A DNA stretch of 64,000 nt from contig NZ_VFPP01000001.1 in NCBI RefSeq assembly GCF_006716745.1, positions 1,550,001-1,614,000 on the forward strand, read 5' to 3'. The translations under genes and the position numbers were made by a program. Below are positions 1-64,000 of this stretch, piece by piece; the stretch's first letter is position 1; each line of letters starts with the position of its first letter. This DNA is from Saccharothrix saharensis (GTDB lineage Bacteria; Actinomycetota; Actinomycetes; Mycobacteriales; Pseudonocardiaceae). A model generated the notes under the pieces. The model worked only from the letters and a program-made list of their open reading frames with translations, made no database searches and was not told where the DNA came from.

Positions 1-127
1 CGTCCACGACCGGCACGGCGCTGAACGCGCCCGCGGTCAAGGTGGCGGCGAGTTCCTTGAACGACGTGCCGGCGCGGACGCTGACCACCTCGCCTGTCAT
101 CAGCGAGGAGACAGTGGGTTCACGCAT
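1..127 (-). CDS. CBS-domain protein, N-terminal part (runs off window start)
   Basis: Reading leftwards from the ATG at 127, the 42 visible residues begin MREPTVSSLMTGEVVSV and continue to AFSAVPVVD. This is the opening of a CBS domain, which usually binds adenosyl ligands and works in pairs. A purine-rich ribosome site (GGAGAG) precedes the ATG. The gene is divergent from the hibernation-factor gene and shares with it an intergenic region holding two DosR-box-like palindromes. A degenerate copy of the same CBS opening is fused to the OsmC remnant at 1250-1606. The rest lies outside the window, so extra domains cannot be judged. Confidence 0.75.
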   Translation of the reverse strand, partial: MREPTVSSLMTGEVVSVRAGTSFKELAATLTAGAFSAVPVVD

Positions 128-331
128 GGCTCTCTCCCGTCTTCAGAGCGGACCGGGTCGGGATGGGACTCCGAGTCGGAGGCAGAGGCGCCCGACCTCG
201 TTGCGCGCCAACCGCACAACGGGCCCGATCTCCACCGTTCGACCTGCTCGGCTGATCCGGTACCTCCAGCCTCGTCCGAGGGGGTGCGGAGGCACAGAGT
301 CCTTGGTCGTCCCGAACGTCCTGGGCCCGTC

Positions 332-345
332 GGGACCTTGGCCCC
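332..345. promoter_or_regulatory. DosR-box-like palindrome
   Basis: GGGACCTTGGCCCC resembles the mycobacterial DosR core GGGACTTTAGTCCC: the left half is intact and the right half is GGCCCC. It lies between the divergent CBS and hibernation-factor genes and could serve either. The assignment rests on similarity and on recurrence of the motif across the island. Confidence 0.45.
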
Positions 346-398
346 TGCGACGGAAGCGGTGTCACCGTCGGCGGTGGGGTCCGAGGACCCGGTCCGAC

Positions 399-413
399 GG
401 GATCTTCGGTCCC
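399..413 (+). promoter_or_regulatory. DosR-box-like palindrome upstream of the hibernation-factor gene
   Basis: GGGATCTTCGGTCCC has half-sites GGGAT and GTCCC with a 5-nt spacer (4 in the mycobacterial consensus). It ends 35 nt before the start at 449, and the tail GTCCCTGTC recurs upstream of other genes in this island. Confidence 0.5.
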
Positions 414-448
414 TGTCACCCGAACAGGCCAACGACCAGGCTGAAGGC

Positions 449-745
449 ATGAGCAACGTGCACGAGATCCTCAACATCCGCACCGACCTGGGCACCGGCG
501 TCCCCGCCGATGCCACCGAGTACGCCCGCGCGAAGGTCGCGGCGGTCGCCAAGTACGCGCCCGCGGACGTCCAGTTCGCCCACGTCCGCTTGCGCACCGA
601 CGGACCGCGGTCGATCGTCGCGCACGCGTCGTTGGACGTGAACGGGAAACCGGTGAACGCCGAGGCCGCCGCCACGACCTACCAGGAAGCGGTGGACCTG
701 CTCCACGACCGGTTGCAGCACCAACTCGCCGACATGGGTCGCTGA
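449..745 (+). CDS. HPF/RaiA-like ribosome hibernation protein (98 aa)
   Basis: The ATG at 449 gives 98 residues with the beta-alpha-beta-beta pattern of the HPF/RaiA (sigma-54 modulation) fold: an N-terminal strand with IRTDLGTGVP, a helix with EYARAKVAAVAKYAP, then strands FAHVRLRTDG and VAHASLDVNG, and a C-terminal helix of the DLLHDRLQHQL type. Short HPF-like proteins block the ribosomal decoding site during stasis. This one lacks the C-terminal dimerisation domain of long HPF. M. tuberculosis has a related hibernation-type protein in its DosR regulon, which fits the palindromes upstream. An upstream in-frame start at 284 is unlikely because that segment contains both palindromes. Confidence 0.75.
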   Translation: MSNVHEILNIRTDLGTGVPADATEYARAKVAAVAKYAPADVQFAHVRLRTDGPRSIVAHASLDVNGKPVNAEAAATTYQEAVDLLHDRLQHQLADMGR

Positions 746-765
746 GACGGAGGACGAGCAGGGCT

Positions 766-1345
766 GTCCGAGTCGGCATCAACGGTTTCGGGCGGATCGG
801 GCGAGACGTGCTGCGCGCCGCGTCCGACCGCGCCGACGCCGACCTGGAAACCGTGCGGTCAACGACCTGACCACGCCGGAGACACTGGCGCACCTGCCGG
901 CCTACGACTCGACGTACGGGCCGTAGTTCGGCAGGGTGCACCGGGACACCGCGCCGGGCAAGGACGTCGACGCCACCATCGTGATGGGCGTCAGCGAAGA
1001 GAGGCCTACGACCTGGAAGGGCACCACATGGTGTCCAACGCCTCTTGCACGACGAACTGCATCGCGCCCGCGGTGGACGAGGACCCACGGCTACAGTCCG
1101 CGTTGGACGGTCCGCACAAGGACCCGTGGCGGGCGCGGTCGACGACCCGGTCATCCCCGCCCTGGTCGGCTGCCTCGGCCAGGCTCATGGGAATCCCGCG
1201 CTACACCACCGCCCAGGTCGTGTCCCGCGACATCGTCGGAGAGCAGGCGTCACGCATGTTCGACGCAGGTCTGACCGAGTCCACCGGCCGCACCGTGAAG
1301 GTGTCGCGCCGGCAGGTCGCGCGCGTGGCAGACAGGCTTCTCGGG
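766..1345 (+). pseudogene. Degenerate glyceraldehyde-3-phosphate dehydrogenase (gap) remnant
   Basis: Fragments of class I GAPDH occur in order but in different frames. The NAD-binding start GINGFGRIGRDVL is at about 766-830. A shift and an in-frame TAG follow through VNDLTTPETLAHL and YDSTYG. The active-site block VSNASCTTNC is at about 1031-1060, then GPHKDPWRAR. The C-terminal block VVSRDIVGEQAS and FDAGLT is near 1219-1270. The start codon, most of the catalytic domain and the WYDNEW region are missing. It follows the hibernation-factor gene directly, so it may once have been cotranscribed with it. It runs tail-to-tail into the OsmC/CBS remnant. Confidence 0.8.
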
Positions 1346-1606
1346 TGTCACGGTGGCCACGTCCCCGGTCATCACGTCGCGGACCTCACCGTGCGGCCTT
1401 TGCGTTCGTGTCCGGCTCACCGGTGTGGTGGCGGTGCACGCCGCCATCGATCCGACCAGGAGTTCGACCGGACCGGGCCCGACGTCGGCACCACCGTCGA
1501 GCTGTGGCCGATCGGTGGGCACCAGGTGGTCGCGCAGCGCCACCACGTGCTCCTCGCCGGCCAGGTAGGTGACCGAGACCTGCGCGGTCCTCGTGGCGGT
1601 GCTCAC
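1250..1606 (-). pseudogene. Chimeric remnant: OsmC N-terminus fused to a CBS-domain start
   Basis: A GTG at 1606 overlaps the stop of the upstream gene (GTGA) and opens 118 residues. The first ~55 (VSVTYLAGEEHVVALRDH, then GPGPVELLVGSMAACTA) match the start of the intact OsmC at 16154-16579. After that point the reading frame switches to a CBS-like opening, VRDVMTGDVATVTPE, and then loses similarity. The OsmC peroxidase core and its second catalytic cysteine are absent, so peroxidase activity is not expected. It looks like an internal deletion that joined neighbouring osmC and CBS genes. The ORF remains open, so a peptide could still be made. Confidence 0.7.
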
Positions 1607-4212
1607 GGCGTCCTCCTCGCGTCGCGCAGCTTGCGCAGGAACGGGTCCACCGGTTCGGCAGGCGCCACGCGCACGCGCGCGTCCACCGCGATCACGCGGT
1701 CGTCGACGAGGACCAGGGGGTTGAGGTCCAGCTCGGCGACCTCCGGCAGCGACTCGGCCAGGTGCGACACGCGGCGCAGCACGTCGCGAACGGCCGTCTC
1801 GTCGTGGTCCCGGAACACCTTCGGCGCGGCGCGGAAGCCGTGCAGCAGGTCGTCCAGGTCGGCCTCGGCCAGTGGGGCGAGGGCGGCGGCGCGGTCGTCG
1901 AGCAGGTCGGTGTCGACACCCCCGAGCCCGGTGACCACGAGCGGCCCGAACTGCGGATCGGTGACCACACCGACGAGCAGCTCGCGCCCGCGCCGGGCCA
2001 TCGGCTGGACGAACACGCCGGTCAACCGATCGCCGAACCGGTCGCGCAGGGACTCGAAGCCGTAGGTCACGGCGTCGTCGCCGGCGAGGTCGAGCAGCAC
2101 GCCGCCGCCCGAGCTCTTGTGCAGCAGGTCTTCGGCCACCGCCTTGAGCGCCACGGGCACGTCGAAGGAGCGCTGGGCGGCCACCGCCGACTCGACGTCC
2201 CGCACCACCACACCTCCCAGCACGGGCAGCCCGAACGCCGCGAGCAGCCGAACCACCCGGTCGGGTGACAGCCACCCCTGCTGACCCGCGATGACCGCGC
2301 GCGCCTCGGCCAGGTCGACGCCGGGCAGCTCGGCGAGCTCCGGTTCGGCGCGGCGCAGCCACCGGCCGCGCTGGACCAATGCGGCCAGCACGGCTGCGGC
2401 ACTCGCCGGGTCGGCGTAGCGGGCGATGCCGTCCGATGTCAGCGACACCGCCTCGTCCTGGTCGGCCCGCACCGCCAGCACGGGCTTGGCGGTGCGGTGC
2501 ACCCCGCCTGCCGGGTCGCCGACCGCGGTAGGGACGGTGACGGCGATGACCGCGTCCACGCCCGGGTCGGCCGCGACCACGTCCAGGCAACGGCCGAACG
2601 TGCGCTCGTCCACGGCGGCCGTGGTGTCAACCGGGTTGTGCGCGCTGGCGGTGCCGGGCAGCAGGGCCCGCAACGCCTCCGCGGTGTCCGGGCCCAGCTC
2701 GGCGACGGCCAGTCCGCGGTGGACGCACGCGTCGGCGGCGAGAACGCCCAGACCGCCCGCGTTGGACAGCACGGCCACCCGATCGCCCGCGGGCAGCGGT
2801 GTGGCGTGCAGCGCGGCCAGCACTTCCACCAGTTCACCGACGCCGTCCACCGCGGTCACCCCCGCCTGCCGGAACAGCGCGTCACGGGTGACGGCCGGGG
2901 TGGCGGTGGAGGCGGTGTGCGAGGCCGCGGCGCGCTGACCGGCCTCGCTGCTCGCCGCACGCACGGCCAGCACCGGCTTGCGCCGCGCGACCCGCCGCGC
3001 CAGGCGCGAGAACTTGCGCGGGTTGCCGAACGACTCCAGGTACAGCGCCACCGCCTTCGTGGCCTCGTCGCGCTCCCACCACAGCAGCAGGTCGTTGCCG
3101 CTCACGTCGTACTTGTCGCCGGTCGACACCAGCTCCGTGGTGCCCAGGCCGAGCGCGCGCAGTCGTTCGACCACGGCGATCGCCACCCCACCGGACTGGG
3201 TGACCACACCAACCTCGCCCGCGGCGAGGCGGCCGTCCATGAAGGTGGCGTTCATCCGCACACCGGGGTCGGTGGCGGACGCACCGACGCAGTTGGGGCC
3301 GACCAGGCGCATGCCGTACCGGCGCACGACGTCCAACAGTCGATCCGGGGCCACCCCGGAGGTGACCACGACCAGGGCCTTCACCCCGCGTCGACCGCAG
3401 TCCTCGGCGACCTGCGGCACCGCCTCGGCCGGGACGCACACCACCGCCAGGTCCGGCGCCTGCGGCACATCGGCGACCGACCGGTAGGAGGCGACACCCA
3501 GCACCTGGTCGGTGTGCGGGTTCACCGCGTACACCGCCCCCGTGTAGCCACCGGAGACCAGGTTGTGCAGCACGGCGTTGCCCACCGAAGACCGCTTGCG
3601 CCCCGCGCCCACCACCACGACGGAGGTCGGCTTGAGCACCGCGCGCAGGCTGGCCACGTCGGCGGCCTGCTCGCGGTCGGCGACCGCCTCCAGGTAGCGC
3701 TCACCCGAGTCGAGGCCGAGGTCGATGCGCACCTCGCCGTTGTCAGCCGTGGAGGTCCACACCAGGCCGAGGTCCGCGAAGACGCGCAGCATCTTGGAGT
3801 TCACGGTGAGCACGTCGGCGCGGAACCGCCGCACGCCCCGCCGTCGGGCCAGTGAGACCAGGTGCTCCAGCAGTAGTGTGCCGACGCCGTGGGACTGGCG
3901 GTCGTGCGCGACCACGAGCGCCACCTCGGCGGTGTCGTCGTCGAGCGGGACGTAGCTGGCGGCGCCGACCAGCGCATCGGAGGCGAACGCGCCGATCACG
4001 ACGTGCAGCGGCTCTTCCGGGGAGGTCAACCGGGCGACGAACTCGTCCAGGTGACGCGGCGCGGCGCTGAAGAACCGCAGGTAACGGTCATCCGGCGGAA
4101 GACCGAGGTGCAGCGCGAGCAGGGCCTCGGCGTCAGCCGGGCCCAGCTCGCGCAGCGCCACGACGGACCCGTCCGCCAGCAGCGCGCGGTCGACGTTCGA
4201 AGAAGTGGTCAC
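1603..4212 (-). CDS. GNAT acetyltransferase fused to ADP-forming acyl-CoA synthetase
   Basis: This 869-aa protein has a GNAT domain at about residues 12-165, with the acetyl-CoA loop RQSHGVGTLL near 105. An acetate-CoA-ligase/succinyl-CoA-synthetase-like CoA-binding region follows at about 190-310 (VVGAGRKRSSVGNAVLHN). Next is the ligase domain with the phospho-histidine motif SHTAS (His432), and last a C-terminal ATP-grasp domain (DVPVALKAV and HKSSGGGVLLDL). The family includes protein-lysine acetyltransferases such as Salmonella Pat, but here GNAT is N-terminal, as in many actinobacteria. GTG starts overlap on both sides (GTGA at 4209-4212 and 1603-1606), so it is translationally coupled to the universal stress protein before it and the OsmC remnant after it. 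The likely role is acetyl-CoA/acetylation control in dormancy; this is an inference. Confidence 0.88.
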   Translation of the reverse strand: MTTSSNVDRALLADGSVVALRELGPADAEALLALHLGLPPDDRYLRFFSAAPRHLDEFVARLTSPEEPLHVVIGAFASDALVGAASYVPLDDDTAEVALVVAHDRQSHGVGTLLLEHLVSLARRRGVRRFRADVLTVNSKMLRVFADLGLVWTSTADNGEVRIDLGLDSGERYLEAVADREQAADVASLRAVLKPTSVVVVGAGRKRSSVGNAVLHNLVSGGYTGAVYAVNPHTDQVLGVASYRSVADVPQAPDLAVVCVPAEAVPQVAEDCGRRGVKALVVVTSGVAPDRLLDVVRRYGMRLVGPNCVGASATDPGVRMNATFMDGRLAAGEVGVVTQSGGVAIAVVERLRALGLGTTELVSTGDKYDVSGNDLLLWWERDEATKAVALYLESFGNPRKFSRLARRVARRKPVLAVRAASSEAGQRAAASHTASTATPAVTRDALFRQAGVTAVDGVGELVEVLAALHATPLPAGDRVAVLSNAGGLGVLAADACVHRGLAVAELGPDTAEALRALLPGTASAHNPVDTTAAVDERTFGRCLDVVAADPGVDAVIAVTVPTAVGDPAGGVHRTAKPVLAVRADQDEAVSLTSDGIARYADPASAAAVLAALVQRGRWLRRAEPELAELPGVDLAEARAVIAGQQGWLSPDRVVRLLAAFGLPVLGGVVVRDVESAVAAQRSFDVPVALKAVAEDLLHKSSGGGVLLDLAGDDAVTYGFESLRDRFGDRLTGVFVQPMARRGRELLVGVVTDPQFGPLVVTGLGGVDTDLLDDRAAALAPLAEADLDDLLHGFRAAPKVFRDHDETAVRDVLRRVSHLAESLPEVAELDLNPLVLVDDRVIAVDARVRVAPAEPVDPFLRKLRDARRTP

Positions 4213-4697
4213 AGCAGCGGTCCCGGGGTGATGACCGGCTTGTGCTCCACCGGCGCGGACGGGGCCTCGGGCTCGGGTTCGCGGATGACGACGACCGGGC
4301 AGTGCGCGTGGTGCACGCAGTAGGAGCTGACCGAACCCAGCAGCACCTCGCGGATCGGGCCCGCTCCCCTGCTGCCGACCACCAGCAGCGCCGCGTCCCG
4401 CGAGGCGCGCACCAGCACGTCGCGGGCATCACCCTCGGCCAGGACCGCGCGGACATCGCCCCCGGCCTCGCCGAGGATCCCGTCCAGCAGCGCCTTGTTG
4501 TCCTGGCGCAGCCGCTCCTGGTCCATCCCGGCGGCGACGGCGGCGGACATCGCCCCGATGACCATGCTGTAGTCCACGTGCCAGGCCAGGACGGCCTCGA
4601 CCACGGCGCCACGCAGCTTCGCTTCCTCGACCGCCCACCGCAGCGCGGTCCGGCTGGAGGGCGATCCGTCCACGCCCACCACGATCCTGTCGTCCAT
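4209..4697 (-). CDS. Universal stress protein (UspA family)
   Basis: This 162-aa single-domain protein opens DDRIVVGVDGSPSS and carries the ATP-binding G-x2-G-x9-G-S motif as GSRGAGPIREVLLGSVS. The C-terminal strand is CPVVVI, followed by a charged/proline tail ending ITPGPLL. It is a close paralogue of the protein at 16663-17139, including the unusual tail. Its stop overlaps the GTG of the GNAT-synthetase gene. The upstream palindrome at 4774-4787 lies 77 nt from the start, almost the same distance as for the paralogue. ATP-binding Usp proteins act in the cytoplasm and are typical DosR-regulon members. Confidence 0.92.
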   Translation of the reverse strand: MDDRIVVGVDGSPSSRTALRWAVEEAKLRGAVVEAVLAWHVDYSMVIGAMSAAVAAGMDQERLRQDNKALLDGILGEAGGDVRAVLAEGDARDVLVRASRDAALLVVGSRGAGPIREVLLGSVSSYCVHHAHCPVVVIREPEPEAPSAPVEHKPVITPGPLL

Positions 4698-4760
4698 CGC
4701 TCCTCCTCGGGTGCTCCTCCCAGCCTCTCGGTCGGCGGACGCGTAGGTCAGGTACGGCGG

Positions 4761-5139
4761 TCACCCGTGGGCCGGGACCTTCGGCCCTGAACCGCCGGAG
4801 TGCGGCACGACGTGAACAGTCGCGGCACCCGTCGCCCTGATCAGGACTGATCGGCCGTCTCCGTCGGTGGTGTCGACCTTGGCCTCGGCTCCCACGAGGT
4901 CGACACTGCCGTACCTTCCATGACCGCGTGTGCGGGCGCGCACGCCGCAGCGTGCAGCCATCGCCGGTGTTCGGGACCGTCGGGTCCAGCCAGTAGGCGC
5001 GGGCCGGCAGGCCGAGGTGTTGTGTCACGGCCTGGGCGGCAGGCGTCCCAGCGTCTTCGCAGCAGTGAGCGAACAACGCTTGGGCGAAGGTCGGGTCGTC
5101 TCCGCGGAGCCCGTCGGACTCTCGGTTCGGGGCACTCAT
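4761..5139 (-). pseudogene. Small unrecognised gene, probably frameshifted
   Basis: An ATG at 5139 with a strong ribosome site (GGAGAGGAACCTGTG) opens a protein-like stretch: TFAQALFAHCCEDAG, then HLGLPARAYWLDPTVP up to NTGDGC. Similarity to a normal coding pattern then appears to move to another frame (GHGRYGSVDLVGAEAKVD) that ends at 4761. I do not recognise the family. The leader and first codons are nearly identical to those of the tandem Usp at 18716, so the start region was shared by duplication or exchange. The first frame stays open well past 4761 but would then run through the Usp control region and into that gene. Confidence 0.35.
4774..4787 (-). promoter_or_regulatory. DosR-box-like palindrome upstream of Usp operon A
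   Basis: GGGACCTTCGGCCC lies 77 nt before the Usp start at 4697. The identical 14-mer stands 78 nt before the paralogous Usp start at 17139, which supports a conserved operator. Confidence 0.6.
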
Positions 5140-5527
5140 CACAGGTTCCTCTCCGGGTTCGGATCCGCTGGCACCGAGCGGGCGCGGCTTCCGCCGTCGT
5201 CGCGACAATCACCGTCCGCGATCGGGACGCGCCGTCCCGAGCCTGTGAGGTCGTCGTCAGTCCTCATGCGCACCTCGTCCACCACTGACGCCGGGCAGCC
5301 TTCCGGCCCGGCGACGCGGTCGTTGGTCCCTGTCGATCAGGACCTGCAGCTGTGAATCCGGAGACCGTTCCCCTCGGCGCGCGGGCTGGTCCCGGTATCG
5401 GGATCGGTGGGGAGAACTCCAGCGTCCGCACAGGGCCCTGGGCGCGTCGCGGCAGGGTCTTTGGACCCTGTGCCGGATCATTGATTCGGGCGAGCCTGGA
5501 GACAAGTGGAGGGGAAGGGATTCGACA
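5140..5527. other. Intergenic region before the dosR-like gene
   Basis: This 388-nt stretch has no supportable gene. It holds the leader of the small minus-strand gene, an imperfect GTCCCTGTCGATCAGGAC inverted repeat at about 5331-5348 and the palindrome at 5455-5468. Confidence 0.5.
5455..5468 (+). promoter_or_regulatory. Palindrome upstream of the dosR-like gene (possible autoregulation site)
   Basis: GGGTCTTTGGACCC sits in the longer inverted repeat CAGGGTCTTTGGACCCTG, ending 59 nt before the regulator's GTG. The half-sites are GGGTC/GACCC rather than GGGAC/GTCCC, so it is a variant of the island motif. Confidence 0.45.
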
Positions 5528-6184
5528 GTGGTGGCGCGCGTGTTTCTGGTGGATGACCACGAGGTGGTCCGGGTCGGTGTCCGGGAGCTGTTGAACAGCG
5601 ACGACAGCTTGCAGGTCGTCGGCGAGGCGGGGTCGGTGGCCGAGGCGCTGGCCCGGGTGCCCGGCAGCGGCGCGGACGTCGCCGTGCTGGACGTGCGACT
5701 CCCCGACGGCAACGGCATCGAGCTGTGCCGCGAGCTGCGGTCGCAGCTGCCCGAGCTCAAGTGCCTGATGCTCACCTCGTTCACCGACGACGAAGCCCTC
5801 TTCGACGCCATCATGGCCGGAGCATCCGGATTCGTCCTCAAGCGCATCCTCGGCAACGACCTGCAGAACGCCGTCCGCAAGGTCGCCGCCGGCGAATCCC
5901 TGCTCGACGCCCGCTCCACCGCCGCCCTGCTGGGCCGCATCCGCCGCGAACGCGAACAAGGCGACCCGGTGCGCACCCTCACCGAACAGGAACGCACCGT
6001 GTTCGACCACATCGGCGAGGGCCTGACCAACCGACAGATCGCCGAGAAGATGTTCCTCGCCGAGAAAACCGTCAAGAACTACGTCTCACACCTGCTGGCC
6101 AAACTCGGCCTCGAACGCCGCACCCAGGCCGCCGTCCTCGCCACCAAGTTGCGCAAACCCAGCGCGCCCTCCGACGAGGAATAG
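5528..6184 (+). CDS. DosR/DevR-like NarL-family response regulator
   Basis: This 218-aa protein opens [11 protein letters not shown] with the phospho-acceptor Asp55 in [14 protein letters not shown]. The switch Lys is in SGFVLK, and the C-terminal LuxR-type helix-turn-helix carries [20 protein letters not shown]. From memory of M. tuberculosis DosR, the similarity runs end to end, including the [11 protein letters not shown] segment that holds the regulatory Thr. The start is a GTG preceded by a GGAGGGGAAGGG ribosome site. It is convergent with the sensor kinase, with a 13-nt gap between stops. It probably binds the recurring GGGAC-N4-GTCCC palindromes as a dimer. A 76-nt piece of this gene is duplicated at 18891-18966. 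Confidence 0.93.
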
Positions 6185-6197
6185 CCGCGGCGCGCCG

Positions 6198-7898
<1,701 letters not shown>

Positions 7899-8014
7899 TC
7901 ACGGATCGGAGGTGATGGCCAAGAGGCGCATGGCCTGCGGCTGTGCGCGCGCCTTGTGCCGTGCCTGCCGTCACGCCGCTCGACTGATCCGCACTCGGGC
8001 GGACCACGGCCGGT

Positions 8015-8034
8015 GACCTGCCCGCAGGCAGGTC
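8015..8034. repeat. Perfect 8-bp inverted repeat between the kinase and nitroreductase genes
   Basis: GACCTGCC-CGCA-GGCAGGTC is a perfect hairpin or operator-like repeat in the divergent intergenic region. It does not match the GGGAC motif, so it may be a separate regulator site or a small hairpin. Confidence 0.4.
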
Positions 8035-8075
8035 GGTCAGCGCTCGGTCGTCCTCGTGGACGTCCCTGTCGATTG

Positions 8076-8089
8076 GTGACCTTCGGCCG
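8076..8089 (+). promoter_or_regulatory. Variant DosR-box-like site upstream of the nitroreductase gene
   Basis: GTGACCTTCGGCCG differs at both outer positions from the GGGACCTTCGGCCC found at 4774 and 17217. It lies 78 nt before the start at 8168, the same spacing as those two sites. Confidence 0.45.
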
Positions 8090-8167
8090 TGTGCTCCCCA
8101 CCGCTCTGACCGGACAGTGGGTGGAGAAGGTCGACGTGTTCGGGAGACGTGGTTCGAGGTGGACGTG

Positions 8168-9148
8168 ATGGACGGGGTGTTCGGGTTGACGCCGGACGAG
8201 GTGGCCGGCGTGCTGCGCACGGCGGCCTTGGCACCGTCGCTGCACAACACCCAACCGTGGCGCTTCCGGGTCGCCCACGACCGCATCGAACTGCACGCGG
8301 ACCCCGATCGAGCGCTCCCGGCGACCGACCCGGAAGGGCGCGAACTGCGGCTGTCGTGCGGCGCGGCGCTGTTCAACCTCCGGCTCGCGCTACGGGCACG
8401 CGGCATCCGGCCGCTGGTCACCCTGCTGCCGGGAACCGACGCCCCCGGTGCGCTGGCCGTGGTCCGGTGGGGCGGGCACCGTGACGCCGACGAAGAAGCC
8501 CGGGTGCTGGTCGGAGCCGTGCCGAAGCGGCGGTCCAACCGCAAGCCGTTCCACGACGTGCCCGTGCCCGCCGCGCACCGGTACGCGCTGGTGCGGGCCG
8601 CCCAGCTCGAGCGCTCCTGGCTGCACGCCGTCGTCGACCGCGACGAACGCGCCCGTCTGCGGAACCTGGTCACCCGGGCTCACCGCATCCAGTCCCAGGA
8701 CCCTCGCGTGCGCGCCGAGCTGGCCTCGTGGACCGGTCCGCGCACGACCGACGGCGTGCCGCCCGCCTCCGGGGGCGTGCGCCCCGCGCCTCAGGACGAG
8801 TGGGCGCTGCGCGACTTCCACGCCGCCGAACGTCCACCGGGCAAGGACTACGAGTCCGACCCTCTGGTCGTCGTGCTGTGCTCGTTCCAGGAAGGGCCGC
8901 TGGGCGAACTGCAGGCCGGTCAGGCGCTGCAACGAGTGCTGCTGACCGGGACGACACTGGGTTTGTCGGCGTCGTTCATGTCCCAGGCGATCGAAGTCCC
9001 GCAGGTGCGCCACGACCTGCGCCGCTCGCTCGGCGGCATGGTCGTGCCGCAGGCCGTGCTGCGCGTCGGGTTCGGCTCACCCGTGCCACCCAGTCCGCGC
9101 CGCGACGTCACCGACCTGCTGCTGGCCCCCGCTGCGACCCGGTCCTGA
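8168..9148 (+). CDS. Acg-like nitroreductase-family protein
   Basis: This 326-aa protein is of the two-lobed nitroreductase type found in mycobacterial dormancy regulons (Acg/Rv2032). The N-terminal VLRTAALAPSLHNTQPWRF is the FMN-binding opening of the family; the middle has KRRSNRKPF and the C-terminal part GLSASFMSQAIEVP. Acg proteins are thought to sequester FMN because a lid blocks the active site; whether this one is active cannot be told. The ATG at 8168 was chosen (GAGGTGG upstream); an ORF opening further up at 8117 starts too close to the palindrome. Confidence 0.87.
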   Translation: MDGVFGLTPDEVAGVLRTAALAPSLHNTQPWRFRVAHDRIELHADPDRALPATDPEGRELRLSCGAALFNLRLALRARGIRPLVTLLPGTDAPGALAVVRWGGHRDADEEARVLVGAVPKRRSNRKPFHDVPVPAAHRYALVRAAQLERSWLHAVVDRDERARLRNLVTRAHRIQSQDPRVRAELASWTGPRTTDGVPPASGGVRPAPQDEWALRDFHAAERPPGKDYESDPLVVVLCSFQEGPLGELQAGQALQRVLLTGTTLGLSASFMSQAIEVPQVRHDLRRSLGGMVVPQAVLRVGFGSPVPPSPRRDVTDLLLAPAATRS

Positions 9149-9155
9149 TCGAGCC

Positions 9156-9169
9156 GGGACTTTCGTCCC
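9156..9169 (+). promoter_or_regulatory. Near-consensus DosR box
   Basis: GGGACTTTCGTCCC has both half-sites perfect with a 4-nt spacer and extends to CCGGGACTTTCGTCCCGG. It is the best match in the window to the mycobacterial core GGGACTTTAGTCCC. It lies 7 nt after the nitroreductase stop and 58 nt before the next start. Confidence 0.7.
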
Positions 9170-9227
9170 GGCATGGGAAGCACCGTCGCCTCTGCTCCCG
9201 TCCTCCCCCACGGACGACAGTGGACGC

Positions 9228-9938
9228 ATGGACCGCGACACGCAACCCGCCGCTCACCCGGTAGTCGTGCTCGACGACGGCTCGCCCTGGGGCGAGGCGG
9301 CGGTGCGCTGGGCCTCCGCGCACGCCGCCCTGCTGGACGCGCCACTGGAGAAGCAGCCGCCCACCGAAGACCAGCTGCACGACCTCCTGCTGGTCAGCGC
9401 CCGCGCCGAGGCCCTGGTGGTCGGCCACCGGGGTGCCGACGGGAACTCGTTCGGCCTCGGCCGGCTGGTCCTGCCGCTGGTCCGGCACGCCGCGTGCGAC
9501 GTCATCGTGGTCCGCGGCACCCCCGAGGCATTGCGGGGCGGGCACCGCCGCGTCACCGCTCTGATCACCGGTGACGAGCGGGACGCACTGGTACTGCACC
9601 GCGCCGTCGACCTCGCCGAGCGCAAGGGCGCGGCGCTGCGCGTGCTGCACGCCGCCCCGGACCTGCCCGTGCGGGCAGACCAGCCGGGACTCCCCGTGAC
9701 CAAGGCCGATCGCGTGCTGCATGACATCCGGCACACCTCGGTGCTGGCCCGGATGCACCCGCACGAGGCGGTGGCCCGCTACGCCGACACCGACCTGTTC
9801 GTCCTGGCCGACCGGGGCCCCGTGACCCGAGCCCCGCTCTACCACGCTCACAGCCCGGTACTCGTGGCGCACCAGGTCCCCACCGAGGCCCACCACGGCC
9901 CGGAACTCCGGACGGCAGGCATCCAACGAGCCGGGTAG
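9228..9938 (+). CDS. Divergent tandem universal-stress-like protein
   Basis: This 236-aa protein has two weakened Usp folds. The first opens HPVVVLDDGSPWGEAAVRWA and keeps a degenerate nucleotide loop at GHRGADGNSFGLGRLVLP, followed by CDVIVV. The second runs from about residue 105 (VTALITGDERDALVL) to SPVLVAHQVP. The usual G-x2-G-x9-G-S motif is altered in both, so ATP binding is uncertain. Similar short double-Usp proteins sit beside dosR in mycobacteria (Rv3134c type). The best DosR-like box of the window is immediately upstream. Confidence 0.75.
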   Translation: MDRDTQPAAHPVVVLDDGSPWGEAAVRWASAHAALLDAPLEKQPPTEDQLHDLLLVSARAEALVVGHRGADGNSFGLGRLVLPLVRHAACDVIVVRGTPEALRGGHRRVTALITGDERDALVLHRAVDLAERKGAALRVLHAAPDLPVRADQPGLPVTKADRVLHDIRHTSVLARMHPHEAVARYADTDLFVLADRGPVTRAPLYHAHSPVLVAHQVPTEAHHGPELRTAGIQRAG

Positions 9939-9990
9939 GCCTCGCTCCCCACCCTTCCCACCGCGATCACCCGCCCACCGGAGGCGCACC

Positions 9991-10719
9991 ATGACCCGCA
10001 CCGCAACCGTCGTCACCGAGCACGACATCGCCCACCTGCCTGAGGCCGCCCAACGCTACCTGCGCTTCACCGGCGTCCTCGGCCGCCCGCGCGACAGCGG
10101 GTTCGAGCTGCACGCCCACGGCTGGTTCCGCCGCAAGCCCACCGACCACTGGACGGCGTGCCGCATCGAGCAGCGCAACACCGCACCCGACATCAGCCGC
10201 GACTACCACCTGCACCTCAACCTCGCGCACGTGCTCCCGGTCCACGCCACGGACACCTACGACCACGGGCACGGCCACCTCCACGCCACTGCACTCGGCA
10301 CGTTCACGGTCGCCGACGCCACCGGCCCCGAGATGGACCGGGCCGAACTCGTCACCTACCTCGACGACGCGCTCCTGCTCGCCCCGTCCACGCTGCTCGA
10401 CCTGCCTCTCAGCTGGACCGCCGTCGATGACCGCACCTTCGACGTCACCCTGACCGACCAGGACCTCCAGGTCACCGCCCGCGTCACCACCGACCACCGC
10501 GGCGCACCCCGCGAGGTCACCACCGACGACCGCTGGGCCGACCTGCCCACCGGCCTGACCAGGACGCGCTGGACGACCCCCGTCGACGGCTGGATCCTCG
10601 TAGCCGACCGCATGCGCCCCCGCCGGGCCTGCGCCGTCTGGCACCTGCCCGAAGGCCCCTTCACCTACGCCCAGTTCGACTTCACCAACGCCGACATCAC
10701 CTACCACCCGGCGGGCTGA
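9991..10719 (+). CDS. DUF6544-type hypothetical protein
   Basis: This 242-aa protein has the pattern of the DUF6544/DUF6920-type family: LPEAAQRYLRFTGVLGRP near the start, a mid-region DTYDHGHGH and FTVADATGPEMDRAELVTYL, then LLDLPLSWTAVDD, GLTRTRWTTPVDG and YAQFDFTNADITY. It has no signal peptide or membrane segment and its function is unknown. It lies 52 nt after the double-Usp gene with the ribosome site GGAGG, so it may share that promoter. The family assignment is from memory of its sequence pattern. Confidence 0.6.
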   Translation: MTRTATVVTEHDIAHLPEAAQRYLRFTGVLGRPRDSGFELHAHGWFRRKPTDHWTACRIEQRNTAPDISRDYHLHLNLAHVLPVHATDTYDHGHGHLHATALGTFTVADATGPEMDRAELVTYLDDALLLAPSTLLDLPLSWTAVDDRTFDVTLTDQDLQVTARVTTDHRGAPREVTTDDRWADLPTGLTRTRWTTPVDGWILVADRMRPRRACAVWHLPEGPFTYAQFDFTNADITYHPAG

Positions 10720-10981
10720 CCACGGCGCCCTCACACCCGGGCGTAGGGCTCGATCATCGACCGGCAGCTTGGGTGACCTGCCCTCATGAAACCGGACGCG
10801 TCGATCGTGGCCGAGTGGGCGGCGGTGACGACGATGAGTCGGTGCGCCACGACACCGGCGGGGCGACAACGACCGCCCGTCGACACGGCACTGCAGCACA
10901 GTGTCCGTATCGCCACGTGAAACATGGCCTTACTCGAAGTCTCATTCAATGCGAATGCGCAAAATAGACCAGGATCGGTAT

Positions 10982-11825
10982 TCAAGAATCATATTGATCA
11001 GGATCGCCAGTGTCGCAGTCAACAAAACAGCGGCGCGAGGTCCGGGGCAGCCGGGTGGACGACCAGTCGAACACGGCGCGCACGGCGCTGCGGTCGTCTC
11101 CGGTGTCGCTCAGCGAGTCGAGCCGGTCACCGTCAACCTCCTCCACCAGGTCGGCGATCCGCCTGCGGCCTCGTGCGGCCACCCGACTGGCGGCGACGCG
11201 CTACGCGAGGGGTGATCACGCGCACAGGTCCACCAGGCGTGCGACCGCTTCCGGTTCCCCGTCGACGCGATGATCACCGATGACAGCGCGCAACAGCCGC
11301 TCCGCGTCCCCGCGGCTGAACAACCGCGGCGACAACGGCCTCGCCCCGTCGCTGACGGCCAAGCCCGTCAACGCCCGCCTGCTGGTCACGAGCGTGACGC
11401 ACCCCGCCGCACCGGGCAGCAAGGGCCGGACCTGCTCAGCGCTGCCGGCGTTGTCCAGCACGACCAGCACCCGCCGCCCCACGAGAGATGACCGGTACAG
11501 GCCGACCTGGGCGTCGAGGTCGGTCGGGATGCGCGCACCGGGGATCCCAAGCGCTTGCAGGAACGACACGAGCACCGACGACGGGTTCAAGGGCTGTTCC
11601 CGATCGTGGCCACGCAGGTTCACCAACAACGTGCCGTCCGGGAAGCCCTCCTGCACCTTGTGCGCCCACCACACCGCCAACGTCGTCTCCCCCACCCCGC
11701 CACCCCCTTACGACGCGCACAGCACTCGTGCCCATCGCATCAAGCAGGGAATCCAGAGCCGCCACCTCGGCATCCCTGCCGACGAAATCGGGCGCCCGGC
11801 CGGACCATCCGATGGATGACACCCG
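10982..11825 (-). pseudogene. Decayed AfsR/SARP-type NB-ARC regulator fragment
   Basis: Successive pieces of an NB-ARC ATPase as found in AfsR-like regulators can be read. The opening APDFVGRDAEVAALDSLL is near 11780. After a frame change comes the Walker A region GVGETTLAVWWAHKV with the invariant Lys replaced by Glu, then FPDGTLLVNLRGHD, RRVLVVLDNAGSAEQVRPLLPG and VTLVTSR. The frame then meets TGA at 11216 and TAG just beyond, but similarity continues in frame to LDSLSDTGDDRSAVRAVFDW near 11050. Both the DNA-binding N-terminus and the C-terminal repeats are missing. It is not expected to be functional. Confidence 0.8.
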
Positions 11826-12557
11826 CCTGGACGACGGAACCCGTCACCGTCCCCTTCATCTCGTCGCGCGCTCCACCGGTCCCCCACCGAATCGATTGTC
11901 GTCGGTCGTCGCGCGAGTACGACCGCCGAAGTGGTGACGAACCCGAAGCAAGCAAAACGGGCTCCCCCCACCGAGGAAGTCGCTCAGTGGTGGGCGCCGG
12001 CCACCGACCCGGTCGGTCGCCGCCGGCGCTGACGCAGGACGCGGCGTTCATCGCCGACGAACCCCGCTCACCGTCGCCGGGTACCGTGATCGGCTCGCCG
12101 ATCGCGGCAAGAACCTCGCCCAAGTCGTGCCCGGCCCCGGGGAACATCCTGACGGGCACCGGCGACGATCGCCGCCACCTGTCCGGTGCCATCGAGCACA
12201 CCGACGGGGTTGTCGTCCTCACGGCTGACGCGGTCCCGGCCCCCTCGCCGCCCGGCTCGACGACCGGGTGGCTGTCGACGAAGCGCAGGAGGCTCTGGGC
12301 GTCCCGCACAGCCTCAGCCTGGCCACCCTCGATCCGAGCCGATCCGCTCGTGCGGTCCGGGTCCAGGTCGGGAACACGATCGGCACAGCGGGCGCTCGCG
12401 CACTGGCGGGGCGACCGCTCGGCCCGCTTCGAGCACAGCCGGCGAGCACGCGCCCAGCGGCTCGCCGACTTCGGCTGCGACCGTGCCTGATCGCCCTCCG
12501 CCATGCGGCCTTCAAGCCACGGGAGTATCCCACCGCGAAGGATCGGCGCGTAACCGC
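11826..12557. other. Gene-free stretch, possibly degenerate coding DNA
   Basis: About 730 nt between the NB-ARC remnant and the P-type ATPase gene contain only short or improbable reading frames. No family was recognised on either strand and no strong hairpin was seen. Confidence 0.4.
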
Positions 12558-15063
<2,506 letters not shown>

Positions 15064-15083
<20 letters not shown>

Positions 15084-15687
15084 GCCGGGTCTCCGGGAAG
15101 CGGACGTCGACCACACCGGCCACGGCGCCCGCCAGAACCGCGGCCACGTGCCGGTCGCACTCGTCGTCCAACGCGTCCACGATCGCTACCCGGCCGTCCG
15201 TGACGGTCACCGTCCAGCGGTGCGGGTCGGCGTAGAGGCCCAGGCGGTGCCGGACCTCGGCGGCCAGCGCGCGGTCGTCACGGCTGATCGCGCGCAGCAT
15301 GTCGCGGCGGGTGACGATGCCGACCAGCCGCTTGCCGTCCACCACGCACGCGCTGCGCGCACCGTGTTCGGCCATGCGCCGGGCCAGCTCCGCGACGTCC
15401 GTCCCGGGGGTCGAGGCGACCACCGGCTCGCTCATCACGTCAGCGACCCTCCTGCGCGGGATGGGGCGCGCCCGTGACGGCTGCCCGTGCACGAGCGAGC
15501 GCGGGTCCACGGGCAGCCGGTCGCGCAGCGCGTCGGTCTCGGTGACCACGCCGACCAGGGTGCCGGCTCCGTCGACCACCGGCAGGGTGGTGAACCCCTT
15601 CGTGGCGAGCAGCGCGGCGGCGTCACGGGCGGCCGTCTCGGGCGAGACGGTCACCACGTCGTGCGTCATCAGGTCCCGGACCCTCAT
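15064..15687 (-). CDS. Tandem CBS plus BON domain protein
   Basis: This 207-aa protein carries CBS 1 (about 1-60, VRDLMTHDVVTVSPE and TTLPVVD), CBS 2 (about 80-135, VADVMSEPVVAS and SACVVDGKRLVGIVTRRD) and a C-terminal BON domain (about 140-200). This combination is common in stress regulons and is thought to sense adenylates. Its ATG overlaps the stop of the preceding Usp gene (ATGA) and its end overlaps the ATPase start. It may regulate the ATPase; this is an inference from gene order. Confidence 0.9.
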
Positions 15688-16157
15688 CGCCCGGCCTCCT
15701 GTCCCGCGCCGACCGCGGCCCCGTCGTGCTGCTCGTCGGCCGGCGGGAGGACCACCACGGGCACGGTCGCGTGCCGCACGCAGTGCGCGCTGGTGCTGCC
15801 CAGCAACACCCGCCGCAACCGGCTGCCGCTGTGCGAGGCCACCACCAGCATCGACGCACCCCGCGCCTGCGCCTCCAGCGCCTCGGCCGCGGGTCCCCGC
15901 ACGCAGTGCCGGATGATCCGCGGGAACTCCAACCGGCCCACGGCCGCGGCCCGCAGCGCGTCGTCGACCAGCGCCTCCGAGCGGGCCCTCGCGTCCTGCT
16001 CGGACGTCATCGCCCAGTCGGCCAGCGGCTCGTAGTCGTAGGCGTTCACCACGTGCAGGGGGAGCTTCCGCTGGGTCGCCTCGTCCATGGCCCAGCGCAG
16101 CGCGCGCTCGCCCGCAGGGGTGCCGTCGATCCCGACCACGATCGGACCTGCGTTCAT
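15684..16157 (-). CDS. Universal stress protein
   Basis: This 157-aa protein opens NAGPIVVGIDGTPAGERALRWA. Its C-terminal loop ASHSGSRLRRVLLGSTSAHC corresponds to the ATP-binding motif G-x2-G-x9-G-S, with the first Gly replaced by Ala. The ATG at 16157 overlaps the OsmC stop (ATGA) and its stop overlaps the CBS start, so translation is coupled through the operon. Confidence 0.9.
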   Translation of the reverse strand: MNAGPIVVGIDGTPAGERALRWAMDEATQRKLPLHVVNAYDYEPLADWAMTSEQDARARSEALVDDALRAAAVGRLEFPRIIRHCVRGPAAEALEAQARGASMLVVASHSGSRLRRVLLGSTSAHCVRHATVPVVVLPPADEQHDGAAVGAGQEAGR

Positions 16158-16579
16158 GACTCCACCTCGTTCAGCTCGATGACGATCTCCGGCGCTCGCC
16201 GGAGCGTGTTGTGCACGGTGCAGTGCTGGACCACGGCCAGCAGGGCGGCCTTGCGCCGCTCGGACATCCCGCGCGGCACCCGCACGGCCAGGTACACCTC
16301 GGCGACGCGGGCCAGCGGGTCGGAGGCCGTCCGGTACTCGGCCGTCACCGCCAGGCCGTGACGCGACTCGCCGTGGCGGTCGAGGAACCGGCCCGCGTAG
16401 AACGCGGTGCACGCGGCCATCGACGCGACCAGCAGCTCCACCGGGCTCGGGCCGAGGTCGTGGCCACCGGATTCCCGCGGCTGGTCGGTGCGCACCTCGT
16501 GGTCCCCGATGCGCACCACGTACTCCTCACCGGACTCGTAAGCCACCTCGACCGAGGTGGTGGCGGTGGTGGTGGTCAT
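16154..16579 (-). CDS. OsmC-family peroxiredoxin-like protein
   Basis: This 141-aa protein has the OsmC pattern: SVEVAYESGEEYVVRIGDHE, then LGPSPVELLVASMAACTA with the first catalytic Cys, a central helix, and AVVQHCTVHNTL with the second Cys. It probably reduces organic peroxides through the Cys pair. The ATG at 16579 has an excellent site (GAGGAGG) that lies inside the scar described next. An in-frame GTG at 16666, overlapping the upstream Usp stop, would add 29 residues derived from a deleted GNAT-synthetase gene. It is intact, unlike its paralogue at 1250-1606. Confidence 0.9.
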   Translation of the reverse strand: MTTTTATTSVEVAYESGEEYVVRIGDHEVRTDQPRESGGHDLGPSPVELLVASMAACTAFYAGRFLDRHGESRHGLAVTAEYRTASDPLARVAEVYLAVRVPRGMSERRKAALLAVVQHCTVHNTLRRAPEIVIELNEVES

Positions 16580-16666
16580 GACGGCCTCCTCGGGTCCCAG
16601 CTCTCGCGGCGCGACCACTGGGCCATCGGCCGACAGCGCCCGGTCGAGGGTCGGGGACGCGGTCAC
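16580..16666 (-). pseudogene. Deletion scar of a GNAT-synthetase gene
   Basis: From the GTG at 16666 (overlapping the Usp stop as GTGA, exactly as at 4212) the codons read TLDRALSADGPVVAPRELGP. This matches the first residues of the GNAT-synthetase at 1603-4212 (VDRALLADGSVVALRELGP). After about 28 codons it runs in frame into osmC. The rest of the roughly 2.6-kb gene has been deleted in this copy of the operon. Confidence 0.8.
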
Positions 16667-17139
16667 AGCAGCGGTCCGGGGGTGATGACCGGCTTCGGCT
16701 CGACGTGCTCGGGCTCGGGCGCGCGGATGACGACGACCGGACACGTCGCGTGGTGCACGCAGTAGGAGCTGACCGAACCGAGCAGCGCACCGCGGATCGG
16801 CCCCGCTCCCCGGCTGCCGACCACGAGCAGCGACGCGTGCTCGGACGCCTTGACCAGCACGTCGCGGGCATCGCCCTCGGCCAGCACCGCGCGGACGTCG
16901 CCACCTGCTTCGGCCACGACCTCGTCCAGCACGTGCTGGTGCTCCTCGCGCAACTTGTCGCGGTCCATCATCGCGGCGACCGTGGCCGACATCGGCCCGA
17001 TCACCATGGCGTAGTCCACGTGCCAGGCGAGGACCGCCTCGACCGCGCAGCCGCGCAGCTTCGCCTCCTCGACCGCCCAGCGCAACGCCGTCCGGCTGAC
17101 CGGTGAGCCGTCCACTCCCACCACGATCGTCTCGTCCAT
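16663..17139 (-). CDS. Universal stress protein (paralogue of 4209-4697)
   Basis: This 158-aa protein opens DETIVVGVDGSPVSRTALRWA and carries the ATP motif GSRGAGPIRGALLGSVS and the tail KPVITPGPLL shared with the paralogue. Much of the sequence (AVEEAKLRG, EAVLAWHVDY, VRAVLAEGDARDVLV) is the same. It heads the second operon and has an identical palindrome 78 nt upstream at 17217-17230. The leaders differ little, pointing to a segmental duplication of the whole operon. Confidence 0.93.
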   Translation of the reverse strand: MDETIVVGVDGSPVSRTALRWAVEEAKLRGCAVEAVLAWHVDYAMVIGPMSATVAAMMDRDKLREEHQHVLDEVVAEAGGDVRAVLAEGDARDVLVKASEHASLLVVGSRGAGPIRGALLGSVSSYCVHHATCPVVVIRAPEPEHVEPKPVITPGPLL

Positions 17140-17216
17140 TGCCCCTCCTCAGGTGCTCACCCCAAGCCTCCCGACGCGGGGTCGACGTGGTCAGTGGCCG
17201 CGGTCCCGTCGGCTCC

Positions 17217-17230
17217 GGGACCTTCGGCCC
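17217..17230 (-). promoter_or_regulatory. DosR-box-like palindrome of operon B
   Basis: GGGACCTTCGGCCC is identical to the site at 4774-4787 and sits at the same distance from its Usp start. It lies between divergent Usp genes and could act on both. Confidence 0.6.
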
Positions 17231-17277
17231 TGAAGGCGGCCCGGGGTGGGCGCTGGTGCGCATCGGCCCCGATGGGC

Positions 17278-17291
17278 GGTGGCTCAAGTCC
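17278..17291 (+). promoter_or_regulatory. DosR-box-like half-conserved site
   Basis: GTGGCTCAAGTCCC has a perfect right half (GTCCC) and a weak left half. It ends 56 nt before the Usp start at 17348 and is followed by the recurrent TGTCGG. Confidence 0.35.
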
Positions 17292-17347
17292 CTGTCGGTC
17301 GTGCCGTCGCAGGGCGAACGCTGCAGGTCAACGGAGAGGAGAAAGCC

Positions 17348-17782
17348 ATGATCCTGGTTGGTGTGGACGGGTCGCCGGCGAGTCGCGAGGCATTGCGCTG
17401 GGCGCTGGCGCAGGCGGTCAAGACCGGTGACGCCGTCGAAGCGACGATGGCGTGGCTGCGCGAACCGGAGTTCGTGGCAGCGGCGTCGATGGGCGTGCAC
17501 CCGCACGCCGACACCCCTGGGCACCGGCACCCCGCGCGCGAACTCCACTCGATCGTGGAAGAGGTCCGTGCCGCCGTGCCGGGTGCGCCGCCGGTCGCCG
17601 AGGTCACCATCGTGGGTGACGCGGGGACGGCGCTGGCCCAGGCGTCGAGGCAGGCGGACCTGCTCGTGGTCGGTGCCCACGGGCACAGCGGGTTGGCCGG
17701 GTTCCTCCCGGGCAGCGTCACCGCGGACTGCCTGCGCCACGCGACGTGCCCGGTCGTGGTCGTGCCACCCGGCCGGACCTGA
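17348..17782 (+). CDS. Universal stress protein
   Basis: This 144-aa protein opens MILVGVDGSPASREALRWAL, with the ATP-binding loop GAHGHSGLAGFLPGSVT and CPVVVVPPG at the end. The ATG at 17348 has a GGAGAGGAG ribosome site; the longer ORF to 17246 would cover the operator region. The histidine-rich middle (HPHADTPGHRHP) is unusual and could bind metal. It is divergent from operon B and ends at a strong bidirectional terminator. Confidence 0.9.
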   Translation: MILVGVDGSPASREALRWALAQAVKTGDAVEATMAWLREPEFVAAASMGVHPHADTPGHRHPARELHSIVEEVRAAVPGAPPVAEVTIVGDAGTALAQASRQADLLVVGAHGHSGLAGFLPGSVTADCLRHATCPVVVVPPGRT

Positions 17783-17796
17783 CGCCACCACGGGTC

Positions 17797-17838
17797 AGCG
17801 ATAAGGGGACCGGTCAACCGACCGGTCCCCTTATCGCT
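17797..17838. terminator. Bidirectional hairpin terminator
   Basis: Perfect 19-bp arms AGCGATAAGGGGACCGGTC and the complement are separated by AACC. It lies between two convergent Usp genes, with no long U tract, as is usual in high-GC actinobacteria. Confidence 0.85.
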
Positions 17839-17843
17839 GCCCG

Positions 17844-18716
17844 CTACTCCGCCGAGGTAGGGCGGACCACCGCCAGCGGGCACTCGGCGTGGTAGACGAG
17901 GGCTTGGCTGGTCGAGCCCAGCAGCATGCCGGTGAAGCCGCCCATGCCGTGGCTGCCCACGACCAGCAGGCGGGCGTCCCGGGCGGCGTCGAGCAGGGCC
18001 CGGACGGGGCGGTCGTGCGCGACCACGCGGTTCACGTGCACGTCGGGGTACTTCTCCCGCCAGCCCGCGAGGCGCTCGGCCAGCAGCCGCAGCTGCTCGT
18101 CCTCGACCCGCGCCCAGTCGACCGTGAAGCGGGAGTGGAAGGCGCTGTCGACCAGGAAGTCGGTCCAGGCGATGACCGCTGTGAGCGGTGCGCCGAGCAC
18201 GGACGCCTCGGCGAACGCGAAGGCGATCGCCTCCTCGCTCGTGGGCGAGCCGTCCACACCGACCACGACCGGGCCGTCACGGCGGATCTCGTCGCGGATG
18301 ACCACCACCGGGCTCTTGCCGTGCGCGGAGACCGCCACGGCCACCGAACCGACCAGCAGGCCGGAGAACCCGCCCAACCCCTGCGAGCCGAGCACGATCA
18401 ACCGTGCCCCTTCCGAGGCGGCGATCAGCGCAGCGGCGGGCCGGTCGAACACGATCGCGGTGTCCGGCTCCACCTCGGGGACGGCCGCACGGGCCGCGGC
18501 CGCGGCCTCCTCGAGCCACTGCCGGCCCTGATTCTCGAACGCCTCCCGCACGTCGTGGCCGGTCAGCACGATCTCCGGGTAGCCGCGGGTGGGCAGCAGG
18601 AAGGCGTGCACGAGCTTGAGCGGAACACGGTGCCGAGCGGCCTCCTCGGCCGCCCACTTCACGGCGGTCAACGCTGAGGCCGAACCGTCCACGCCGACCA
18701 CGATCGGGGCATTCAT
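17844..18716 (-). CDS. Tandem-domain universal stress protein
   Basis: This 290-aa protein has two full Usp domains. The first opens NAPIVVGVDGSASALTAVKWA with loop GSQGLGGFSGLLVGSVA and ends SPVVVIRDE. The second opens GPVVVGVDGSPTSEEAIAFA with loop GSHGMGGFTGMLLGSTS and ends CPLAVVRP. Both keep G-x2-G-x9-G-S, so both should bind ATP. The size and layout match mycobacterial tandem Usps such as Rv2005c. The ATG has GGAGAGGAACCTGTG upstream, almost identical to the leader at 5139. Confidence 0.92.
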   Translation of the reverse strand: MNAPIVVGVDGSASALTAVKWAAEEAARHRVPLKLVHAFLLPTRGYPEIVLTGHDVREAFENQGRQWLEEAAAAARAAVPEVEPDTAIVFDRPAAALIAASEGARLIVLGSQGLGGFSGLLVGSVAVAVSAHGKSPVVVIRDEIRRDGPVVVGVDGSPTSEEAIAFAFAEASVLGAPLTAVIAWTDFLVDSAFHSRFTVDWARVEDEQLRLLAERLAGWREKYPDVHVNRVVAHDRPVRALLDAARDARLLVVGSHGMGGFTGMLLGSTSQALVYHAECPLAVVRPTSAE

Positions 18717-18809
18717 CACAGGTTCCTCTCCGCATCCGGTGTCGGGACCGCAGGTCGACCCGCGTACTCCCTCGTGTTCGACGTTAAGCAGCCGACGGGC
18801 CGGGAACAG

Positions 18810-18823
18810 CGGTCCTAGGTCCC
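18810..18823 (-). promoter_or_regulatory. DosR-box-like site upstream of the tandem Usp
   Basis: On the minus strand GGGACCTAGGACCG has an intact GGGAC half and a degenerate second half. It is about 94 nt from the start at 18716. Confidence 0.35.
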
Positions 18824-18890
18824 GACCGGACGGGGCCGTTGGGCCACCGCCCGACCCCACCCACGTCCCTGTGGCGCCGACGTGTTCCTG

Positions 18891-18966
18891 GCTCACCTCG
18901 TTCACCGAGGACGAAGCCCTCTTCGACGCCATCATGGCCGGAGCATCCGGATTCGTCCTCAAGCGC
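18891..18966 (+). pseudogene. 76-nt duplicated fragment of the dosR-like gene
   Basis: This segment matches 5770-5845, inside the receiver domain of the dosR-like gene, at 75 of 76 positions; the one difference is G at 18909 for C at 5788. It encodes [20 protein letters not shown] and then VLKR. Flanks are unrelated. It has no start codon or DNA-binding part. Confidence 0.9.
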
Positions 18967-19253
18967 CACCGGGCAACTCGGTGCTGATCCGGGCGGTTCC
19001 GGGGTATGGCCGCCGGCGCGACCGGCGTGCGCCTCGACGAGGCTGAAGGGGAGCCTTCGGACACGGGCATTTCAGCGTCACGAGCGTCGCACATGACAGC
19101 AAGAACCCGGACGGGCCGATTCTGCCGGTCCCCGCGGCGGGAGCAGTCGGTTGCGTCGCACGCTTGTCGCGTTATGGTCATGGCACCCGGTGCCGGTGAC
19201 CCGAACGGACGGGGGCCGACCCGTCGGACCTGCACCCCCGTCGTGTGGTGCAG

Positions 19254-21029
19254 TCAGGTCCGGCGGCGCCGCGCGCCGGTGACAAAGCCCGCGCCGGTCA
19301 CGAGGGTCAGCAGACCGCCCAAGGCCAGCCACGTCGCGCCGACGCCCGTCGCGGCCAGTTCCTGCTCGGGGTCGTTGCTCGTGGGCGGAGTGGTTCGAGC
19401 GGTCGCCGGCGGCACGCCACCTTGGGGTGTGGTCGTCTGCGGCTGGTCGTCGGGATCGGGTTGGACGGGACCGGGAACGACGAGCACGGAGTAGGGGTAC
19501 CAGTAGCTGTTCGAAGGCACGCTGAAGTCCGTGCTGCCGACGATCCGCCAAGGGCCGACCACGCCGACGGTGTACAGGCCGACCTGCACGTCGAAGAACT
19601 CGAACTTCCCGAAGCGGTCAGTGGTGTCCCGGAAGGACACCGCACCGGTGGCCTGGTCCCGCAGGTAAACCTTCGTGTCCGGCACCACCCGCCCGTACGG
19701 CGGTGGACCCAGGACACCGACGCCAAGGCCGGTGTAGGACCACGGAAGTCCCAGGGTGCCCTGGACGACGGCCAACCGCCGGCCCGGAACTCGGGCGATG
19801 GCGGAGGCCTGGACGCTCCCCGAACCGAACGGTGGCGAACCGAAGGTGACGGTCACCTTGATGGTTCCCAGGTCGGCCACGCGGTCGTCGACAGGGATGT
19901 GCACGTCGACCCTCCCGGTCTCGCCGGGAAGCAGCGTGACACCGGGACCGTACTGGTCGAACTTCCCGAGGTCGACGGGAACCTGACCGTAGGCGACCGC
20001 GATCGCGGTGATGTTCGGGACTGTTCCGCGACCGCCGTTGGTCAGTCCGAGTGACAGGACCGCGGTGTCGCCGATGCCATAGGTCGGCCGATCGAAGGCG
20101 GCCGTCGCGGTGAGGACCCGGTCCGGCAGGTACTCGCCCCGGATCAGGACATCGGGGTCGACGCCCCGACCGACCTCCACGTCAGGCAGCCGGAATTGCC
20201 ACCCTTCCAGATCGATGAAGGTCCGGTAGGTGCTCCGGGGCACGTCCCGAAACGCGAAGCGGCCGGCCTCGTCGGTGGTCGTCCGGTACCTGTAGTTCCG
20301 CTCCACGCTCGAGATGGACAGCTCCAGGCCGGCGAGCGCCTCGTGCGGTTCCATGACGCCGTTCACGTTGCGGTCGCCGTAGAAGGTGCCCGAGTAGTCG
20401 CCCCGGACGACCGTGACGGGGGCGGTGATCGTGGCGATGTTGTCGGCCGGGTTCGCGTCGTCCTGGTCGGTCGCCCCGGTACTGACCTCGATCGTGAGCA
20501 GGTCGACGATGCCGATGATGTGCGACGTGAGTTTGCCTTCCACGGCTTGGCCCGGCTCGACCGGTCCGGCGCCCTGCCCGAAGCCGGTCCAGTAGTGGTG
20601 AAGCGACTCCCCCGTCGACCCGACCCACACCGGGTTCGCGGTCGTGGTGCCGACGTTGGTGACCCTGGCGTGCACGATGACCTCTTCGTCGAGGAAGTAG
20701 CCGTCCTTCTCGAACCAGGTCTCCAGCCGCAGGTCCACCGCCCTGGGATCCGGTTCGGACGCCGACGGCTCGGCCGGCGTGGGACCGGTGGTGCCGGCCG
20801 GTTCGGTCGTGGTGGCCGACCCGGTCGTCGGGTCGGTGGTCTTGGCCGGGGCCGAGGTCGTGGTTTCGGTCTCGGTCGGCTGGATCTCGGCCGTGGTCGG
20901 TCGGGCGGTCGTGGTGGCGGTCGGTTCGGACGACGTGGCCCCGTCCCCGTACGCGGGTCCCACGGACACTCCGATGCACAGCGCCGCGGCCGACAGCAGC
21001 GCGCTCAATGATCTTGCTGTGCACGCCAT
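19254..21029 (-). CDS. LAXTG-anchored secreted surface protein with Thr-rich stalk
   Basis: This 591-aa protein has a signal peptide (SLSALLSAAALCIGVSVGPAYG), then about 80 residues of Thr/Pro/Glu-rich linker. Beta-sandwich regions follow: CARDB-like VTNVGTTTANPVW, and SdrD/Cna-B-like DYSGTFYGDRNVNG and TTDEAGRFAFRDVP. A second Pro/Thr-rich stretch leads to LAATG (about residue 558), a hydrophobic span and the tail ARRRRT. LAXTG is the class E sortase signal used by high-GC actinobacteria, so the protein should be linked to the cell wall. The ATG at 21029 has AGGAGGGAG upstream. No sortase gene is visible nearby. Its ligand is unknown. Confidence 0.85.
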   Translation of the reverse strand: MACTARSLSALLSAAALCIGVSVGPAYGDGATSSEPTATTTARPTTAEIQPTETETTTSAPAKTTDPTTGSATTTEPAGTTGPTPAEPSASEPDPRAVDLRLETWFEKDGYFLDEEVIVHARVTNVGTTTANPVWVGSTGESLHHYWTGFGQGAGPVEPGQAVEGKLTSHIIGIVDLLTIEVSTGATDQDDANPADNIATITAPVTVVRGDYSGTFYGDRNVNGVMEPHEALAGLELSISSVERNYRYRTTTDEAGRFAFRDVPRSTYRTFIDLEGWQFRLPDVEVGRGVDPDVLIRGEYLPDRVLTATAAFDRPTYGIGDTAVLSLGLTNGGRGTVPNITAIAVAYGQVPVDLGKFDQYGPGVTLLPGETGRVDVHIPVDDRVADLGTIKVTVTFGSPPFGSGSVQASAIARVPGRRLAVVQGTLGLPWSYTGLGVGVLGPPPYGRVVPDTKVYLRDQATGAVSFRDTTDRFGKFEFFDVQVGLYTVGVVGPWRIVGSTDFSVPSNSYWYPYSVLVVPGPVQPDPDDQPQTTTPQGGVPPATARTTPPTSNDPEQELAATGVGATWLALGGLLTLVTGAGFVTGARRRRT

Positions 21030-21469
21030 CTCGGAACACTCCCTCCTGGTGCGCGTTCCTTCGGATGCTCCGCTTCCAGCCTTCTGCCGCCCAGGCAGGG
21101 ACGACAGAGGAGTCGGTGCACCGTCCCGAGGCGGAAATCCTCGTCGAGCAGGGACTTCCTGCTCTGCCCGTAGGTGTCGGAACCCTGCGCTGGGATGCGG
21201 AGCTGCGACGATCGCGCGGCCGTCGCGACAGGCCGCATCGACCGCGCCGAGGCCGCCGCGGAACAAGCCGGGGACGCCGCGACCACCCTCCGCGGACGGC
21301 GGTCCGAACCAGCCTCCCTGGCAGAACCAGCTCGCGTGTCGCCGCGACCGGCGACGCGCGAGCCCTCGCCGCCGCTGCTCGACCTGTTGCCCGGTGAGCA
21401 CGACGTGGAGCACGACGCACTCGACCGGATCGGCGGCGGCCCCGCCCCGTCGGTGCCGTTCTTCACACG
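21030..21469. other. Degenerate stretch upstream of the surface-protein gene
   Basis: About 440 nt with no supportable gene. It contains the promoter region of the LAXTG protein and probably the decayed 3' part of the NB-ARC fragment that follows. Confidence 0.35.
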
Positions 21470-21760
21470 GGCGTGGACGTTCACCGGCTCGAACCGGGCA
21501 TACAGCACCCCGTCGGGGAACTGCTCGACGATGTCGAGCACCCACCGCACCGCCAAGGTCGACTGCCGAATGCCGGTGGCACCATGCAGGCTGACCGCCA
21601 TCGGTCCCCCGGCCCTCTGATCACCGGCTCCGTGGGTCTCGGCGAGCACGCGGCTCAACCGCTCCCGGTCCCCTTGCCGGTCGGTGAACGCCCGGGTGAC
21701 CGGCGGCAGCTGCTGCGGGACCCTCACGGCACCAGCGGTCGAGCCCGGCAGGCGGATGTC
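21470..21760 (-). pseudogene. Second NB-ARC (AfsR-type) regulator fragment
   Basis: Readable pieces are QQLPPVTRAFTDRQGD, a broken Walker A region (HGATGIRQSTLAVRW in place of G-x4-GKT) and VEQFPDGVLYARF, all typical of the start of the NB-ARC domain in AfsR/SARP proteins. The frame then loses similarity. It is shorter than, and different from, the fragment at 10982-11825. Confidence 0.65.
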
Positions 21761-21917
21761 GAGCACGTCGACGCTGCCCGCCTGCACGGCCGGGCCGTGC
21801 ACCGTTCCACCGAGATGGTTGGCCGTGTCGACACCGCCGGACTTCATGCCACCGCTCCCAGCACACACAGAGGTGCGGCACGGTCGTGTCTCAGAAGTGA
21901 GGTGACCGGGGTGGCGG

Positions 21918-22480
21918 GTGCGGGTCGGTGCCCCGCGGCGGGATGTCCCGCCCGAGTACGGGCCCTGGCAGACCGTCTACGGGTTGTTCCGGCGCCGGCA
22001 GCGGGCCGGGGTCCGGCGGCGGGTGTCGACCGCCTTGCAGGTCCGCGCAGACGGCGAAGGGCTGATCGTGTGGGACGTGAGCGTGGATTCCACGACCACG
22101 CGGGCGCACCAGCACGCCGCCGGTGCGCGGACAAGGGGGACCTGCAGGTCGAACCACCCGACGCCCCGCTCGGCGGGGCCGAGCCGGACGATCACGGGTT
22201 GGGTCGGTCGCGAAGCGGGTGGACCAGCAAACCGCACCTGGCCTGCGAGCAGGGCCGACGGCCGTTGTCGCTGCTGGTCACCGCCGGTCAGCGGGGTGAC
22301 GGCCCGCAGTTCAGACCCGTGATCGAGCAGATCTCCGTGCCACTCGTCGGTCCCGGTCGCACCGGGTCCCGGCGGACAAGGCCTACAGCTCCCAGGCCAA
22401 CCGCGCCTACCTGCGGCAGCGGAAGATCAAGGCGATCATCGATCAGCCCCGCGACCAGGCCGCCCACCGCAAGGCCACAC
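21918..22480 (+). pseudogene. Degenerate IS5-family transposase
   Basis: In order but in shifting frames: YGPWQTVYGLFRRRQRAGV, DGEGLIVWDVSVDSTTTRAH, then after a frameshift KPHLACEQGRRPLSLLVTAG and GDGPQFRPVIEQI, and after another DKAYSSQANRAYLRQRKI. These are the DDE-domain blocks of IS5/IS427-group transposases (DSTxxRAH and ADKAYSS hold the first acidic residues). The start, the final Glu region and clear terminal inverted repeats are missing. An 11-bp direct repeat AAGTGAGGTGA occurs at 21895-21905 and 22544-22554. Confidence 0.8.
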
Positions 22481-22585
22481 CATCCGCAGCAGCCCCGTCG
22501 CCGCTTCCCCGGTTGCTGGAGCCACCTGGCCCGTTGAACGTCAAAGTGAGGTGAAGACCAGCAGCCGCCCACTGGTCGCCGCTCG

Positions 22586-22846
22586 TCAGTGCGCGATCCG
22601 GACCTCGCCGGAATCGATCGTGTCGAGCCCGGCGAGGCAGTGCATGAGCGTCGACTCGCCCGACCCGGACGGTCCCATGATCGCGGTGAACCGGCCGCGG
22701 TCGAACTCGACGCTCACCCCCCCCAGCGCCGTGACCGCGGCTTCCCCCGTGCCGTAGGGCTTCCACACGTCCACCGCTCTTTCGGCGGCCCTCACGTTGC
22801 CCGTAGTCCTCCACCCCTTCACCCCGGGAGGGCGCTCGCCGTGCAC
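22586..22846 (-). pseudogene. Truncated MacB/LolD-type ABC ATPase fragment
   Basis: About 60 residues of an ABC ATPase can be read: YGTGEAAVTALGGVSVEF, then FTAIMGPSGSGESTLMHCL and AGLDTIDSGEVRI, then a stop. The Walker A Lys is replaced by Glu (GSGEST), and the Q-loop, signature and Walker B motifs are absent. It is a non-functional piece of an export-type (MacB/FtsX) ATPase gene. Confidence 0.75.
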
Positions 22847-23392
22847 CGCCGGTGAATGTGGCGGACGGGCGGGGCGTGGCGCGTCCGGAATGACCCCGGA
22901 ATCGCGGTTGGGGGAATTCCCGAGGCCGGTGCGGGATCCCCGAACCTCAAACCTTGGTCAACAACCGTTGTGAGAGCGCTCCACCCGTCAGTACGTTCGG
23001 TTTCGGCCACAAGCCGCTCGGTGGTGAGCTCATCGCCAGGACACCGGAAAACCCCCAACGTGTTCTGCGAGGTAAGCGTGATCGCGAATCCCACACCCAT
23101 CGGGTAGACCCCCGGCGGACGCCTGGGACGAGGAGTCCCAGGCGATCCGGAGCCGAACGCGAGACGAACGGACGGTGAAGCAGACCGATCATCCGATGGC
23201 TGCGCACGGGCCGCCCACCGCGTCGAACACCCCCCGGACACGACCGGCCACGGACCGTCGCGACGACACGCCGTTTCTCCCACATGGCGGGAAAACCGAG
23301 ACAGGAGCGGTGATCACTCGTAGGGTCTACCGGCGTCAGCGACCCTGACACCGCGTGACCAAGATCAACGCCGACGGCTTTGAGGAGCTGGT
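22847..23392. other. Intergenic region before the DUF742 gene
   Basis: About 546 nt with no supportable gene and no recognised RNA. The last 60 nt should contain the DUF742 promoter. Confidence 0.4.
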
Positions 23393-23737
23393 GTGTCGAC
23401 CCTCCGGGTGCGTCCCTACACCAGAACCGGCGGGCGCACGCGCTCCGCGACCACGCTGGCCATCGAGACCATCGTGACGACGAACGAGAAGGCGGCCCGC
23501 GACGCCCTCACGTCGACCGCGGAACACCGCATCATCAGCGACCTGTGCCGCAATCCGCATTCCGTCGCGGAAGTCGCGGCGACGTTGCGGTTGCCGCTCG
23601 GCGTGGTGCGCGTTTTGTTGGCCGACATGTCGGACATGAGCCTGATCAACGTGCACGAGGATCGCGCGATCGACGAGAAGGGCCGGCCGTCACTGGAGTT
23701 GATGGAACGGGTCCTGATGGGTTTGCGCCGAATCTGA
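23393..23737 (+). CDS. DUF742 protein (CvnC-like), orphan
   Basis: This 114-aa protein has a DUF742 pattern: [13 protein letters not shown], then [20 protein letters not shown] and [13 protein letters not shown] (a winged-helix-like segment), ending [16 protein letters not shown]742 proteins normally lie in conservons next to a histidine kinase, a roadblock protein and a small GTPase and act at the membrane. None of those partners is present here. Start is a GTG with GAGGAG upstream. Its 3' end overlaps the convergent dehydrogenase gene by 48 nt. Confidence 0.82.
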
Positions 23738-24598
23738 GCGTTCGCGCAATGCGTGGACCACGGCGATCATGTCCTCTTTGCCGTGCCCCAGCTCCACCGC
23801 GCGGGTGAACAGGGCCAGGCACGCGTCCAGCAGCGGTGACGCGACCGCGGCGGCGCGGGCGGCGTCGGCGATGAGCTGGTTGTTCATGAGGACGTCGCGG
23901 GCCGCGGCTTGGGCGTCGAAGTCGTCGGCGAGCAGCTTCGAGGTCTTCGCGCGGGACACCTTGCTGGACATCGGGCCCTTGTCCAGCACCTCGACCAGGG
24001 TGCCGAGGTCCAGCTCGTGCCGTTCGGCGAAGTGGAACGCCTCGGTCAGGCCGGTGGTCATGGTGATCAGGAACAGGTTCACGGCGAGCTTCATCAGCAG
24101 GGCGTTCGGGGTGGCGCCGCAGGTGACGACCTCGGCGCACATCGGCGCGACCACGTCGCGGACCCGTGCCACGGGGTCGGGGTCGCCGGCGAGCATGGCG
24201 ACGAGCTCGCCCGCCTCGGCGGGGCCGCGCGAGCCGGACACGGGCGCTTCGACGTAGTGGCCGCCGGCGGCGCGGACGTCGGCGGAGAGGTCGCGCGAGT
24301 AGCCGGGGGACGTCGTGCCCATGTGCACGATCGTGCGGCCTCGGACGTGGTCGGCGAAGCGGTCCGTGCGGCGGGCGAGGACGTCGTCGATGGCGTGCTG
24401 GTCGGCGAGCATGAGGATCACGACGTCGGCGGCGGTGAACACCTCGGCCGGCGTGGCGGCGACCCGTGCGCCCGCGTCCCGCAGCGGCTCGGCGCGGTGC
24501 GGCGACCGGTTCCAGACGACGAGCGGCCGGCCGGACCGGGCCAGGTTGAGCGCCATCGGCTGCCCCATGATGCCGAGACCGATGAATCCGACCTCCAC
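23690..24598 (-). CDS. 3-hydroxyisobutyrate-dehydrogenase-family NAD(P) oxidoreductase
   Basis: This 302-aa protein has the N-terminal Rossmann motif [17 protein letters not shown], substrate region [15 protein letters not shown], and the catalytic Lys in [12 protein letters not shown], which fits the beta-hydroxyacid dehydrogenase family. The substrate is unknown; the family also includes imine reductases and glyoxylate reductases. The GTG at 24598 with GAGGAGG seven nt upstream was preferred over an upstream ATG at 24799 that would translate the tandem repeat. The C-terminal end overlaps the DUF742 gene tail-to-tail. Confidence 0.88.
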
Positions 24599-24742
24599 CG
24601 CGACCTCCTCGCACGACGGCACGGCGCCGTCTCCCGGGTGGGATTCAACGCCGCGCCGGGGGTGCCGGTCTTGAACGGTGGTGCGGTCGGCGTGTTCCGA
24701 GCGTTCAACTCGGGTGTCCCGAACGTAGGACTTCCGGGACCT

Positions 24743-24869
24743 GAGCGTTCGACACGCGAGGCCTGAGCGTTCGACACGCAGGACCTGGACGTTCGACACG
24801 CAGGACCTGGAGGTTCGACACGCGGGGCTTGGAGGTTCGACACGCGGGGCTTGGAGGTTCGACTCTCGG
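24743..24869. repeat. 22-bp tandem repeat, about 5.8 units
   Basis: Units start at 24743, 24765, 24787, 24809, 24831 and 24853 with exact 22-bp spacing and the shared core GTTCGACACGC. The variable tail is AGGACCT, GAGGCCT or GGGGCTT, and the last unit is partial. A diverged related piece (GTTCAACTCGGGTGTC) lies just upstream. The units are contiguous, without spacers. The array sits between the 5' end of the dehydrogenase gene and the 3' end of the anti-sigma gene. Confidence 0.92.
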
Positions 24870-24874
24870 CGAGG

Positions 24875-25606
24875 TCAGGAGGTGGGGAGGCGGAGCAGGG
24901 TGGAGCCGTCGTCGGTGTCGCGCACGACGAACTCCTCGATGTCGTGCCAGCGCAGGCCCACGGAGGACTGGAGGGTGACCGGGTCCTTGGCCGGGCCCGA
25001 CGCGGTCACCAGCCACGAGCCGACGGTGACCGCCTCGCCCGCGCGCGACTTCGCCACCAGCTCGCACCGCGACGGCCCCTTGACGCCCTTCACCTCCAGC
25101 TGCACCGACGTGCCCCACGGCTCAGGGCTGGCCGAGAGCCGGGCGGACACCCCGGTCACCGGGTCGGTGCGGGTGATGGTGCCGGACGAGTCGGGCACGC
25201 CCTTCGCCACGTTGGACTGCTCCGGCACCGGCGGCGCGGACGGCGCGGCGACCGGGTCGGACGGTGCGGCGACGTTCACCGACACGACCGCGGTCAGCAC
25301 GACGAGCACCACCGCGGCGGCGGCGGCCAGCAGCGCGAAGGTGCGGCGCTTGCGCGCCCTGGAGTCCGACACCGAGTCGAGCATCGCGCGCACCGAACGG
25401 CCGTCGGGCCGCTCCCCCGCGTTGGCGCGCAGCATGCCGTTGGCGTCGGCTTCGTCGAGCAGGTCGGGGAGTTCGGCGAAATCACGCAGGTCGAGCGCAC
25501 ATCGACGGCACTGGGCGAGGTGGTTCTCGAACGCGTCGACCTCGTCCTCGTCGAGGACCCCGAGGACGTACGCCGCCACATCGACGTGGTTCGGCTGCGA
25601 AGTCAC
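24875..25606 (-). CDS. Anti-sigma factor with zinc-finger domain (RskA-like)
   Basis: This 243-aa protein has an N-terminal anti-sigma zinc finger (VDVAAYVLGVLDEDE, then H-x3-C-x2-C as HLAQCRRC), one membrane segment at about 90-112 (FALLAAAAAVVLVVLTAVV) and an extracytoplasmic RskA-type domain. It should hold the sigma factor at the membrane until a signal releases it by proteolysis. A GTG start lies three nt after the sigma gene's stop, so the two are coupled. Confidence 0.88.
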   Translation of the reverse strand: MTSQPNHVDVAAYVLGVLDEDEVDAFENHLAQCRRCALDLRDFAELPDLLDEADANGMLRANAGERPDGRSVRAMLDSVSDSRARKRRTFALLAAAAAVVLVVLTAVVSVNVAAPSDPVAAPSAPPVPEQSNVAKGVPDSSGTITRTDPVTGVSARLSASPEPWGTSVQLEVKGVKGPSRCELVAKSRAGEAVTVGSWLVTASGPAKDPVTLQSSVGLRWHDIEEFVVRDTDDGSTLLRLPTS

Positions 25607-25609
25607 CTG

Positions 25610-26173
25610 TCAGCCCCGATCCTGCAACGCACGCCGCAGGGCGCGAAGCGCGTAGTACACCCTGGACTTCACCGTGCCGGGCGGTACCCCGAGCACCGCT
25701 GCGGCTTCCCCGACGGTCCGATCCCTCAAGTACGTCTCGAGAATAGCCTCCCGGTGTTCTTCCGTCAGTCCGTTCATCGCTTCGGCAACGACTATGGCCG
25801 CCAGCGTGCGGTCCGCTTCGTCCCGCTGCGGGGCCTCGTCGGACGGCGTCAACTCCGACTCCTGCGGTCGGACGCTCCGCTTGCGACGGTCGTCGATGAC
25901 CAGCCGCCGGGCCACGGTGAACAGCCAGGAGCGCAGCAGGACGGGGTCCCGCTCCAGCTTCTCGGCGTTGCGCCACGCCCGCACGAGCGTCTCCTGGACG
26001 ATGTCCTCTGCCCACTGCCGGTCGCTGCCCGTCAGCCTCATGGCATGTCCGAGCAGCGCGCTGCCGAACTCCTGGTAGAGCCTGCGGATCAGCTCGTCTT
26101 CCAGGCTGAGGTCCGGCCGGCCGTGATCTCTTCGGGGGGAAGTGCTGCGTCTGTGCCGCGCCACGCCGAGCAT
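25610..26173 (-). CDS. ECF-family RNA polymerase sigma factor
   Basis: This 187-aa protein has region 2 (LIRRLYQEFGSALLGHA, then EDIVQETLVRAWR) and region 4 (LTEEHREAILETYLRD, then PPGTVKSRVYYALRALR), close to the SigK/SigL group. It is cotranscribed with its anti-sigma factor and divergent from the lipoprotein/redox operon, its most likely target. The ATG at 26173 was chosen since it begins just ahead of conserved region 2; the ribosome site is weak. Confidence 0.88.
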   Translation of the reverse strand: MLGVARHRRSTSPRRDHGRPDLSLEDELIRRLYQEFGSALLGHAMRLTGSDRQWAEDIVQETLVRAWRNAEKLERDPVLLRSWLFTVARRLVIDDRRKRSVRPQESELTPSDEAPQRDEADRTLAAIVVAEAMNGLTEEHREAILETYLRDRTVGEAAAVLGVPPGTVKSRVYYALRALRRALQDRG

Positions 26174-26235
26174 CCAAGCGCGCCGGGGGCGGCCGCGTCG
26201 AGGGTTTGGCCGCAAAAAAAGTCGTTGATTTGTTC

Positions 26236-26263
26236 GTGAACCGTCATCGCTTCGTGTCCGTAT
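26236..26263 (+). promoter_or_regulatory. Candidate ECF promoter of the redox operon
   Basis: GTGAACC at 26236-26242 and CCGTAT at 26258-26263 resemble an ECF -35 (GAAC) and -10 (CGT) with a spacer of about 16 nt. It points toward the lipoprotein gene and lies about 85 nt upstream of it. Confidence 0.3.
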
Positions 26264-26348
26264 GCCCCGGTATCCGCTCTGAAGGCACGGACCCGGTTCT
26301 CCGGTCCGCTGGTCCTTTCGGCGGACCCGCCCGCAGGAGAAAGGACCA

Positions 26349-26930
26349 ATGATGCGTGGTCGACGTACCCGGAAGGCGTTGCTGCTGGTTCCGGCGGCAA
26401 CGGTGTCCGTGCTGGTCAGCGCGTGTGGCGTGACCGGCGTGGACACCGTCGCGGGCCAGAACCCGGCAGGCGGCGCCGGTTCCGGTTCGACGACTCTCCA
26501 ACAACCGCCGGAATTCGGCAAGGAGCCGCACCAGATGCTCTCGGCCACCGAGTCGAGGCAGGTCGGGTGGTTCGTGGCGGACGCGGGCGGCTTCGCGCTG
26601 TACCGCTACGACAAGGACACCGCGAAACCACCGAAGTCGAATTGTGACGCCGAGTGCGTGGCGATGTGGCCGCCGGTGCTCGTCAGCGACCACACCATGA
26701 CCTCCGGCGTGGACCCGACGCTGGTCGGCTCGGTGGCGCGCGCGGACGGGAAGAAGCAGGTCACGCTGGCCGGGTGGCCGCTGTACCGGTACGCGGGTGA
26801 CAAGAAGGCGGGTGAGGTGACCGGGCAGGGCAAGGGTGGCGCGTGGTTCGCGGTGACGCCCGAGGGCAAGAAGGCGCAGGCGAACGACGGCGCGGCACCC
26901 GGCCAACCGTCCACCGGCGACGGCTACTAG
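26349..26930 (+). CDS. Secreted lipoprotein with Lipoprotein_15 repeats
   Basis: This 193-aa protein has a signal peptide with lipobox LVSAC, a low-complexity linker, then two copies of the secreted repeat (PF03640 type): GGFALYRYDKDT with CDAECVAMWPPVL, and TLAGWPLYRYAGDKK with GAWFAVTPEG. The repeat's function is not established; such proteins are often encoded beside cytochromes or redox enzymes. It is the first gene of the operon, with 12 nt to the next. Confidence 0.88.
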   Translation: MMRGRRTRKALLLVPAATVSVLVSACGVTGVDTVAGQNPAGGAGSGSTTLQQPPEFGKEPHQMLSATESRQVGWFVADAGGFALYRYDKDTAKPPKSNCDAECVAMWPPVLVSDHTMTSGVDPTLVGSVARADGKKQVTLAGWPLYRYAGDKKAGEVTGQGKGGAWFAVTPEGKKAQANDGAAPGQPSTGDGY

Positions 26931-26942
26931 GACGAGAAACCC

Positions 26943-27695
26943 ATGTCAGGCAAGCGTTTCGCGGCGGCCGTGCTGGCCCTGCACCTGCTGATGCTGCCCG
27001 TGCTGCCCGGTGTCGCGCGCGCCGACGATCCGCCCGCGGCCGGGCCGGTGGAGCAGACGCCGCTCGGCCCGATCACCGCGCTGGACAAGGAACTGCTGGT
27101 CAAGGTGCGGCTCGCGGGCCTGTGGGAGATGCCCATGGGCGAGGAGGCGCAGACCCGCGCGGCCAGCACCCGGGTCAAGGAGGTCGGCGCGCAGTTGGCG
27201 AGCGACCACACGTTCCTCGACGAGCGGGTGGTGCGGCTGGCGTCCCAGATGGGTGTCGCGCTGCCGGACGAGGCCAACGCCGACCAGCAGTCGTGGATGG
27301 CGGAGATGCGCTCGCGGACCGGCGCGGCGTTCGACGACTCGTTCGCCAACCGGCTGCGGGCGGCGCACGGCTCGATCTTCCCGGCCATCGCGACCGTGCG
27401 GGCCACCACCCGCAACGAGGCGATCCGCCAGTTCGCCCAGGTGTGCAACCAGATCGTGCTCAAGCACATGACCTTGTTGGAGAGCACCAACATGGTCACC
27501 GACATGGGCCTGGCCAAGCCGGTGGCCGCCGGCGCGGCGCCCGCGGCGGCGGTGAGCGCCGACCCGGTGCGCGCCTCGGCGCAGATCCCCTCGGGCGGGC
27601 CGACACCCCTGTCGGTTCTCCTCATGTGCCTGGTCGGCGCGGTCGTGACGATCACGATCCTGCGCCTGCTGCGACCTCGTGCCGACGTCAAGTGA
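26943..27695 (+). CDS. Secreted DUF4142 protein with C-terminal membrane anchor
   Basis: This 250-aa protein has a signal peptide (AAAVLALHLLMLPVLPGVARA), a helical DUF4142 domain at about 40-185 (LDKELLVKVRLAGLWEMPMG, VKEVGAQLASDHTFLDERVV) and a single C-terminal membrane span (LSVLLMCLVGAVVTITIL) with a short basic tail. The domain resembles ferritin-like four-helix bundles, but no clear metal ligands are seen. It lies between the lipoprotein and the membrane redox gene in one operon. Confidence 0.85.
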   Translation: MSGKRFAAAVLALHLLMLPVLPGVARADDPPAAGPVEQTPLGPITALDKELLVKVRLAGLWEMPMGEEAQTRAASTRVKEVGAQLASDHTFLDERVVRLASQMGVALPDEANADQQSWMAEMRSRTGAAFDDSFANRLRAAHGSIFPAIATVRATTRNEAIRQFAQVCNQIVLKHMTLLESTNMVTDMGLAKPVAAGAAPAAAVSADPVRASAQIPSGGPTPLSVLLMCLVGAVVTITILRLLRPRADVK

Positions 27696-27875
27696 GAGGA
27701 GGTGGTGACCGGACCCCGACCAGAGCGTCTCCCACCGCGGAGAACCCCACACCCTCGAACCCGCCCGGCAGGTCGTGACCACTCCTGCGCGGCCGGCCGG
27801 GCGGGTCGACCACCGCCGACCCGTTCCCCCCAACCACCTGCGAGTTCTCTCCCGCCATCTCGGAGGTAGACACCA

Positions 27876-28715
27876 GTGCTCACCCAGGTTCCGCTGCTGA
27901 TCGCCCAGGCGACCGGCGGCGACCACGACGCCGGAGTGCGCCACGTCGCGCAGATCTCGGCGCGCCTGGCCTACGCGACCATGTGCGCCACCCTGTGCTG
28001 GGGCGTGCTGATCGCCACCGGCTGGGCCAACAAGATCTCCGGCAGGCAGGGGTTGCGCAACAGCCACATGGTGCTGGCGACCATGGCCCTGACGTTCGGG
28101 TCGCTGCACGCGTTCGCGTTCACCCTGTTGCAACTCGGAGCTTTCCCGTACTTGAAGATCCTGGTGCCCTTCTACGACGGCGGCCTGCTCCGGCACGCGC
28201 TGGGCATCCTCGGCCTGGAGATCATGCTCACCATCGCGATCACCGCCGGCCTGCGCAAGAAGATCTACTACCGCAAGTGGTTGCGGCTGCACCAACTGGC
28301 TTACGTCGCGGTCACCGTCACGGTGGTCCACTCGTGGTTCGGCGCGATCGCGAACGGCAACCTGGCCGTGCTGTGGTTGGCCGGCCTCACGATCCTGGTG
28401 CCGACGGCGACCATCGCCATCGCCCGGTTCCTGCCACCGGACTGGCTGGTGAAGCTGGGCATGCTGGAGCCGGAGCCCGGGTTCGAGGCCGAGCCCGACG
28501 GCGCGGGCGGCAGCGCGTTGGACGTCAGCGTCGACAACGAGCGCTGCCACCGCTACGGCATCTGCCAGGCCGAGGCGCCCGGGCTGTTCCAGCTGGTCGA
28601 CGACGAGCGCCTGCGGTACGAGCGCAGGCCGCCGCCGGAGCAGTTCGCGCAGGCTCGGGCGGCCGCGCGGGCGTGCCCGATGCGCGCGATCGAGCTGCGG
28701 GAGCGTGTCCGGTGA
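27876..28715 (+). CDS. Ferric-reductase-like di-heme membrane domain fused to a ferredoxin
   Basis: This 279-aa protein has about five membrane segments with two His pairs in the ferric-reductase/NOX spacing: H64-x13-H78 and H139-x12-H152, predicted to hold two b-type hemes. The C-terminal 65 residues are a single-cluster ferredoxin (CHRYGICQAEAP and ACPMRAIEL) with three cysteines (224, 230, 267), which favours a [3Fe-4S] cluster. The protein should carry electrons from a cytoplasmic reductase through its own ferredoxin to hemes and out across the membrane. GTG start with GGAGGT. Its end overlaps the reductase start (GTGA). Confidence 0.85.
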   Translation: MLTQVPLLIAQATGGDHDAGVRHVAQISARLAYATMCATLCWGVLIATGWANKISGRQGLRNSHMVLATMALTFGSLHAFAFTLLQLGAFPYLKILVPFYDGGLLRHALGILGLEIMLTIAITAGLRKKIYYRKWLRLHQLAYVAVTVTVVHSWFGAIANGNLAVLWLAGLTILVPTATIAIARFLPPDWLVKLGMLEPEPGFEAEPDGAGGSALDVSVDNERCHRYGICQAEAPGLFQLVDDERLRYERRPPPEQFAQARAAARACPMRAIELRERVR

Positions 28716-30667
28716 AGAACGAGGAACGCGTGGTCATCGCGGGCGGCGGGCTGGCCGGCCTGCGCGCGGGCGAGCGGCTGCGGGAGCTGGGTTTCCGCGG
28801 CGAGATCGTCATCGTGAGCGCGGAGCGGCACCTGCCCTACCACCGGCCCGCGCTGTCCAAGGAGGCCATCAACGGCGAGCTGGTGGCGTCCGACCTGCGG
28901 CTGACCATCAGCCGTGAGCTGAACGCGGTGTGGCGGCTGGGCACCGCGGCGACCCATTTGGAGCCGGACCGGCACGTGGTGGGGCTGCCCGGCGGCGAGG
29001 AGCTGCGCTACGACGGGCTGGTCATCGCGACCGGTGTCGAGCCGCGGCACCTCGCGGGCGCGCCGCGCCAGGACCCGCGCATCCACGTGCTGCGGACCGT
29101 GGACGACGCGATCGCGATCAAGCGGGCGATCAACGCCACGCAGGGCCTGGTCGTGGTCATCGGCGGCGGGCTGATCGGCTGCGAGATGGCGGCTTCGGTG
29201 AAGACGATGGGCCGTGACGTGGCCATCGTGAGCCGGTCGTCGACGTTGCTGGGCAGCGCGGTGGGCAAGAACATCGCCGACACGGTCACCGAGGCGCACC
29301 GGGTGCGCGGTGTCCGGATGGCGATGGGTGTGAAGATCCGGCACTGGGTGCGGCAGGCGGGTGGGGTGGCGATCCACCTGTCCGACGGGCAGGTGTTCTT
29401 CGCCGCGGTCGTGGTGATCGCGGTGGGTGCGTCGCCGTCGGTGGCCTGGCTGCGCGGCTCGGGGCTGGTGCTGGAGGACGGGGTGCTGTGCGACCCCACG
29501 TGCCACGTGGTCGGCGGGACCGACGTCGTGGCCGCGGGTGATGTCGCGCGGTGGCCGAACCTCCGGTTCGGTGGACAACCGCGTCGGGTGGAGCACTGGC
29601 TCAACGCGGTGGAAATGGGGCGGGCGGCCGCGGAGAACCTGTTGGCGGGCAGGGACAGTTCGCGGCCGTTCACTCCAGTGCCGAGGTTCTGGACCGAGCA
29701 GTACGGGATGCGCATCCAGGGGTCGGGGCTGCCCGCGATGGGCAAGGACACGACGACGTTGGCGGGGTCGCAGAAGGACCACCGGACGATCACCGGGTTC
29801 ATCGACGACGGGCGGCTGGTCGGGATGGTCGGGCTGGACGCGCCGACGGCGATGATCAAGCTGTCGACCGAGCTGTGGCGGCAGAACCGGGTAACCGGGA
29901 CCGGCCCCTACCGCCGCCCCCGGCAGCAGCCAACCCCACGTGAGGCCGCGCTCGACGACAGCGCCCGGTCGGACGCGGCACGGCGGAACACGGCCTTGCC
30001 CAGCGCGCTGCCCGCGCCGGCAGCGGAACCGGCGGCGGAGCCGGTCCCGGAACCGGCCGGGATCAGGGGCGGGGTCGGGATCCGCGTCGCGCCGGTGGCG
30101 GTCACGGCGAGGGCCGAGGAGTCGGTGCGGTTCGAAGCGCCGCGCCCACGACCCGCGCGGGCGGCGGGATCGCGCGACGATGCGGCCGGATCGGCGGGCT
30201 CGCGGAACTGGCCGGGCCGATCCGCGTCCGTGCGGGAGATCCCGCCTGGGACCGGGGTTTCGAGCGGCGATGCGGTCGGATCCGCGGGGTTGCAGGACGG
30301 GGTGCAGGAAGTCGGTTCCCAGCGCGCCAGGGCGCAGCCGACGCGGTCCGAGCAGTCGTTGCGGTTCGCGGCCGTGCGGTCGGAGGCGTTGCGGTTGGAG
30401 AACGCGTTGCTCCAAGAGGCCGTGCGGATCGAGGCGGCGCGAGCCGACTCCGCGAGGTCCGACTCCGCGAGGTCCTACGCCGCGAGAGCCGAATCCCCCG
30501 GCGCGGGTTGGGCCAGGTTCGCCGATCCGGTGGAGCCGGCCCGGGTTCCGCGTCAGCAGCAGGAGTCCCAACCGCTGCCCTTACCGCCGTCGCACGCCCC
30601 GGTCGTGCGGTCACGGGGACAGGGCCGGTCGCCGGCCCGCACCGGACCCAGGGCCAGACCCCGTTGA
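28712..30667 (+). CDS. FAD/NAD(P) ferredoxin reductase with long disordered tail
   Basis: This 651-aa protein has a normal two-dinucleotide-fold reductase at about 1-390 (VVIAGGGLAGLRAGERLREL, LPYHRPALSKE, ATGVEPRH, VVVIGGGLIGCEMAASV, DVVAAGDVARWPN). About 255 residues of Ala/Arg/Pro/Ser-rich low-complexity sequence follow, with a short helical stretch EALRLENALLQEAVRIEAAR. Typical relatives are about 400 residues, so the tail is extra. The start overlaps the stop of the heme-ferredoxin gene, pointing to direct electron transfer from NAD(P)H to that ferredoxin. Confidence 0.87.
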   Translation: MKNEERVVIAGGGLAGLRAGERLRELGFRGEIVIVSAERHLPYHRPALSKEAINGELVASDLRLTISRELNAVWRLGTAATHLEPDRHVVGLPGGEELRYDGLVIATGVEPRHLAGAPRQDPRIHVLRTVDDAIAIKRAINATQGLVVVIGGGLIGCEMAASVKTMGRDVAIVSRSSTLLGSAVGKNIADTVTEAHRVRGVRMAMGVKIRHWVRQAGGVAIHLSDGQVFFAAVVVIAVGASPSVAWLRGSGLVLEDGVLCDPTCHVVGGTDVVAAGDVARWPNLRFGGQPRRVEHWLNAVEMGRAAAENLLAGRDSSRPFTPVPRFWTEQYGMRIQGSGLPAMGKDTTTLAGSQKDHRTITGFIDDGRLVGMVGLDAPTAMIKLSTELWRQNRVTGTGPYRRPRQQPTPREAALDDSARSDAARRNTALPSALPAPAAEPAAEPVPEPAGIRGGVGIRVAPVAVTARAEESVRFEAPRPRPARAAGSRDDAAGSAGSRNWPGRSASVREIPPGTGVSSGDAVGSAGLQDGVQEVGSQRARAQPTRSEQSLRFAAVRSEALRLENALLQEAVRIEAARADSARSDSARSYAARAESPGAGWARFADPVEPARVPRQQQESQPLPLPPSHAPVVRSRGQGRSPARTGPRARPR

Positions 30668-30865
30668 GACGCCGCTTCGCGGCCCCGAAGGCAACCGCAC
30701 CCGGCCGGGACGCCCGTCGTGATGAGGTACGGGTACCACTCGACACCCCGTCGTTCACAAACTGTTCGCGTGGTGTGAAATATTCAGACATCCGCGACAG
30801 ATTGACGCAAGTTTACCTCTCCGACAGGCTCCAGTCCCGTCCCCCAACCCGGTCTGGAGGTCCCT

Positions 30866-31588
30866 GTGCTCCGACTAGTTTCCTACCTGGCATCGCTGGC
30901 ACTCGTCGCCGTGGTGCTCGTGACGGGTGGTGGCACGGCGCAAGCCGACGGCTGCTACACGTGGAACCGAACCCTGTCCCAGGGCGCGTCCGGTGAGGAC
31001 GTGCGGCAGTTGCAGATCCGCCTGTCCGGCTACCCGGGCTACGGCGCCGTGCTCTCCCTCGACGGCTCCTTCGGCCCGGCCACGCGGTCGGCCCTCGTGC
31101 GCTTCCAGCAGGCCTACGGCCTGTCGGCGGACGGGGTGGCGGGCAGCGCCACGTACTCGCGTCTCTACGCCCTGCAAGACGACGACTGCACACCGGTCAA
31201 CTTCACCTACGGCGAGTTGAACAACTGCAACTCCGACTGGTCCGGCGGCAGGGTGTCGGCGGCGACGGCGAGGTTCAACGCCTTGGTGTCGATGTGGAAG
31301 CTCCAGGCGATGCGGCACGCGCTCGGCGACCAGCCCATCCGGGTCACCAGCGGGTTCCGCAGCGTCGCGTGCAACAACGCCGTTGGCGGCGCGTCCGACT
31401 CACGGCACCTCTACGGCGACGGCGTCGACCTGGGCGTGGGCTCGCACACGTTGTGCCGCATGGCGCAGCAGGCCCGCAACCACGGCTTCAACGGCATCCT
31501 CGGGCCGGGCTACCCGGGTCACGGCGACCACACCCACGTCGACCACCGGGGCAGCCGCTTCTGGTCGGCCTCGTCCTGCGGCATCTGA
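30866..31588 (+). CDS. Secreted zinc D-Ala-D-Ala carboxypeptidase with PG-binding domain
   Basis: This 240-aa protein has a signal peptide (SLALVAVVLVTGGGTAQA), a PG_binding_1 domain at about 40-100 (SGEDVRQLQIRLSGYPGYG, LDGSFGPATRSALVRFQQ) and an M15A peptidase with zinc ligands in SRHLYGDGVDLG and HGDHTHVDH. The layout matches the Streptomyces albus G DD-peptidase. Conserved cysteines suggest disulfides. GTG start with GGAGG upstream. It is monocistronic and ends before a strong terminator. Confidence 0.92.
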   Translation: MLRLVSYLASLALVAVVLVTGGGTAQADGCYTWNRTLSQGASGEDVRQLQIRLSGYPGYGAVLSLDGSFGPATRSALVRFQQAYGLSADGVAGSATYSRLYALQDDDCTPVNFTYGELNNCNSDWSGGRVSAATARFNALVSMWKLQAMRHALGDQPIRVTSGFRSVACNNAVGGASDSRHLYGDGVDLGVGSHTLCRMAQQARNHGFNGILGPGYPGHGDHTHVDHRGSRFWSASSCGI

Positions 31589-31702
31589 CCGATCCACCAG
31601 GGCGCTTCCTCCGGCCGCCCGCGGGTGCACCCCTCGACCCGCGGACGGCCGGTTCCCGGATCCCGCGGCGCCACCCCTTCACGCGGCGGGATCCGCGAGA
31701 GG

Positions 31703-31748
31703 ACCGCGGGCCGCGGGTGAGCCGCACCAGCCACCCGCGGCCCGCGGT
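31703..31748. terminator. Bidirectional hairpin terminator
   Basis: Perfect 17-bp arms ACCGCGGGCCGCGGGTG and the complement have a 12-nt loop. It sits between the convergent carboxypeptidase gene and the gene at 31765-32502. Confidence 0.8.
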
Positions 31749-31764
31749 GCCCTTCGGCGCGCGG

Positions 31765-32502
31765 TCAGCCGGCCGACCGCGTGCCGATGAACCCGGCCGG
31801 GAAGTCCACCGCGCCGCCGGCGAACGTCGCGTCGTCGAAGATCAGCCGCGTGTCCGGCCCGACGTGGATCCCGCTCAGGTCACCGCCGTCGAACGTGGCG
31901 CCGGTGAAGTCGAACGTGCGCCCGTGCCACGGCACCGGCGCGTCCGGCCGCAGGTGCGCGGATGACGGTGTGGAGGACCTGCCGCTCCTCGGGCGGGGTC
32001 GGAGCGGGGTCGGAGCGGGGGTGGCGGGACGCGGTGGGTAGGCGCACAGCACGTCGACGCACATCTGCCGGTGCTCGTCCCAGTCGTCGGCGAGGGCGGC
32101 CATGGCGTAGACCCCGGCCAGGCGGACCGCGGCCTGGGACGAGCCGATCAGCTCGGAGGCCTTGGAGAAGCGGTCCGTGTGCGCCTTGGTGTCCTCACGG
32201 CGTTCCGCGGCCTCGCCGAGCCGTTGTTTCCGGTACGCGGCGGTCAGCGCGATGACATCGCCGACGCCGCCGACGACGGTCAACGCGATCTTGAGCCCGT
32301 CGAACTTCTCCTGGCTCGTCGCGGGTCCGGAGCCGGCCGGGCGCAAGGTGGGTTGCCCCAGCAGCAGCCACAGCACCCACGCCGTCAGCGCGGCCACCGT
32401 GACGCCCAGCACCAGCCACAGCGCGATGTGGGCGGCGAAGGGCAGCCGCAGCGCCGGTCCGCGCCGCGGCGGCTTGCGTCGGGCGGCGGTCACGGCGCGC
32501 AT
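31765..32502 (-). CDS. Membrane protein with pentapeptide-like C-terminus, possibly frameshifted inside
   Basis: This 245-aa protein has two membrane segments (about 25-48 and 70-90), a soluble helix with RFSKASELIGSSQAAVRLAG and YAMAALADDW, VDVLCAY, and a C-terminal pentapeptide-like tail (FDFTGATFDGGDLSG). Related actinobacterial proteins have a conserved helix (E-R-x-V-x-H-T-V-I-R type) after LCAY. Here that helix is readable only in another frame (EERQVLHTVIRA), while the annotated frame gives Pro/Arg/Ser-rich sequence before rejoining at HLRPDAP. Two compensating frameshifts or a sequencing error are possible. Function unknown. Confidence 0.65.
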   Translation of the reverse strand: MRAVTAARRKPPRRGPALRLPFAAHIALWLVLGVTVAALTAWVLWLLLGQPTLRPAGSGPATSQEKFDGLKIALTVVGGVGDVIALTAAYRKQRLGEAAERREDTKAHTDRFSKASELIGSSQAAVRLAGVYAMAALADDWDEHRQMCVDVLCAYPPRPATPAPTPLRPRPRSGRSSTPSSAHLRPDAPVPWHGRTFDFTGATFDGGDLSGIHVGPDTRLIFDDATFAGGAVDFPAGFIGTRSAG

Positions 32503-32579
32503 CGGTACTCACGGGGTCGCTCGATCGCCACGGTAGCGCTCCGCCCGCACGAGCACCCCGCCGCCACTACCATGGACCC

Positions 32580-33032
32580 GTGATCTTCCTCAGCGTGGTC
32601 TTCACCCTGCTCGGGCTGAGCACGCTGCTGTGGCGTGACGACGACCTGATCGGCCTGCCGCCCGCCGTCGCCGGCGGTGGCCTGGTGGTGCTGGGCGTGG
32701 CGGCCGGTGTGCTGTGGGTCGTGCGCCGGCGGCGGCGCTGGGAGCGCAACGGCGAACCCCGCCCGGTCGGCAACGTCATCGACCGGGCCAAGGCGCTGCC
32801 CCGGCTGCTGCGCGAGCGCAAGGCCTACGGCCTGCCCACCTCCACCCTGGCCACGTGGGCGTTCGCCGTGGTCTACCTGGTCTCCCCGGTCGACCTGCTG
32901 CCCGAACTGCTGCCGCTGATCGGCGTCACCGACGACGCGGGCGTGGCCGTGTGGCTGCTCACCAGCGTCTCCACCGTCACCGGCCAGTACCTGCGCTGGG
33001 AACGCGAGCGCAAGGTCAAGAAGACGGGCTGA
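32580..33032 (+). CDS. DUF1232 (YkvA-type) membrane protein
   Basis: This 150-aa protein has two N-terminal membrane segments, an Arg-rich loop, then the DUF1232 signature YLVSPVDLLPELLPLIGVTDD. The domain is small and hydrophobic with no known activity. GTG start with no obvious ribosome site, so it may be leaderless. It is convergent with the acyltransferase gene, with a 4-nt gap. Confidence 0.85.
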   Translation: MIFLSVVFTLLGLSTLLWRDDDLIGLPPAVAGGGLVVLGVAAGVLWVVRRRRRWERNGEPRPVGNVIDRAKALPRLLRERKAYGLPTSTLATWAFAVVYLVSPVDLLPELLPLIGVTDDAGVAVWLLTSVSTVTGQYLRWERERKVKKTG

Positions 33033-33036
33033 CGCG

Positions 33037-33771
33037 TCACCGGCCGCCGGGGTGCGGCAGCTCGCGCACCTCGGTGAGCAGCGCGGTCACCGCGCCCATG
33101 ATCCGCGCGGTCGCCTCGTCCAGCACCGACTTCGTCGGCTCCAGCCCGTACAGGTCGGACAGGTCGACCTCCGTGCCCGCCACCACCGTCACCTTCCGCC
33201 ACGGCCGGGGCAGGAACCTCCCCGGCGGCAGGAGTTCCCGGGTGCCCCACTGCGCCACCGGCACGACGGGCGTGCGGGTCGCCAGCGCCAGCCGCGCGAC
33301 GCCGTTCTTGCCGCGCATGGGCCAGCCGTCCGGGTCGTTGGTGAACGTGCCCTCGGGGTAGACAATCACGCACTCCCCCGCGTCCAGCGACGTGCGCGCG
33401 CTGTCGAGCGCCTTGCCGGCCCGCACGCTGTCGCGGTCGACCGGGATGTGCCGCCCCGACGACATCACCCACCCGATGACCGGGGCGCGCCACAGGCTCG
33501 CCTTCGCCAGGTACCGCGGCACCCGGCCGGAGGCCAGCGCGAACGCGGTCAACGTCACCGGGTCGGCGAACGACAGGTGGTTGGACGCGAGCAGCACCGC
33601 ACCCTGTCGGGGGATGTTCGTCCGGCCCGCCATCCGCATCCGCACGAACAGCACCACCAGCGGCCACAGCAGGTCGATCGCCACGGAGTACCAGAAACCG
33701 CGGCCCCGCCGGGGCAAACGGGTCGTCAGCGCCACCATCTGGGAGAACGTCACAGCAGGATCTTCGGTCAT
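33037..33771 (-). CDS. 1-acyl-glycerol-phosphate acyltransferase family (PlsC-like)
   Basis: This 244-aa protein has the acyltransferase blocks NHLSFADP (H-x4-D catalytic pair), GRHIPVDRDS and VIVYPEGTFT (glycerol-phosphate binding), and PVVPVAQWGTREL. It likely transfers an acyl chain to a lysophospholipid at the inner membrane. The ATG at 33771 was chosen over an upstream in-frame start at 33867 that would overlap the divergent phosphatase gene. Confidence 0.9.
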   Translation of the reverse strand: MTEDPAVTFSQMVALTTRLPRRGRGFWYSVAIDLLWPLVVLFVRMRMAGRTNIPRQGAVLLASNHLSFADPVTLTAFALASGRVPRYLAKASLWRAPVIGWVMSSGRHIPVDRDSVRAGKALDSARTSLDAGECVIVYPEGTFTNDPDGWPMRGKNGVARLALATRTPVVPVAQWGTRELLPPGRFLPRPWRKVTVVAGTEVDLSDLYGLEPTKSVLDEATARIMGAVTALLTEVRELPHPGGR

Positions 33772-33848
33772 GCCCCGCGGGGCCGTCACCGCGCCCCACC
33801 GCACCGCCGTGGCCCCGTCCTGATCGAGTTCGACTAATCTCCTCCCCC

Positions 33849-35039
33849 GTGGCAGGGCTACCCCCACCGCGGGCCGCGGCGAACCGGATCAACGTGCTCC
33901 TCGTCGAAGACGACGAGGGCGACGCCGTGCTGGTCGAAGCCCTGCTGGACGAGGTGGAGGCGGACGTCGCCCTGCACCGGGCGCGGACCCTGCGCGAAGC
34001 CGAGGGCCTGCTGGCCCGGGCGGACTGCGTGCTGCTCGACCTCGGCCTGCCCGACACGACCGGCCTCGACGGCCTGACCAGGCTGCTCGCCAACCCGGCC
34101 CCGGTGGCGATCATCGTGCTCACCGGCCTCAACGACGAGCACCAGGGCACCCAGGCGGTGGCCCAGGGCGCGGAGGACTACCTGGTCAAGGGTCAGGTGG
34201 ACGGCGTGGGCCTGGCCCGCAGCATCCGCTACGCGGTCGGCCGCAAGCGGGTCGAGGAGACCCAGCGCCAACTGCGCGACGAGCAACTGCTCGCGGCGGA
34301 GAAGACCCGCCTCGAACGCGGCCTGCTGCCCTCGCCGATCATGCACGGCGAGGACATCCACTGGGAGGTCAGCTACCGACCCGGCGGTAGCCGGATGCAG
34401 CTCGGCGGCGACTTCTACGACGTGGTCCGCACCCCGGACGGCACGCTGCAACTGCTGATCGGCGACGTGTGCGGGCACGGCCCGGACGAGGCGGCGATCG
34501 GCGTGCTGCTGCGCATCGCGTGGCGGGCGCTGGTGCTGGCCGACCAGGAGCCGTCGCGGGTGCTGCGCACGCTGCACCAGATCCTGGAGCACGAACGCCA
34601 CCAGCCCGGCCTGTTCACCACCGCGTGCATGGTCACGATCTCGCCGGACCGCCGGTGGGCGCGGGTGTACCTGGCCGGGCACCCCGAACCCATGCTGCTG
34701 GTCGGGGACCGGGTGGTGGAACTGCCCCGCGACCGGGCCGGGCTGCCGCTCGGCGTGCTGCCGGACAGCACGTGGAGCGGCCTGGACGTGCCGCTGCCGC
34801 CGGGCTGGTCGATGCTGCTCTACACCGACGGCCTGGTCGAGGGCCGGGTGCACGGCGACACCGAGCGGTTGGGCTCGGAACGGCTGATCGACCTCATCGG
34901 CGAGATCACCCGCGCCAGGCCCGACTGGGCGGGCACACCGAAGACGCTGCTCAACGACTTGATCAGCCGGGTCAAGGAACTCAACGGCGGGGAGCTGGAC
35001 GACGACATGGCCGTGCTGCTGATCTCGGACCGCGCCTGA
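33849..35039 (+). CDS. Receiver-domain PP2C (RsbU/SpoIIE-type) phosphatase
   Basis: This 396-aa protein has a receiver domain at about 15-130 (INVLLVEDDEGDAVLVEALL, Asp acceptor in CVLLDLGLPDTTG, Lys in EDYLVKG), a coiled linker (about 135-160) and a SpoIIE/PP2C phosphatase domain (LGGDFYDVVR, LLIGDVCGHG, LLLYTDG-type LLYTDGLVEG, DDDMAVLLI). It should dephosphorylate an anti-anti-sigma-type partner when its receiver is phosphorylated. It is coupled to the kinase gene behind it (TGATG). GTG start with no ribosome site but an AT-rich CTAATC ten nt upstream, perhaps leaderless. Confidence 0.9.
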   Translation: MAGLPPPRAAANRINVLLVEDDEGDAVLVEALLDEVEADVALHRARTLREAEGLLARADCVLLDLGLPDTTGLDGLTRLLANPAPVAIIVLTGLNDEHQGTQAVAQGAEDYLVKGQVDGVGLARSIRYAVGRKRVEETQRQLRDEQLLAAEKTRLERGLLPSPIMHGEDIHWEVSYRPGGSRMQLGGDFYDVVRTPDGTLQLLIGDVCGHGPDEAAIGVLLRIAWRALVLADQEPSRVLRTLHQILEHERHQPGLFTTACMVTISPDRRWARVYLAGHPEPMLLVGDRVVELPRDRAGLPLGVLPDSTWSGLDVPLPPGWSMLLYTDGLVEGRVHGDTERLGSERLIDLIGEITRARPDWAGTPKTLLNDLISRVKELNGGELDDDMAVLLISDRA

Positions 35040-36532
35040 TGGACTACCGCACCCGCTGGCCCGCGAGCCGGCTGCTGATCGCGGCCGTGGCCATCCTCAT
35101 CCTCGTGTGCGCGGGCTCCATCGGCGGCCTGGGCCTGTCCATGGCGGGCCTCACGCGGGCCCGCGTGGTGCTGCTGGACCAGACCCTGCCGGCTCGCAGC
35201 CTGGTGCGCGACGTGGACACCGCGTTGATCGACCAGGAGAGCGGCGTGCGCGGGTACGTGCTCACCGCGAACCCCGACTTCCTCAGGCCCTACAACGACG
35301 GGCAGGAGGCCGAGCACCGGGCCGAGGCCCAGGCCGGCGACCTGCTCCGCTCCACCCGACCGGACCTCGCCGGCGACCTCGACGAGCTCGACCGGCTGGC
35401 GGCGGACTGGCGGCGGAACTACGCCGAGCCGCTGATCGAGAAGGTGCGGCAGGCCGGCCAGCCGCAGGTGACGCTGGCCGAGGCCGCACGCGGCAAGCTG
35501 CTGTTCGACCGGGTCCGGGCCGCCGCGGACGCACTGGGCGACAAGCTCGACCAAGCGGCCGTGGACGCCCGGCGCGAGCTGGACCGCGTGGCCAGGTCGC
35601 AGCTGTGGCTGCTGGGCGGGCTGGGCGCGCTGCTGGTGCTGATCATCGCCGGGGTGGCGGTGGTGCTGTACCGGATCGTGATCGCGCCGCTGAGCGGGCT
35701 GGCCGCGGACGTGCGGCAGGTGTCGTCCGGCGACTACGCGCACGCGGTCGAGGCGGCCGGGCCGAAGGAGACCGTGATGCTCGGCCAGGACGTCGAGACC
35801 ATGCGCGTGCGCATCCTCTCCGACCTGGAGGACCTGCGGCGGTCGAACTCCGAGCTGGAGCAGTTCGCCTACGTCGCCTCGCACGACCTGCAGGAGCCGC
35901 TGCGGAAGGTGGCGAGCTTCTGCCAGCTGCTGGAGCGGCGCTATTCCGGCCAGCTCGACGAGCGCGGAGAGCAGTACCTGCAGTTCGCCGTGGACGGTGC
36001 GAAGCGGATGCAGGTGCTGATCAACGACCTGCTGGCGTTCTCCCGGGTCGGCCGCATCACCCGCGAGCAGACCCTGGTGGACTGCGACGAGCTGGTCGCC
36101 CAGGTGCTGGACAACTACTCCGAGGTGGTCGAGCGGACCGGCGCCACCGTCGAGGTCGCCGACCTGCCCACGGTGCGCGGCGAGGAGTCGCTGCTGGGCG
36201 GCGTGTTCGGCAACCTGATCAGCAACGCGCTGAAGTTCCACGGCGAGCAGCCGCCCCACGTGCGGGTCGACGTGGAGCGGACGGGCGAATTCTGGACGTT
36301 CACCGTCAGCGACAACGGTATCGGCATCGACACCGAGTACGCTGAACGGATCTTCGTGATCTTCCAGCGCCTGCACCACAAGGACGACTACCCCGGCACC
36401 GGCATCGGTCTGGCCATGTGCCGGAAGATCATCGAGTACCACGGCGGCACGATCTGGCTGGACACCAGCGGAACCGGCCCCGGCACCACCTTCAAGTTCA
36501 CGCTGCCCGCTGTAGAGGACGACGAGCAATGA
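35039..36532 (+). CDS. CHASE3/HAMP sensor histidine kinase
   Basis: This 497-aa protein has a membrane span at about 10-35, a periplasmic CHASE3-like helical domain (about 38-185), a second span ([20 protein letters not shown]), HAMP, a HisKA domain with [15 protein letters not shown] (phospho-His in SHD) and a HATPase ([30 protein letters not shown]). The kinase core resembles those paired with Rcp1-type single-domain regulators. It overlaps both neighbours and forms a phosphatase-kinase-regulator unit. Confidence 0.92.
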
Positions 36533-36966
36533 GCAACCCGCTGAACGTGATCGACGTCCTGCTGGTGGAAGACGACCCCGGCGACGCGTTGATGACGCAG
36601 GAGGCGTTCGAGCACCACAAGATCCGCAACCAGCTGCACGTGGTGCGCGACGGCGTCGAGGCGCTGGAGTTCCTGCGCCGCGAGGGCCAGTACGCCGACG
36701 CGCCGCGGCCGGGGCTGATCCTGCTCGACCTCAACCTGCCGAAGATGGACGGCCGCGAGGTGCTGGCCGACATCAAGGCGGACGAGACGCTGCGGACCAT
36801 CCCGGTGGTGGTGCTGACCACGTCGGAGGCCGAGGAGGACATCCTGCGCAGCTACAACCTGCACGCCAACGCCTACGTCACCAAGCCGGTCGACTTCGAC
36901 CGGTTCATCGAGGTCGTGCGGCAGATCGACGACTTCTTCGTGACCGTGGTGAAGCTGCCCCGCTAG
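36529..36966 (+). CDS. Single-domain Rcp1-like response regulator
   Basis: This 145-aa protein is a stand-alone receiver domain: [20 protein letters not shown], acceptor Asp in [26 protein letters not shown] and the switch Lys in AYVTKPVDF. It lacks an output domain, so it probably shuttles phosphate, perhaps to the upstream PP2C protein's receiver or back to the kinase. Its start overlaps the kinase stop (ATGA). Confidence 0.92.
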
Positions 36967-36974
36967 GAATCGTC

Positions 36975-37730
36975 ATGAGCACGGTGACTTCGCGGGACGG
37001 CACGACGATCGGCTACTCGCGGGTCGGCGAGGGCCCGGCCGTGGTGCTGGTGGACGCCGCGTGCTGCTTCCGGGGCGGCGGCCCGATGCCCGCGGTCGCC
37101 GAGGCCCTGACCGGGTACACCGCCTACACCTACGACCGGCGCGGCCGGGGCGAGAGCACCGACCGCGGCCCGTACGCCGTCGAGCGCGAGGTGGAGGACC
37201 TGGCGGCGGTCGTGGAGGCGGCGGGCGGCTCGGCGTTCGTGCACGGGTTCTCCTCCGGCGCGGTGCTCGCCCTGCACGCGGCCGCGGCCGGGGTGCCGAT
37301 CCGGGCGTTGACGCTGCTGGAGCCGCCGCTGTCGTTCGAGGCGCCGTCCGGACCCGACCCCCGGGACGAGATCACCGCGCTGGTCGCCGCCGGTCGCCGG
37401 GGTGACGCGGTGATCCGGTTCCAGGTCGCGTGCGGCATACCGGAGGAGTTCACCACCGGCATCCGGCAGTCACCGGGCTGGCCCGCGCTGGAGGCGATGG
37501 CCCACACCACCGCCTACGACCTCACCATCACCGCCACCGTGCCGGACCTGGGCTCGATCACCGCGCCGACGCTCGTGCTGGACAGCAGGGGCAGCGACGA
37601 ACGCCTGCGCGGGTGGGCCGACGGCGTGGCCGAACGCCTGCCGAACGCCCGCCGCCGGACCCTGGACGGTGACTGGCACGGCGTCGCGCCGAACGTGCTC
37701 GCCGGCGCGCTCGCCGAGCACTTCAGCTGA
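36975..37730 (+). CDS. Alpha/beta-hydrolase
   Basis: This 251-aa protein has the hydrolase layout with the nucleophile elbow GFSSG (Ser), oxyanion region near VLVDAACCF and the late acid/His segment (GDWHGVAP). YTYDRRGRGEST is the strand-loop typical of esterases/epoxide-hydrolase-like proteins. Substrate unknown. It starts 8 nt after the regulator's stop and may share its transcript. The 3' end overlaps the convergent MBL gene by 8 nt. Confidence 0.87.
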   Translation: MSTVTSRDGTTIGYSRVGEGPAVVLVDAACCFRGGGPMPAVAEALTGYTAYTYDRRGRGESTDRGPYAVEREVEDLAAVVEAAGGSAFVHGFSSGAVLALHAAAAGVPIRALTLLEPPLSFEAPSGPDPRDEITALVAAGRRGDAVIRFQVACGIPEEFTTGIRQSPGWPALEAMAHTTAYDLTITATVPDLGSITAPTLVLDSRGSDERLRGWADGVAERLPNARRRTLDGDWHGVAPNVLAGALAEHFS

Positions 37731-38724
37731 CCGAGTACCCCACCACGCCGTCGGCGTCCGCGACGGCGGTGAGCAGACCGCGGTGCACCAGCACGTCGAG
37801 GTGCGCGGCCGTCTCACCCGTGGCCAGCACCTGGTTGAACAGGTCGAGGTCGGCGAAGGGCCGGTTGCGGCGCGTCCAGCCCAGCCCGCGCGCGGTCTCG
37901 AACGCCGTGCCGGTGCCCGCGCGCACGGCGTCCAGCGTGGCCGCCAAGCGGTCTTCGTGGTGCGCGAGCAGCGCGTCCACCCTGGCGTGGCTCGACTCGG
38001 TGACGGGGCCGTGGGCGGGCAGCAGCCGCAGGTCCGGGAACTCGCGGACCAGGCGCAGCGAGTCCAGGTAGTCGCCCAGCGGCAGCGCGGGCCGGGCGGG
38101 TTCGAAGCCGATCGACGGGGTGATGTGCGGCAGCACGTGATCGCCCGCGAACAGCAACGACGAGTCGACGTCCACGAACACGACGTGGCCGCGCGTGTGG
38201 CCGGGCGTCGGCAGGACCCGCAACACCCGCTTCTCCAGGGCCAGCTCGGAGTCGTGGAGCCACTCGTCGGGCTCCTCGTAGTCGCGCAGCTCGGCCTCGC
38301 CGATCGACTCCACCACGGCGCGCCACCGCTCGGCCAGGTGCGGCGCGCCCCACCCGGTCAAATCGCGGAAGCCGTCACGGCGGCGACCGATGACCTTCGC
38401 CAGCGACGGCTGCTCCCCCGCGCCCAGCGCGATCTTCGTGCCGAACCGGCGGCGCAGGGCCACGGCCATCGTGTAGTGGTCGCGGTGCACGTGGGTGACC
38501 AGGAAGCGGCGCACGTCCTCGAAGCCGTGACCCAGCGTCCCCAGCGCCGACTCCAGCGCCGTCTCGCCCGCCTCCAGCGCCCAGCCGGAGTCGACCAGGA
38601 CGAGGCCGTCGCCGTCCTCGATCGCGTACACGTTGACGGTGTGCAGCCCGTCGTTGGGCAAGGGCAGCGGAATCCGGTGCACACCGGGCGCGACCTCGAA
38701 GACTCCGGGTTCGGTCCACTCCAT
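37723..38724 (-). CDS. MBL-fold metallo-hydrolase
   Basis: This 333-aa protein has the metallo-beta-lactamase motif HVHRDH, a later metal His in PTPGHTRGHVVF, Asp in FAGDHVL and a C-terminal winged-helix-like region. The layout resembles LACTB2-type and glyoxalase-II-like hydrolases. It is the gene before the GT-C operon on the same strand but separated by only 9 nt, so cotranscription after that operon is likely. Confidence 0.88.
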   Translation of the reverse strand: MEWTEPGVFEVAPGVHRIPLPLPNDGLHTVNVYAIEDGDGLVLVDSGWALEAGETALESALGTLGHGFEDVRRFLVTHVHRDHYTMAVALRRRFGTKIALGAGEQPSLAKVIGRRRDGFRDLTGWGAPHLAERWRAVVESIGEAELRDYEEPDEWLHDSELALEKRVLRVLPTPGHTRGHVVFVDVDSSLLFAGDHVLPHITPSIGFEPARPALPLGDYLDSLRLVREFPDLRLLPAHGPVTESSHARVDALLAHHEDRLAATLDAVRAGTGTAFETARGLGWTRRNRPFADLDLFNQVLATGETAAHLDVLVHRGLLTAVADADGVVGYSVS

Positions 38725-38733
38725 CCCCGGATA

Positions 38734-40008
38734 CTACTTGCCGGTAACCTCGGCCTGGCCGGTCCGGGTGGCGCCCGCGGGTTCGCGCCCGGCCGCCGCC
38801 CGCACCACGAACGGGACCACCAGCAGCGTGAGCAGCGCCAACGCCGGGTACGCCCAGCCGATCGCGGACAGCCACCCCGGCCTCGGGATCGTCCAGATCG
38901 TGGGCTGCCGGTCGAGCTGGAACGCGATCACGTCCCAGAACATGACCGGGCACCACAGCACCAGCAGCACGCCCTTGGCCCACCGCGCGATCCGGGTGTG
39001 CACGAGCCAGATCAGCAGCGGCGCGATCCACACCCAGTGGTGGTCCCACGAGATCGGCGACAGCAACAACCCCAGCACCTGCACGACCAGCACGCCGATC
39101 AGCACGTCACCCGCGCGCACCGCCGCCCGCAGCGCGAAGCCCGCGAGCACGACCGACACGAGCACCGCCACCACCCACGGCCACGTCATCTCGACGTCGT
39201 AGCCCAGCGTCCGCGACAACGCGCCGCGCAACGACTGGTTGTGCGCGGTGGCGATCGGACCGACCCGGTCGGCCGCGCCGAGCAGCTCGAACCAGTAGTG
39301 CCTGGCCTGCGCGGGGTCCGCCAGGAAGCCCAGACCGACGCTCACCGCGAACGCCACCACCGACCACACCGCCGCCGCGAACCGGCGCGTGGCCAGGAAG
39401 TACAGCCCGGAGATCGCGGGCACCAGCTTCACGCCCGCCGCCAGGCCGATCCCCGTGCCCGCGAGCCGCGCGTCCCGGGCCGTCATCGCGCCCAGCACCA
39501 CCGCCGCCAGCAGCAGGTTCACCTGCCCGAAGTCGAACGTGTGCACCACCGGTTGCAGCCACAGCAGCACGGCGGTCCACAGCAGCGCCCGACGCCGCCA
39601 CAGCGCCGCGTCCGCCGTCCAGCCCTCGCCGGCCACCAGGCGCAACGCGACCCGCACCATCCAGTACAGGCACAGCCCCGACAGCAGCCTCAGCACCCAC
39701 TGGGCGGCGACCCACGGCAGCCACGTCATCGGCAGGAACACCAGCGCGCCGAACGGCGGGTAGGTGAACGGCAGCGGGAAGTCCGGCGGCGAGTTCGGCG
39801 AGGTGACGTCGTAGAGGTCGCCGGAGAGCACGTGCGGCGCGAGCGCCCAGTACACGTACAGGTCGATCGTCTCGTTGCCGAACCCGGTGACGATCGTCCA
39901 GGTGCGGCCCAGGATCGACACCACCAGCAGCACCGGCGCGGCGACCAGCAGCCACCGCTCCGCGTTCCCCAGCAGGCGCACGACGGACGACGACGGTTCA
40001 GGGGACAC
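38734..40008 (-). CDS. DUF2029/GT87 polyprenyl-phosphate-mannose mannosyltransferase
   Basis: This 424-aa protein with about 10 membrane segments has the GT-C opening with the acidic site ETIDLYVYWALAPHVL, then FPLPFTYPPFGALVFLPM and a conserved NQSLRGALSR and SWDHHWVW loop, as in the PimE family of mycobacterial phosphatidylinositol-mannoside enzymes. It probably adds mannose from polyprenyl-phosphate-mannose on the outer face of the membrane. It overlaps the next GT-C gene by 11 nt and is a paralogue of it. Confidence 0.87.
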   Translation of the reverse strand: MSPEPSSSVVRLLGNAERWLLVAAPVLLVVSILGRTWTIVTGFGNETIDLYVYWALAPHVLSGDLYDVTSPNSPPDFPLPFTYPPFGALVFLPMTWLPWVAAQWVLRLLSGLCLYWMVRVALRLVAGEGWTADAALWRRRALLWTAVLLWLQPVVHTFDFGQVNLLLAAVVLGAMTARDARLAGTGIGLAAGVKLVPAISGLYFLATRRFAAAVWSVVAFAVSVGLGFLADPAQARHYWFELLGAADRVGPIATAHNQSLRGALSRTLGYDVEMTWPWVVAVLVSVVLAGFALRAAVRAGDVLIGVLVVQVLGLLLSPISWDHHWVWIAPLLIWLVHTRIARWAKGVLLVLWCPVMFWDVIAFQLDRQPTIWTIPRPGWLSAIGWAYPALALLTLLVVPFVVRAAAGREPAGATRTGQAEVTGK

Positions 40009-41242
40009 TGGGCTCGGCCTTCGTCGACGTCGTCGTGCGCGGCGCGCCGGCCGGCCGGCGACCCTCGGCGCGCACCGCCGCCGGCATCACCGCGAGGGTC
40101 AGCAGCCCCAGCAGCGGGTAGCACCAGCCCAACGCGGCCAGCGGCCACGGCCGGGGGATCTCCCAGATGCTCGGCTGCTGGTCGATCAGGAACGTGATCA
40201 GGTCCGCGCCGGTCACCACGACCCACGCGGCGGCGACGGCTGTCACCGGCCACGTGCGGCGCGCGCCGTAGACGGCCCACAGCACCAGCGGGATCACCCA
40301 CACCCAGTGGTGGCTCCAGGAGATCGGCGAGAGCAGCAACCCGAACAGCTGCACGGCGACCACCGTGGCCAGCGCGTCACCGGCGCGCACGGCGGCCCGC
40401 AGCGCGAACCCGGTCAGCACGGCCGACACGGCGACCGCGAGCAGCCACGGCCACGTCATCCCGACGTCGTGGCCCAACGTCCGGGACAACGCGCCCCGCA
40501 GCGACTGGTTGATCGCCGACCCCACCGGCCCGACCCGGTCGGCCGCGCCGAGCAGCTCGAACCAGTAGCGCCACGAGTCCGACGCCGACGCGGCGAACCC
40601 GACGGCCACGGTGAACCCGAACCCGACCGCCGTCCACAGCGCGGCCTTGAACCGGCGCGTCACCAGGAAGTACAGCACCGAGATCGCCGGGGTCAGCTTC
40701 AGGCCCGCCGCGACACCGACACCGAACCCCGCCACCAGGTGCCGGGTGGCGACCACGGCGGCGAACGTGCCGGCGATCAGCACCAGGTTGATCTGCCCGA
40801 AGTCGAGGGTCTTGCGCACCGGCTCGCACCACAGCGCCAGCGCCGTCCACAGCAGCGCCCGGCGCGACCAGGTGCCGTCGAACCGCTCCCCCGACCTGGT
40901 CGCGACCAGCGCCAGCGCCGTGCGCACCAGCCACCAGAGGCACACCAGCGACAGGACCTGCCACGCGATCCGCGCGGCCACCCACGGCAGCCAGGACAGC
41001 GGCAGGAACACCACGGCCGCGAACGGCGGGTAGGTGAACGGCAGCGGGAAGTCGGCCGTGAACGGCATGTCGATCGTGTAGAGCTGGTCGGTCAGCAGGT
41101 TCGGCGCGAGGGTCCAGTAGACCTTGAGGTCGATCATGCCCCAGCCGGTCGGCGCGCCGAGCCGCCAGAAGTACCAGCCCAGCGACAGGCACAACACCAG
41201 CGGCGCGAACCTCAGCACCCGCTGTTCGAACCGCTCAACCAC
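39998..41242 (-). CDS. DUF2029/GT87 mannosyltransferase (paralogue)
   Basis: This 414-aa GT-C protein closely follows the pattern of its downstream neighbour: MIDLKVYWTLAPNLL, FPLPFTYPPFAAVVFLPLSW, LDFGQINLVLIAGTF, NQSLRGALSRTLG and SWSHHWVWVIPLVLW. The pair presumably arose by tandem duplication and act at successive or branching steps of lipomannan or glycolipid assembly. The start overlaps the MptB-like gene's end by 8 nt. Confidence 0.87.
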   Translation of the reverse strand: MVERFEQRVLRFAPLVLCLSLGWYFWRLGAPTGWGMIDLKVYWTLAPNLLTDQLYTIDMPFTADFPLPFTYPPFAAVVFLPLSWLPWVAARIAWQVLSLVCLWWLVRTALALVATRSGERFDGTWSRRALLWTALALWCEPVRKTLDFGQINLVLIAGTFAAVVATRHLVAGFGVGVAAGLKLTPAISVLYFLVTRRFKAALWTAVGFGFTVAVGFAASASDSWRYWFELLGAADRVGPVGSAINQSLRGALSRTLGHDVGMTWPWLLAVAVSAVLTGFALRAAVRAGDALATVVAVQLFGLLLSPISWSHHWVWVIPLVLWAVYGARRTWPVTAVAAAWVVVTGADLITFLIDQQPSIWEIPRPWPLAALGWCYPLLGLLTLAVMPAAVRAEGRRPAGAPRTTTSTKAEPSVP

Positions 41243-42935
41243 CCGTGCTCCCGCGCTGCTTCCCGGACGTGTCCTGCTCGCCCGCCACCTCGTCGCCCTC
41301 GACCGGCCGCGGCGCCGGCCCGGCCTCGGGCGGCGCCTGCTCGCCGACCCGCGTCGGCCGGTCGGCGTCGTTCGCCCGCGCCTTCAGCTCCTTGACCAGC
41401 GACCACACCGGCCGCCGGGCCAGGAGGGCGCGGCCCACCCACACGCCGATCAGGACGGTGACGGCCAGGTAGGACCACCAGATGACGGGGTTCGCCGAAC
41501 CATAGTGCCACCGGGCGACGATCGTGCCGTCGGGGAGCGTGACGAGGACCATCCACACCGAGAAGCCGGCCGCGGCGGCGAGCCACCTGTCCTGCCACGC
41601 GAACGCGGCGGCGAGCGCCAAGGCCCAGGTGAAGTACCACGGGAGCACGGACGGTGCGAGCACGGACGCGGCCAGCAGGGCGATCGCGGCGCGGCGCACG
41701 GCGTCCACGCCGCCCGCCCGCGCGAGCCACCACTGGCGCACCAGCACGGCGGCCAGCACGTACACGCCGGCCGACCGGAAGAAGCCGAGGAAGCCCTCGT
41801 AGGTGGCGCCCGGGACGTGCCGCCCGACCGAGTGGTACAGCAGCTCGGCGACGGCGCAGGGCAGCGACATCCACGTCAGCAGCGGCGTCTGGCTCTGCAG
41901 CACGTTGATCCAGCCGAGGTCGACCCCGGCGACGATCGTGGACAGCGCGAAGACGGCCGCGAACGCGACACCGCCGACCGCGCAGGCCTGGAGGAACCGC
42001 TGCCGAGCCGGGCCGGACAGCCGCGCCACCCACACCCACACCAGGAACGGCACCACCAGGACGGCGGTCGCCTTCACCGCGGTCGCCAGCGCGATCACCG
42101 CGATGCCGCGCACGTGCTTGCCGTCCAGCACGAACAGCACGCCGACCGCCATCAGGCCGACCATCAGGATGTCGTTGTGCGCGCCGCCGATGCCGACCGC
42201 GAGCACGAACGGGTTCGCCACGGTCAGCCACAGCGCGATCGACGTGCGCCCGCCCAGGTGCCGGGCCAGCCCGGGCATCGCCCACGCGAGCAGCACCAGC
42301 CCGCCGAGCACCGCGAGTCGCATGAGGACCGCGCCGATGATCACGTTGTCGCCCGTGATCGCGACCGTGTACTTGGCCAGCATGAGGAACAGCGGCCCGT
42401 ACGGCGACGGCGTGTCCTGCCACAGCGAGGCGACGTTCCCGCCCAGCGGCAGGGGCAGCGCGGACGCGCCGGTCGTGTACGGGTCGTACCCGCGCAGCAG
42501 GACCGCGCCCTGCGCCAGGTAGCTGTAGACGTCGCGGCTGTAGAGCGGCGGCGCGATGATCATGGGTGCGGTCCAGGCGGCGGCGGCCAGCACCACGCCG
42601 CGCCCGCCGACCTCGCCCGCGCGCACCATCCGGCCCAGCCGGACCCACGAGTAGACCAGCAGCGCCACGCCGGCGAACACCACGGCGGTGGCGAGGTCGC
42701 GGCCGTGGCCGTACCGCACCGCGTTGAGGATCGTGCCGCTCAGCAGCGGGTCGCGCCGCAGCACCGCGCCGGCGCCGATCCCGCCGACCGTGATCAGCAG
42801 GCCGCCGAGCGCGCCCAGGCGCAGCACCTTCGGGGGGACCTGCCGGAGGACCGCCGCCCACGTGCCGGCCTGGCGAGCCGGGCCGTCCGTCCGCGCGCTA
42901 CTTCCGCTCACCTCAGCGGTCACAGCCAGGCCCAC
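41235..42935 (-). CDS. MptB-like alpha-1,6-mannosyltransferase
   Basis: This 566-aa GT-C protein has many membrane segments, an extracytoplasmic acidic motif YSRDVYSYLAQGAVL, YDPYTTGASALP, QDTPSPYGPLFL and VANPFVLAVGIGGAHNDILM. These blocks are those of polyprenol-phosphate-mannose alpha-1,6-mannosyltransferases MptA/MptB that build the lipomannan backbone in Mycobacteriales and Pseudonocardiales. The C-terminal 60 residues are charged and low in complexity. GTG start; first gene of a four-gene minus-strand operon. Confidence 0.88.
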   Translation of the reverse strand: MGLAVTAEVSGSSARTDGPARQAGTWAAVLRQVPPKVLRLGALGGLLITVGGIGAGAVLRRDPLLSGTILNAVRYGHGRDLATAVVFAGVALLVYSWVRLGRMVRAGEVGGRGVVLAAAAWTAPMIIAPPLYSRDVYSYLAQGAVLLRGYDPYTTGASALPLPLGGNVASLWQDTPSPYGPLFLMLAKYTVAITGDNVIIGAVLMRLAVLGGLVLLAWAMPGLARHLGGRTSIALWLTVANPFVLAVGIGGAHNDILMVGLMAVGVLFVLDGKHVRGIAVIALATAVKATAVLVVPFLVWVWVARLSGPARQRFLQACAVGGVAFAAVFALSTIVAGVDLGWINVLQSQTPLLTWMSLPCAVAELLYHSVGRHVPGATYEGFLGFFRSAGVYVLAAVLVRQWWLARAGGVDAVRRAAIALLAASVLAPSVLPWYFTWALALAAAFAWQDRWLAAAAGFSVWMVLVTLPDGTIVARWHYGSANPVIWWSYLAVTVLIGVWVGRALLARRPVWSLVKELKARANDADRPTRVGEQAPPEAGPAPRPVEGDEVAGEQDTSGKQRGSTGG

Positions 42936-43152
42936 CTCATCGGTCTCGTGTTCGGTCCTCGTCCCCGTCGACCGCGTCTGCTGCCGACGACATCACCATC
43001 ATGGCGGGGATCAAGGACGAATGAGGCCACGATCGGTAATGTTGACACGATCAGCTACCACTGTTGACCAAAAGCCGCCTACTTAGCCGTGTTGTTACCC
43101 CGCTTTGTGATGATTCACACGAACGGGCAACCACGATGGCGTGTGTGGTTCG
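42936..43152. other. Intergenic region, mannosyltransferase operon promoter side
   Basis: 217 nt holding the upstream region of the MptB-like gene and the 3' flank of the acetyltransferase gene. No clear hairpin or operator was identified. GC content falls near 43030-43130. Confidence 0.4.
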
Positions 43153-43422
43153 TCACCCGGCCGCGAGTTCGGGGTGCTTCTCGAGGTAGCCGCGCACGAA
43201 CGGGCACCGCGCGACGACAGCGAGGCCCTTGGCGCGCACGTCCTCCAGCGCGTGCCGGACCAGCGCGCTGCCCAGCCCCTTGCCCTCGACGGCTACCTCG
43301 GTGTGGGTGAACGTGACCACGCCGTCGGCCGAGGTGTACTCGGCGAAGCCGCCCAGCTCGCCGTCCAGGCGCACCTCGTAGCGGGACAGCTCGGGGTTGT
43401 CGGACACGGACGCTGAGGTCAC
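43153..43422 (-). CDS. Small GNAT-family N-acetyltransferase
   Basis: This 89-aa protein is of the single-domain YidJ/COG2388 type: RYEVRLDGELGGFAEY, FTHTEVAVEGKGLGSALVRH with the acetyl-CoA loop GKGLGSALV, and a final VARCPFVRGYLEKHPEL, where the Cys may be catalytic. Human and bacterial relatives acetylate small molecules or proteins; the target is unknown. GTG start with GGAGGAG. Divergent from the LLM gene. Confidence 0.9.
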   Translation of the reverse strand: MTSASVSDNPELSRYEVRLDGELGGFAEYTSADGVVTFTHTEVAVEGKGLGSALVRHALEDVRAKGLAVVARCPFVRGYLEKHPELAAG

Positions 43423-43485
43423 CGCTGCTCCTCCGGGGTCGGGTCGGGCGAGTGCCACGGTAGTCGCAGCGTGCAAGATTGTCGG

Positions 43486-44508
43486 ATGGACGTGTATCTG
43501 CTGATCCTGGGCGACCACCTGCCCAACCCGTACACGGGTCGGGAGGTCACCGAGTGCGACCGGCTGCGGGCCGTGGTGGAGCAGGCCGTCGTGGCGGAGG
43601 AGGCCGGGTTCGCCGGTGTGGCGATCGGCGAGCACCACTTCACCAGGTACATCGTGTCGGCGCCGGAGCTGCTGCTGGCGACGATCGCGGAGCGCACGTC
43701 GACGTTGCGGCTCTCGACGGGTGTGACGCTGCTCGCGCACCACGACCCGGTGCGGGTGGCGGAGAACCTGGCCACGCTGGACGTGCTGTCGCGGGGTCGG
43801 GCGGAGCTGATCGTGGCGCGGGGTGTGTCGCAGCGCACGGACGTGGCGTTCGGGGTGCAGGACGACCTGAGGGCGCGGTTCGACGAGAACCTGCGGCTGC
43901 TGCTGCGGCTGCTGGAGGAGCGGCACGTCACCTGGGAGGGCAAGTACCGCAGTCCGCTGGTGGACGTCACGACGAGGCCGCGCCCGGTGCAGCAGCCGCG
44001 GCCGTCGGTGTGGATGGGCAGCGGGTCGGCGGTGTCGGCGGACCTGGCGGTGGAACTGGGGTTGCCGCTGATGCTGCCCAGCACGTTGCGGGACCCGAGC
44101 ACGCACCGGCCGGTGGTGGAGCGCTACCGGGCGGCGATGGGCGGGCGGGGGCGGGTCGCGCTGCCCAGCCACGTGTTCGTCGCGCCGACGGCGGCGGAGG
44201 CGCGTGCGGTGTGGCGACCCCACCTGGCCGCGTACGCGCAGTTCGCCGACCCGTGGCGCGGTGACGGTGAGGTGGACGTGGACCTGCTGATGGAGGGCGC
44301 GGCGGTGTGCGGCGACCCGGCGGAGGTGACCGCGCGGCTGAACCGGCTGACCGAGCTGCTGTGCCTGGACGCGCAACTGGTGATGGTCGACATAGGGGGT
44401 CTGCCGCACCACGCCGTGCTGGACGCGATCCGCCTGTTCGGCCGGGAGGTCCTGCCGAACCTGAACCCCGGCCCGGCCCGGGTCACGGATCCGCCGCGCG
44501 CGTGCTGA
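43486..44508 (+). CDS. LLM-class flavin-dependent oxidoreductase
   Basis: This 340-aa protein is a luciferase-like TIM barrel: AEEAGFAGVAIGEHHFTRYI, LRLSTGVTLLAHHDPVRVAE, LDVLSRGRAELIVARG, then SVWMGSGSA. It binds FMN or F420, but the cofactor cannot be read with confidence. The ATG at 43486 lacks a ribosome site; AAGATT just upstream could be a -10 element of a leaderless transcript. It stands alone on the plus strand. Confidence 0.88.
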   Translation: MDVYLLILGDHLPNPYTGREVTECDRLRAVVEQAVVAEEAGFAGVAIGEHHFTRYIVSAPELLLATIAERTSTLRLSTGVTLLAHHDPVRVAENLATLDVLSRGRAELIVARGVSQRTDVAFGVQDDLRARFDENLRLLLRLLEERHVTWEGKYRSPLVDVTTRPRPVQQPRPSVWMGSGSAVSADLAVELGLPLMLPSTLRDPSTHRPVVERYRAAMGGRGRVALPSHVFVAPTAAEARAVWRPHLAAYAQFADPWRGDGEVDVDLLMEGAAVCGDPAEVTARLNRLTELLCLDAQLVMVDIGGLPHHAVLDAIRLFGREVLPNLNPGPARVTDPPRAC

Positions 44509-44845
44509 CGTCGCGCGATTCGGCGGTGACGCGGCGCACCCGGTCGGGCACAAGGCGCTGCGGAACGCGCGGGCGTGCGGGTGGCGGTTTCGTACCCGGG
44601 ATTACCCGATCGGCCTCCCGCACGTCCGCTGCCGGGCGTTTCGGGAGCTCCCGCGGCCTGCCCGCGGGTCACACCACGTCGCGTCGGGCGAACGGGAACC
44701 GATATCGCGCCGCATTTCCTGCTCGGTGGTGAGCGGCCACCGCCCGATTCGTGCCGGGCTTTCGGAACAATGGCGGGAGCGGTATTTCCGGCCGTATACG
44801 TAGAACTCGCGCGTTCTGGGTACACCGGCGGGGAAGGAGGTCACC
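44509..44845. other. Intergenic region before the proline-rich small gene
   Basis: 337 nt without a supportable gene. The GC content drops near 44760-44820 (GTATTTCCGGCCGTATACGT), which probably contains the small gene's promoter. Confidence 0.4.
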
Positions 44846-45010
44846 ATGGTCCAGCCCCAACCGCCCGACCCGCGGCCCGTGCCCGTGCCGGAGCCGGTGC
44901 CCCAGCCGCCCCGCGAGCCGTCGCCCGCCACGGAGCCGCCGATCCCTCCGACCCCGGAGCCACCCGCGCCCAACGAACCCGCGCCGAACGAGCAACCGCC
45001 CAACCGGTGA
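44846..45010 (+). CDS. 54-aa proline-rich small protein
   Basis: The ATG at 44846 has an excellent ribosome site (GGAAGGAGG) five nt upstream. It opens 54 codons, of which 25 are Pro, in short PxP-type units (PVPVPEPVPQ, PPIPPTPEPP, EPAPNEQPPNR). It has no signal peptide, cysteine or membrane segment, so it is likely an extended, soluble polypeptide or an acidic spacer. It is directly followed by a strong terminator, which supports a genuine transcription unit. No family recognised. Confidence 0.6.
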   Translation: MVQPQPPDPRPVPVPEPVPQPPREPSPATEPPIPPTPEPPAPNEPAPNEQPPNR

Positions 45011-45022
45011 CGGCGTGACGGA

Positions 45023-45086
45023 CGAGCAGGGCCGCACCCGGAGGGTCGGGGCGTGCGGTTCCGCGCCCCGGGTGCGGCCCTGCTCG
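45023..45086 (+). terminator. Hairpin terminator after the proline-rich gene
   Basis: Perfect 19-bp arms CGAGCAGGGCCGCACCCGG and the complement, with a 26-nt loop. It starts 13 nt after the small gene's stop and also faces the minus-strand helD gene, whose 3' end lies about 100 nt beyond. Confidence 0.8.
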
Positions 45087-45184
45087 CAAAGCCGCGGCGA
45101 GAGGTGCGGGCCCGGCCGGAACGTCGCGTGCAGCCGGCCCACCGGTCGCCCGGGTCGTGGAGGGAGCCGTCAAACGGCACGGAT

Positions 45185-47175
45185 TCAGCTCCGCACGACG
45201 ACCAGCCGCCGGGTGGCGCGGGTCAGGGCGACGTACCGCTCGGCCGGTGACATGCGCTCGGGGTCGACCACCACGACCGTGTCGAACTCCAAGCCCTTGG
45301 CCGCCCGCGGCGTCAGGGGGCCGGTCGGGGTGATCACCGCGAACGTGCCCGTGTCCGGGCGGAACGACTCCGGGTCGGCGCCGACGACCTCCAGCGGCGG
45401 CTCGCCGTGCCGCACGGACGTCGGCGGCACGGCGGTCGGGTCCACCTCGGCCAGCGCGCCGGCGGCGTAGGCCATGATCTCGGCCGGGGTGCGGTAGTTG
45501 ACCGTGAGCCCGCGGTACTGCCAGCGGTCGCCCGCCAGCGGCCGCAGCACCGTCCCCCAGTCGCGGGCCCCGGCCGCGGACTGGCGCTGGGCCAGGTCGC
45601 CGACGATCGTCATGGACCGGTTCGGGCCGCGCCGGGCCAGCACCCGCCAGTCCATCCCGGACAGCTCCTGCGCCTCGTCCACCACGATGTGGCCGTAGGT
45701 CCACTCGCGGTCGGCGGCGGCGCGTTCGGCGAGCACGCGGTGGTCGGGGGCGGTGTGCCGGTCGGCCAGCCACTCGGCGTTCACCAGGTCCACGGCCCGC
45801 AGGTCCTCCTCGTACATCTCGGCGTCGGTGTCGATGACGTGCAGCACGCCTTGCGCGTACTCCACGGCCCGCCGGCGCTCCTCCGCCGCGCGGCGCTCGG
45901 CCGTGCCGTCGGAGCCCAGCAGCTCGGCGGCCTCGTCCAGCAGCGGCACGTCGGAGACCGTCCACGCGGTCGGGTCGTCGCGGTGCAGCTCCGGGTGACC
46001 GAGGGCGAGGCACCGGCCCGCGTAGAGGTCGGCCAGCAGCTCCTGCGGGGTGAGCAGCGGCCACAGCACGTCGACCGCCCGGCGCACGTCCGGGTGCCCG
46101 GTGAGTTCCCGGCGCACGTCGGCCGCCAGCTCCGGCCAGTCCAGGCCGATGAGGTCCAGCGCGGGCGCGACGAGGGCGTCCACCAAGGCCCGGTGGAACA
46201 CCGGCCGGGCCTCGTTGTGCGGCAGTCCGGCGTCCCGCGCCCGTTGCCTGGCCCGGTCGGCGATCGGCGCGGTCAACGGGACGGTGACGTCCTCCAGCTC
46301 GACGTCGATCGGCACGGCGGGCAGCTCCTGCCGGTCCGCGACGGCCGCCGCCAGCAGGTCCAGCGCCGACAGGCCGCCCTTGAGCGCCTGCACCCGCGGG
46401 GTGTCCTCCCGTTCGGTCCGCACGCCGGGGAACAGCTCGCCCGGCGTGGCGAACACGACGTCGGTCTCCCCGAGCGACGGCAGCACCTCCCCGATGTACC
46501 GCAGGAACCCGGGGTTCGGGCCGACGACCAGGACGCCTTGGCGGGACAGCCGCTCGCGCTGCGTGTAGAGCAGGTAGGCCACGCGGTGCAGCGCGACCGC
46601 CGTCTTGCCGGTGCCCGGACCGCCCTCGATCACCACCACGCCCCGGTGCGGCAGGCGGATCACCTCGTCCTGCTCGGCCTGGATGGTGGCCACGATGTCG
46701 CGCATGGTGTCCGAGCGGGGTGCGCCAACGCGTCGAGCAGCGCTTTCGAGGTGAGCTGGAGCTCGTCGTCGTGGAAGCTCTCCAAGCGCCTGCCCCTGGT
46801 CCGGAAATGGCGGCGCAGCGTCACGCCTTCCGGGTTCGCGGCGGTCGCCGTGTAGAACGGGCGGGCGGCCGGCGCGCGCCAGTCGGTCAACAGCGGTTCG
46901 TAATCGTGGTCGGTGTCGAACAAGCCGATGCGGCCGACGTAGACACGGTCGCCGTCGACGTCGATGCGGCCGAAGCACAGGTTCTCGTCAGCCAGTTTCA
47001 AGCGGCTGACCTGCTCGGACAGCCTCCGCACGGCCACTTCGCGGTGCCAGCGCTGCTCGTGGCCGTCGGTGAGCGCGGCGTCCAGCCCGGCCTGGGCGGC
47101 AGCCCGCTCCACCGCCAGCCGGTCGTGCAGGAAGGCGATCCGCTGTTGTTCCGCGGACAATTCCCCGGCAGTCAC
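45185..47175 (-). pseudogene. HelD-like RNA-polymerase-associated helicase, frameshifted
   Basis: Two frames together make a full HelD-type UvrD/PcrA superfamily ATPase. The first part (from GTG 47175, AGGGGG upstream) has LSAEQQRIAFLHDRL, YVGRIGLFD and YEPLLTDWRAPAARPFY, then SKALLDAL. The second continues RSDTMRDIVATIQAEQDEVI, Walker A VIEGGPGTGKTAVALHR, HIVVDEAQELSGMDW and YVALTRATRRLVV. The break is near 46722 and is explained by a single missing base. HelD displaces stalled RNA polymerase and some versions confer rifampicin tolerance. Either the gene is newly inactivated, uses programmed frameshifting, or there is a base-call error. Confidence 0.85.
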
Positions 47176-47301
47176 GCTTGCCCCCTGTGATATACTGGGA
47201 TCAGCTTCATCCCGCCATTCACCGGCGAAATCAACCATCAGGTGTACCACATTTCCCGGCCCTTTTCACCGGACCGGCTCCGGACCGTCCGGTCGCGTGA
47301 A

Positions 47302-48084
47302 ATGATCGCCGTCGTGGAATCCGACGAGTTGGTGGTCGCCGTCGCGCAGCACGCGCCCGTGCCCGGTGACGTCGCGGAGAACGCGCGCCGCGCCGCCGCG
47401 GCGGTGGCCGACGCGGCGGGAGCGGACCTGCTGCTGTTCCCCCTGCTGTCGTTGACCGGCTACGACCTGCGCCGCCTGGCCGAGCGGGCGTCCTGGGCGA
47501 CCCCGGACGACCCGCGGCTGGACGTGGTGCGGGAGGCGAGTCGCGCCCACGGCGTCACGACCGTCGTCGGCGCCGCCTGGTCCGCGCCGGACGGCCGCCG
47601 GCTGCTGGCCTCGGTGGCGCTGCTCCCGGACGGCGGGGTCGAGGTGGCCGGCAAGCAGTACCTGAGCCGCGCCGAACGGGACCTGTTCGAACCGGGCGAG
47701 CCCGCGCCGCCGCTGGACGTGCGGGGCTGGCGGGTCGCGCTGGCCGTGTGCTTCGACGCGGCGGCACCCGAGCACGCCCTGGAGATGGCGCGGCGGGGCG
47801 CGGACGTCTACGCGGTGTCCGCGCTCTACACCGACGGCCAGGAACGGCGGCTGGACGTGCACCCGGCGGCCCGCGCGATGGACCACCGGATGTACGCGCT
47901 GGTGGCGAACCTCGCGGGCGCGGGGCCGGGGTGGCGCTCGTGCGGTGGCAGCGGGGTGTGGCACCCGGACGGACGACGGCTGGTCGAAGCGGGCACGGGC
48001 CCGCGGGTCGTGACGGCCCGGCTGGCGCGGGCCGAGCTGGAGCGGCTGCGCGCGGCCGACGCGGTGGCGGGGTACCGGGGGTAG
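47302..48084 (+). CDS. Carbon-nitrogen hydrolase (nitrilase superfamily), catalytic Glu replaced
   Basis: This 260-aa protein follows the nitrilase fold: VVAVAQHAPVPGDV, FPLLSLTGYDL, GKQYLSRAERDLFEPG and LAVCFDAAAPEHA. The catalytic triad is Glu-Lys-Cys; Lys (GKQ) and Cys (VCFD) are present, but FPE is FPL here, so the general base is missing. It may be inactive or have altered chemistry. The ATG at 47302 was chosen; an ORF start at 47242 has no better site. It is followed after 2 nt by an SDR gene, so the two form an operon. Confidence 0.8.
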   Translation: MIAVVESDELVVAVAQHAPVPGDVAENARRAAAAVADAAGADLLLFPLLSLTGYDLRRLAERASWATPDDPRLDVVREASRAHGVTTVVGAAWSAPDGRRLLASVALLPDGGVEVAGKQYLSRAERDLFEPGEPAPPLDVRGWRVALAVCFDAAAPEHALEMARRGADVYAVSALYTDGQERRLDVHPAARAMDHRMYALVANLAGAGPGWRSCGGSGVWHPDGRRLVEAGTGPRVVTARLARAELERLRAADAVAGYRG

Positions 48085-48086
48085 TC

Positions 48087-48914
48087 GTGGGCGTCCTGGA
48101 CGGCAAGGCCGTGATCGTGACCGGGGCCGGTCGCGGGCTGGGTGAGGCGTACGCGCGGCACGCGGCGGCGGAGGGCGCGCGGGTCGTGGTGAACGACGTC
48201 GAGGGCGCCGACCAGGTCGCGTCCTCGATCGTGGACGCGGGCGGCGAGGCGGTGGCGCACACCGGAACGGTGACCGATCCGGCGGTCGCGACAGAACTCG
48301 TGCAGCGGTGCGCGTCGGCGTTCGGGCGGGTCGACGGCTTGGTGAACAACGCGGGCATCACGCACTTCGGCGACCCGTGGGACGACGAGCCGGACGTGCT
48401 GCGCGCCGTGGTCGAGGTGAACGTGCTCGGCACGATGTACTGCGGCACGGCGGCGGCGAAGGTGATGCGCGGCGGGTCGATCGTGAACGTCGTGTCCGGC
48501 GCGATGCTGGGCCGCCCGAACGCGGCGGCCTACTCGGCGTCGAAGGGCGCGGTCGCCTCGCTGACCCTGTCGTGGGCCGGGGCGCTGGCCGCGCGCGACG
48601 TCCGGGTGAACGCCGTCGCGCCGCTCGCGTGGACCCCGATGATGGACCTCGACCCGCGCGCCGCCGCGATCAGCTCGCCCGAGCAGACCCCGGCCAGGAT
48701 GGCGCCCCTGGTCACGTACCTGCTCAGCGACCGTTCCGCGCACGTGACCAGCCAACTGATCCGCTTCCTGCCGGACAAGCTGCACGTGATCTCCCAGTAC
48801 GCGGTCAAGCAACCGGTGCTGACCCGCGAGTCGTGGGACGTGGACGCCCTCGCCGCCGCGTTCTCCTCGGACCTGGCCGCCGAACCGCCGAGCCCGGCCC
48901 GCTGGCAGGTCTGA
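48087..48914 (+). CDS. Short-chain dehydrogenase/reductase
   Basis: This 275-aa protein has the SDR motifs GAGRGLGEAYA (cofactor), NNAGITHF, NVVSGAML with the catalytic Ser, and YSASKGAVA with Tyr-x3-Lys. The C-terminal 60 residues depart from simple SDRs and resemble the extended tails of SDRs acting on CoA or steroid substrates, which is only a hint. GTG start with GGGGG six nt upstream. Confidence 0.88.
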   Translation: MGVLDGKAVIVTGAGRGLGEAYARHAAAEGARVVVNDVEGADQVASSIVDAGGEAVAHTGTVTDPAVATELVQRCASAFGRVDGLVNNAGITHFGDPWDDEPDVLRAVVEVNVLGTMYCGTAAAKVMRGGSIVNVVSGAMLGRPNAAAYSASKGAVASLTLSWAGALAARDVRVNAVAPLAWTPMMDLDPRAAAISSPEQTPARMAPLVTYLLSDRSAHVTSQLIRFLPDKLHVISQYAVKQPVLTRESWDVDALAAAFSSDLAAEPPSPARWQV

Positions 48915-49039
48915 CCGGGCGTTCCGCGCCGGACGGCCGGCTCCGCGGTCACCACGTGCCCAGCGCCGGACGGGCCGCTGGTCGTGTCCGCGACCCGGCG
49001 GGTGCACGCCGCTGACGCGAACCCCTGCCGGAGTGACCG

Positions 49040-49837
49040 CTACGCGGTGACGCGCTGGCGGCGCAGCGGCACGACCAGCGGCGTGTCGGTCTCCGGGTCG
49101 GCGATCACCCGGCACGGCAGGCCGAAGACGTCCTCCACCAGCTCCGCGGTGACGATGTCGGCCGGTCGGCCCTGCGCGACCACGCCCTCGCCGGGCTTCA
49201 TCGCGATCAGGTGGGTGGCGTAGCGGCACGCCTGGTTCAGGTCGTGCAGGACGGCGACGAGCGTGTGGTTGCCGTCCTCGTGCAGGTTCGCGCACAGGTC
49301 GAGCACCTCGACCTGGTGCGCGATGTCGAGGAACGTGGTCGGCTCGTCCAGCAGCAGGATCGACGTCTGCTGCGCCAGCACCATGGCCAGCCACACCCGT
49401 TGCCGCTGACCGCCCGACAGCTCGTCCACCAGCCGCTCGGCCAGGTCGTGCACGCCGGTCATCCGCATCGCGGCGGCGGTCACCTCCTCGTCCTCGACCG
49501 ACCACTGCCGCAGCAGCCGCTGGTGCGGGTACCGGCCGCGCGCCACCAGCTCGCCGACCGTGATGCCGCCGGGCGCGATGGACGTCTGGGGCAGCAGCCC
49601 CAGCCGGCGGGCGACCTCCTTCGACCGGTACGTCGAGATCGCCTCACCGTCGAGGTAGACGGCGCCCGCGCTGGGTTTGAGCATGCGCGCCAACGCCTTC
49701 AGCACGGTCGACTTCCCGCACGCGTTGGGACCCACGATGACGGTGAACGAGCCGTCCGGGATCTCGACGTCCAACCCGGACGCGACCACGCGCTCGTCGT
49801 AGGACAGCGTCAGGTCCGATCCCCGCAACCTCGTCAT
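49040..49837 (-). CDS. Iron-siderophore ABC transporter ATP-binding protein (FepC/FecE-like)
   Basis: This 265-aa protein has Walker A GPNACGKSTVLKAL, signature LSGGQRQRVWLAMVLAQ, Walker B LLLDEPTTFLD and the H-loop AVLHDLNQ. The pattern is that of FecE/FepC-type ATPases for ferric siderophores. Its ATG overlaps the upstream permease's stop (ATGA). Last gene of the operon; no substrate-binding lipoprotein is encoded here. Confidence 0.93.
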   Translation of the reverse strand: MTRLRGSDLTLSYDERVVASGLDVEIPDGSFTVIVGPNACGKSTVLKALARMLKPSAGAVYLDGEAISTYRSKEVARRLGLLPQTSIAPGGITVGELVARGRYPHQRLLRQWSVEDEEVTAAAMRMTGVHDLAERLVDELSGGQRQRVWLAMVLAQQTSILLLDEPTTFLDIAHQVEVLDLCANLHEDGNHTLVAVLHDLNQACRYATHLIAMKPGEGVVAQGRPADIVTAELVEDVFGLPCRVIADPETDTPLVVPLRRQRVTA

Positions 49838-50862
49838 GCCCTGCTCCCCTTCCGCCACTCGTGGGCCAGCAGCCACACCAGGTAGAGCCCGCCGATCGCG
49901 CCGGTGGCGATGCCCACCGGCAGCTGGGTCGTCGGGAACAGCCGCTGCACCGCCAGATCGCTCACGACCAGCAGCAGGCCGCCCATCAGCGCCGACGCGG
50001 CCAGACCGGGACCGGACGCGCCGGTGAGCCGGCGGGCGACCTGCGGCGCGGCCAGCGCCACGAAGCTGATCGGCCCGGCGGCGGCCGTGGCGACGGCGGC
50101 CAGGCCGACGCTCACCGCCAGCAGCGAAAGGCGGGTGCGCTCGGCGGGCACGCCCAGGCCGGTCGCCGCGCTGTCGCCCATCTCCAGCAGCGCCAGCCGG
50201 CGGCCGAGCGCCAACGCGCACGGCAGCAGCACGGCCAGCACCGCCGCGACGACCTGCGCCTGGTCCCAGCCCCGGTTGTTCAGGCCGCCGACCAGCCACG
50301 TCTGCGCGGCCAGCGCGCTCTCCAGGGTGGCCCGCGTGATCAGGTAGGAGTTGACCGCGAGCATCATGGCGCTCACGCCGATGCCGATGAGCACCAGCCG
50401 GAAGCCCTGCACGCCCTGCTTGAGCGCCAGCAGGTACACGGCGGTGGAGGTGAGCAGGCCCGCGACGGTCGCGCCGAGCGCGGTGGCCGCCATGCTGCCC
50501 TGCGCGAGCACGAGGACCGCGATCGCGCCGGTGGCCGCGCCCTGGGTGAAGCCGATGATGTCCGGGCTGGCCAACGGGTTGCGGGACAGGCTCTGCAGGA
50601 TCGCGCCGCTGAGCGCGAGCGCCGCGCCGACCAGCAGGCCGGTGATCAGCCGCGGCAGGCGCAGCGTGAAGATGACGAAGTCGGCGTAGCCGTCGCCCTG
50701 GCCGGCGAACGTGGCCAGCACCTCGCCGACGGTGAGCGGGAAGTCGCCGGTGACCATGGTGGCCACGGCGGCGACCGCGGTCAGCACGGCGATCGCCGCG
50801 CTCACGAGCAGGGCGCGTTCGCTGATCCGCAGCGAGACGGCGGGCGTGCGCACGGTCCTCAC
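49834..50862 (-). CDS. FecCD-family siderophore permease (second subunit)
   Basis: This 342-aa protein with about nine to ten membrane segments has the FecCD blocks RLPRLITGLLVGAALALSGA, LQSLSRNPLASPDIIGFTQG and AAAGPISFVALAAPQVARRL. GTG at 50862 overlaps the first permease's stop (GTGA); an upstream GTG at 50889 is possible but would overlap further. It pairs with the gene at 50859-51860. Confidence 0.93.
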   Translation of the reverse strand: MRTVRTPAVSLRISERALLVSAAIAVLTAVAAVATMVTGDFPLTVGEVLATFAGQGDGYADFVIFTLRLPRLITGLLVGAALALSGAILQSLSRNPLASPDIIGFTQGAATGAIAVLVLAQGSMAATALGATVAGLLTSTAVYLLALKQGVQGFRLVLIGIGVSAMMLAVNSYLITRATLESALAAQTWLVGGLNNRGWDQAQVVAAVLAVLLPCALALGRRLALLEMGDSAATGLGVPAERTRLSLLAVSVGLAAVATAAAGPISFVALAAPQVARRLTGASGPGLAASALMGGLLLVVSDLAVQRLFPTTQLPVGIATGAIGGLYLVWLLAHEWRKGSRA

Positions 50863-51860
50863 AGCGTGGCCAGCTTCCGCCGCCGGCACAGCGCGATGAA
50901 CACGGGGGCGCCGATGAACGCGGTGATGATGCCGACCTCCATCTCCTGCGGTGCGATGATCACCCGGCCGACGACGTCCGAGCCGAGCAGCAGGATCGGC
51001 GAGAGCACCGCCGAGTACGCCAGCACCCAGCGCTGGTCGCTGCCGCCGATCATGCGGGCCACGTGCGGCACGGTGAGGCCGACGAACGCGATCGGCCCGG
51101 CCGCCGCCGTCGCCGCGCCCGCCATGAGCGTGACGGCGAGGACGCCGAACGCGCGGGTGCGGTGGACGTTCGCGCCCAGCGCCCTGCCCGTGTGGTCGCC
51201 CAGCGCCAGCACGTTGAGGTTGCGGGCCAGCAGGAACGCGATCAGGATGCCGGGCAGCACGAACGGCGAGACCTGCCCGACCAGCTCGAAGTCACGGCCC
51301 GCCAGCGAGCCGACGTTCCAGAACCGGAACGAGTCGAACGTGTGCGTGAACAGCAGCAGGATCGCCGAGACGTAGGCGTACAGCACCGCGGTCAGCGCCG
51401 CGCCGCTGAGCACCAACCGGTCCGGCGTGGCCGCGCCGCGACCGGCCGCGCCCAGCACGTAGACGACGGTCGCCGTGCCCGCCGCGCCGAGCAGCGCGAA
51501 CCACACGTACCCGGTGGGACTGGTGATGCCGAAGAACGCGATGGCGGACACGATCGCCGCCGCCGCGCCCATGTTCACGCCGAGCAGGCCGGGGTCGGCG
51601 AGCGGGTTGCGGGTCAGCGCCTGCATCACCGCGCCGGACAGGCCGAGCGCCGCGCCGACCAGCAGGCCGAGCACGGCCCGGGGCACGCGGACATCGCGCA
51701 CGATGGCCGCGTCACCGGTGCCGTCGTCGGCCAGGAGCAGGGCGAAGGTGTCGGCGAACGGGATGCTCTTGGTGCCGATCCACAGGCTGAGCAGCACGAT
51801 CACGCCCAGCACGCCGATCGACACGAGCAGGCCGACCCCTCGCACCGCTTCGCGCGACAC
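50859..51860 (-). CDS. FecCD-family siderophore permease (first subunit)
   Basis: This 333-aa protein has VPRAVLGLLVGAALGLSGA, MQALTRNPLADPGLLGVNMG and AAAGPIAFVGLTVPHVARM, as in FecCD/BtuC-type permeases. The GTG at 51860 was chosen because GGGGAGG ends five nt before it; a GTG at 51866 is too close to that site. An iron box lies 18-36 nt upstream, so expression should fall when iron is plentiful. Confidence 0.92.
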   Translation of the reverse strand: MSREAVRGVGLLVSIGVLGVIVLLSLWIGTKSIPFADTFALLLADDGTGDAAIVRDVRVPRAVLGLLVGAALGLSGAVMQALTRNPLADPGLLGVNMGAAAAIVSAIAFFGITSPTGYVWFALLGAAGTATVVYVLGAAGRGAATPDRLVLSGAALTAVLYAYVSAILLLFTHTFDSFRFWNVGSLAGRDFELVGQVSPFVLPGILIAFLLARNLNVLALGDHTGRALGANVHRTRAFGVLAVTLMAGAATAAAGPIAFVGLTVPHVARMIGGSDQRWVLAYSAVLSPILLLGSDVVGRVIIAPQEMEVGIITAFIGAPVFIALCRRRKLATL

Positions 51861-51877
51861 CCGCACCTCCCCGGAAG

Positions 51878-51896
51878 TTTAGGTAAGGCTAACCGA
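51878..51896 (-). promoter_or_regulatory. IdeR/DmdR-type iron box
   Basis: TTTAGGTAAGGCTAACCGA matches the actinobacterial iron-box consensus TTAGGTTAGGCTAACCTAA closely (AGGT and GGCTAACC intact). It sits just before the siderophore permease operon, as expected for iron repression. Confidence 0.85.
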
Positions 51897-52226
51897 CACG
51901 GGGGCCGAGTCGATCGTCCGGCCGGGCCCGATGGCCGAGGCGGACCCGGGCGCACGGGCCGGCGTCGGGCGACCCGGCCGGTGCGGCGACACCGCGTCGC
52001 AGCGGCTCGGCTCCGACGAGGCGGTCCACGCGGAGTGACCGGAGACCGCCTCCGGTCGAGCCGGGCAGCACCGGTCCGGGCGGGATCGGCCGGGCTCGCG
52101 CCGCTTCGTGGGGCGTGGACGACGGTGGGGTGGCGATGCGACCCGGGCCGCGAGCGGCCATCGCCCCGCCCCGGTTCGCCCACCAGCACGTCGTGGTCGG
52201 CGGTGTCGGAGGAGGTCCGGTCCTGA
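51897..52226. other. Intergenic stretch between the iron-uptake operon and the HTH fusion gene
   Basis: 330 nt with no supportable gene or strong hairpin. It holds the far promoter region of the iron operon and the 3' flank of the next gene. Confidence 0.4.
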
Positions 52227-53228
52227 TCAGCCCGCGCCCGACTCGGGTGCCACCGCGCCGCAGTGCGGCCAGGCCGAGAAGTCGCGGGTGCGTTCCCAGG
52301 TGCGGCGGGCCAGGGCGATGTTGCGCTCGGGGTCCAGCGCGTCCCGCGGTGTCGCGGAGTACTGCCGCAGCAGACGGTCGGACAGCTGGAACACTCCCCA
52401 GTTGTCGGTGCCGTCGACGTTGGCCAGCACCCACAGCGGGTCCACCCCCGAGGCGCACCGGGCCACGGCCACCGCGCGGTCGGGCTCCTCGGGGAACACC
52501 TCGCGGATGCGCTCCTCGACCCGTTCGGCGGGCCAGCTGCGCAGCTCGGCCTTCTTGGCGTACAGGGCGCTCTTGGTGGCTTCGTCCGCCTCGCCCGTGG
52601 CGGGCAGCCCGCTCAGCACCTGGAAGCCGATGGTGCGCATCCGCGTGCGCGGGCCGAAGTTGTCGTCGATCGCCAGGACGCCGCCGATCTCGCGCAGGAG
52701 CGTCTGCAGCTCGTGGACGCACTCGCCGCTCTGGCCGATCCGCAGCACGTCGGGACAGCGATCGGACAGCAGCAGCGGCACGGTGGCAGGCGCGACCTGC
52801 CGCCGCGAGTCGACGAGCACCGCCACGAGCCCGACCACCAGCGCCACCGCGACGACCGCGGCGGCCTTCCACCACACCACCCGCCGTCGCACCACCGGCT
52901 CGACGGGCTCCGGGCCGTCCGTGGCGGACGCGGACGCGCTCACGGGCGCGACGGACGAGGTGCTCGGCGCTTTGGCCTCGCTGCGGCGCAGCTCGAGGAC
53001 CAGCCACAGCCGGCGCAACTGCGCCACCTCTTCGCGAGTCGCCCGACACGCGCGGGCGAAGCGCTCCACCACCCCGAAGTCCGCCGGCAGCGACTCCCCC
53101 GTGCAGTACCGGTGCAGCGCGGACCCGCTGACCCCCACCCGCCGTGCCAGATCCTGGTAGCTGCGTCCGGACCGCTCCTTCAATCCCCTGAGCCGCTCGG
53201 ACAGGTCGGTGCCGGGTTCACCGCCCAT
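52227..53228 (-). CDS. XRE helix-turn-helix / TM / PG-binding / lysozyme-like fusion
   Basis: This 333-aa protein has a cytoplasmic XRE-type HTH at about 10-65 (YQDLARRVGVSGSALHRYCTG), a charged linker, one membrane span at about 120-142 (AAAVVAVALVVGLVAVLV), an extracytoplasmic PG_binding_1-like domain at about 155-215 (CVHELQTLLREIGGVLAIDD, FGPRTR) and a C-terminal transglycosylase/lysozyme-like segment (VARCASGVDPLWVLANVD, NWGVFQLSDRLLRQY). Such an order would couple wall binding outside to DNA binding inside. ATG at 53228 with GGGAGGGG upstream. Divergent from a secreted PG-binding protein. Confidence 0.85.
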   Translation of the reverse strand: MGGEPGTDLSERLRGLKERSGRSYQDLARRVGVSGSALHRYCTGESLPADFGVVERFARACRATREEVAQLRRLWLVLELRRSEAKAPSTSSVAPVSASASATDGPEPVEPVVRRRVVWWKAAAVVAVALVVGLVAVLVDSRRQVAPATVPLLLSDRCPDVLRIGQSGECVHELQTLLREIGGVLAIDDNFGPRTRMRTIGFQVLSGLPATGEADEATKSALYAKKAELRSWPAERVEERIREVFPEEPDRAVAVARCASGVDPLWVLANVDGTDNWGVFQLSDRLLRQYSATPRDALDPERNIALARRTWERTRDFSAWPHCGAVAPESGAG

Positions 53229-53418
53229 GCCGCCCCTCCCTCCGATCCCACTATGGCAGAGAAGGCCGCCGAGTCGGGCGGCATCCCGCACCGCGTCCCA
53301 CCACCACGCCGTTGCCGCAGCTCGAAGCCTCGTCACATCCCACCGTCCCGCCGCCGTTGTCCGGCCCGACGGGTGATCGGAACAGTCCGCCACGTCCCAT
53401 GGCGAAAGGAGAACGACC

Positions 53419-53835
53419 GTGTCCGGAACACGCGCCTTGTTGATCGCCCTCGTCGTCACCGCGGCAGGCGTCACCGGGTTCACCGCACCCGCCGCGGCGG
53501 ACGCGCGGATGTCCTACTACTGCAACGACGAGGGCATGTGGTCCCCCGTCGCGTGGATCCCGATCCACCGCTCGGCCACGGTGTGGAGCGCCGACTGCCA
53601 CATGGGCGTCGGGGCCAACAGCAACGCCGTGCGCGCGCTCCAGCGAACCCTCCAGTACTGCTACCGGATCGCCCTGACGATCGACGGCGACTTCGGCGGC
53701 AACACCCGGAAGGCGCTGATGAGGGCGCAGGCGGTCGAGGGCATCCCCGCCGACGGCGAATACGGTCCGCAGACCCGCAGGGCGATCAAGCACTACCCGG
53801 TCAAGACGAGCGGGGACTGCAACCGCGTGCCGTGA
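53419..53835 (+). CDS. Secreted peptidoglycan-binding-domain protein
   Basis: This 138-aa protein has a signal peptide (LLIALVVTAAGVTGFTAPAAA) and a PG_binding_1 domain at about 70-130 (SNAVRALQRTLQYCYRIALT, IDGDFGGNTRKALMRAQ). Four cysteines suggest disulfides. No catalytic domain is present, so it may be a wall-bound cap or signal. GTG start with AAAGGAG. Its divergent neighbour carries a related PG-binding domain, suggesting a shared function. Confidence 0.87.
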   Translation: MSGTRALLIALVVTAAGVTGFTAPAAADARMSYYCNDEGMWSPVAWIPIHRSATVWSADCHMGVGANSNAVRALQRTLQYCYRIALTIDGDFGGNTRKALMRAQAVEGIPADGEYGPQTRRAIKHYPVKTSGDCNRVP

Positions 53836-53840
53836 GCACG

Positions 53841-53878
53841 TGCGGACCCTCGCCCGCTGTCCCGGGCGGGGGTCCGCA
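53841..53878 (+). terminator. Hairpin terminator
   Basis: Arms TGCGGACCCTCGCCCG and CGGGCGGGGGTCCGCA pair with one mismatch around a 6-nt loop, beginning 6 nt after the secreted protein's stop. Confidence 0.75.
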
Positions 53879-54060
53879 CCTCCCTGCCGTGCCGTCGGGC
53901 CTCTCGTGGTCCGCGTGGCACCTCACCGACCCGTGGCGCGCAGGCCGTCCCGGGATCGCGTCACCACGCGATCGGGCGATGGCGATGACAAGGTGGCCGG
54001 CCACCTGATCGTGCTAGGTTCGAGTGGCCGACGCACGTTGCGGGCGCGGGAGGAGCAGCG

Positions 54061-54522
54061 GTGGATCAGCCGAGCACCGCCGACGCGGGCAGGCTGAGCT
54101 ACGCGATCTTCACCCTGGCCCGGGCGCACCGCGGGTTCGCCGCCGCGCTGCTGCGCGACCTGGACCTGCACCCCGGCCAGGAGCTGCTGCTGATGCGGCT
54201 GCTCGACCGCGACGGGCAGACCCAGTCCGAACTGCTCGGCCGCGTCGGGCTGGACCACTCGACGGTGTCGAAGTCGTTGCGGCGCATGCAGGAGGCCGGG
54301 CTGCTGACCCGGGAGCCCAGCGAGCGCGACCGGCGGGTGCTGCACGTGTGGCTCACCGACAAGGGCCGGGCGATGCGGGAACCGCTGACCGACCTGTGGG
54401 CCACGCTCGAACGCGCCTGCACCGCCGGCCTGACCGCGGCCGAGATCGACGCCTTCACCCGGCTCGCCGGCGCGGTCGAACACGCGATCGCCCGTCGGGC
54501 ATCCGCTGAGGAGACATCGTGA
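54061..54522 (+). CDS. MarR-family transcriptional regulator
   Basis: This 153-aa winged-helix protein has LLMRLLDRDGQTQSELLGRV, a recognition helix in DHSTVSKSLRRMQEAGLLTR and a wing REPSERDRRVLHVWLTDKG. It should repress itself and the downstream reductase in response to a small ligand. GTG start. Its stop overlaps the reductase start (GTGA). Confidence 0.92.
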   Translation: MDQPSTADAGRLSYAIFTLARAHRGFAAALLRDLDLHPGQELLLMRLLDRDGQTQSELLGRVGLDHSTVSKSLRRMQEAGLLTREPSERDRRVLHVWLTDKGRAMREPLTDLWATLERACTAGLTAAEIDAFTRLAGAVEHAIARRASAEETS

Positions 54523-55427
54523 AAGCCGTTGTGCTCAACCGCTTCGGCGGCCCGGAAGAGCTGCGCCTGGACCAGGTCGACCGGCCCGAGCCCGGTCCCG
54601 GCCAGGTGCGCCTGCGGGTGCGGGCGGTCGGCGTGAACCCGTTCGACGCGAAGGTGCGCGAAGGCGCCATGGAGTCCGTCTTCACCACGCCGCTGCCCAC
54701 GATCCTCGGCATCGAGGTCGCGGGCGAGGTCGACGCGGTCGGCCCGGACGTCACCGGGCTGTCGATCGGCGACGAGGTCCTCGGCTGGTCCGACACCGGC
54801 GCGTACGCCGAGCACGCGTTGGCCACCACGGTCGCGCGCAAGCCCGCGGGGCTGTCGTGGGAGCACGCCGTGACGCTGCCCGTGGCCGTCGAGACCACCG
54901 ACCGGGCGCTGCGCCTGCTGGGCGTCAAGGCGGGCGAGACGCTGCTGGTCAACGGCGCGGCGGGCGGTGTGGGCACGATGGCCGTGCAGCTCGGCGTGCT
55001 GGCCGGGCTGCGGGTCGTCGGCACCGCCGGACCGGCCAACCAGGAGCACGTCGCCGCCCTCGGCGCCACGCCGACGACGTACGGTGACGGCCTGGTCGAG
55101 CGGGTGCGCGCGGTGGCGCCGGACGGGGTCGACGCGGTGTTCGACGTGGCGGGCAAGGGCGTGCTGCCGGCCGCGATCGAGCTGCGCGGCGGCACGGACC
55201 GCATCGTCACGATCGCCGACGCCCCGGCCGCCGCCGAGCTGGGCGTGGTGTTCACCGGCGGCCCGCAGGAGCGGTCGGCCGAACGCCTGGCCGAGCTGGC
55301 GGAGCTGGCCGCGAAGGGCGAGCTGCTGACCACCGTGGCCGCGACGTTCCCACTGACCGAGGTCGCCGAGGCGCACCGCCTGGTCGCCGGGGGCCACGGG
55401 CGCGGCAAGGTCGTGCTGACCGCATGA
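54519..55427 (+). CDS. Zinc-independent quinone oxidoreductase (zeta-crystallin-like)
   Basis: This 302-aa MDR-superfamily protein has GVNPFDAKVREGAM near the start, a GIEVAGEVDAVGPDV entry strand and the NADPH-binding motif GAAGGVGTMAVQ. The catalytic zinc ligands of alcohol dehydrogenases are absent. It likely reduces quinones or electrophilic enones with NADPH. It is coupled to the MarR gene, a common detoxification pair. Confidence 0.9.
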   Translation: MKAVVLNRFGGPEELRLDQVDRPEPGPGQVRLRVRAVGVNPFDAKVREGAMESVFTTPLPTILGIEVAGEVDAVGPDVTGLSIGDEVLGWSDTGAYAEHALATTVARKPAGLSWEHAVTLPVAVETTDRALRLLGVKAGETLLVNGAAGGVGTMAVQLGVLAGLRVVGTAGPANQEHVAALGATPTTYGDGLVERVRAVAPDGVDAVFDVAGKGVLPAAIELRGGTDRIVTIADAPAAAELGVVFTGGPQERSAERLAELAELAAKGELLTTVAATFPLTEVAEAHRLVAGGHGRGKVVLTA

Positions 55428-55463
55428 GCCCGCCGTCCGCCGTCGGGCCCGACCGCCCTCGGT

Positions 55464-56195
55464 CTACTGCCCGGCTCCGCTGTCCGGGCGTGACGGCGTC
55501 GCGGTGATGCGGACCCATCCGTCGGTCGGGTCGACGGCTTCGACGTCGAAACCGTCGGGCCAGGACGCCGGCACCGGCTCGCCCAACCCGGACGGGCCCG
55601 CCGGGACCGCGTAGCACACCGCCTGGTCGACCAGCCGCGCGGCGAGCAGCCGGTGCGACAGGTCAGGACGACAGGCGGCCGGCACGAAGCGCGTCCCGCC
55701 CGCGTGCAGCGTCTTCAGCAGGTGGTCGAGGTCTTCCGTGACGGTGGTGGCGGTCAGCGTGAAGGCGGCCCGGTGCCGGCGGACCAGGGCCCGGCTCGGC
55801 GAGGTGATCCGCCCGTGCCGGTCGGTCCCGTACAGCCAGGTGCCGTGGGGGCGCCCGAGCGCCGGCGCGTGCGACCAGGGCCGCAGCACCTGCCGGACGG
55901 TGTCGGCCGGCACGTTCACCTCGACGTCCACCCCGGCGGCGCGCGGCCTGGCGCGCCGCCTCCCGCCTGCGAGGTCGGGTCCGCCGGGCCGATGACGACC
56001 CGGGCGATGCCCGCGTCGAGGACTGCGTGGCGGCACGGCGGCGTCAGGCCGTGGTGGTTGCCCGGTTCGAGGGTCACCACCGCGGTGCCGCCCCTGGCAC
56101 GGTCGTCCGCCGCGGTCCAGGACGACGCAGCCGACCGGTGGGTTCGGGCTCGTCCCACCCAGGCCGAAGGTCGACAGGACGACCGCACGGCGCAT
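55464..56195 (-). pseudogene. Decayed RibD-like deaminase/reductase gene
   Basis: RibD pieces can be read across at least two frames. From an ATG near 56195 comes [20 protein letters not shown] with [11 protein letters not shown] shifted frame gives [20 protein letters not shown], in which the first zinc Cys of the normal PCNHHG is Gly, and [17 protein letters not shown]. The first frame then resumes with [19 protein letters not shown] and a reductase-like part (TWLYGTDRHGRITSPSRALV). Frame shifts and loss of the zinc ligand imply an inactive pyrimidine deaminase. The intact relative in toxoflavin pathways is ToxE. Confidence 0.7.
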
Positions 56196-56282
56196 GGCGC
56201 TCACCTCGATCTCGGACGCCACCGTCACCGACTCCCTCCGCCGTTCGCCCTCGCGCGGCGCCGACCGCGTCCGCCGCCTGCG

Positions 56283-57479
56283 TCACATCGGGTTCTGCCC
56301 GCGCTCCGCGGGCAGGTGTCGAGCACGGCGCTGGACCACCACCACGCTCGACACGATCGGCACGCAGAGCAGCACCGCGCCGAGCATCCCGACGCGCAGC
56401 CCCACTGCCTCCGCGACCAGGCCCATCAGCGGCGGGTACAGGACCGAGCCGGAGACGCCCGCAGCCGACAGCACGCCGCTCATCCGGTTCACCCGGTCCG
56501 GGAACAGGACACCACCGAGCGCCATGATCATCGGGTAGATCGGGCCGTAGCACACACCGACCAGGCCGAACAGCACGATTCGCGCGACCGTCCCGGTGAC
56601 CGCGAGCGCGCCCAGCAGGAACACGCCCGAGGCGATCACGCACAGGTAGGTGAAGGTGTAGTAGCTCATCCGCTCGACGAACCAGTCCGCGCCGAGCCTG
56701 CCGATCGCCAACCCCGCCCAGTACACCGCCAGCACGAGCGTCGCCTCGGCCACCGTTTCGGTGTCCAGCAGCCGCACCACCCAGTTCGACACCGCGAGCT
56801 CCGCGGCGACGTACAGGTTGATGGCGATGGCCAGACCCCCGAACGGGATCAGGCTGCCCGCGATGCGCAACCCGCGCGCCGCGCGGTCGGTGGAAGCGGC
56901 GCTGTCACCGCCCTTGCCCGACGGCATCGACCCGGTGAGCATGACCGCGGCGATGCCCGCGCCGACCACCGCCGTGCCGATGAGGATCGGGCGCCACCCG
57001 ACGTCCAGCAAGGAGAACCCGCCCACGACCAGCGGGCCGGAGAACGCGCCCAGCGCCACGTACAGGTGCAGTCGGTTCATCGCCCTGCCGCGCTCGTCGC
57101 GGTGCAGGTCCAGGAAGAGGCCGTTGATACCGCCTTCCAGGATGCCGGTGGCCCAGTAGCTCGGCGCGGCGGCGATCACGAGCAACGTCCAGTCCTGGCA
57201 CACAACCATGAGCGCGAGGCTCACCGGGTAGGCGACCAGCGCGGAACCCAGCACGACCGGCCTGCCGAACCGGTCGACCAGGTAGCCGCTGGTGACCGCG
57301 CCGAGCGTGTAGAGCAGGGCGCCGACCAGGAGCAGGAGCCCGAAATCCGCGTCGCCGCGGCCGAAGTCGGTCAACAGCGACCGGACCAGCGACGGCAGGA
57401 GGACGAGGTTCCACCCCACCAGGAAGAAGACCGCGTACACCGCGACCTTGAGCCTGCTCCGACGCGGTGTCGCGCTCAT
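56283..57479 (-). CDS. Major facilitator superfamily transporter
   Basis: This 398-aa protein has about 12 membrane segments in two sixes. Between spans 2 and 3 is GYLVDRFGRPVVLGS, the MFS loop, and between spans 4 and 5 DERGRAMNRLHLYVALGAFSGP. A central loop (SGKGGDSAASTDRAARG) separates the halves. It is last in an operon with IMPase, NUDIX and the epimerase-aminotransferase, which suggests export of a product or sugar uptake. ATG at 57479; a longer ORF to 57611 would overlap the IMPase gene. Confidence 0.87.
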   Translation of the reverse strand: MSATPRRSRLKVAVYAVFFLVGWNLVLLPSLVRSLLTDFGRGDADFGLLLLVGALLYTLGAVTSGYLVDRFGRPVVLGSALVAYPVSLALMVVCQDWTLLVIAAAPSYWATGILEGGINGLFLDLHRDERGRAMNRLHLYVALGAFSGPLVVGGFSLLDVGWRPILIGTAVVGAGIAAVMLTGSMPSGKGGDSAASTDRAARGLRIAGSLIPFGGLAIAINLYVAAELAVSNWVVRLLDTETVAEATLVLAVYWAGLAIGRLGADWFVERMSYYTFTYLCVIASGVFLLGALAVTGTVARIVLFGLVGVCYGPIYPMIMALGGVLFPDRVNRMSGVLSAAGVSGSVLYPPLMGLVAEAVGLRVGMLGAVLLCVPIVSSVVVVQRRARHLPAERGQNPM

Positions 57480-57507
57480 CGTCACCCTGTCCTCCACTGG
57501 CTCCCCT

Positions 57508-58293
57508 TCATCCGTTTCCCCGCACCTCGCCGACGAGGCCGGCCAGCTCCGCGTGCAGGGCCGCGTCCCCCGCCGCCAGGACCGTGGTGCTCGTGTGGTC
57601 GACCTCGCCACCGGTCAGCGTCGTGGCACGCCCGCCCGCCTCCCGGACCGCCAGCGCACCGGCCGCGTAGTCCCACGGTCCGCCGTCGATCTCCACGAAC
57701 GCGGACAGCCGGCCGCGTGCGACCGACGCGAGGGCCGCCGCGCCACACCCCGACATGCGCAGTTCGGCTCCGTGGTCCCACATCGCGTTCAGCAGCGCGC
57801 GCGCTTCGTCGCGCAGGGGCGGCGCGGACGCGCTGAGCCCGACCGTCGGCACCGCCACCGGCGTGGGGCCGCCGCCCGTCACGAGCCGTTGCCCGTCCAT
57901 CCACGCGCCGCCGCCGCGTTCAGCGAGGACCGTGGTGCCCGCCAGGGGGTCGTGGAAGCCGCCGACGACCACCGCACCGCGTACCACCAGCGCCATCGTC
58001 ACCCCCCAAGGCCGCAAGCCGCGCACGTAGTTTCCCGTGCCGTCCAAGGGGTCCACCACCCAGACGCGGTCCGGGTCGCCGGAGAGCGCGCCGGACTCCT
58101 CGGCGAGGACCGCGTCACGCGGGTACCGGCCGCGCAACGCGCGGAGGATCAGCGCCTCGGAACACCGGTCCGCGGCGGTGACCAGGTCGGCGCCCCGCTT
58201 GCGAGTCGCCGACGAAGCGCTGCCCTCCTGCAGGTCCAGCAGCAGCCGGCCCGCTTCGCGCAGCACCTCGTCGACGAACTCGGTCGCACCCAT
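57508..58293 (-). CDS. Inositol-monophosphatase-family phosphatase
   Basis: This 261-aa protein has the metal sites AVLAEESGALSG and VVDPLDGTGNYVRGL (D-P-L-D-G-T) and the C-terminal GGPWDYAAGALAVREAGG. It removes phosphate from a sugar or cyclitol; the exact substrate is unknown. The NUDIX gene's stop is 1 nt before this ATG. It may act on a product of the aminotransferase fusion. Confidence 0.92.
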   Translation of the reverse strand: MGATEFVDEVLREAGRLLLDLQEGSASSATRKRGADLVTAADRCSEALILRALRGRYPRDAVLAEESGALSGDPDRVWVVDPLDGTGNYVRGLRPWGVTMALVVRGAVVVGGFHDPLAGTTVLAERGGGAWMDGQRLVTGGGPTPVAVPTVGLSASAPPLRDEARALLNAMWDHGAELRMSGCGAAALASVARGRLSAFVEIDGGPWDYAAGALAVREAGGRATTLTGGEVDHTSTTVLAAGDAALHAELAGLVGEVRGNG

Positions 58294-58294
58294 G

Positions 58295-58735
58295 TCAGCG
58301 CGACACCCCGCCCGGACCGGCGGGCCGGACCAGCTCGCCGCGTTCCCTGCGGTCGAAGAACTCCGCCAGGATCGCGTTGTCCTCGTAGCCCAGCGCGTGA
58401 GTGGCGGCTTCCGCTTCGGTGAACCACTTCAGGCGCTGCCCCTCGGTGAGCACCACTCGGTCGAGGTCGAGGTCCACCTCGGTCCAGAACGTGTGCTCGG
58501 TGCCGTAGGAGCGCTCCAGCGAGACCAGCGGGTGCACGGCGCCCAGGTCGAGCACCACGCCCATCTCCTCCTCGATCTCGCGCCTGATGCACTCGTGCGG
58601 CTGTTCGCCCGGTTCGAGGTAGCCGCCCGGCAGGCACCACGTGTTCGGGAACTTGATGGTGGGCTTGTCGTCACGGAGGTACAGCAGCACCTCCCCCGCC
58701 GGGTTGACCATCACGATGTTGGTGCCCTCGTCCAT
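58295..58735 (-). CDS. NUDIX hydrolase
   Basis: This 146-aa protein has the complete Nudix box GGYLEPGEQPHECIRREIEE followed by EMG (G-x5-E-x7-REUxEE-x-G). It hydrolyses a nucleoside diphosphate linked to some moiety. The ATG at 58735 with GGGGTG upstream was chosen; a GTG nine nt earlier is possible. It lies between the fusion gene and the IMPase gene, all overlapping or adjoining. Confidence 0.9.
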   Translation of the reverse strand: MDEGTNIVMVNPAGEVLLYLRDDKPTIKFPNTWCLPGGYLEPGEQPHECIRREIEEEMGVVLDLGAVHPLVSLERSYGTEHTFWTEVDLDLDRVVLTEGQRLKWFTEAEAATHALGYEDNAILAEFFDRRERGELVRPAGPGGVSR

Positions 58736-58748
58736 GCGCTTCACCCCG

Positions 58749-60926
58749 TCAGGTGGTTCTGGTGTACGCGAGTGCGACCTTGCGCACCGCGCGGACGACG
58801 TCCTCGACGTCCTGCCCGGTCATCTTCGGGTACAACGGCAATGACAGGATCCGCTCGGAGACGTCCGCCGCGACCGGCAGCTCCTCGGGTCCCATGCCGA
58901 GGTTGTCGCGGTAGTACGGTTGCAGGTGCATCGACCTGAAGTGCACGCCGGTGCCGATGCCCTCCTCGCGCAGGGCGATCATGAACTCGTCGCGGGTCAC
59001 CGTCATCAGGTCGAGGTCCAGCGCCACGACGTACAAGTGGTGCGAGTGCGTACCGAACCCGCGGCGCGCCAGGGGGCGCAGTGCGGCGAGGTCGGCGATC
59101 GCCTCGTCGTACCGGGCCGCGTACCGGGCCCGCACCTCGCGGAACGCGTCGAGCTTCCGGAGTTGGTGCAGGCCGAGCGAGGCCTGCACGTCGGTCATGT
59201 TGTACTTGTAGCCGGGCTCGATCAGCTCCCAGTGCAGCGAGGCGTCGGGCGAGTAGCGCTTCCAGGCGTCCTTCGAGATGCCGTGCAGGCTCAGGACCCT
59301 GGCCCGCTCCGCCACCGCGTCGTCGTCGGTGACCAACAACCCGCCTTCGCCGGTCGTCATGTTCTTCGTCGGGTAGAAGCTGAACGCCGCCGCGGTGCCC
59401 AGTCCGCCGACCTTGCGGTCCCCGTGCGTGGCGCCCATGGCGTGCGCGGCGTCCTCGACCACCGGCAGGCCGTGCCGCTCGGCGATGGCGAGCAACGCGT
59501 CCATGTCGCAGGTCTGACCCGCCATGTGCACGGGCAGGATCGCCTTGGTCCGGGACGTGATCGCCTGCTCGACCAGGTCCGGGTCGATGTTCAACGTGTC
59601 CGCTTCGACGTCGACGAAGACCGGTGTGGCACCCAGGTGCAGCACCACGTTGGCCGTCGCCGGCCACGACACCGGCGTGGTGACGACCTCGTCGCCGGGG
59701 CCGATGCCCAGCGCGGCGAGACCGACGTGGAGCGCGCCGGTGCAGGAGTTCATCGCGATCGCGTGCCGCACGCCCAGGTATTCGGCGCACTGCGCCTCGA
59801 ACCGCTTCGTCTTCGGACCGGTGGTGAGCCACCCGGACCGCAGCGTGTCCAGGACCTCCTGCTCCTCCTCGCGTCCTATCAGGGGCAGGGCGAACGGCAG
59901 GAACGCACGGCGCACCTGCTCGCCGCCCTCGCGCGCCGGTTTCGCCACCACGGCCTTCAGCGAGGCCACCGTGGAGTACCGGGGGTCGTCCGTGGCGACG
60001 GCTTCGGCGCTCAGCGCCCGGTGCAGTTCCTCGACGCCCCGCTCGACGGTCGTCGCGGGCAGGAACCCGGTGAGCTTCGCGAACTTCTCCTGGCTCACCC
60101 GGTAGCTGCGCTGGTCCGGACCGCCTTCCCGGATCTCCAGCGGCACGCCGCCGAGCTGCTTCGCGACCCGTTCGGCGAGACCTCCCACGGTCACGTTCTC
60201 GCCCACCACGTTGAACGCGTCACCCAGCGGGAGGTCCTCCAGCGGCAGGTCCACGCACCGCAGGTACGCCGCCGCGGCGTCGCGCACGTGCAGCAGCGGC
60301 CGCCACTGACCACCGCCGTGCACCTGGATGGGCCTGCCCGAGACCGCGTGGGAGACCATCCGGTTCACCACGAGGTCCAGGCGCATCCTCGGTGAGACGC
60401 CGAACAGCGTCGCCATGCGCAGTGAGATGACCCGGAACTTGTCCGAGGCGAGCGCGTTCAACGCCTGCTCGGTCGCCTGCTTCGTCGACGCGTAGACCGT
60501 GAGCGGTCGCTGCCGCGCCGACTCGTCCAGCAGGCTGTCACCGCCCGCGCCGTACACGCTGCACGACGAGGCGAACACGAACCTGCTCACGCCCTCCTCG
60601 ACGGCGAGTTCGGCCAGCCGGATGGTGGCGTCCTGGTTGACCTGCACCGTCCAGTCCGGCGCCAGGTCACCCGCCGGGTCGTTGCTGATCGCGGCGAGCG
60701 AGATGACCGTGTCCACGCCCACGAGGTCCGCCGCGGCGACGTCGCGGACGTCGCACCGCCTGATCTCCACACCGGGTGCGCCGATCACCCCGTTCAGCGG
60801 GTGATCGCCGAAGTAGAACTTGTCGACCGCCACCACCTCGTGGCCGGCCTTCAACAACACGGGTAGCAACACCGAGCCGAGGTAACCACCGGCACCGGTG
60901 ACCATGATTCTTCTGCTGTCGCGCAT
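58749..60926 (-). CDS. Fused NAD-dependent epimerase/dehydratase and DegT-type aminotransferase
   Basis: This 725-aa fusion has an extended SDR at about 1-320 (MVTGAGGYLGSVLLPVLLKAG, NQDATIRLAELA, SSCSVYG, catalytic Tyr-x3-Lys in VYASTKQATEQ) joined by a linker to a DegT/DnrJ/EryC1 PLP aminotransferase at about 345-725 (MNSCTGALHVGLAALGIGPG, VVEDAAHAMGATHGD, PLP-Lys in FSFYPTKNMTTGEGG). It could oxidise or epimerise and then aminate a sugar nucleotide or cyclitol, making an amino sugar. ATG with GGGGGATGA upstream. First gene of a minus-strand operon. Confidence 0.9.
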   Translation of the reverse strand: MRDSRRIMVTGAGGYLGSVLLPVLLKAGHEVVAVDKFYFGDHPLNGVIGAPGVEIRRCDVRDVAAADLVGVDTVISLAAISNDPAGDLAPDWTVQVNQDATIRLAELAVEEGVSRFVFASSCSVYGAGGDSLLDESARQRPLTVYASTKQATEQALNALASDKFRVISLRMATLFGVSPRMRLDLVVNRMVSHAVSGRPIQVHGGGQWRPLLHVRDAAAAYLRCVDLPLEDLPLGDAFNVVGENVTVGGLAERVAKQLGGVPLEIREGGPDQRSYRVSQEKFAKLTGFLPATTVERGVEELHRALSAEAVATDDPRYSTVASLKAVVAKPAREGGEQVRRAFLPFALPLIGREEEQEVLDTLRSGWLTTGPKTKRFEAQCAEYLGVRHAIAMNSCTGALHVGLAALGIGPGDEVVTTPVSWPATANVVLHLGATPVFVDVEADTLNIDPDLVEQAITSRTKAILPVHMAGQTCDMDALLAIAERHGLPVVEDAAHAMGATHGDRKVGGLGTAAAFSFYPTKNMTTGEGGLLVTDDDAVAERARVLSLHGISKDAWKRYSPDASLHWELIEPGYKYNMTDVQASLGLHQLRKLDAFREVRARYAARYDEAIADLAALRPLARRGFGTHSHHLYVVALDLDLMTVTRDEFMIALREEGIGTGVHFRSMHLQPYYRDNLGMGPEELPVAADVSERILSLPLYPKMTGQDVEDVVRAVRKVALAYTRTT

Positions 60927-61912
60927 TCATCCCCCAAAGAACAATGCGCCGGACGGCGTCCACGACTGCGCGGCAGCCCGGTTCCGCGACACGGACGATC
61001 GGACCGCGGCCCGATCCGGATCGCCATTCCGACTCTTCGCACGCGATCGTTCGATGCCGGGACTCGCGTGCTCGCGTTCCGTTGATGTCAATCAACCCGC
61101 CCGCGCGCATCCGTCCGTTTCCCCACCGCGGATCACGCCGGGCGTCAACTCCCCCCTCGGCCGCCCCCCTTCGCGACCTGTTCGTGACGATAACGTTTCA
61201 TTCGCAGGATGTAAAGCAGTACCACCCCCTGGTGGCCGGTTCGCCCTTCCGAACACCCGTCAATCTGCGAAGTCACAGCACCGAAGTCACCTGTAAGCGC
61301 TAACCAGGCGCGGTCGCGTGGAATCCCGGGAAGACCTGGGCAGTGGTTGCCGAACCACCACCGTCAGCCAGTCTGACCTGCGCAGAGGTTATCGCGACCG
61401 CAATAGCAATGACACTGCCCGGATCGGAATCGCCAAGATCACGTAGAATATCCGATCAAGAACCCCCGCATCGGGCCGGAACACGCCGGACGGGTTGCCC
61501 GGTGCGCGCGACATCGTGTTCAATGCAATGGATCACGACATTCGAGATACGCCTCGCGACCGATCTGCACGTCGACCCGCAGCGCCTGCACGTTGCCCGT
61601 CGAACTCGGGGGATCACCATGCGAAGAACGTCGACCGGGACTCATCCCGGAACCGTCGATCGCCCGGCGCCGCATCGGGACCGGACTCGCTGACCGCCAT
61701 TACGCCATTCCTGTCGCACGGGCCGGTCGCGCCGCGCCGGGACGATTCAACGAGATCGGTCGCGCCCGAAGCCGATATCTCCGCGGCTCGACGGTGAGGC
61801 GTCCGGTCGAACACGCGTGCGCTGCGCCGCGGTGCACCTCCGACCATGCCGTCGACGTGCCGTGGCAACAAGTAGAACGCCCTGGTCGAACCTGCCGAAC
61901 GGAGGCTTGCCC
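60927..61912. other. Long intergenic region between divergent gene groups
   Basis: 986 nt with no convincing gene on either strand. It has a noticeably lower GC content (for example 61190-61280 and 61430-61540) and holds the promoters for the divergent fusion gene and the WD40 gene. A segment near 61185-61225 (GACGATAACGTTTCATTCGC) is AT-rich and could include promoter elements. No tRNA, hairpin or RNA family recognised. Confidence 0.5.
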
Positions 61913-63787
61913 GTGCGAGCTGTTCACCTCAGTTCCGATCGCCTTCAGCACGCCGCTCCCATCACCCACGTCGCGTTCCGGCCCGACGGTCGACGGCTCG
62001 CGACATCGTCCTACGACGGCACGGTCCTCGTGTGGGACGTGGAGGGGCGAAGCCGGCCGACGCCGGTGGCCAGGCTCCACCACCGCAGACTGGTCAACGC
62101 CTCGGCGTGGAACCCGCGCGACCCGGAGATCCTCGCGACCGCCTCGGCCGACAAGACGGTCGCCGTCTGGCGGATCGGCGCGGACGGCGCGGTGGGGACG
62201 ATCTCGACGCTCGCCCGGCACACCGACGACATCAACTCGGTGGCGTGGCTGCCCGACGGTGAGCGGCTCATCTGCGTCTCCGAGGACGGCCGGGCGACGA
62301 TGTGGGACGGCCTCACCGGGCGCTTCCTGGCCTCGGTGGCGTCGCACGCGGCGCACTGCATGATGGTGTCGGCGAACTCGAAGGGGCAGGTGGCCACCGT
62401 CGGCGAGGACGGCATGGTGGCCGTCTTCTCGCCTGACGACGACACGCGGCGCGCGACGAAGCTCTACGAGTCGTCGGTGGAGGGGTGCGAGTGGTCACCC
62501 GACGGCGACACCCTGGCCGTCGCCCGGGATGACGGGCACGTCGACCTGTTGACGGCCGCGCTGGACGTCGTTGTGTCGGCGGAGGTGTCCAGCTCCGCGG
62601 TGCGCAGCGTCGCGTGGATCGACGACGAGACCTTCGTCGCCGGCGCCTACGACGGCGCACTGCACTTCATCGACCGATCCGGCGCCGTTATCGGCAGGCA
62701 CTCGGACGACCGGGCATGGCCGCGCTCGGTCGGGGCGGCCCGCGGTGTCGTCGCGGTCGGCAGCTTCTGGTCCACGCCACACCTGCTCGACGCGCGGACC
62801 CGCGAGCCGGCGCACCCGCCCTCCGAGCCGACGCACGGCCCGAACGCGATCGCGGTGCACGGCCAGGACGTGTTCGTCGGATGCGACTCCGGGCTCGTGG
62901 TGCGGTTGCCGGTGGCCGTGATCCGCCGAGGGGACGACGTCGACCCCGGTGCGGTCGAAGTCCTCTCGACCGGCGGCAGCCCGGTGCTCTCCCTGGCGTA
63001 CCGCGACACCGGCCTGTTCGCCGGCACCTACTCGGGAGAAGTGCTCCACTTCGCCGACGGCGACTCGCGGCGGATCGGCGTCGGGGCTCCCGTCCCCTCG
63101 CTCGTGGCCCACGGCTCCGGTGTCCTGGCGGGCACCTACAACGGTGAGCTGGTCCACGTCGGCGGCGGGCCGCACCTGGTCGAGCTGTCGAGGGTGGAGG
63201 GCCACGGCGGGTCGGTCAAGTCCCTGGCGACCTTCGCCGACGGCGACATCGTCTCCGGGGCGACCGACCGGACCGTGGCGATCGGGGACCACGAGCGGCG
63301 CGGACCGCTGTGGGAGCACGGCAACCTGGTCAACTCGGTGGCGACGCTGGACCACTGGGTCGCCAGCGCGTCCCGCGACCACACCGTCAAGGCCGGCCGG
63401 GTGACCCGCGACCCGCGGGGGCAGTGGGTCGCCTCCGACATCCGCACGTTCCTCGGACCCGACGAGTCCGTCAAGGCCGTCGCACTGATCGGCGACCCGG
63501 CCGCACCGGTGGTGCTCGGCGGTTCCTACGACTTCAAGGTCTACGCCTGGCACGTGGCCGCCCACGGCGCCGCGGAGGACCGGCTGTCCGGTCGGGTGGT
63601 GTTCGACTTCGACCAGGCGGTCTCGTGCATGGCTCGCGTGGACGAGCGGCGAGCCCTCGTGGCCGGGTGGGATGGCCGCCTCGTCCTGGTCGAGGCCTCG
63701 CCGGACGGTCGGGTCGCGGTGGTCGGGGAGCTCTCGCTGCCAAAGCTGATCGTCGCGTCGACCCGCGGTGCGGCGGTGCGGTCGTGA
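61913..63787 (+). CDS. WD40-repeat protein (ToxC-like position)
   Basis: This 624-aa beta-propeller protein has repeats such as [20 protein letters not shown] with [28 protein letters not shown] with VAVWRIG, and [20 protein letters not shown]. The rest of the protein carries more degenerate repeats, enough for two propellers. GTG at 61913 with GGAGG seven nt upstream. Its stop overlaps the GTG of the GTP cyclohydrolase II gene. WD-repeat proteins of unknown enzymatic role occur with GTP cyclohydrolase II in toxoflavin gene clusters (ToxC, ToxB), which makes a similar role plausible here. Confidence 0.85.
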
Positions 63788-64000
63788 CCGCCGCCCGCCG
63801 GGTGACCGTCCGCAGCCGCGTCCCCGTGCCGCTGGCCCGGTTGAGCAACCGGTCCACCGAGCTGATCAGCTTCCGGGAGCTCCGCGACGGCGCCGAGCAC
63901 CTGGCGCTGCTGGTCGACCCCCACCCCGGGGTGCCGCTGGTCCGGCTGCACAGCGAGTGCCTGACCGGCGACGTCTTCGGCTCGCTGCGCTGCGACTGCG
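63784..64000 (+). CDS. GTP cyclohydrolase II, N-terminal part (runs off window end)
   Basis: 72 codons are visible from the GTG at 63784 (overlapping the WD40 stop as GTGA). They reach [16 protein letters not shown] and LRCDCG, the zinc-binding block of RibA-type GTP cyclohydrolase II with its three cysteines. The enzyme opens GTP to 2,5-diamino-6-ribosylamino-pyrimidinone phosphate, the first step to riboflavin and also to toxoflavin-type compounds. The lack of RibB or other riboflavin genes nearby fits a specialised role, but the downstream sequence is not visible. Confidence 0.88.

Follow-up and report, generated by a model that had tools for sequence, protein, structure and literature searches.

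A candidate hypoxia island of Saccharothrix saharensis in which a DosR/OsdR-type regulon may tie dormancy to formate/acetate fermentation

The energy supply of oxygen-deprived aerobic actinomycetes is only partly known, and the locus analysed here raises the question of whether one oxygen switch could drive both dormancy proteins and a fermentation. The window (64,000 nucleotides of S. saharensis contig NZ_VFPP01000001.1, positions 1,550,001 to 1,614,000) had been described from its letters as holding a DosR/DosS-like dormancy island with its own operators, and this reading is supported at the level of sequence. We found that the island spans about 37 kb (genome 1531.6-1568.8 kb), of which about 18 kb lie to the left of the window and carry an alcohol dehydrogenase (ADH)-PflB-PflA group, a phosphoketolase and an acetate kinase. 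The window holds only the right half of the island, so this module was invisible to the preliminary description. The whole very probably represents, in a Saccharothrix-like actinomycete, the core hypoxia island of the DosR/OsdR type, with a dormancy arm and a fermentative arm, and its most likely reading is one hypoxia regulon tying dormancy to formate/acetate fermentation.

Gene content of the island

The response regulator (5528-6184, +; Response_reg and GerE domains) is of the NarL type and closest to DevR. Its top solved-structure match was M. tuberculosis DevR (PDB 3c3w, E 2.2e-85, residues 3-216 of 218), and the next structure family was VraR (E 2.2e-38). Its KTVKNYV stretch, which we take to be the recognition-helix stretch, is identical in the alignment to DevR. 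The sensor kinase (6198-7892, -; GAF-GAF-HisKA_3-HATPase) had the GAF-A domains of DosT (PDB 2vzw, E 2.6e-60) and DevS as top structure matches, and it has a predicted heme-type GAF with the proximal His (the conserved HPPM His at residue 142), HisKA_3 with a DLHDH His at 383 in the protein, and HATPase. The DosR/DosS-like pair proposed earlier was thus borne out. The two genes are convergent and do not form one operon, although an operon is the usual (not the defining) layout; among 80 relatives, 35 had the pair convergent, 28 in tandem, and 17 had no kinase match within 2.5 kb. In L003 and L004, the two fetched relatives whose regulators come closest (85-90%), no kinase match of more than 250 aa was seen within 2.5 kb of the regulator, and in S. 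algeriensis the kinase beside DosR is a remnant. The S. saharensis genome has two more DosR/DosS-like pairs (regulator paralogs at 4722146 and 6066632, with adjoining kinases), so any of the three regulators may be the one that uses a given box.

The six Usp genes, HPF, OsmC, nitroreductase and CtpF-like ATPase named in the preliminary description are all present by Pfam or NCBIfam profile matches. The universal stress proteins are encoded at 4209-4697 (-, PF00582 E 2.9e-30), 15684-16160 (-, approximate start, E 1.3e-25), 16663-17139 (-, E 5.1e-30) and 17348-17782 (+, approximate start, E 1.4e-25), together with a Usp-type protein at 9228-9938 (+, E 1.2e-9) and a double-Usp protein at 17844-18719 (-, approximate start, two PF00582 stretches, E 1.3e-52). 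The gene at 4209-4697 probably heads an operon with a Pat-like fusion of GNAT and ADP-forming acyl-CoA synthetase (1603-4212, -; Pfam; NCBIfam AcCoA-syn-alpha E 2e-116, under its cut-off). The HPF/S30AE-type ribosome hibernation factor lies at 449-745 (+, in-frame ATG at 449, PF02482 E 1.2e-6), the OsmC domain at 16178-16465 (-, PF02566 E 1.5e-14, over cut-off) and the nitroreductase, an Acg/Rv3131-family FMN oxidoreductase, at 8159-9148 (+, NF047509 E 3.9e-97, over cut-off), with a start that may also be 8117, 8165 or 8168. The P-type cation ATPase (12558-15116, -; Pfam E1-E2_ATPase E 2.6e-53) is presumably CtpF-like, and a DUF6544 protein (9991-10719, +) has a second copy at L002:2133-2615, left of the window. 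The gene previously called CBS-BON (15064-15687, -) kept only half of its name: it encodes a twin-CBS protein (two PF00571 stretches, E 2.5e-31), and Pfam found no BON domain in it. The true CBS-BON gene starts at the left edge of the window (N-terminal part at 1-127, -) and continues leftwards as L002:14447-15127 (Pfam, whole gene: CBS E 2.5e-29, BON E 5.6e-12).

Candidate boxes in the island and in the genome

Nine palindromes had been listed as DosR-like boxes, and seven of them scored strongly by both matrices used: 17.7-23.3 bits with the window matrix, which they helped to build, and 15.4-22.7 bits with a matrix from the dosR promoters of relatives. These candidate boxes stand before HPF (332-345, +; 21.9 and 22.7 bits, respectively), the Usp/Pat-like operon (4774-4787, +), dosR itself as a putative autoregulation box (5455-5468, +; 73 nt before the GTG and 18/18 identical before S. 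algeriensis dosR), the nitroreductase gene (8076-8089, +; 18.1 and 15.4 bits), the Usp gene at 9228 (9156-9169, +; 72 nt upstream, 19.6 bits) and the double-Usp gene (18810-18823, -; 17.7 and 16.8 bits), and between divergent Usp genes (17217-17230, +; 78 nt before the 17139 start codon, 23.3 and 22.4 bits). The 16-mer at 4774, CGGGACCTTCGGCCCT, is the published S. coelicolor SCO5979 site, and the 16-mer at 17217 is identical to it. Sites 399 (9.3 and 9.8 bits) and 17278 (below 9 bits with the window matrix) were dropped as strong boxes, and an extra weak site was seen at 375 (12.0 and 13.7 bits). A spacing of 77-78 nt from the start codon, earlier claimed for three sites, was confirmed for only two, 4774 (77 nt) and 17217 (78 nt); the sites at 5455, 9156 and before the pfl operon begin 72-73 nt from theirs.

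The preliminary description had proposed a whole-genome scan as a check on whether the motif occurs at random, and the scan showed matches concentrated in the island. The pattern GGGNCYTWSGNCCC, refined on the island's sites themselves, had 14 matches in 8.92 Mb (mirror-pattern control, 9), and 7/14 fell within 1531646-1567230, which is 35.6 kb or 0.4% of the genome. The looser GGGNCNNWNGNCCC, fixed before the sites were looked at, had 237 matches genome-wide and its mirror control was commoner (459); among 100 matches listed, with positions up to 3.01 Mb, 18 lie in 1531646-1567230. With the relatives' matrix, the best 14 matches over 94 kb were all inside the island, although this matrix is not fully independent because the relatives' promoters were picked with the window matrix. 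Two GGGNCYTWSGNCCC matches elsewhere were rejected as targets, since 4450968 sits within a LuxR-type gene and 8855970 within a cytidylyltransferase-like ORF. Other matches outside the island are at 571343, 1178607 and 8608760.

Pyruvate formate-lyase and the DosR-type regulator

PflB (TIGR01255, 1158 bits, cut-off 994) has the Cys pair and the glycyl radical motif of a pyruvate formate-lyase (PFL), and its activase PflA scored 300 bits with TIGR02493 (cut-off 232). The Cys pair and RVSGYA were kept in 43/44 PflB relatives, with a partial gene as the one exception, and purifying selection was found on PflB (pN/pS 0.23-0.39) and on PflA too. The pfl operon has its own candidate box 72 nt before ADH (L002:4084), and S. 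algeriensis has a box in roughly the corresponding position. Lentzea kentuckyensis carries the same gene set, and Sphaerisporangium melleum has the order PflB-PflA-DosR-Usp-Usp-DosS. In S. algeriensis the phosphoketolase gene (XFP) is fragmented, and the 40 kb searched yielded no AckA. The occurrence of PFL is patchy: it was found in 5/11 listed genomes of the window's genus, and PflB was absent from the two Mycobacterium, two Rhodococcus and one Prescottella genomes searched. The S. saharensis genome gave no match to NiFe hydrogenase (PF00374), so formate-hydrogen coupling was discarded and a formate hydrogenlyase is not proposed.

We then compared 44 other actinomycete PflB loci, 40 of which were fetched (G394, G338, G108 and G403 were left out). 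DosR was near PflB (within 9 kb on either side) in 12/28 loci of one clade vs 0/16 of the other; the window, whose own DosR-PflB distance is 13 kb, was excluded from this count. Adjacency was dropped as the main argument, as it changes often on the tree (a minimum of 11 changes on a quick tree, with no shuffles compared), and a test of boxes was preferred. One 16-mer matrix was used for this first set and for 50 further loci; it was symmetrised from 10 island sites and 15 of about 26 different S. coelicolor Table 1 site strings, chosen by the author as the cleaner palindromes, and pflB starts were placed by alignment to query residue 1.

Both PFL clades have DosR-type boxes upstream of pflB. 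Such boxes were also found in 27/50 further loci (scrambled matrix, 0/50), a set that did not include L214 and L215. L196 has the same 8.0-bit box as L102/L109 of the first set and is apparently a repeat of that Lentzea flava gene; the other 49 carry new handles. Over all 35 genomes searched for DosR, with absence meaning no match at E 1e-52, the pflB box was present in 21/30 genomes bearing DosR vs 0/5 without it, which leaves 9/30 DosR-bearing genomes lacking the box; L211-L213 were scanned for boxes and their genomes lie outside this DosR search. For second-clade or f39 PFLs only, the counts were 13/18 with DosR vs 0/5 without, where f39 additions were assigned to the second clade by identity, with no tree, and G128 was taken as DosR-positive on the basis of L154. 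The genomes are related, so Fisher values for this association overstate independence. In the window's own family just 5/18 pflB upstreams reached at least 10 bits, probably in part because pflB comes after ADH in some. The link between the regulator family and pflB reaches beyond this locus, judging from candidate boxes before pflB in many actinomycetes. We think it rather probable that the DosR family is a class-wide oxygen switch for PFL in Actinomycetes, with a dedicated in-island PFL clade in the aerobic filamentous ones and with PFLs outside islands often boxed in genomes that have the regulator and unboxed in those that lack it; anoxic dormancy would then be powered by regulated formate/acetate fermentation and go beyond mere shutdown.

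Proposed regulation, alternatives and known systems

For oxygen sensing, binding, induction and metabolic flux we infer the following order of events. A fall in oxygen, or a rise in NO or CO, would let the kinase phosphorylate the regulator through its heme GAF, and the phosphorylated dimer would bind GGGACCTTCGGCCC-type boxes about 58-105 nt before start codons and activate about ten transcription units over about 37 kb, dosR itself among them. The HPF, Usp, OsmC, CBS, CtpF and Acg products would give a slowed, protected cell. PflB activated by PflA would convert pyruvate to acetyl-CoA and formate, phosphoketolase would yield acetyl phosphate for ATP formation by acetate kinase, and alcohol dehydrogenase could reoxidise NADH. 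If one oxygen switch does drive dormancy proteins together with a glycyl-radical fermentation enzyme, anoxic survival in soil or dense mycelium could be tested as a fermentation by reading out formate and acetate, and loss of DosR is predicted to go with loss of the pflB box.

That the palindromes are chance products, or the sites of another regulator, is very improbable. High GC favours GGG/CCC palindromes and GGGNCNNWNGNCCC is rarer than its mirror control, but the boxes are concentrated in the island, the relatives' matrix points to the same place, the dosR box is fully conserved in S. algeriensis, one site equals a published OsdR site and the pflB boxes covary with DosR presence. Cross-talk of the three DosR/DosS-like pairs, with kinase 6198-7892 not the (sole) partner, is possible though doubtful as the driver of the island: the paralogs have neighbouring kinases and the S. 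algeriensis kinase has shrunk, whereas the convergent pair recurs in 35/80 relatives.

The island could also be a general stress/development regulon which, as argued for OsdR, mainly times development and nitric oxide/nitrate handling, with PFL as a rarely used passenger. OsdR mutants of S. coelicolor alter sporulation genes (PMC5069765), the PflA neighbour in S. lividans carries the label of a putative pseudogene fragment, and PFL occurrence is patchy. Purifying selection on PflB and PflA, the intact catalytic motifs and the boxes before pflB in both clades speak against a passenger, and we consider this account unlikely. We keep the reading of one hypoxia regulon with a fermentative arm as the most likely one.

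OsdRK of Streptomyces coelicolor is an already published system of the same kind (PMC5069765). The packing of dormancy genes noted in the preliminary description holds here, and a comparable packed island has already been described at SCO0167-SCO0219. Both have the same type of regulator and kinase, a dense Usp/nitroreductase/ADH island and boxes before many units, with one identical 16-mer site. However, osdR-osdK is an operon and the Saccharothrix pair is convergent; the S. coelicolor island has nitrate reductase and pyruvate phosphate dikinase, while the present one has an intact operon of PflB and PflA together with phosphoketolase and acetate kinase. The published S. coelicolor consensus is AGGGCCGATCGGCCCT, and the Saccharothrix boxes are GGGACCTTCGGCCC-like. 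In the literature searched, the sole pointer to a coupling of DosR-type regulator and PFL was one table row for S. lividans (PMC6302529): the PFL gene SCO0206, whose locus number differs by two from that of osdR, shows co-expression with OsdR.

The mycobacterial DosR/DosS/DosT (DevR) system gave the top solved-structure matches of the Saccharothrix regulator and kinase. Its targets include Acg nitroreductase, Usp, HPF, CtpF and CBS proteins, types which it shares with the Saccharothrix island, and these targets are scattered in mycobacteria. The dosR-dosS pair is in tandem in many mycobacterial loci and convergent here. Most knowledge of PFL comes from anaerobes and facultative anaerobes. PflB and PflA of the island resemble known PFL and activase in scoring above the NCBIfam equivalog cut-offs and in having the catalytic motifs, and differ in being housed in the putative oxygen-sensor island of a Saccharothrix-like actinomycete.

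The regulatory pair and its palindromes

Profile searches showed that the gene content given in the preliminary description of this dormancy island (a DosR-like regulator and a heme kinase among Usp-type, HPF, OsmC, nitroreductase, CBS-BON and CtpF-like genes) was right in nearly all points, and the finding as a whole was real and mostly well read. Searched against solved structures, the regulator (dosR, 5528-6184, forward strand) matched M. tuberculosis DevR with E 2.2e-85 over residues 3-216 of 218, and the second-ranking family reached E 2.2e-38; in the alignment, KTVKNYV was identical in both proteins. Saccharothrix algeriensis has a DosR-like protein 90% identical to it, which suggests a Saccharothrix-like organism. 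The DosS/DosT-type kinase (6198-7892, reverse strand) matched the GAF-A structures of DosT and DevS (E 2.6e-60 and 2e-53) and carries the His of HPPM (residue 142), the Tyr of LYMTEK (164) and the His of DLHDH (383), which, by family, we take to be the heme ligand, a distal residue and the phospho-acceptor. The two genes are convergent; among 80 relatives, 35 had the convergent and 28 the tandem arrangement, and 17 were without a kinase match within 2.5 kb.

The DosR-type palindromes (boxes) were analyzed in the genome, searched as a single contig of 8.92 Mb in which the window occupies C1:1550001-1614000. The pattern GGGNCYTWSGNCCC, refined on the sites, had 14 matches, 7 of them inside the 35.6-kb island stretch, and its mirror pattern had 9. 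The looser GGGNCNNWNGNCCC had 237 matches against 459 for its mirror, and 18 of the 100 matches listed fell in the same stretch. When 94 kb was scanned with an 18-bp matrix, 12 places reached at least 17 bits, all at genome positions 1531644-1568825, 11 of which had trained the matrix. In a leave-one-out analysis, all 11 training boxes, two of which are identical and so mutually supporting, outscored everything in window positions 20001-64000. For a matrix made from 20 dosR-upstream boxes of other genomes, the 14 highest-scoring places in the 94 kb all lay within the island, and its best score outside was 13.2 bits. Thus, with half of the refined-motif matches and all the best hits of the relatives' matrix in the island, the palindromes held up as non-random sites. 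Upstream of dosR, a box of at least 14 bits was found in 25 of 80 relatives vs 20 of 800 random segments from the same loci. In the accessible part of PMC5069765, a site listed upstream of SCO5979 equals the 4774 and 17217 boxes over 16 bases, and all predicted sites tried in gel shifts are reported to have been bound.

Two further DosR-like genes lie elsewhere in the genome (62% and 56% identity), both with kinases. One, at 4722146, has one TAG within its aligned stretch and belongs to a second convergent pair. A strong box, ACGGGACCTTGGTCCCGG, lies 6-7 kb from that pair at genome 4729544 (fetched stretch L093:14544-14561), about 58 nt upstream of the ORF of cydA (cytochrome bd oxidase subunit I), and was the best near another DosR pair among the places fetched, so cytochrome bd is suggested as a candidate regulon member. 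In the third pair (genome ~6065.0-6067.3 kb, L094:9049-11294), the DosS-like gene precedes the DosR-like one in tandem, and a box scoring 17.5 bits with the relatives' matrix lies about 550 nt upstream.

Fermentation genes left of the window

Left of the window (fetched stretches L001 and L002), the island continues with CBS proteins, DUF4389 and DUF4342 proteins, a Na/H exchanger, CBS-BON, a flavodoxin-like protein, the operon ADH-PflB-PflA, a SulP transporter, and acetate kinase (AckA) with XFP phosphoketolase. PflB and PflA exceeded the curated NCBIfam cut-offs, and pN/pS of PflB was 0.23 vs S. algeriensis, 0.30 vs Lentzea kentuckyensis and 0.39 vs Sphaerisporangium melleum. The box of the pfl operon lies 72 nt from the ADH start codon, compared with 73 nt for dosR and 72 nt for the Usp gene at 9228, and S. 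algeriensis has a box at about the corresponding place. A weaker box (14.3 bits with the 18-bp matrix, 11.5 bits with the relatives' matrix) lies 89 nt upstream of XFP. Inside the window, the gene at 1603-4212 joins an N-terminal GNAT to an ADP-forming acyl-CoA synthetase-like part; its product might act as a protein acetyltransferase or else convert acetyl-CoA to acetate and ATP, a reaction that would fit fermentation.

In L. kentuckyensis, about 22 kb holds CtpF, CBS, Usp, DosR, DosS, nitroreductase, Usp, ADH, PflB, PflA, XFP and AckA; the order in S. melleum is PflB-PflA-DosR-Usp-Usp-DosS. L. kentuckyensis also has a DosR-like gene of the window type on each of at least three contigs (L107-L108, L005, L014), one of which carries a 46-residue PFL fragment (L104). 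In S. algeriensis (L003, L105-L106), the kinase match beside DosR is down to 52 residues, the phosphoketolase is in pieces and a search of 40 kb gave no AckA; from its sequence, this island seems to be decaying. Tandem DosR (65%) and DosS (40%), at identities resembling those of mycobacterial loci, lie on a contig labelled Bifidobacterium breve (L062, metagenome bin), probably through a binning error. Another locus, labelled Nocardia sp. NRRL S-836 (L013), resembles Lentzea loci in DosR identity and neighbourhood and is possibly misnamed.

Two PflB clades and the boxes ahead of pflB

PflB was found in 4 of 27 DosR-bearing genomes and in 44 of 394 genomes across the class, the window's own counted; by family, the counts were 19/200 in the window's family, 15/150 in f39 and 63/150 in f21 (two bacterial families). 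In a quick tree, the 45 PflB rows fell into clades of 29 and 16, each with SH-aLRT 98. A DosR match (at least 58% identity, some matches being cut at the stretch end) was present in the fetched stretch of 12 of 28 first-clade rows, the window excluded, vs 0 of 16 second-clade rows. Profile searches (E 1e-5) found Usp, CBS, nitroreductase or DosR-like neighbours in 23 of the 24 first-clade rows examined, or 21 if two rows with a weak regulator match alone are removed, vs 1 of 16 in the second clade. Contig ends left some of the stretches below 20 kb.

Upstream of pflB (up to 400 nt, at least 10 bits), a 16-mer matrix built on sites of S. coelicolor and of the island found boxes in 8/16 second-clade rows vs 2.9% of random segments, and in 16/29 first-clade rows vs 8.1%. 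The window's own pflB is outside the positive rows, its box preceding ADH. Among upstreams of other genes in the second-clade loci, 4/142 reached the threshold (Fisher 6.5e-7, a p value weakened by kinship). The same matrix was positive in 27 of 50 further loci (5/18 in the window's family, 5/10 in f39, 17/22 in f21), where 1.5-5.5% of coding or downstream segments reached the threshold; an inside-out control matrix reached it upstream of pflB in 0 of the 50. Of 35 genomes searched for DosR (threshold E 1e-52), the pflB box was present in 21 of 30 with DosR vs 0 of 5 without (Fisher 0.006, again weakened by kinship). Two results count against a link between DosR and pflB: 9 of the 30 DosR-bearing genomes are without a pflB box, and few boxes lie immediately upstream of pflB in the window's family.

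Comparison with known systems

Judging by the listings from the literature searched, which covers a minority of subscription papers, we found no paper that states a link of PFL to DosR, OsdR or DevR as such. The island belongs to the same type of system as OsdR/OsdK of S. coelicolor (PMC5069765), whose sites are reported there to control 20 of the 22 genes from SCO0198 to SCO0219, a span containing SCO0206; the terms 'formate', 'fermentation' and 'SCO0206' are absent from the accessible main text of that paper. The available part of PMC6302529 has, in its table of OsdR-correlated genes of S. lividans, one row for SCO0206 as 'putative pyruvate formate-lyase' and another for a fragmentary activase. 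The dormancy island as such is of a kind already known, and what differs from that kind is the putative fermentation arm together with the widespread predicted box ahead of pflB.
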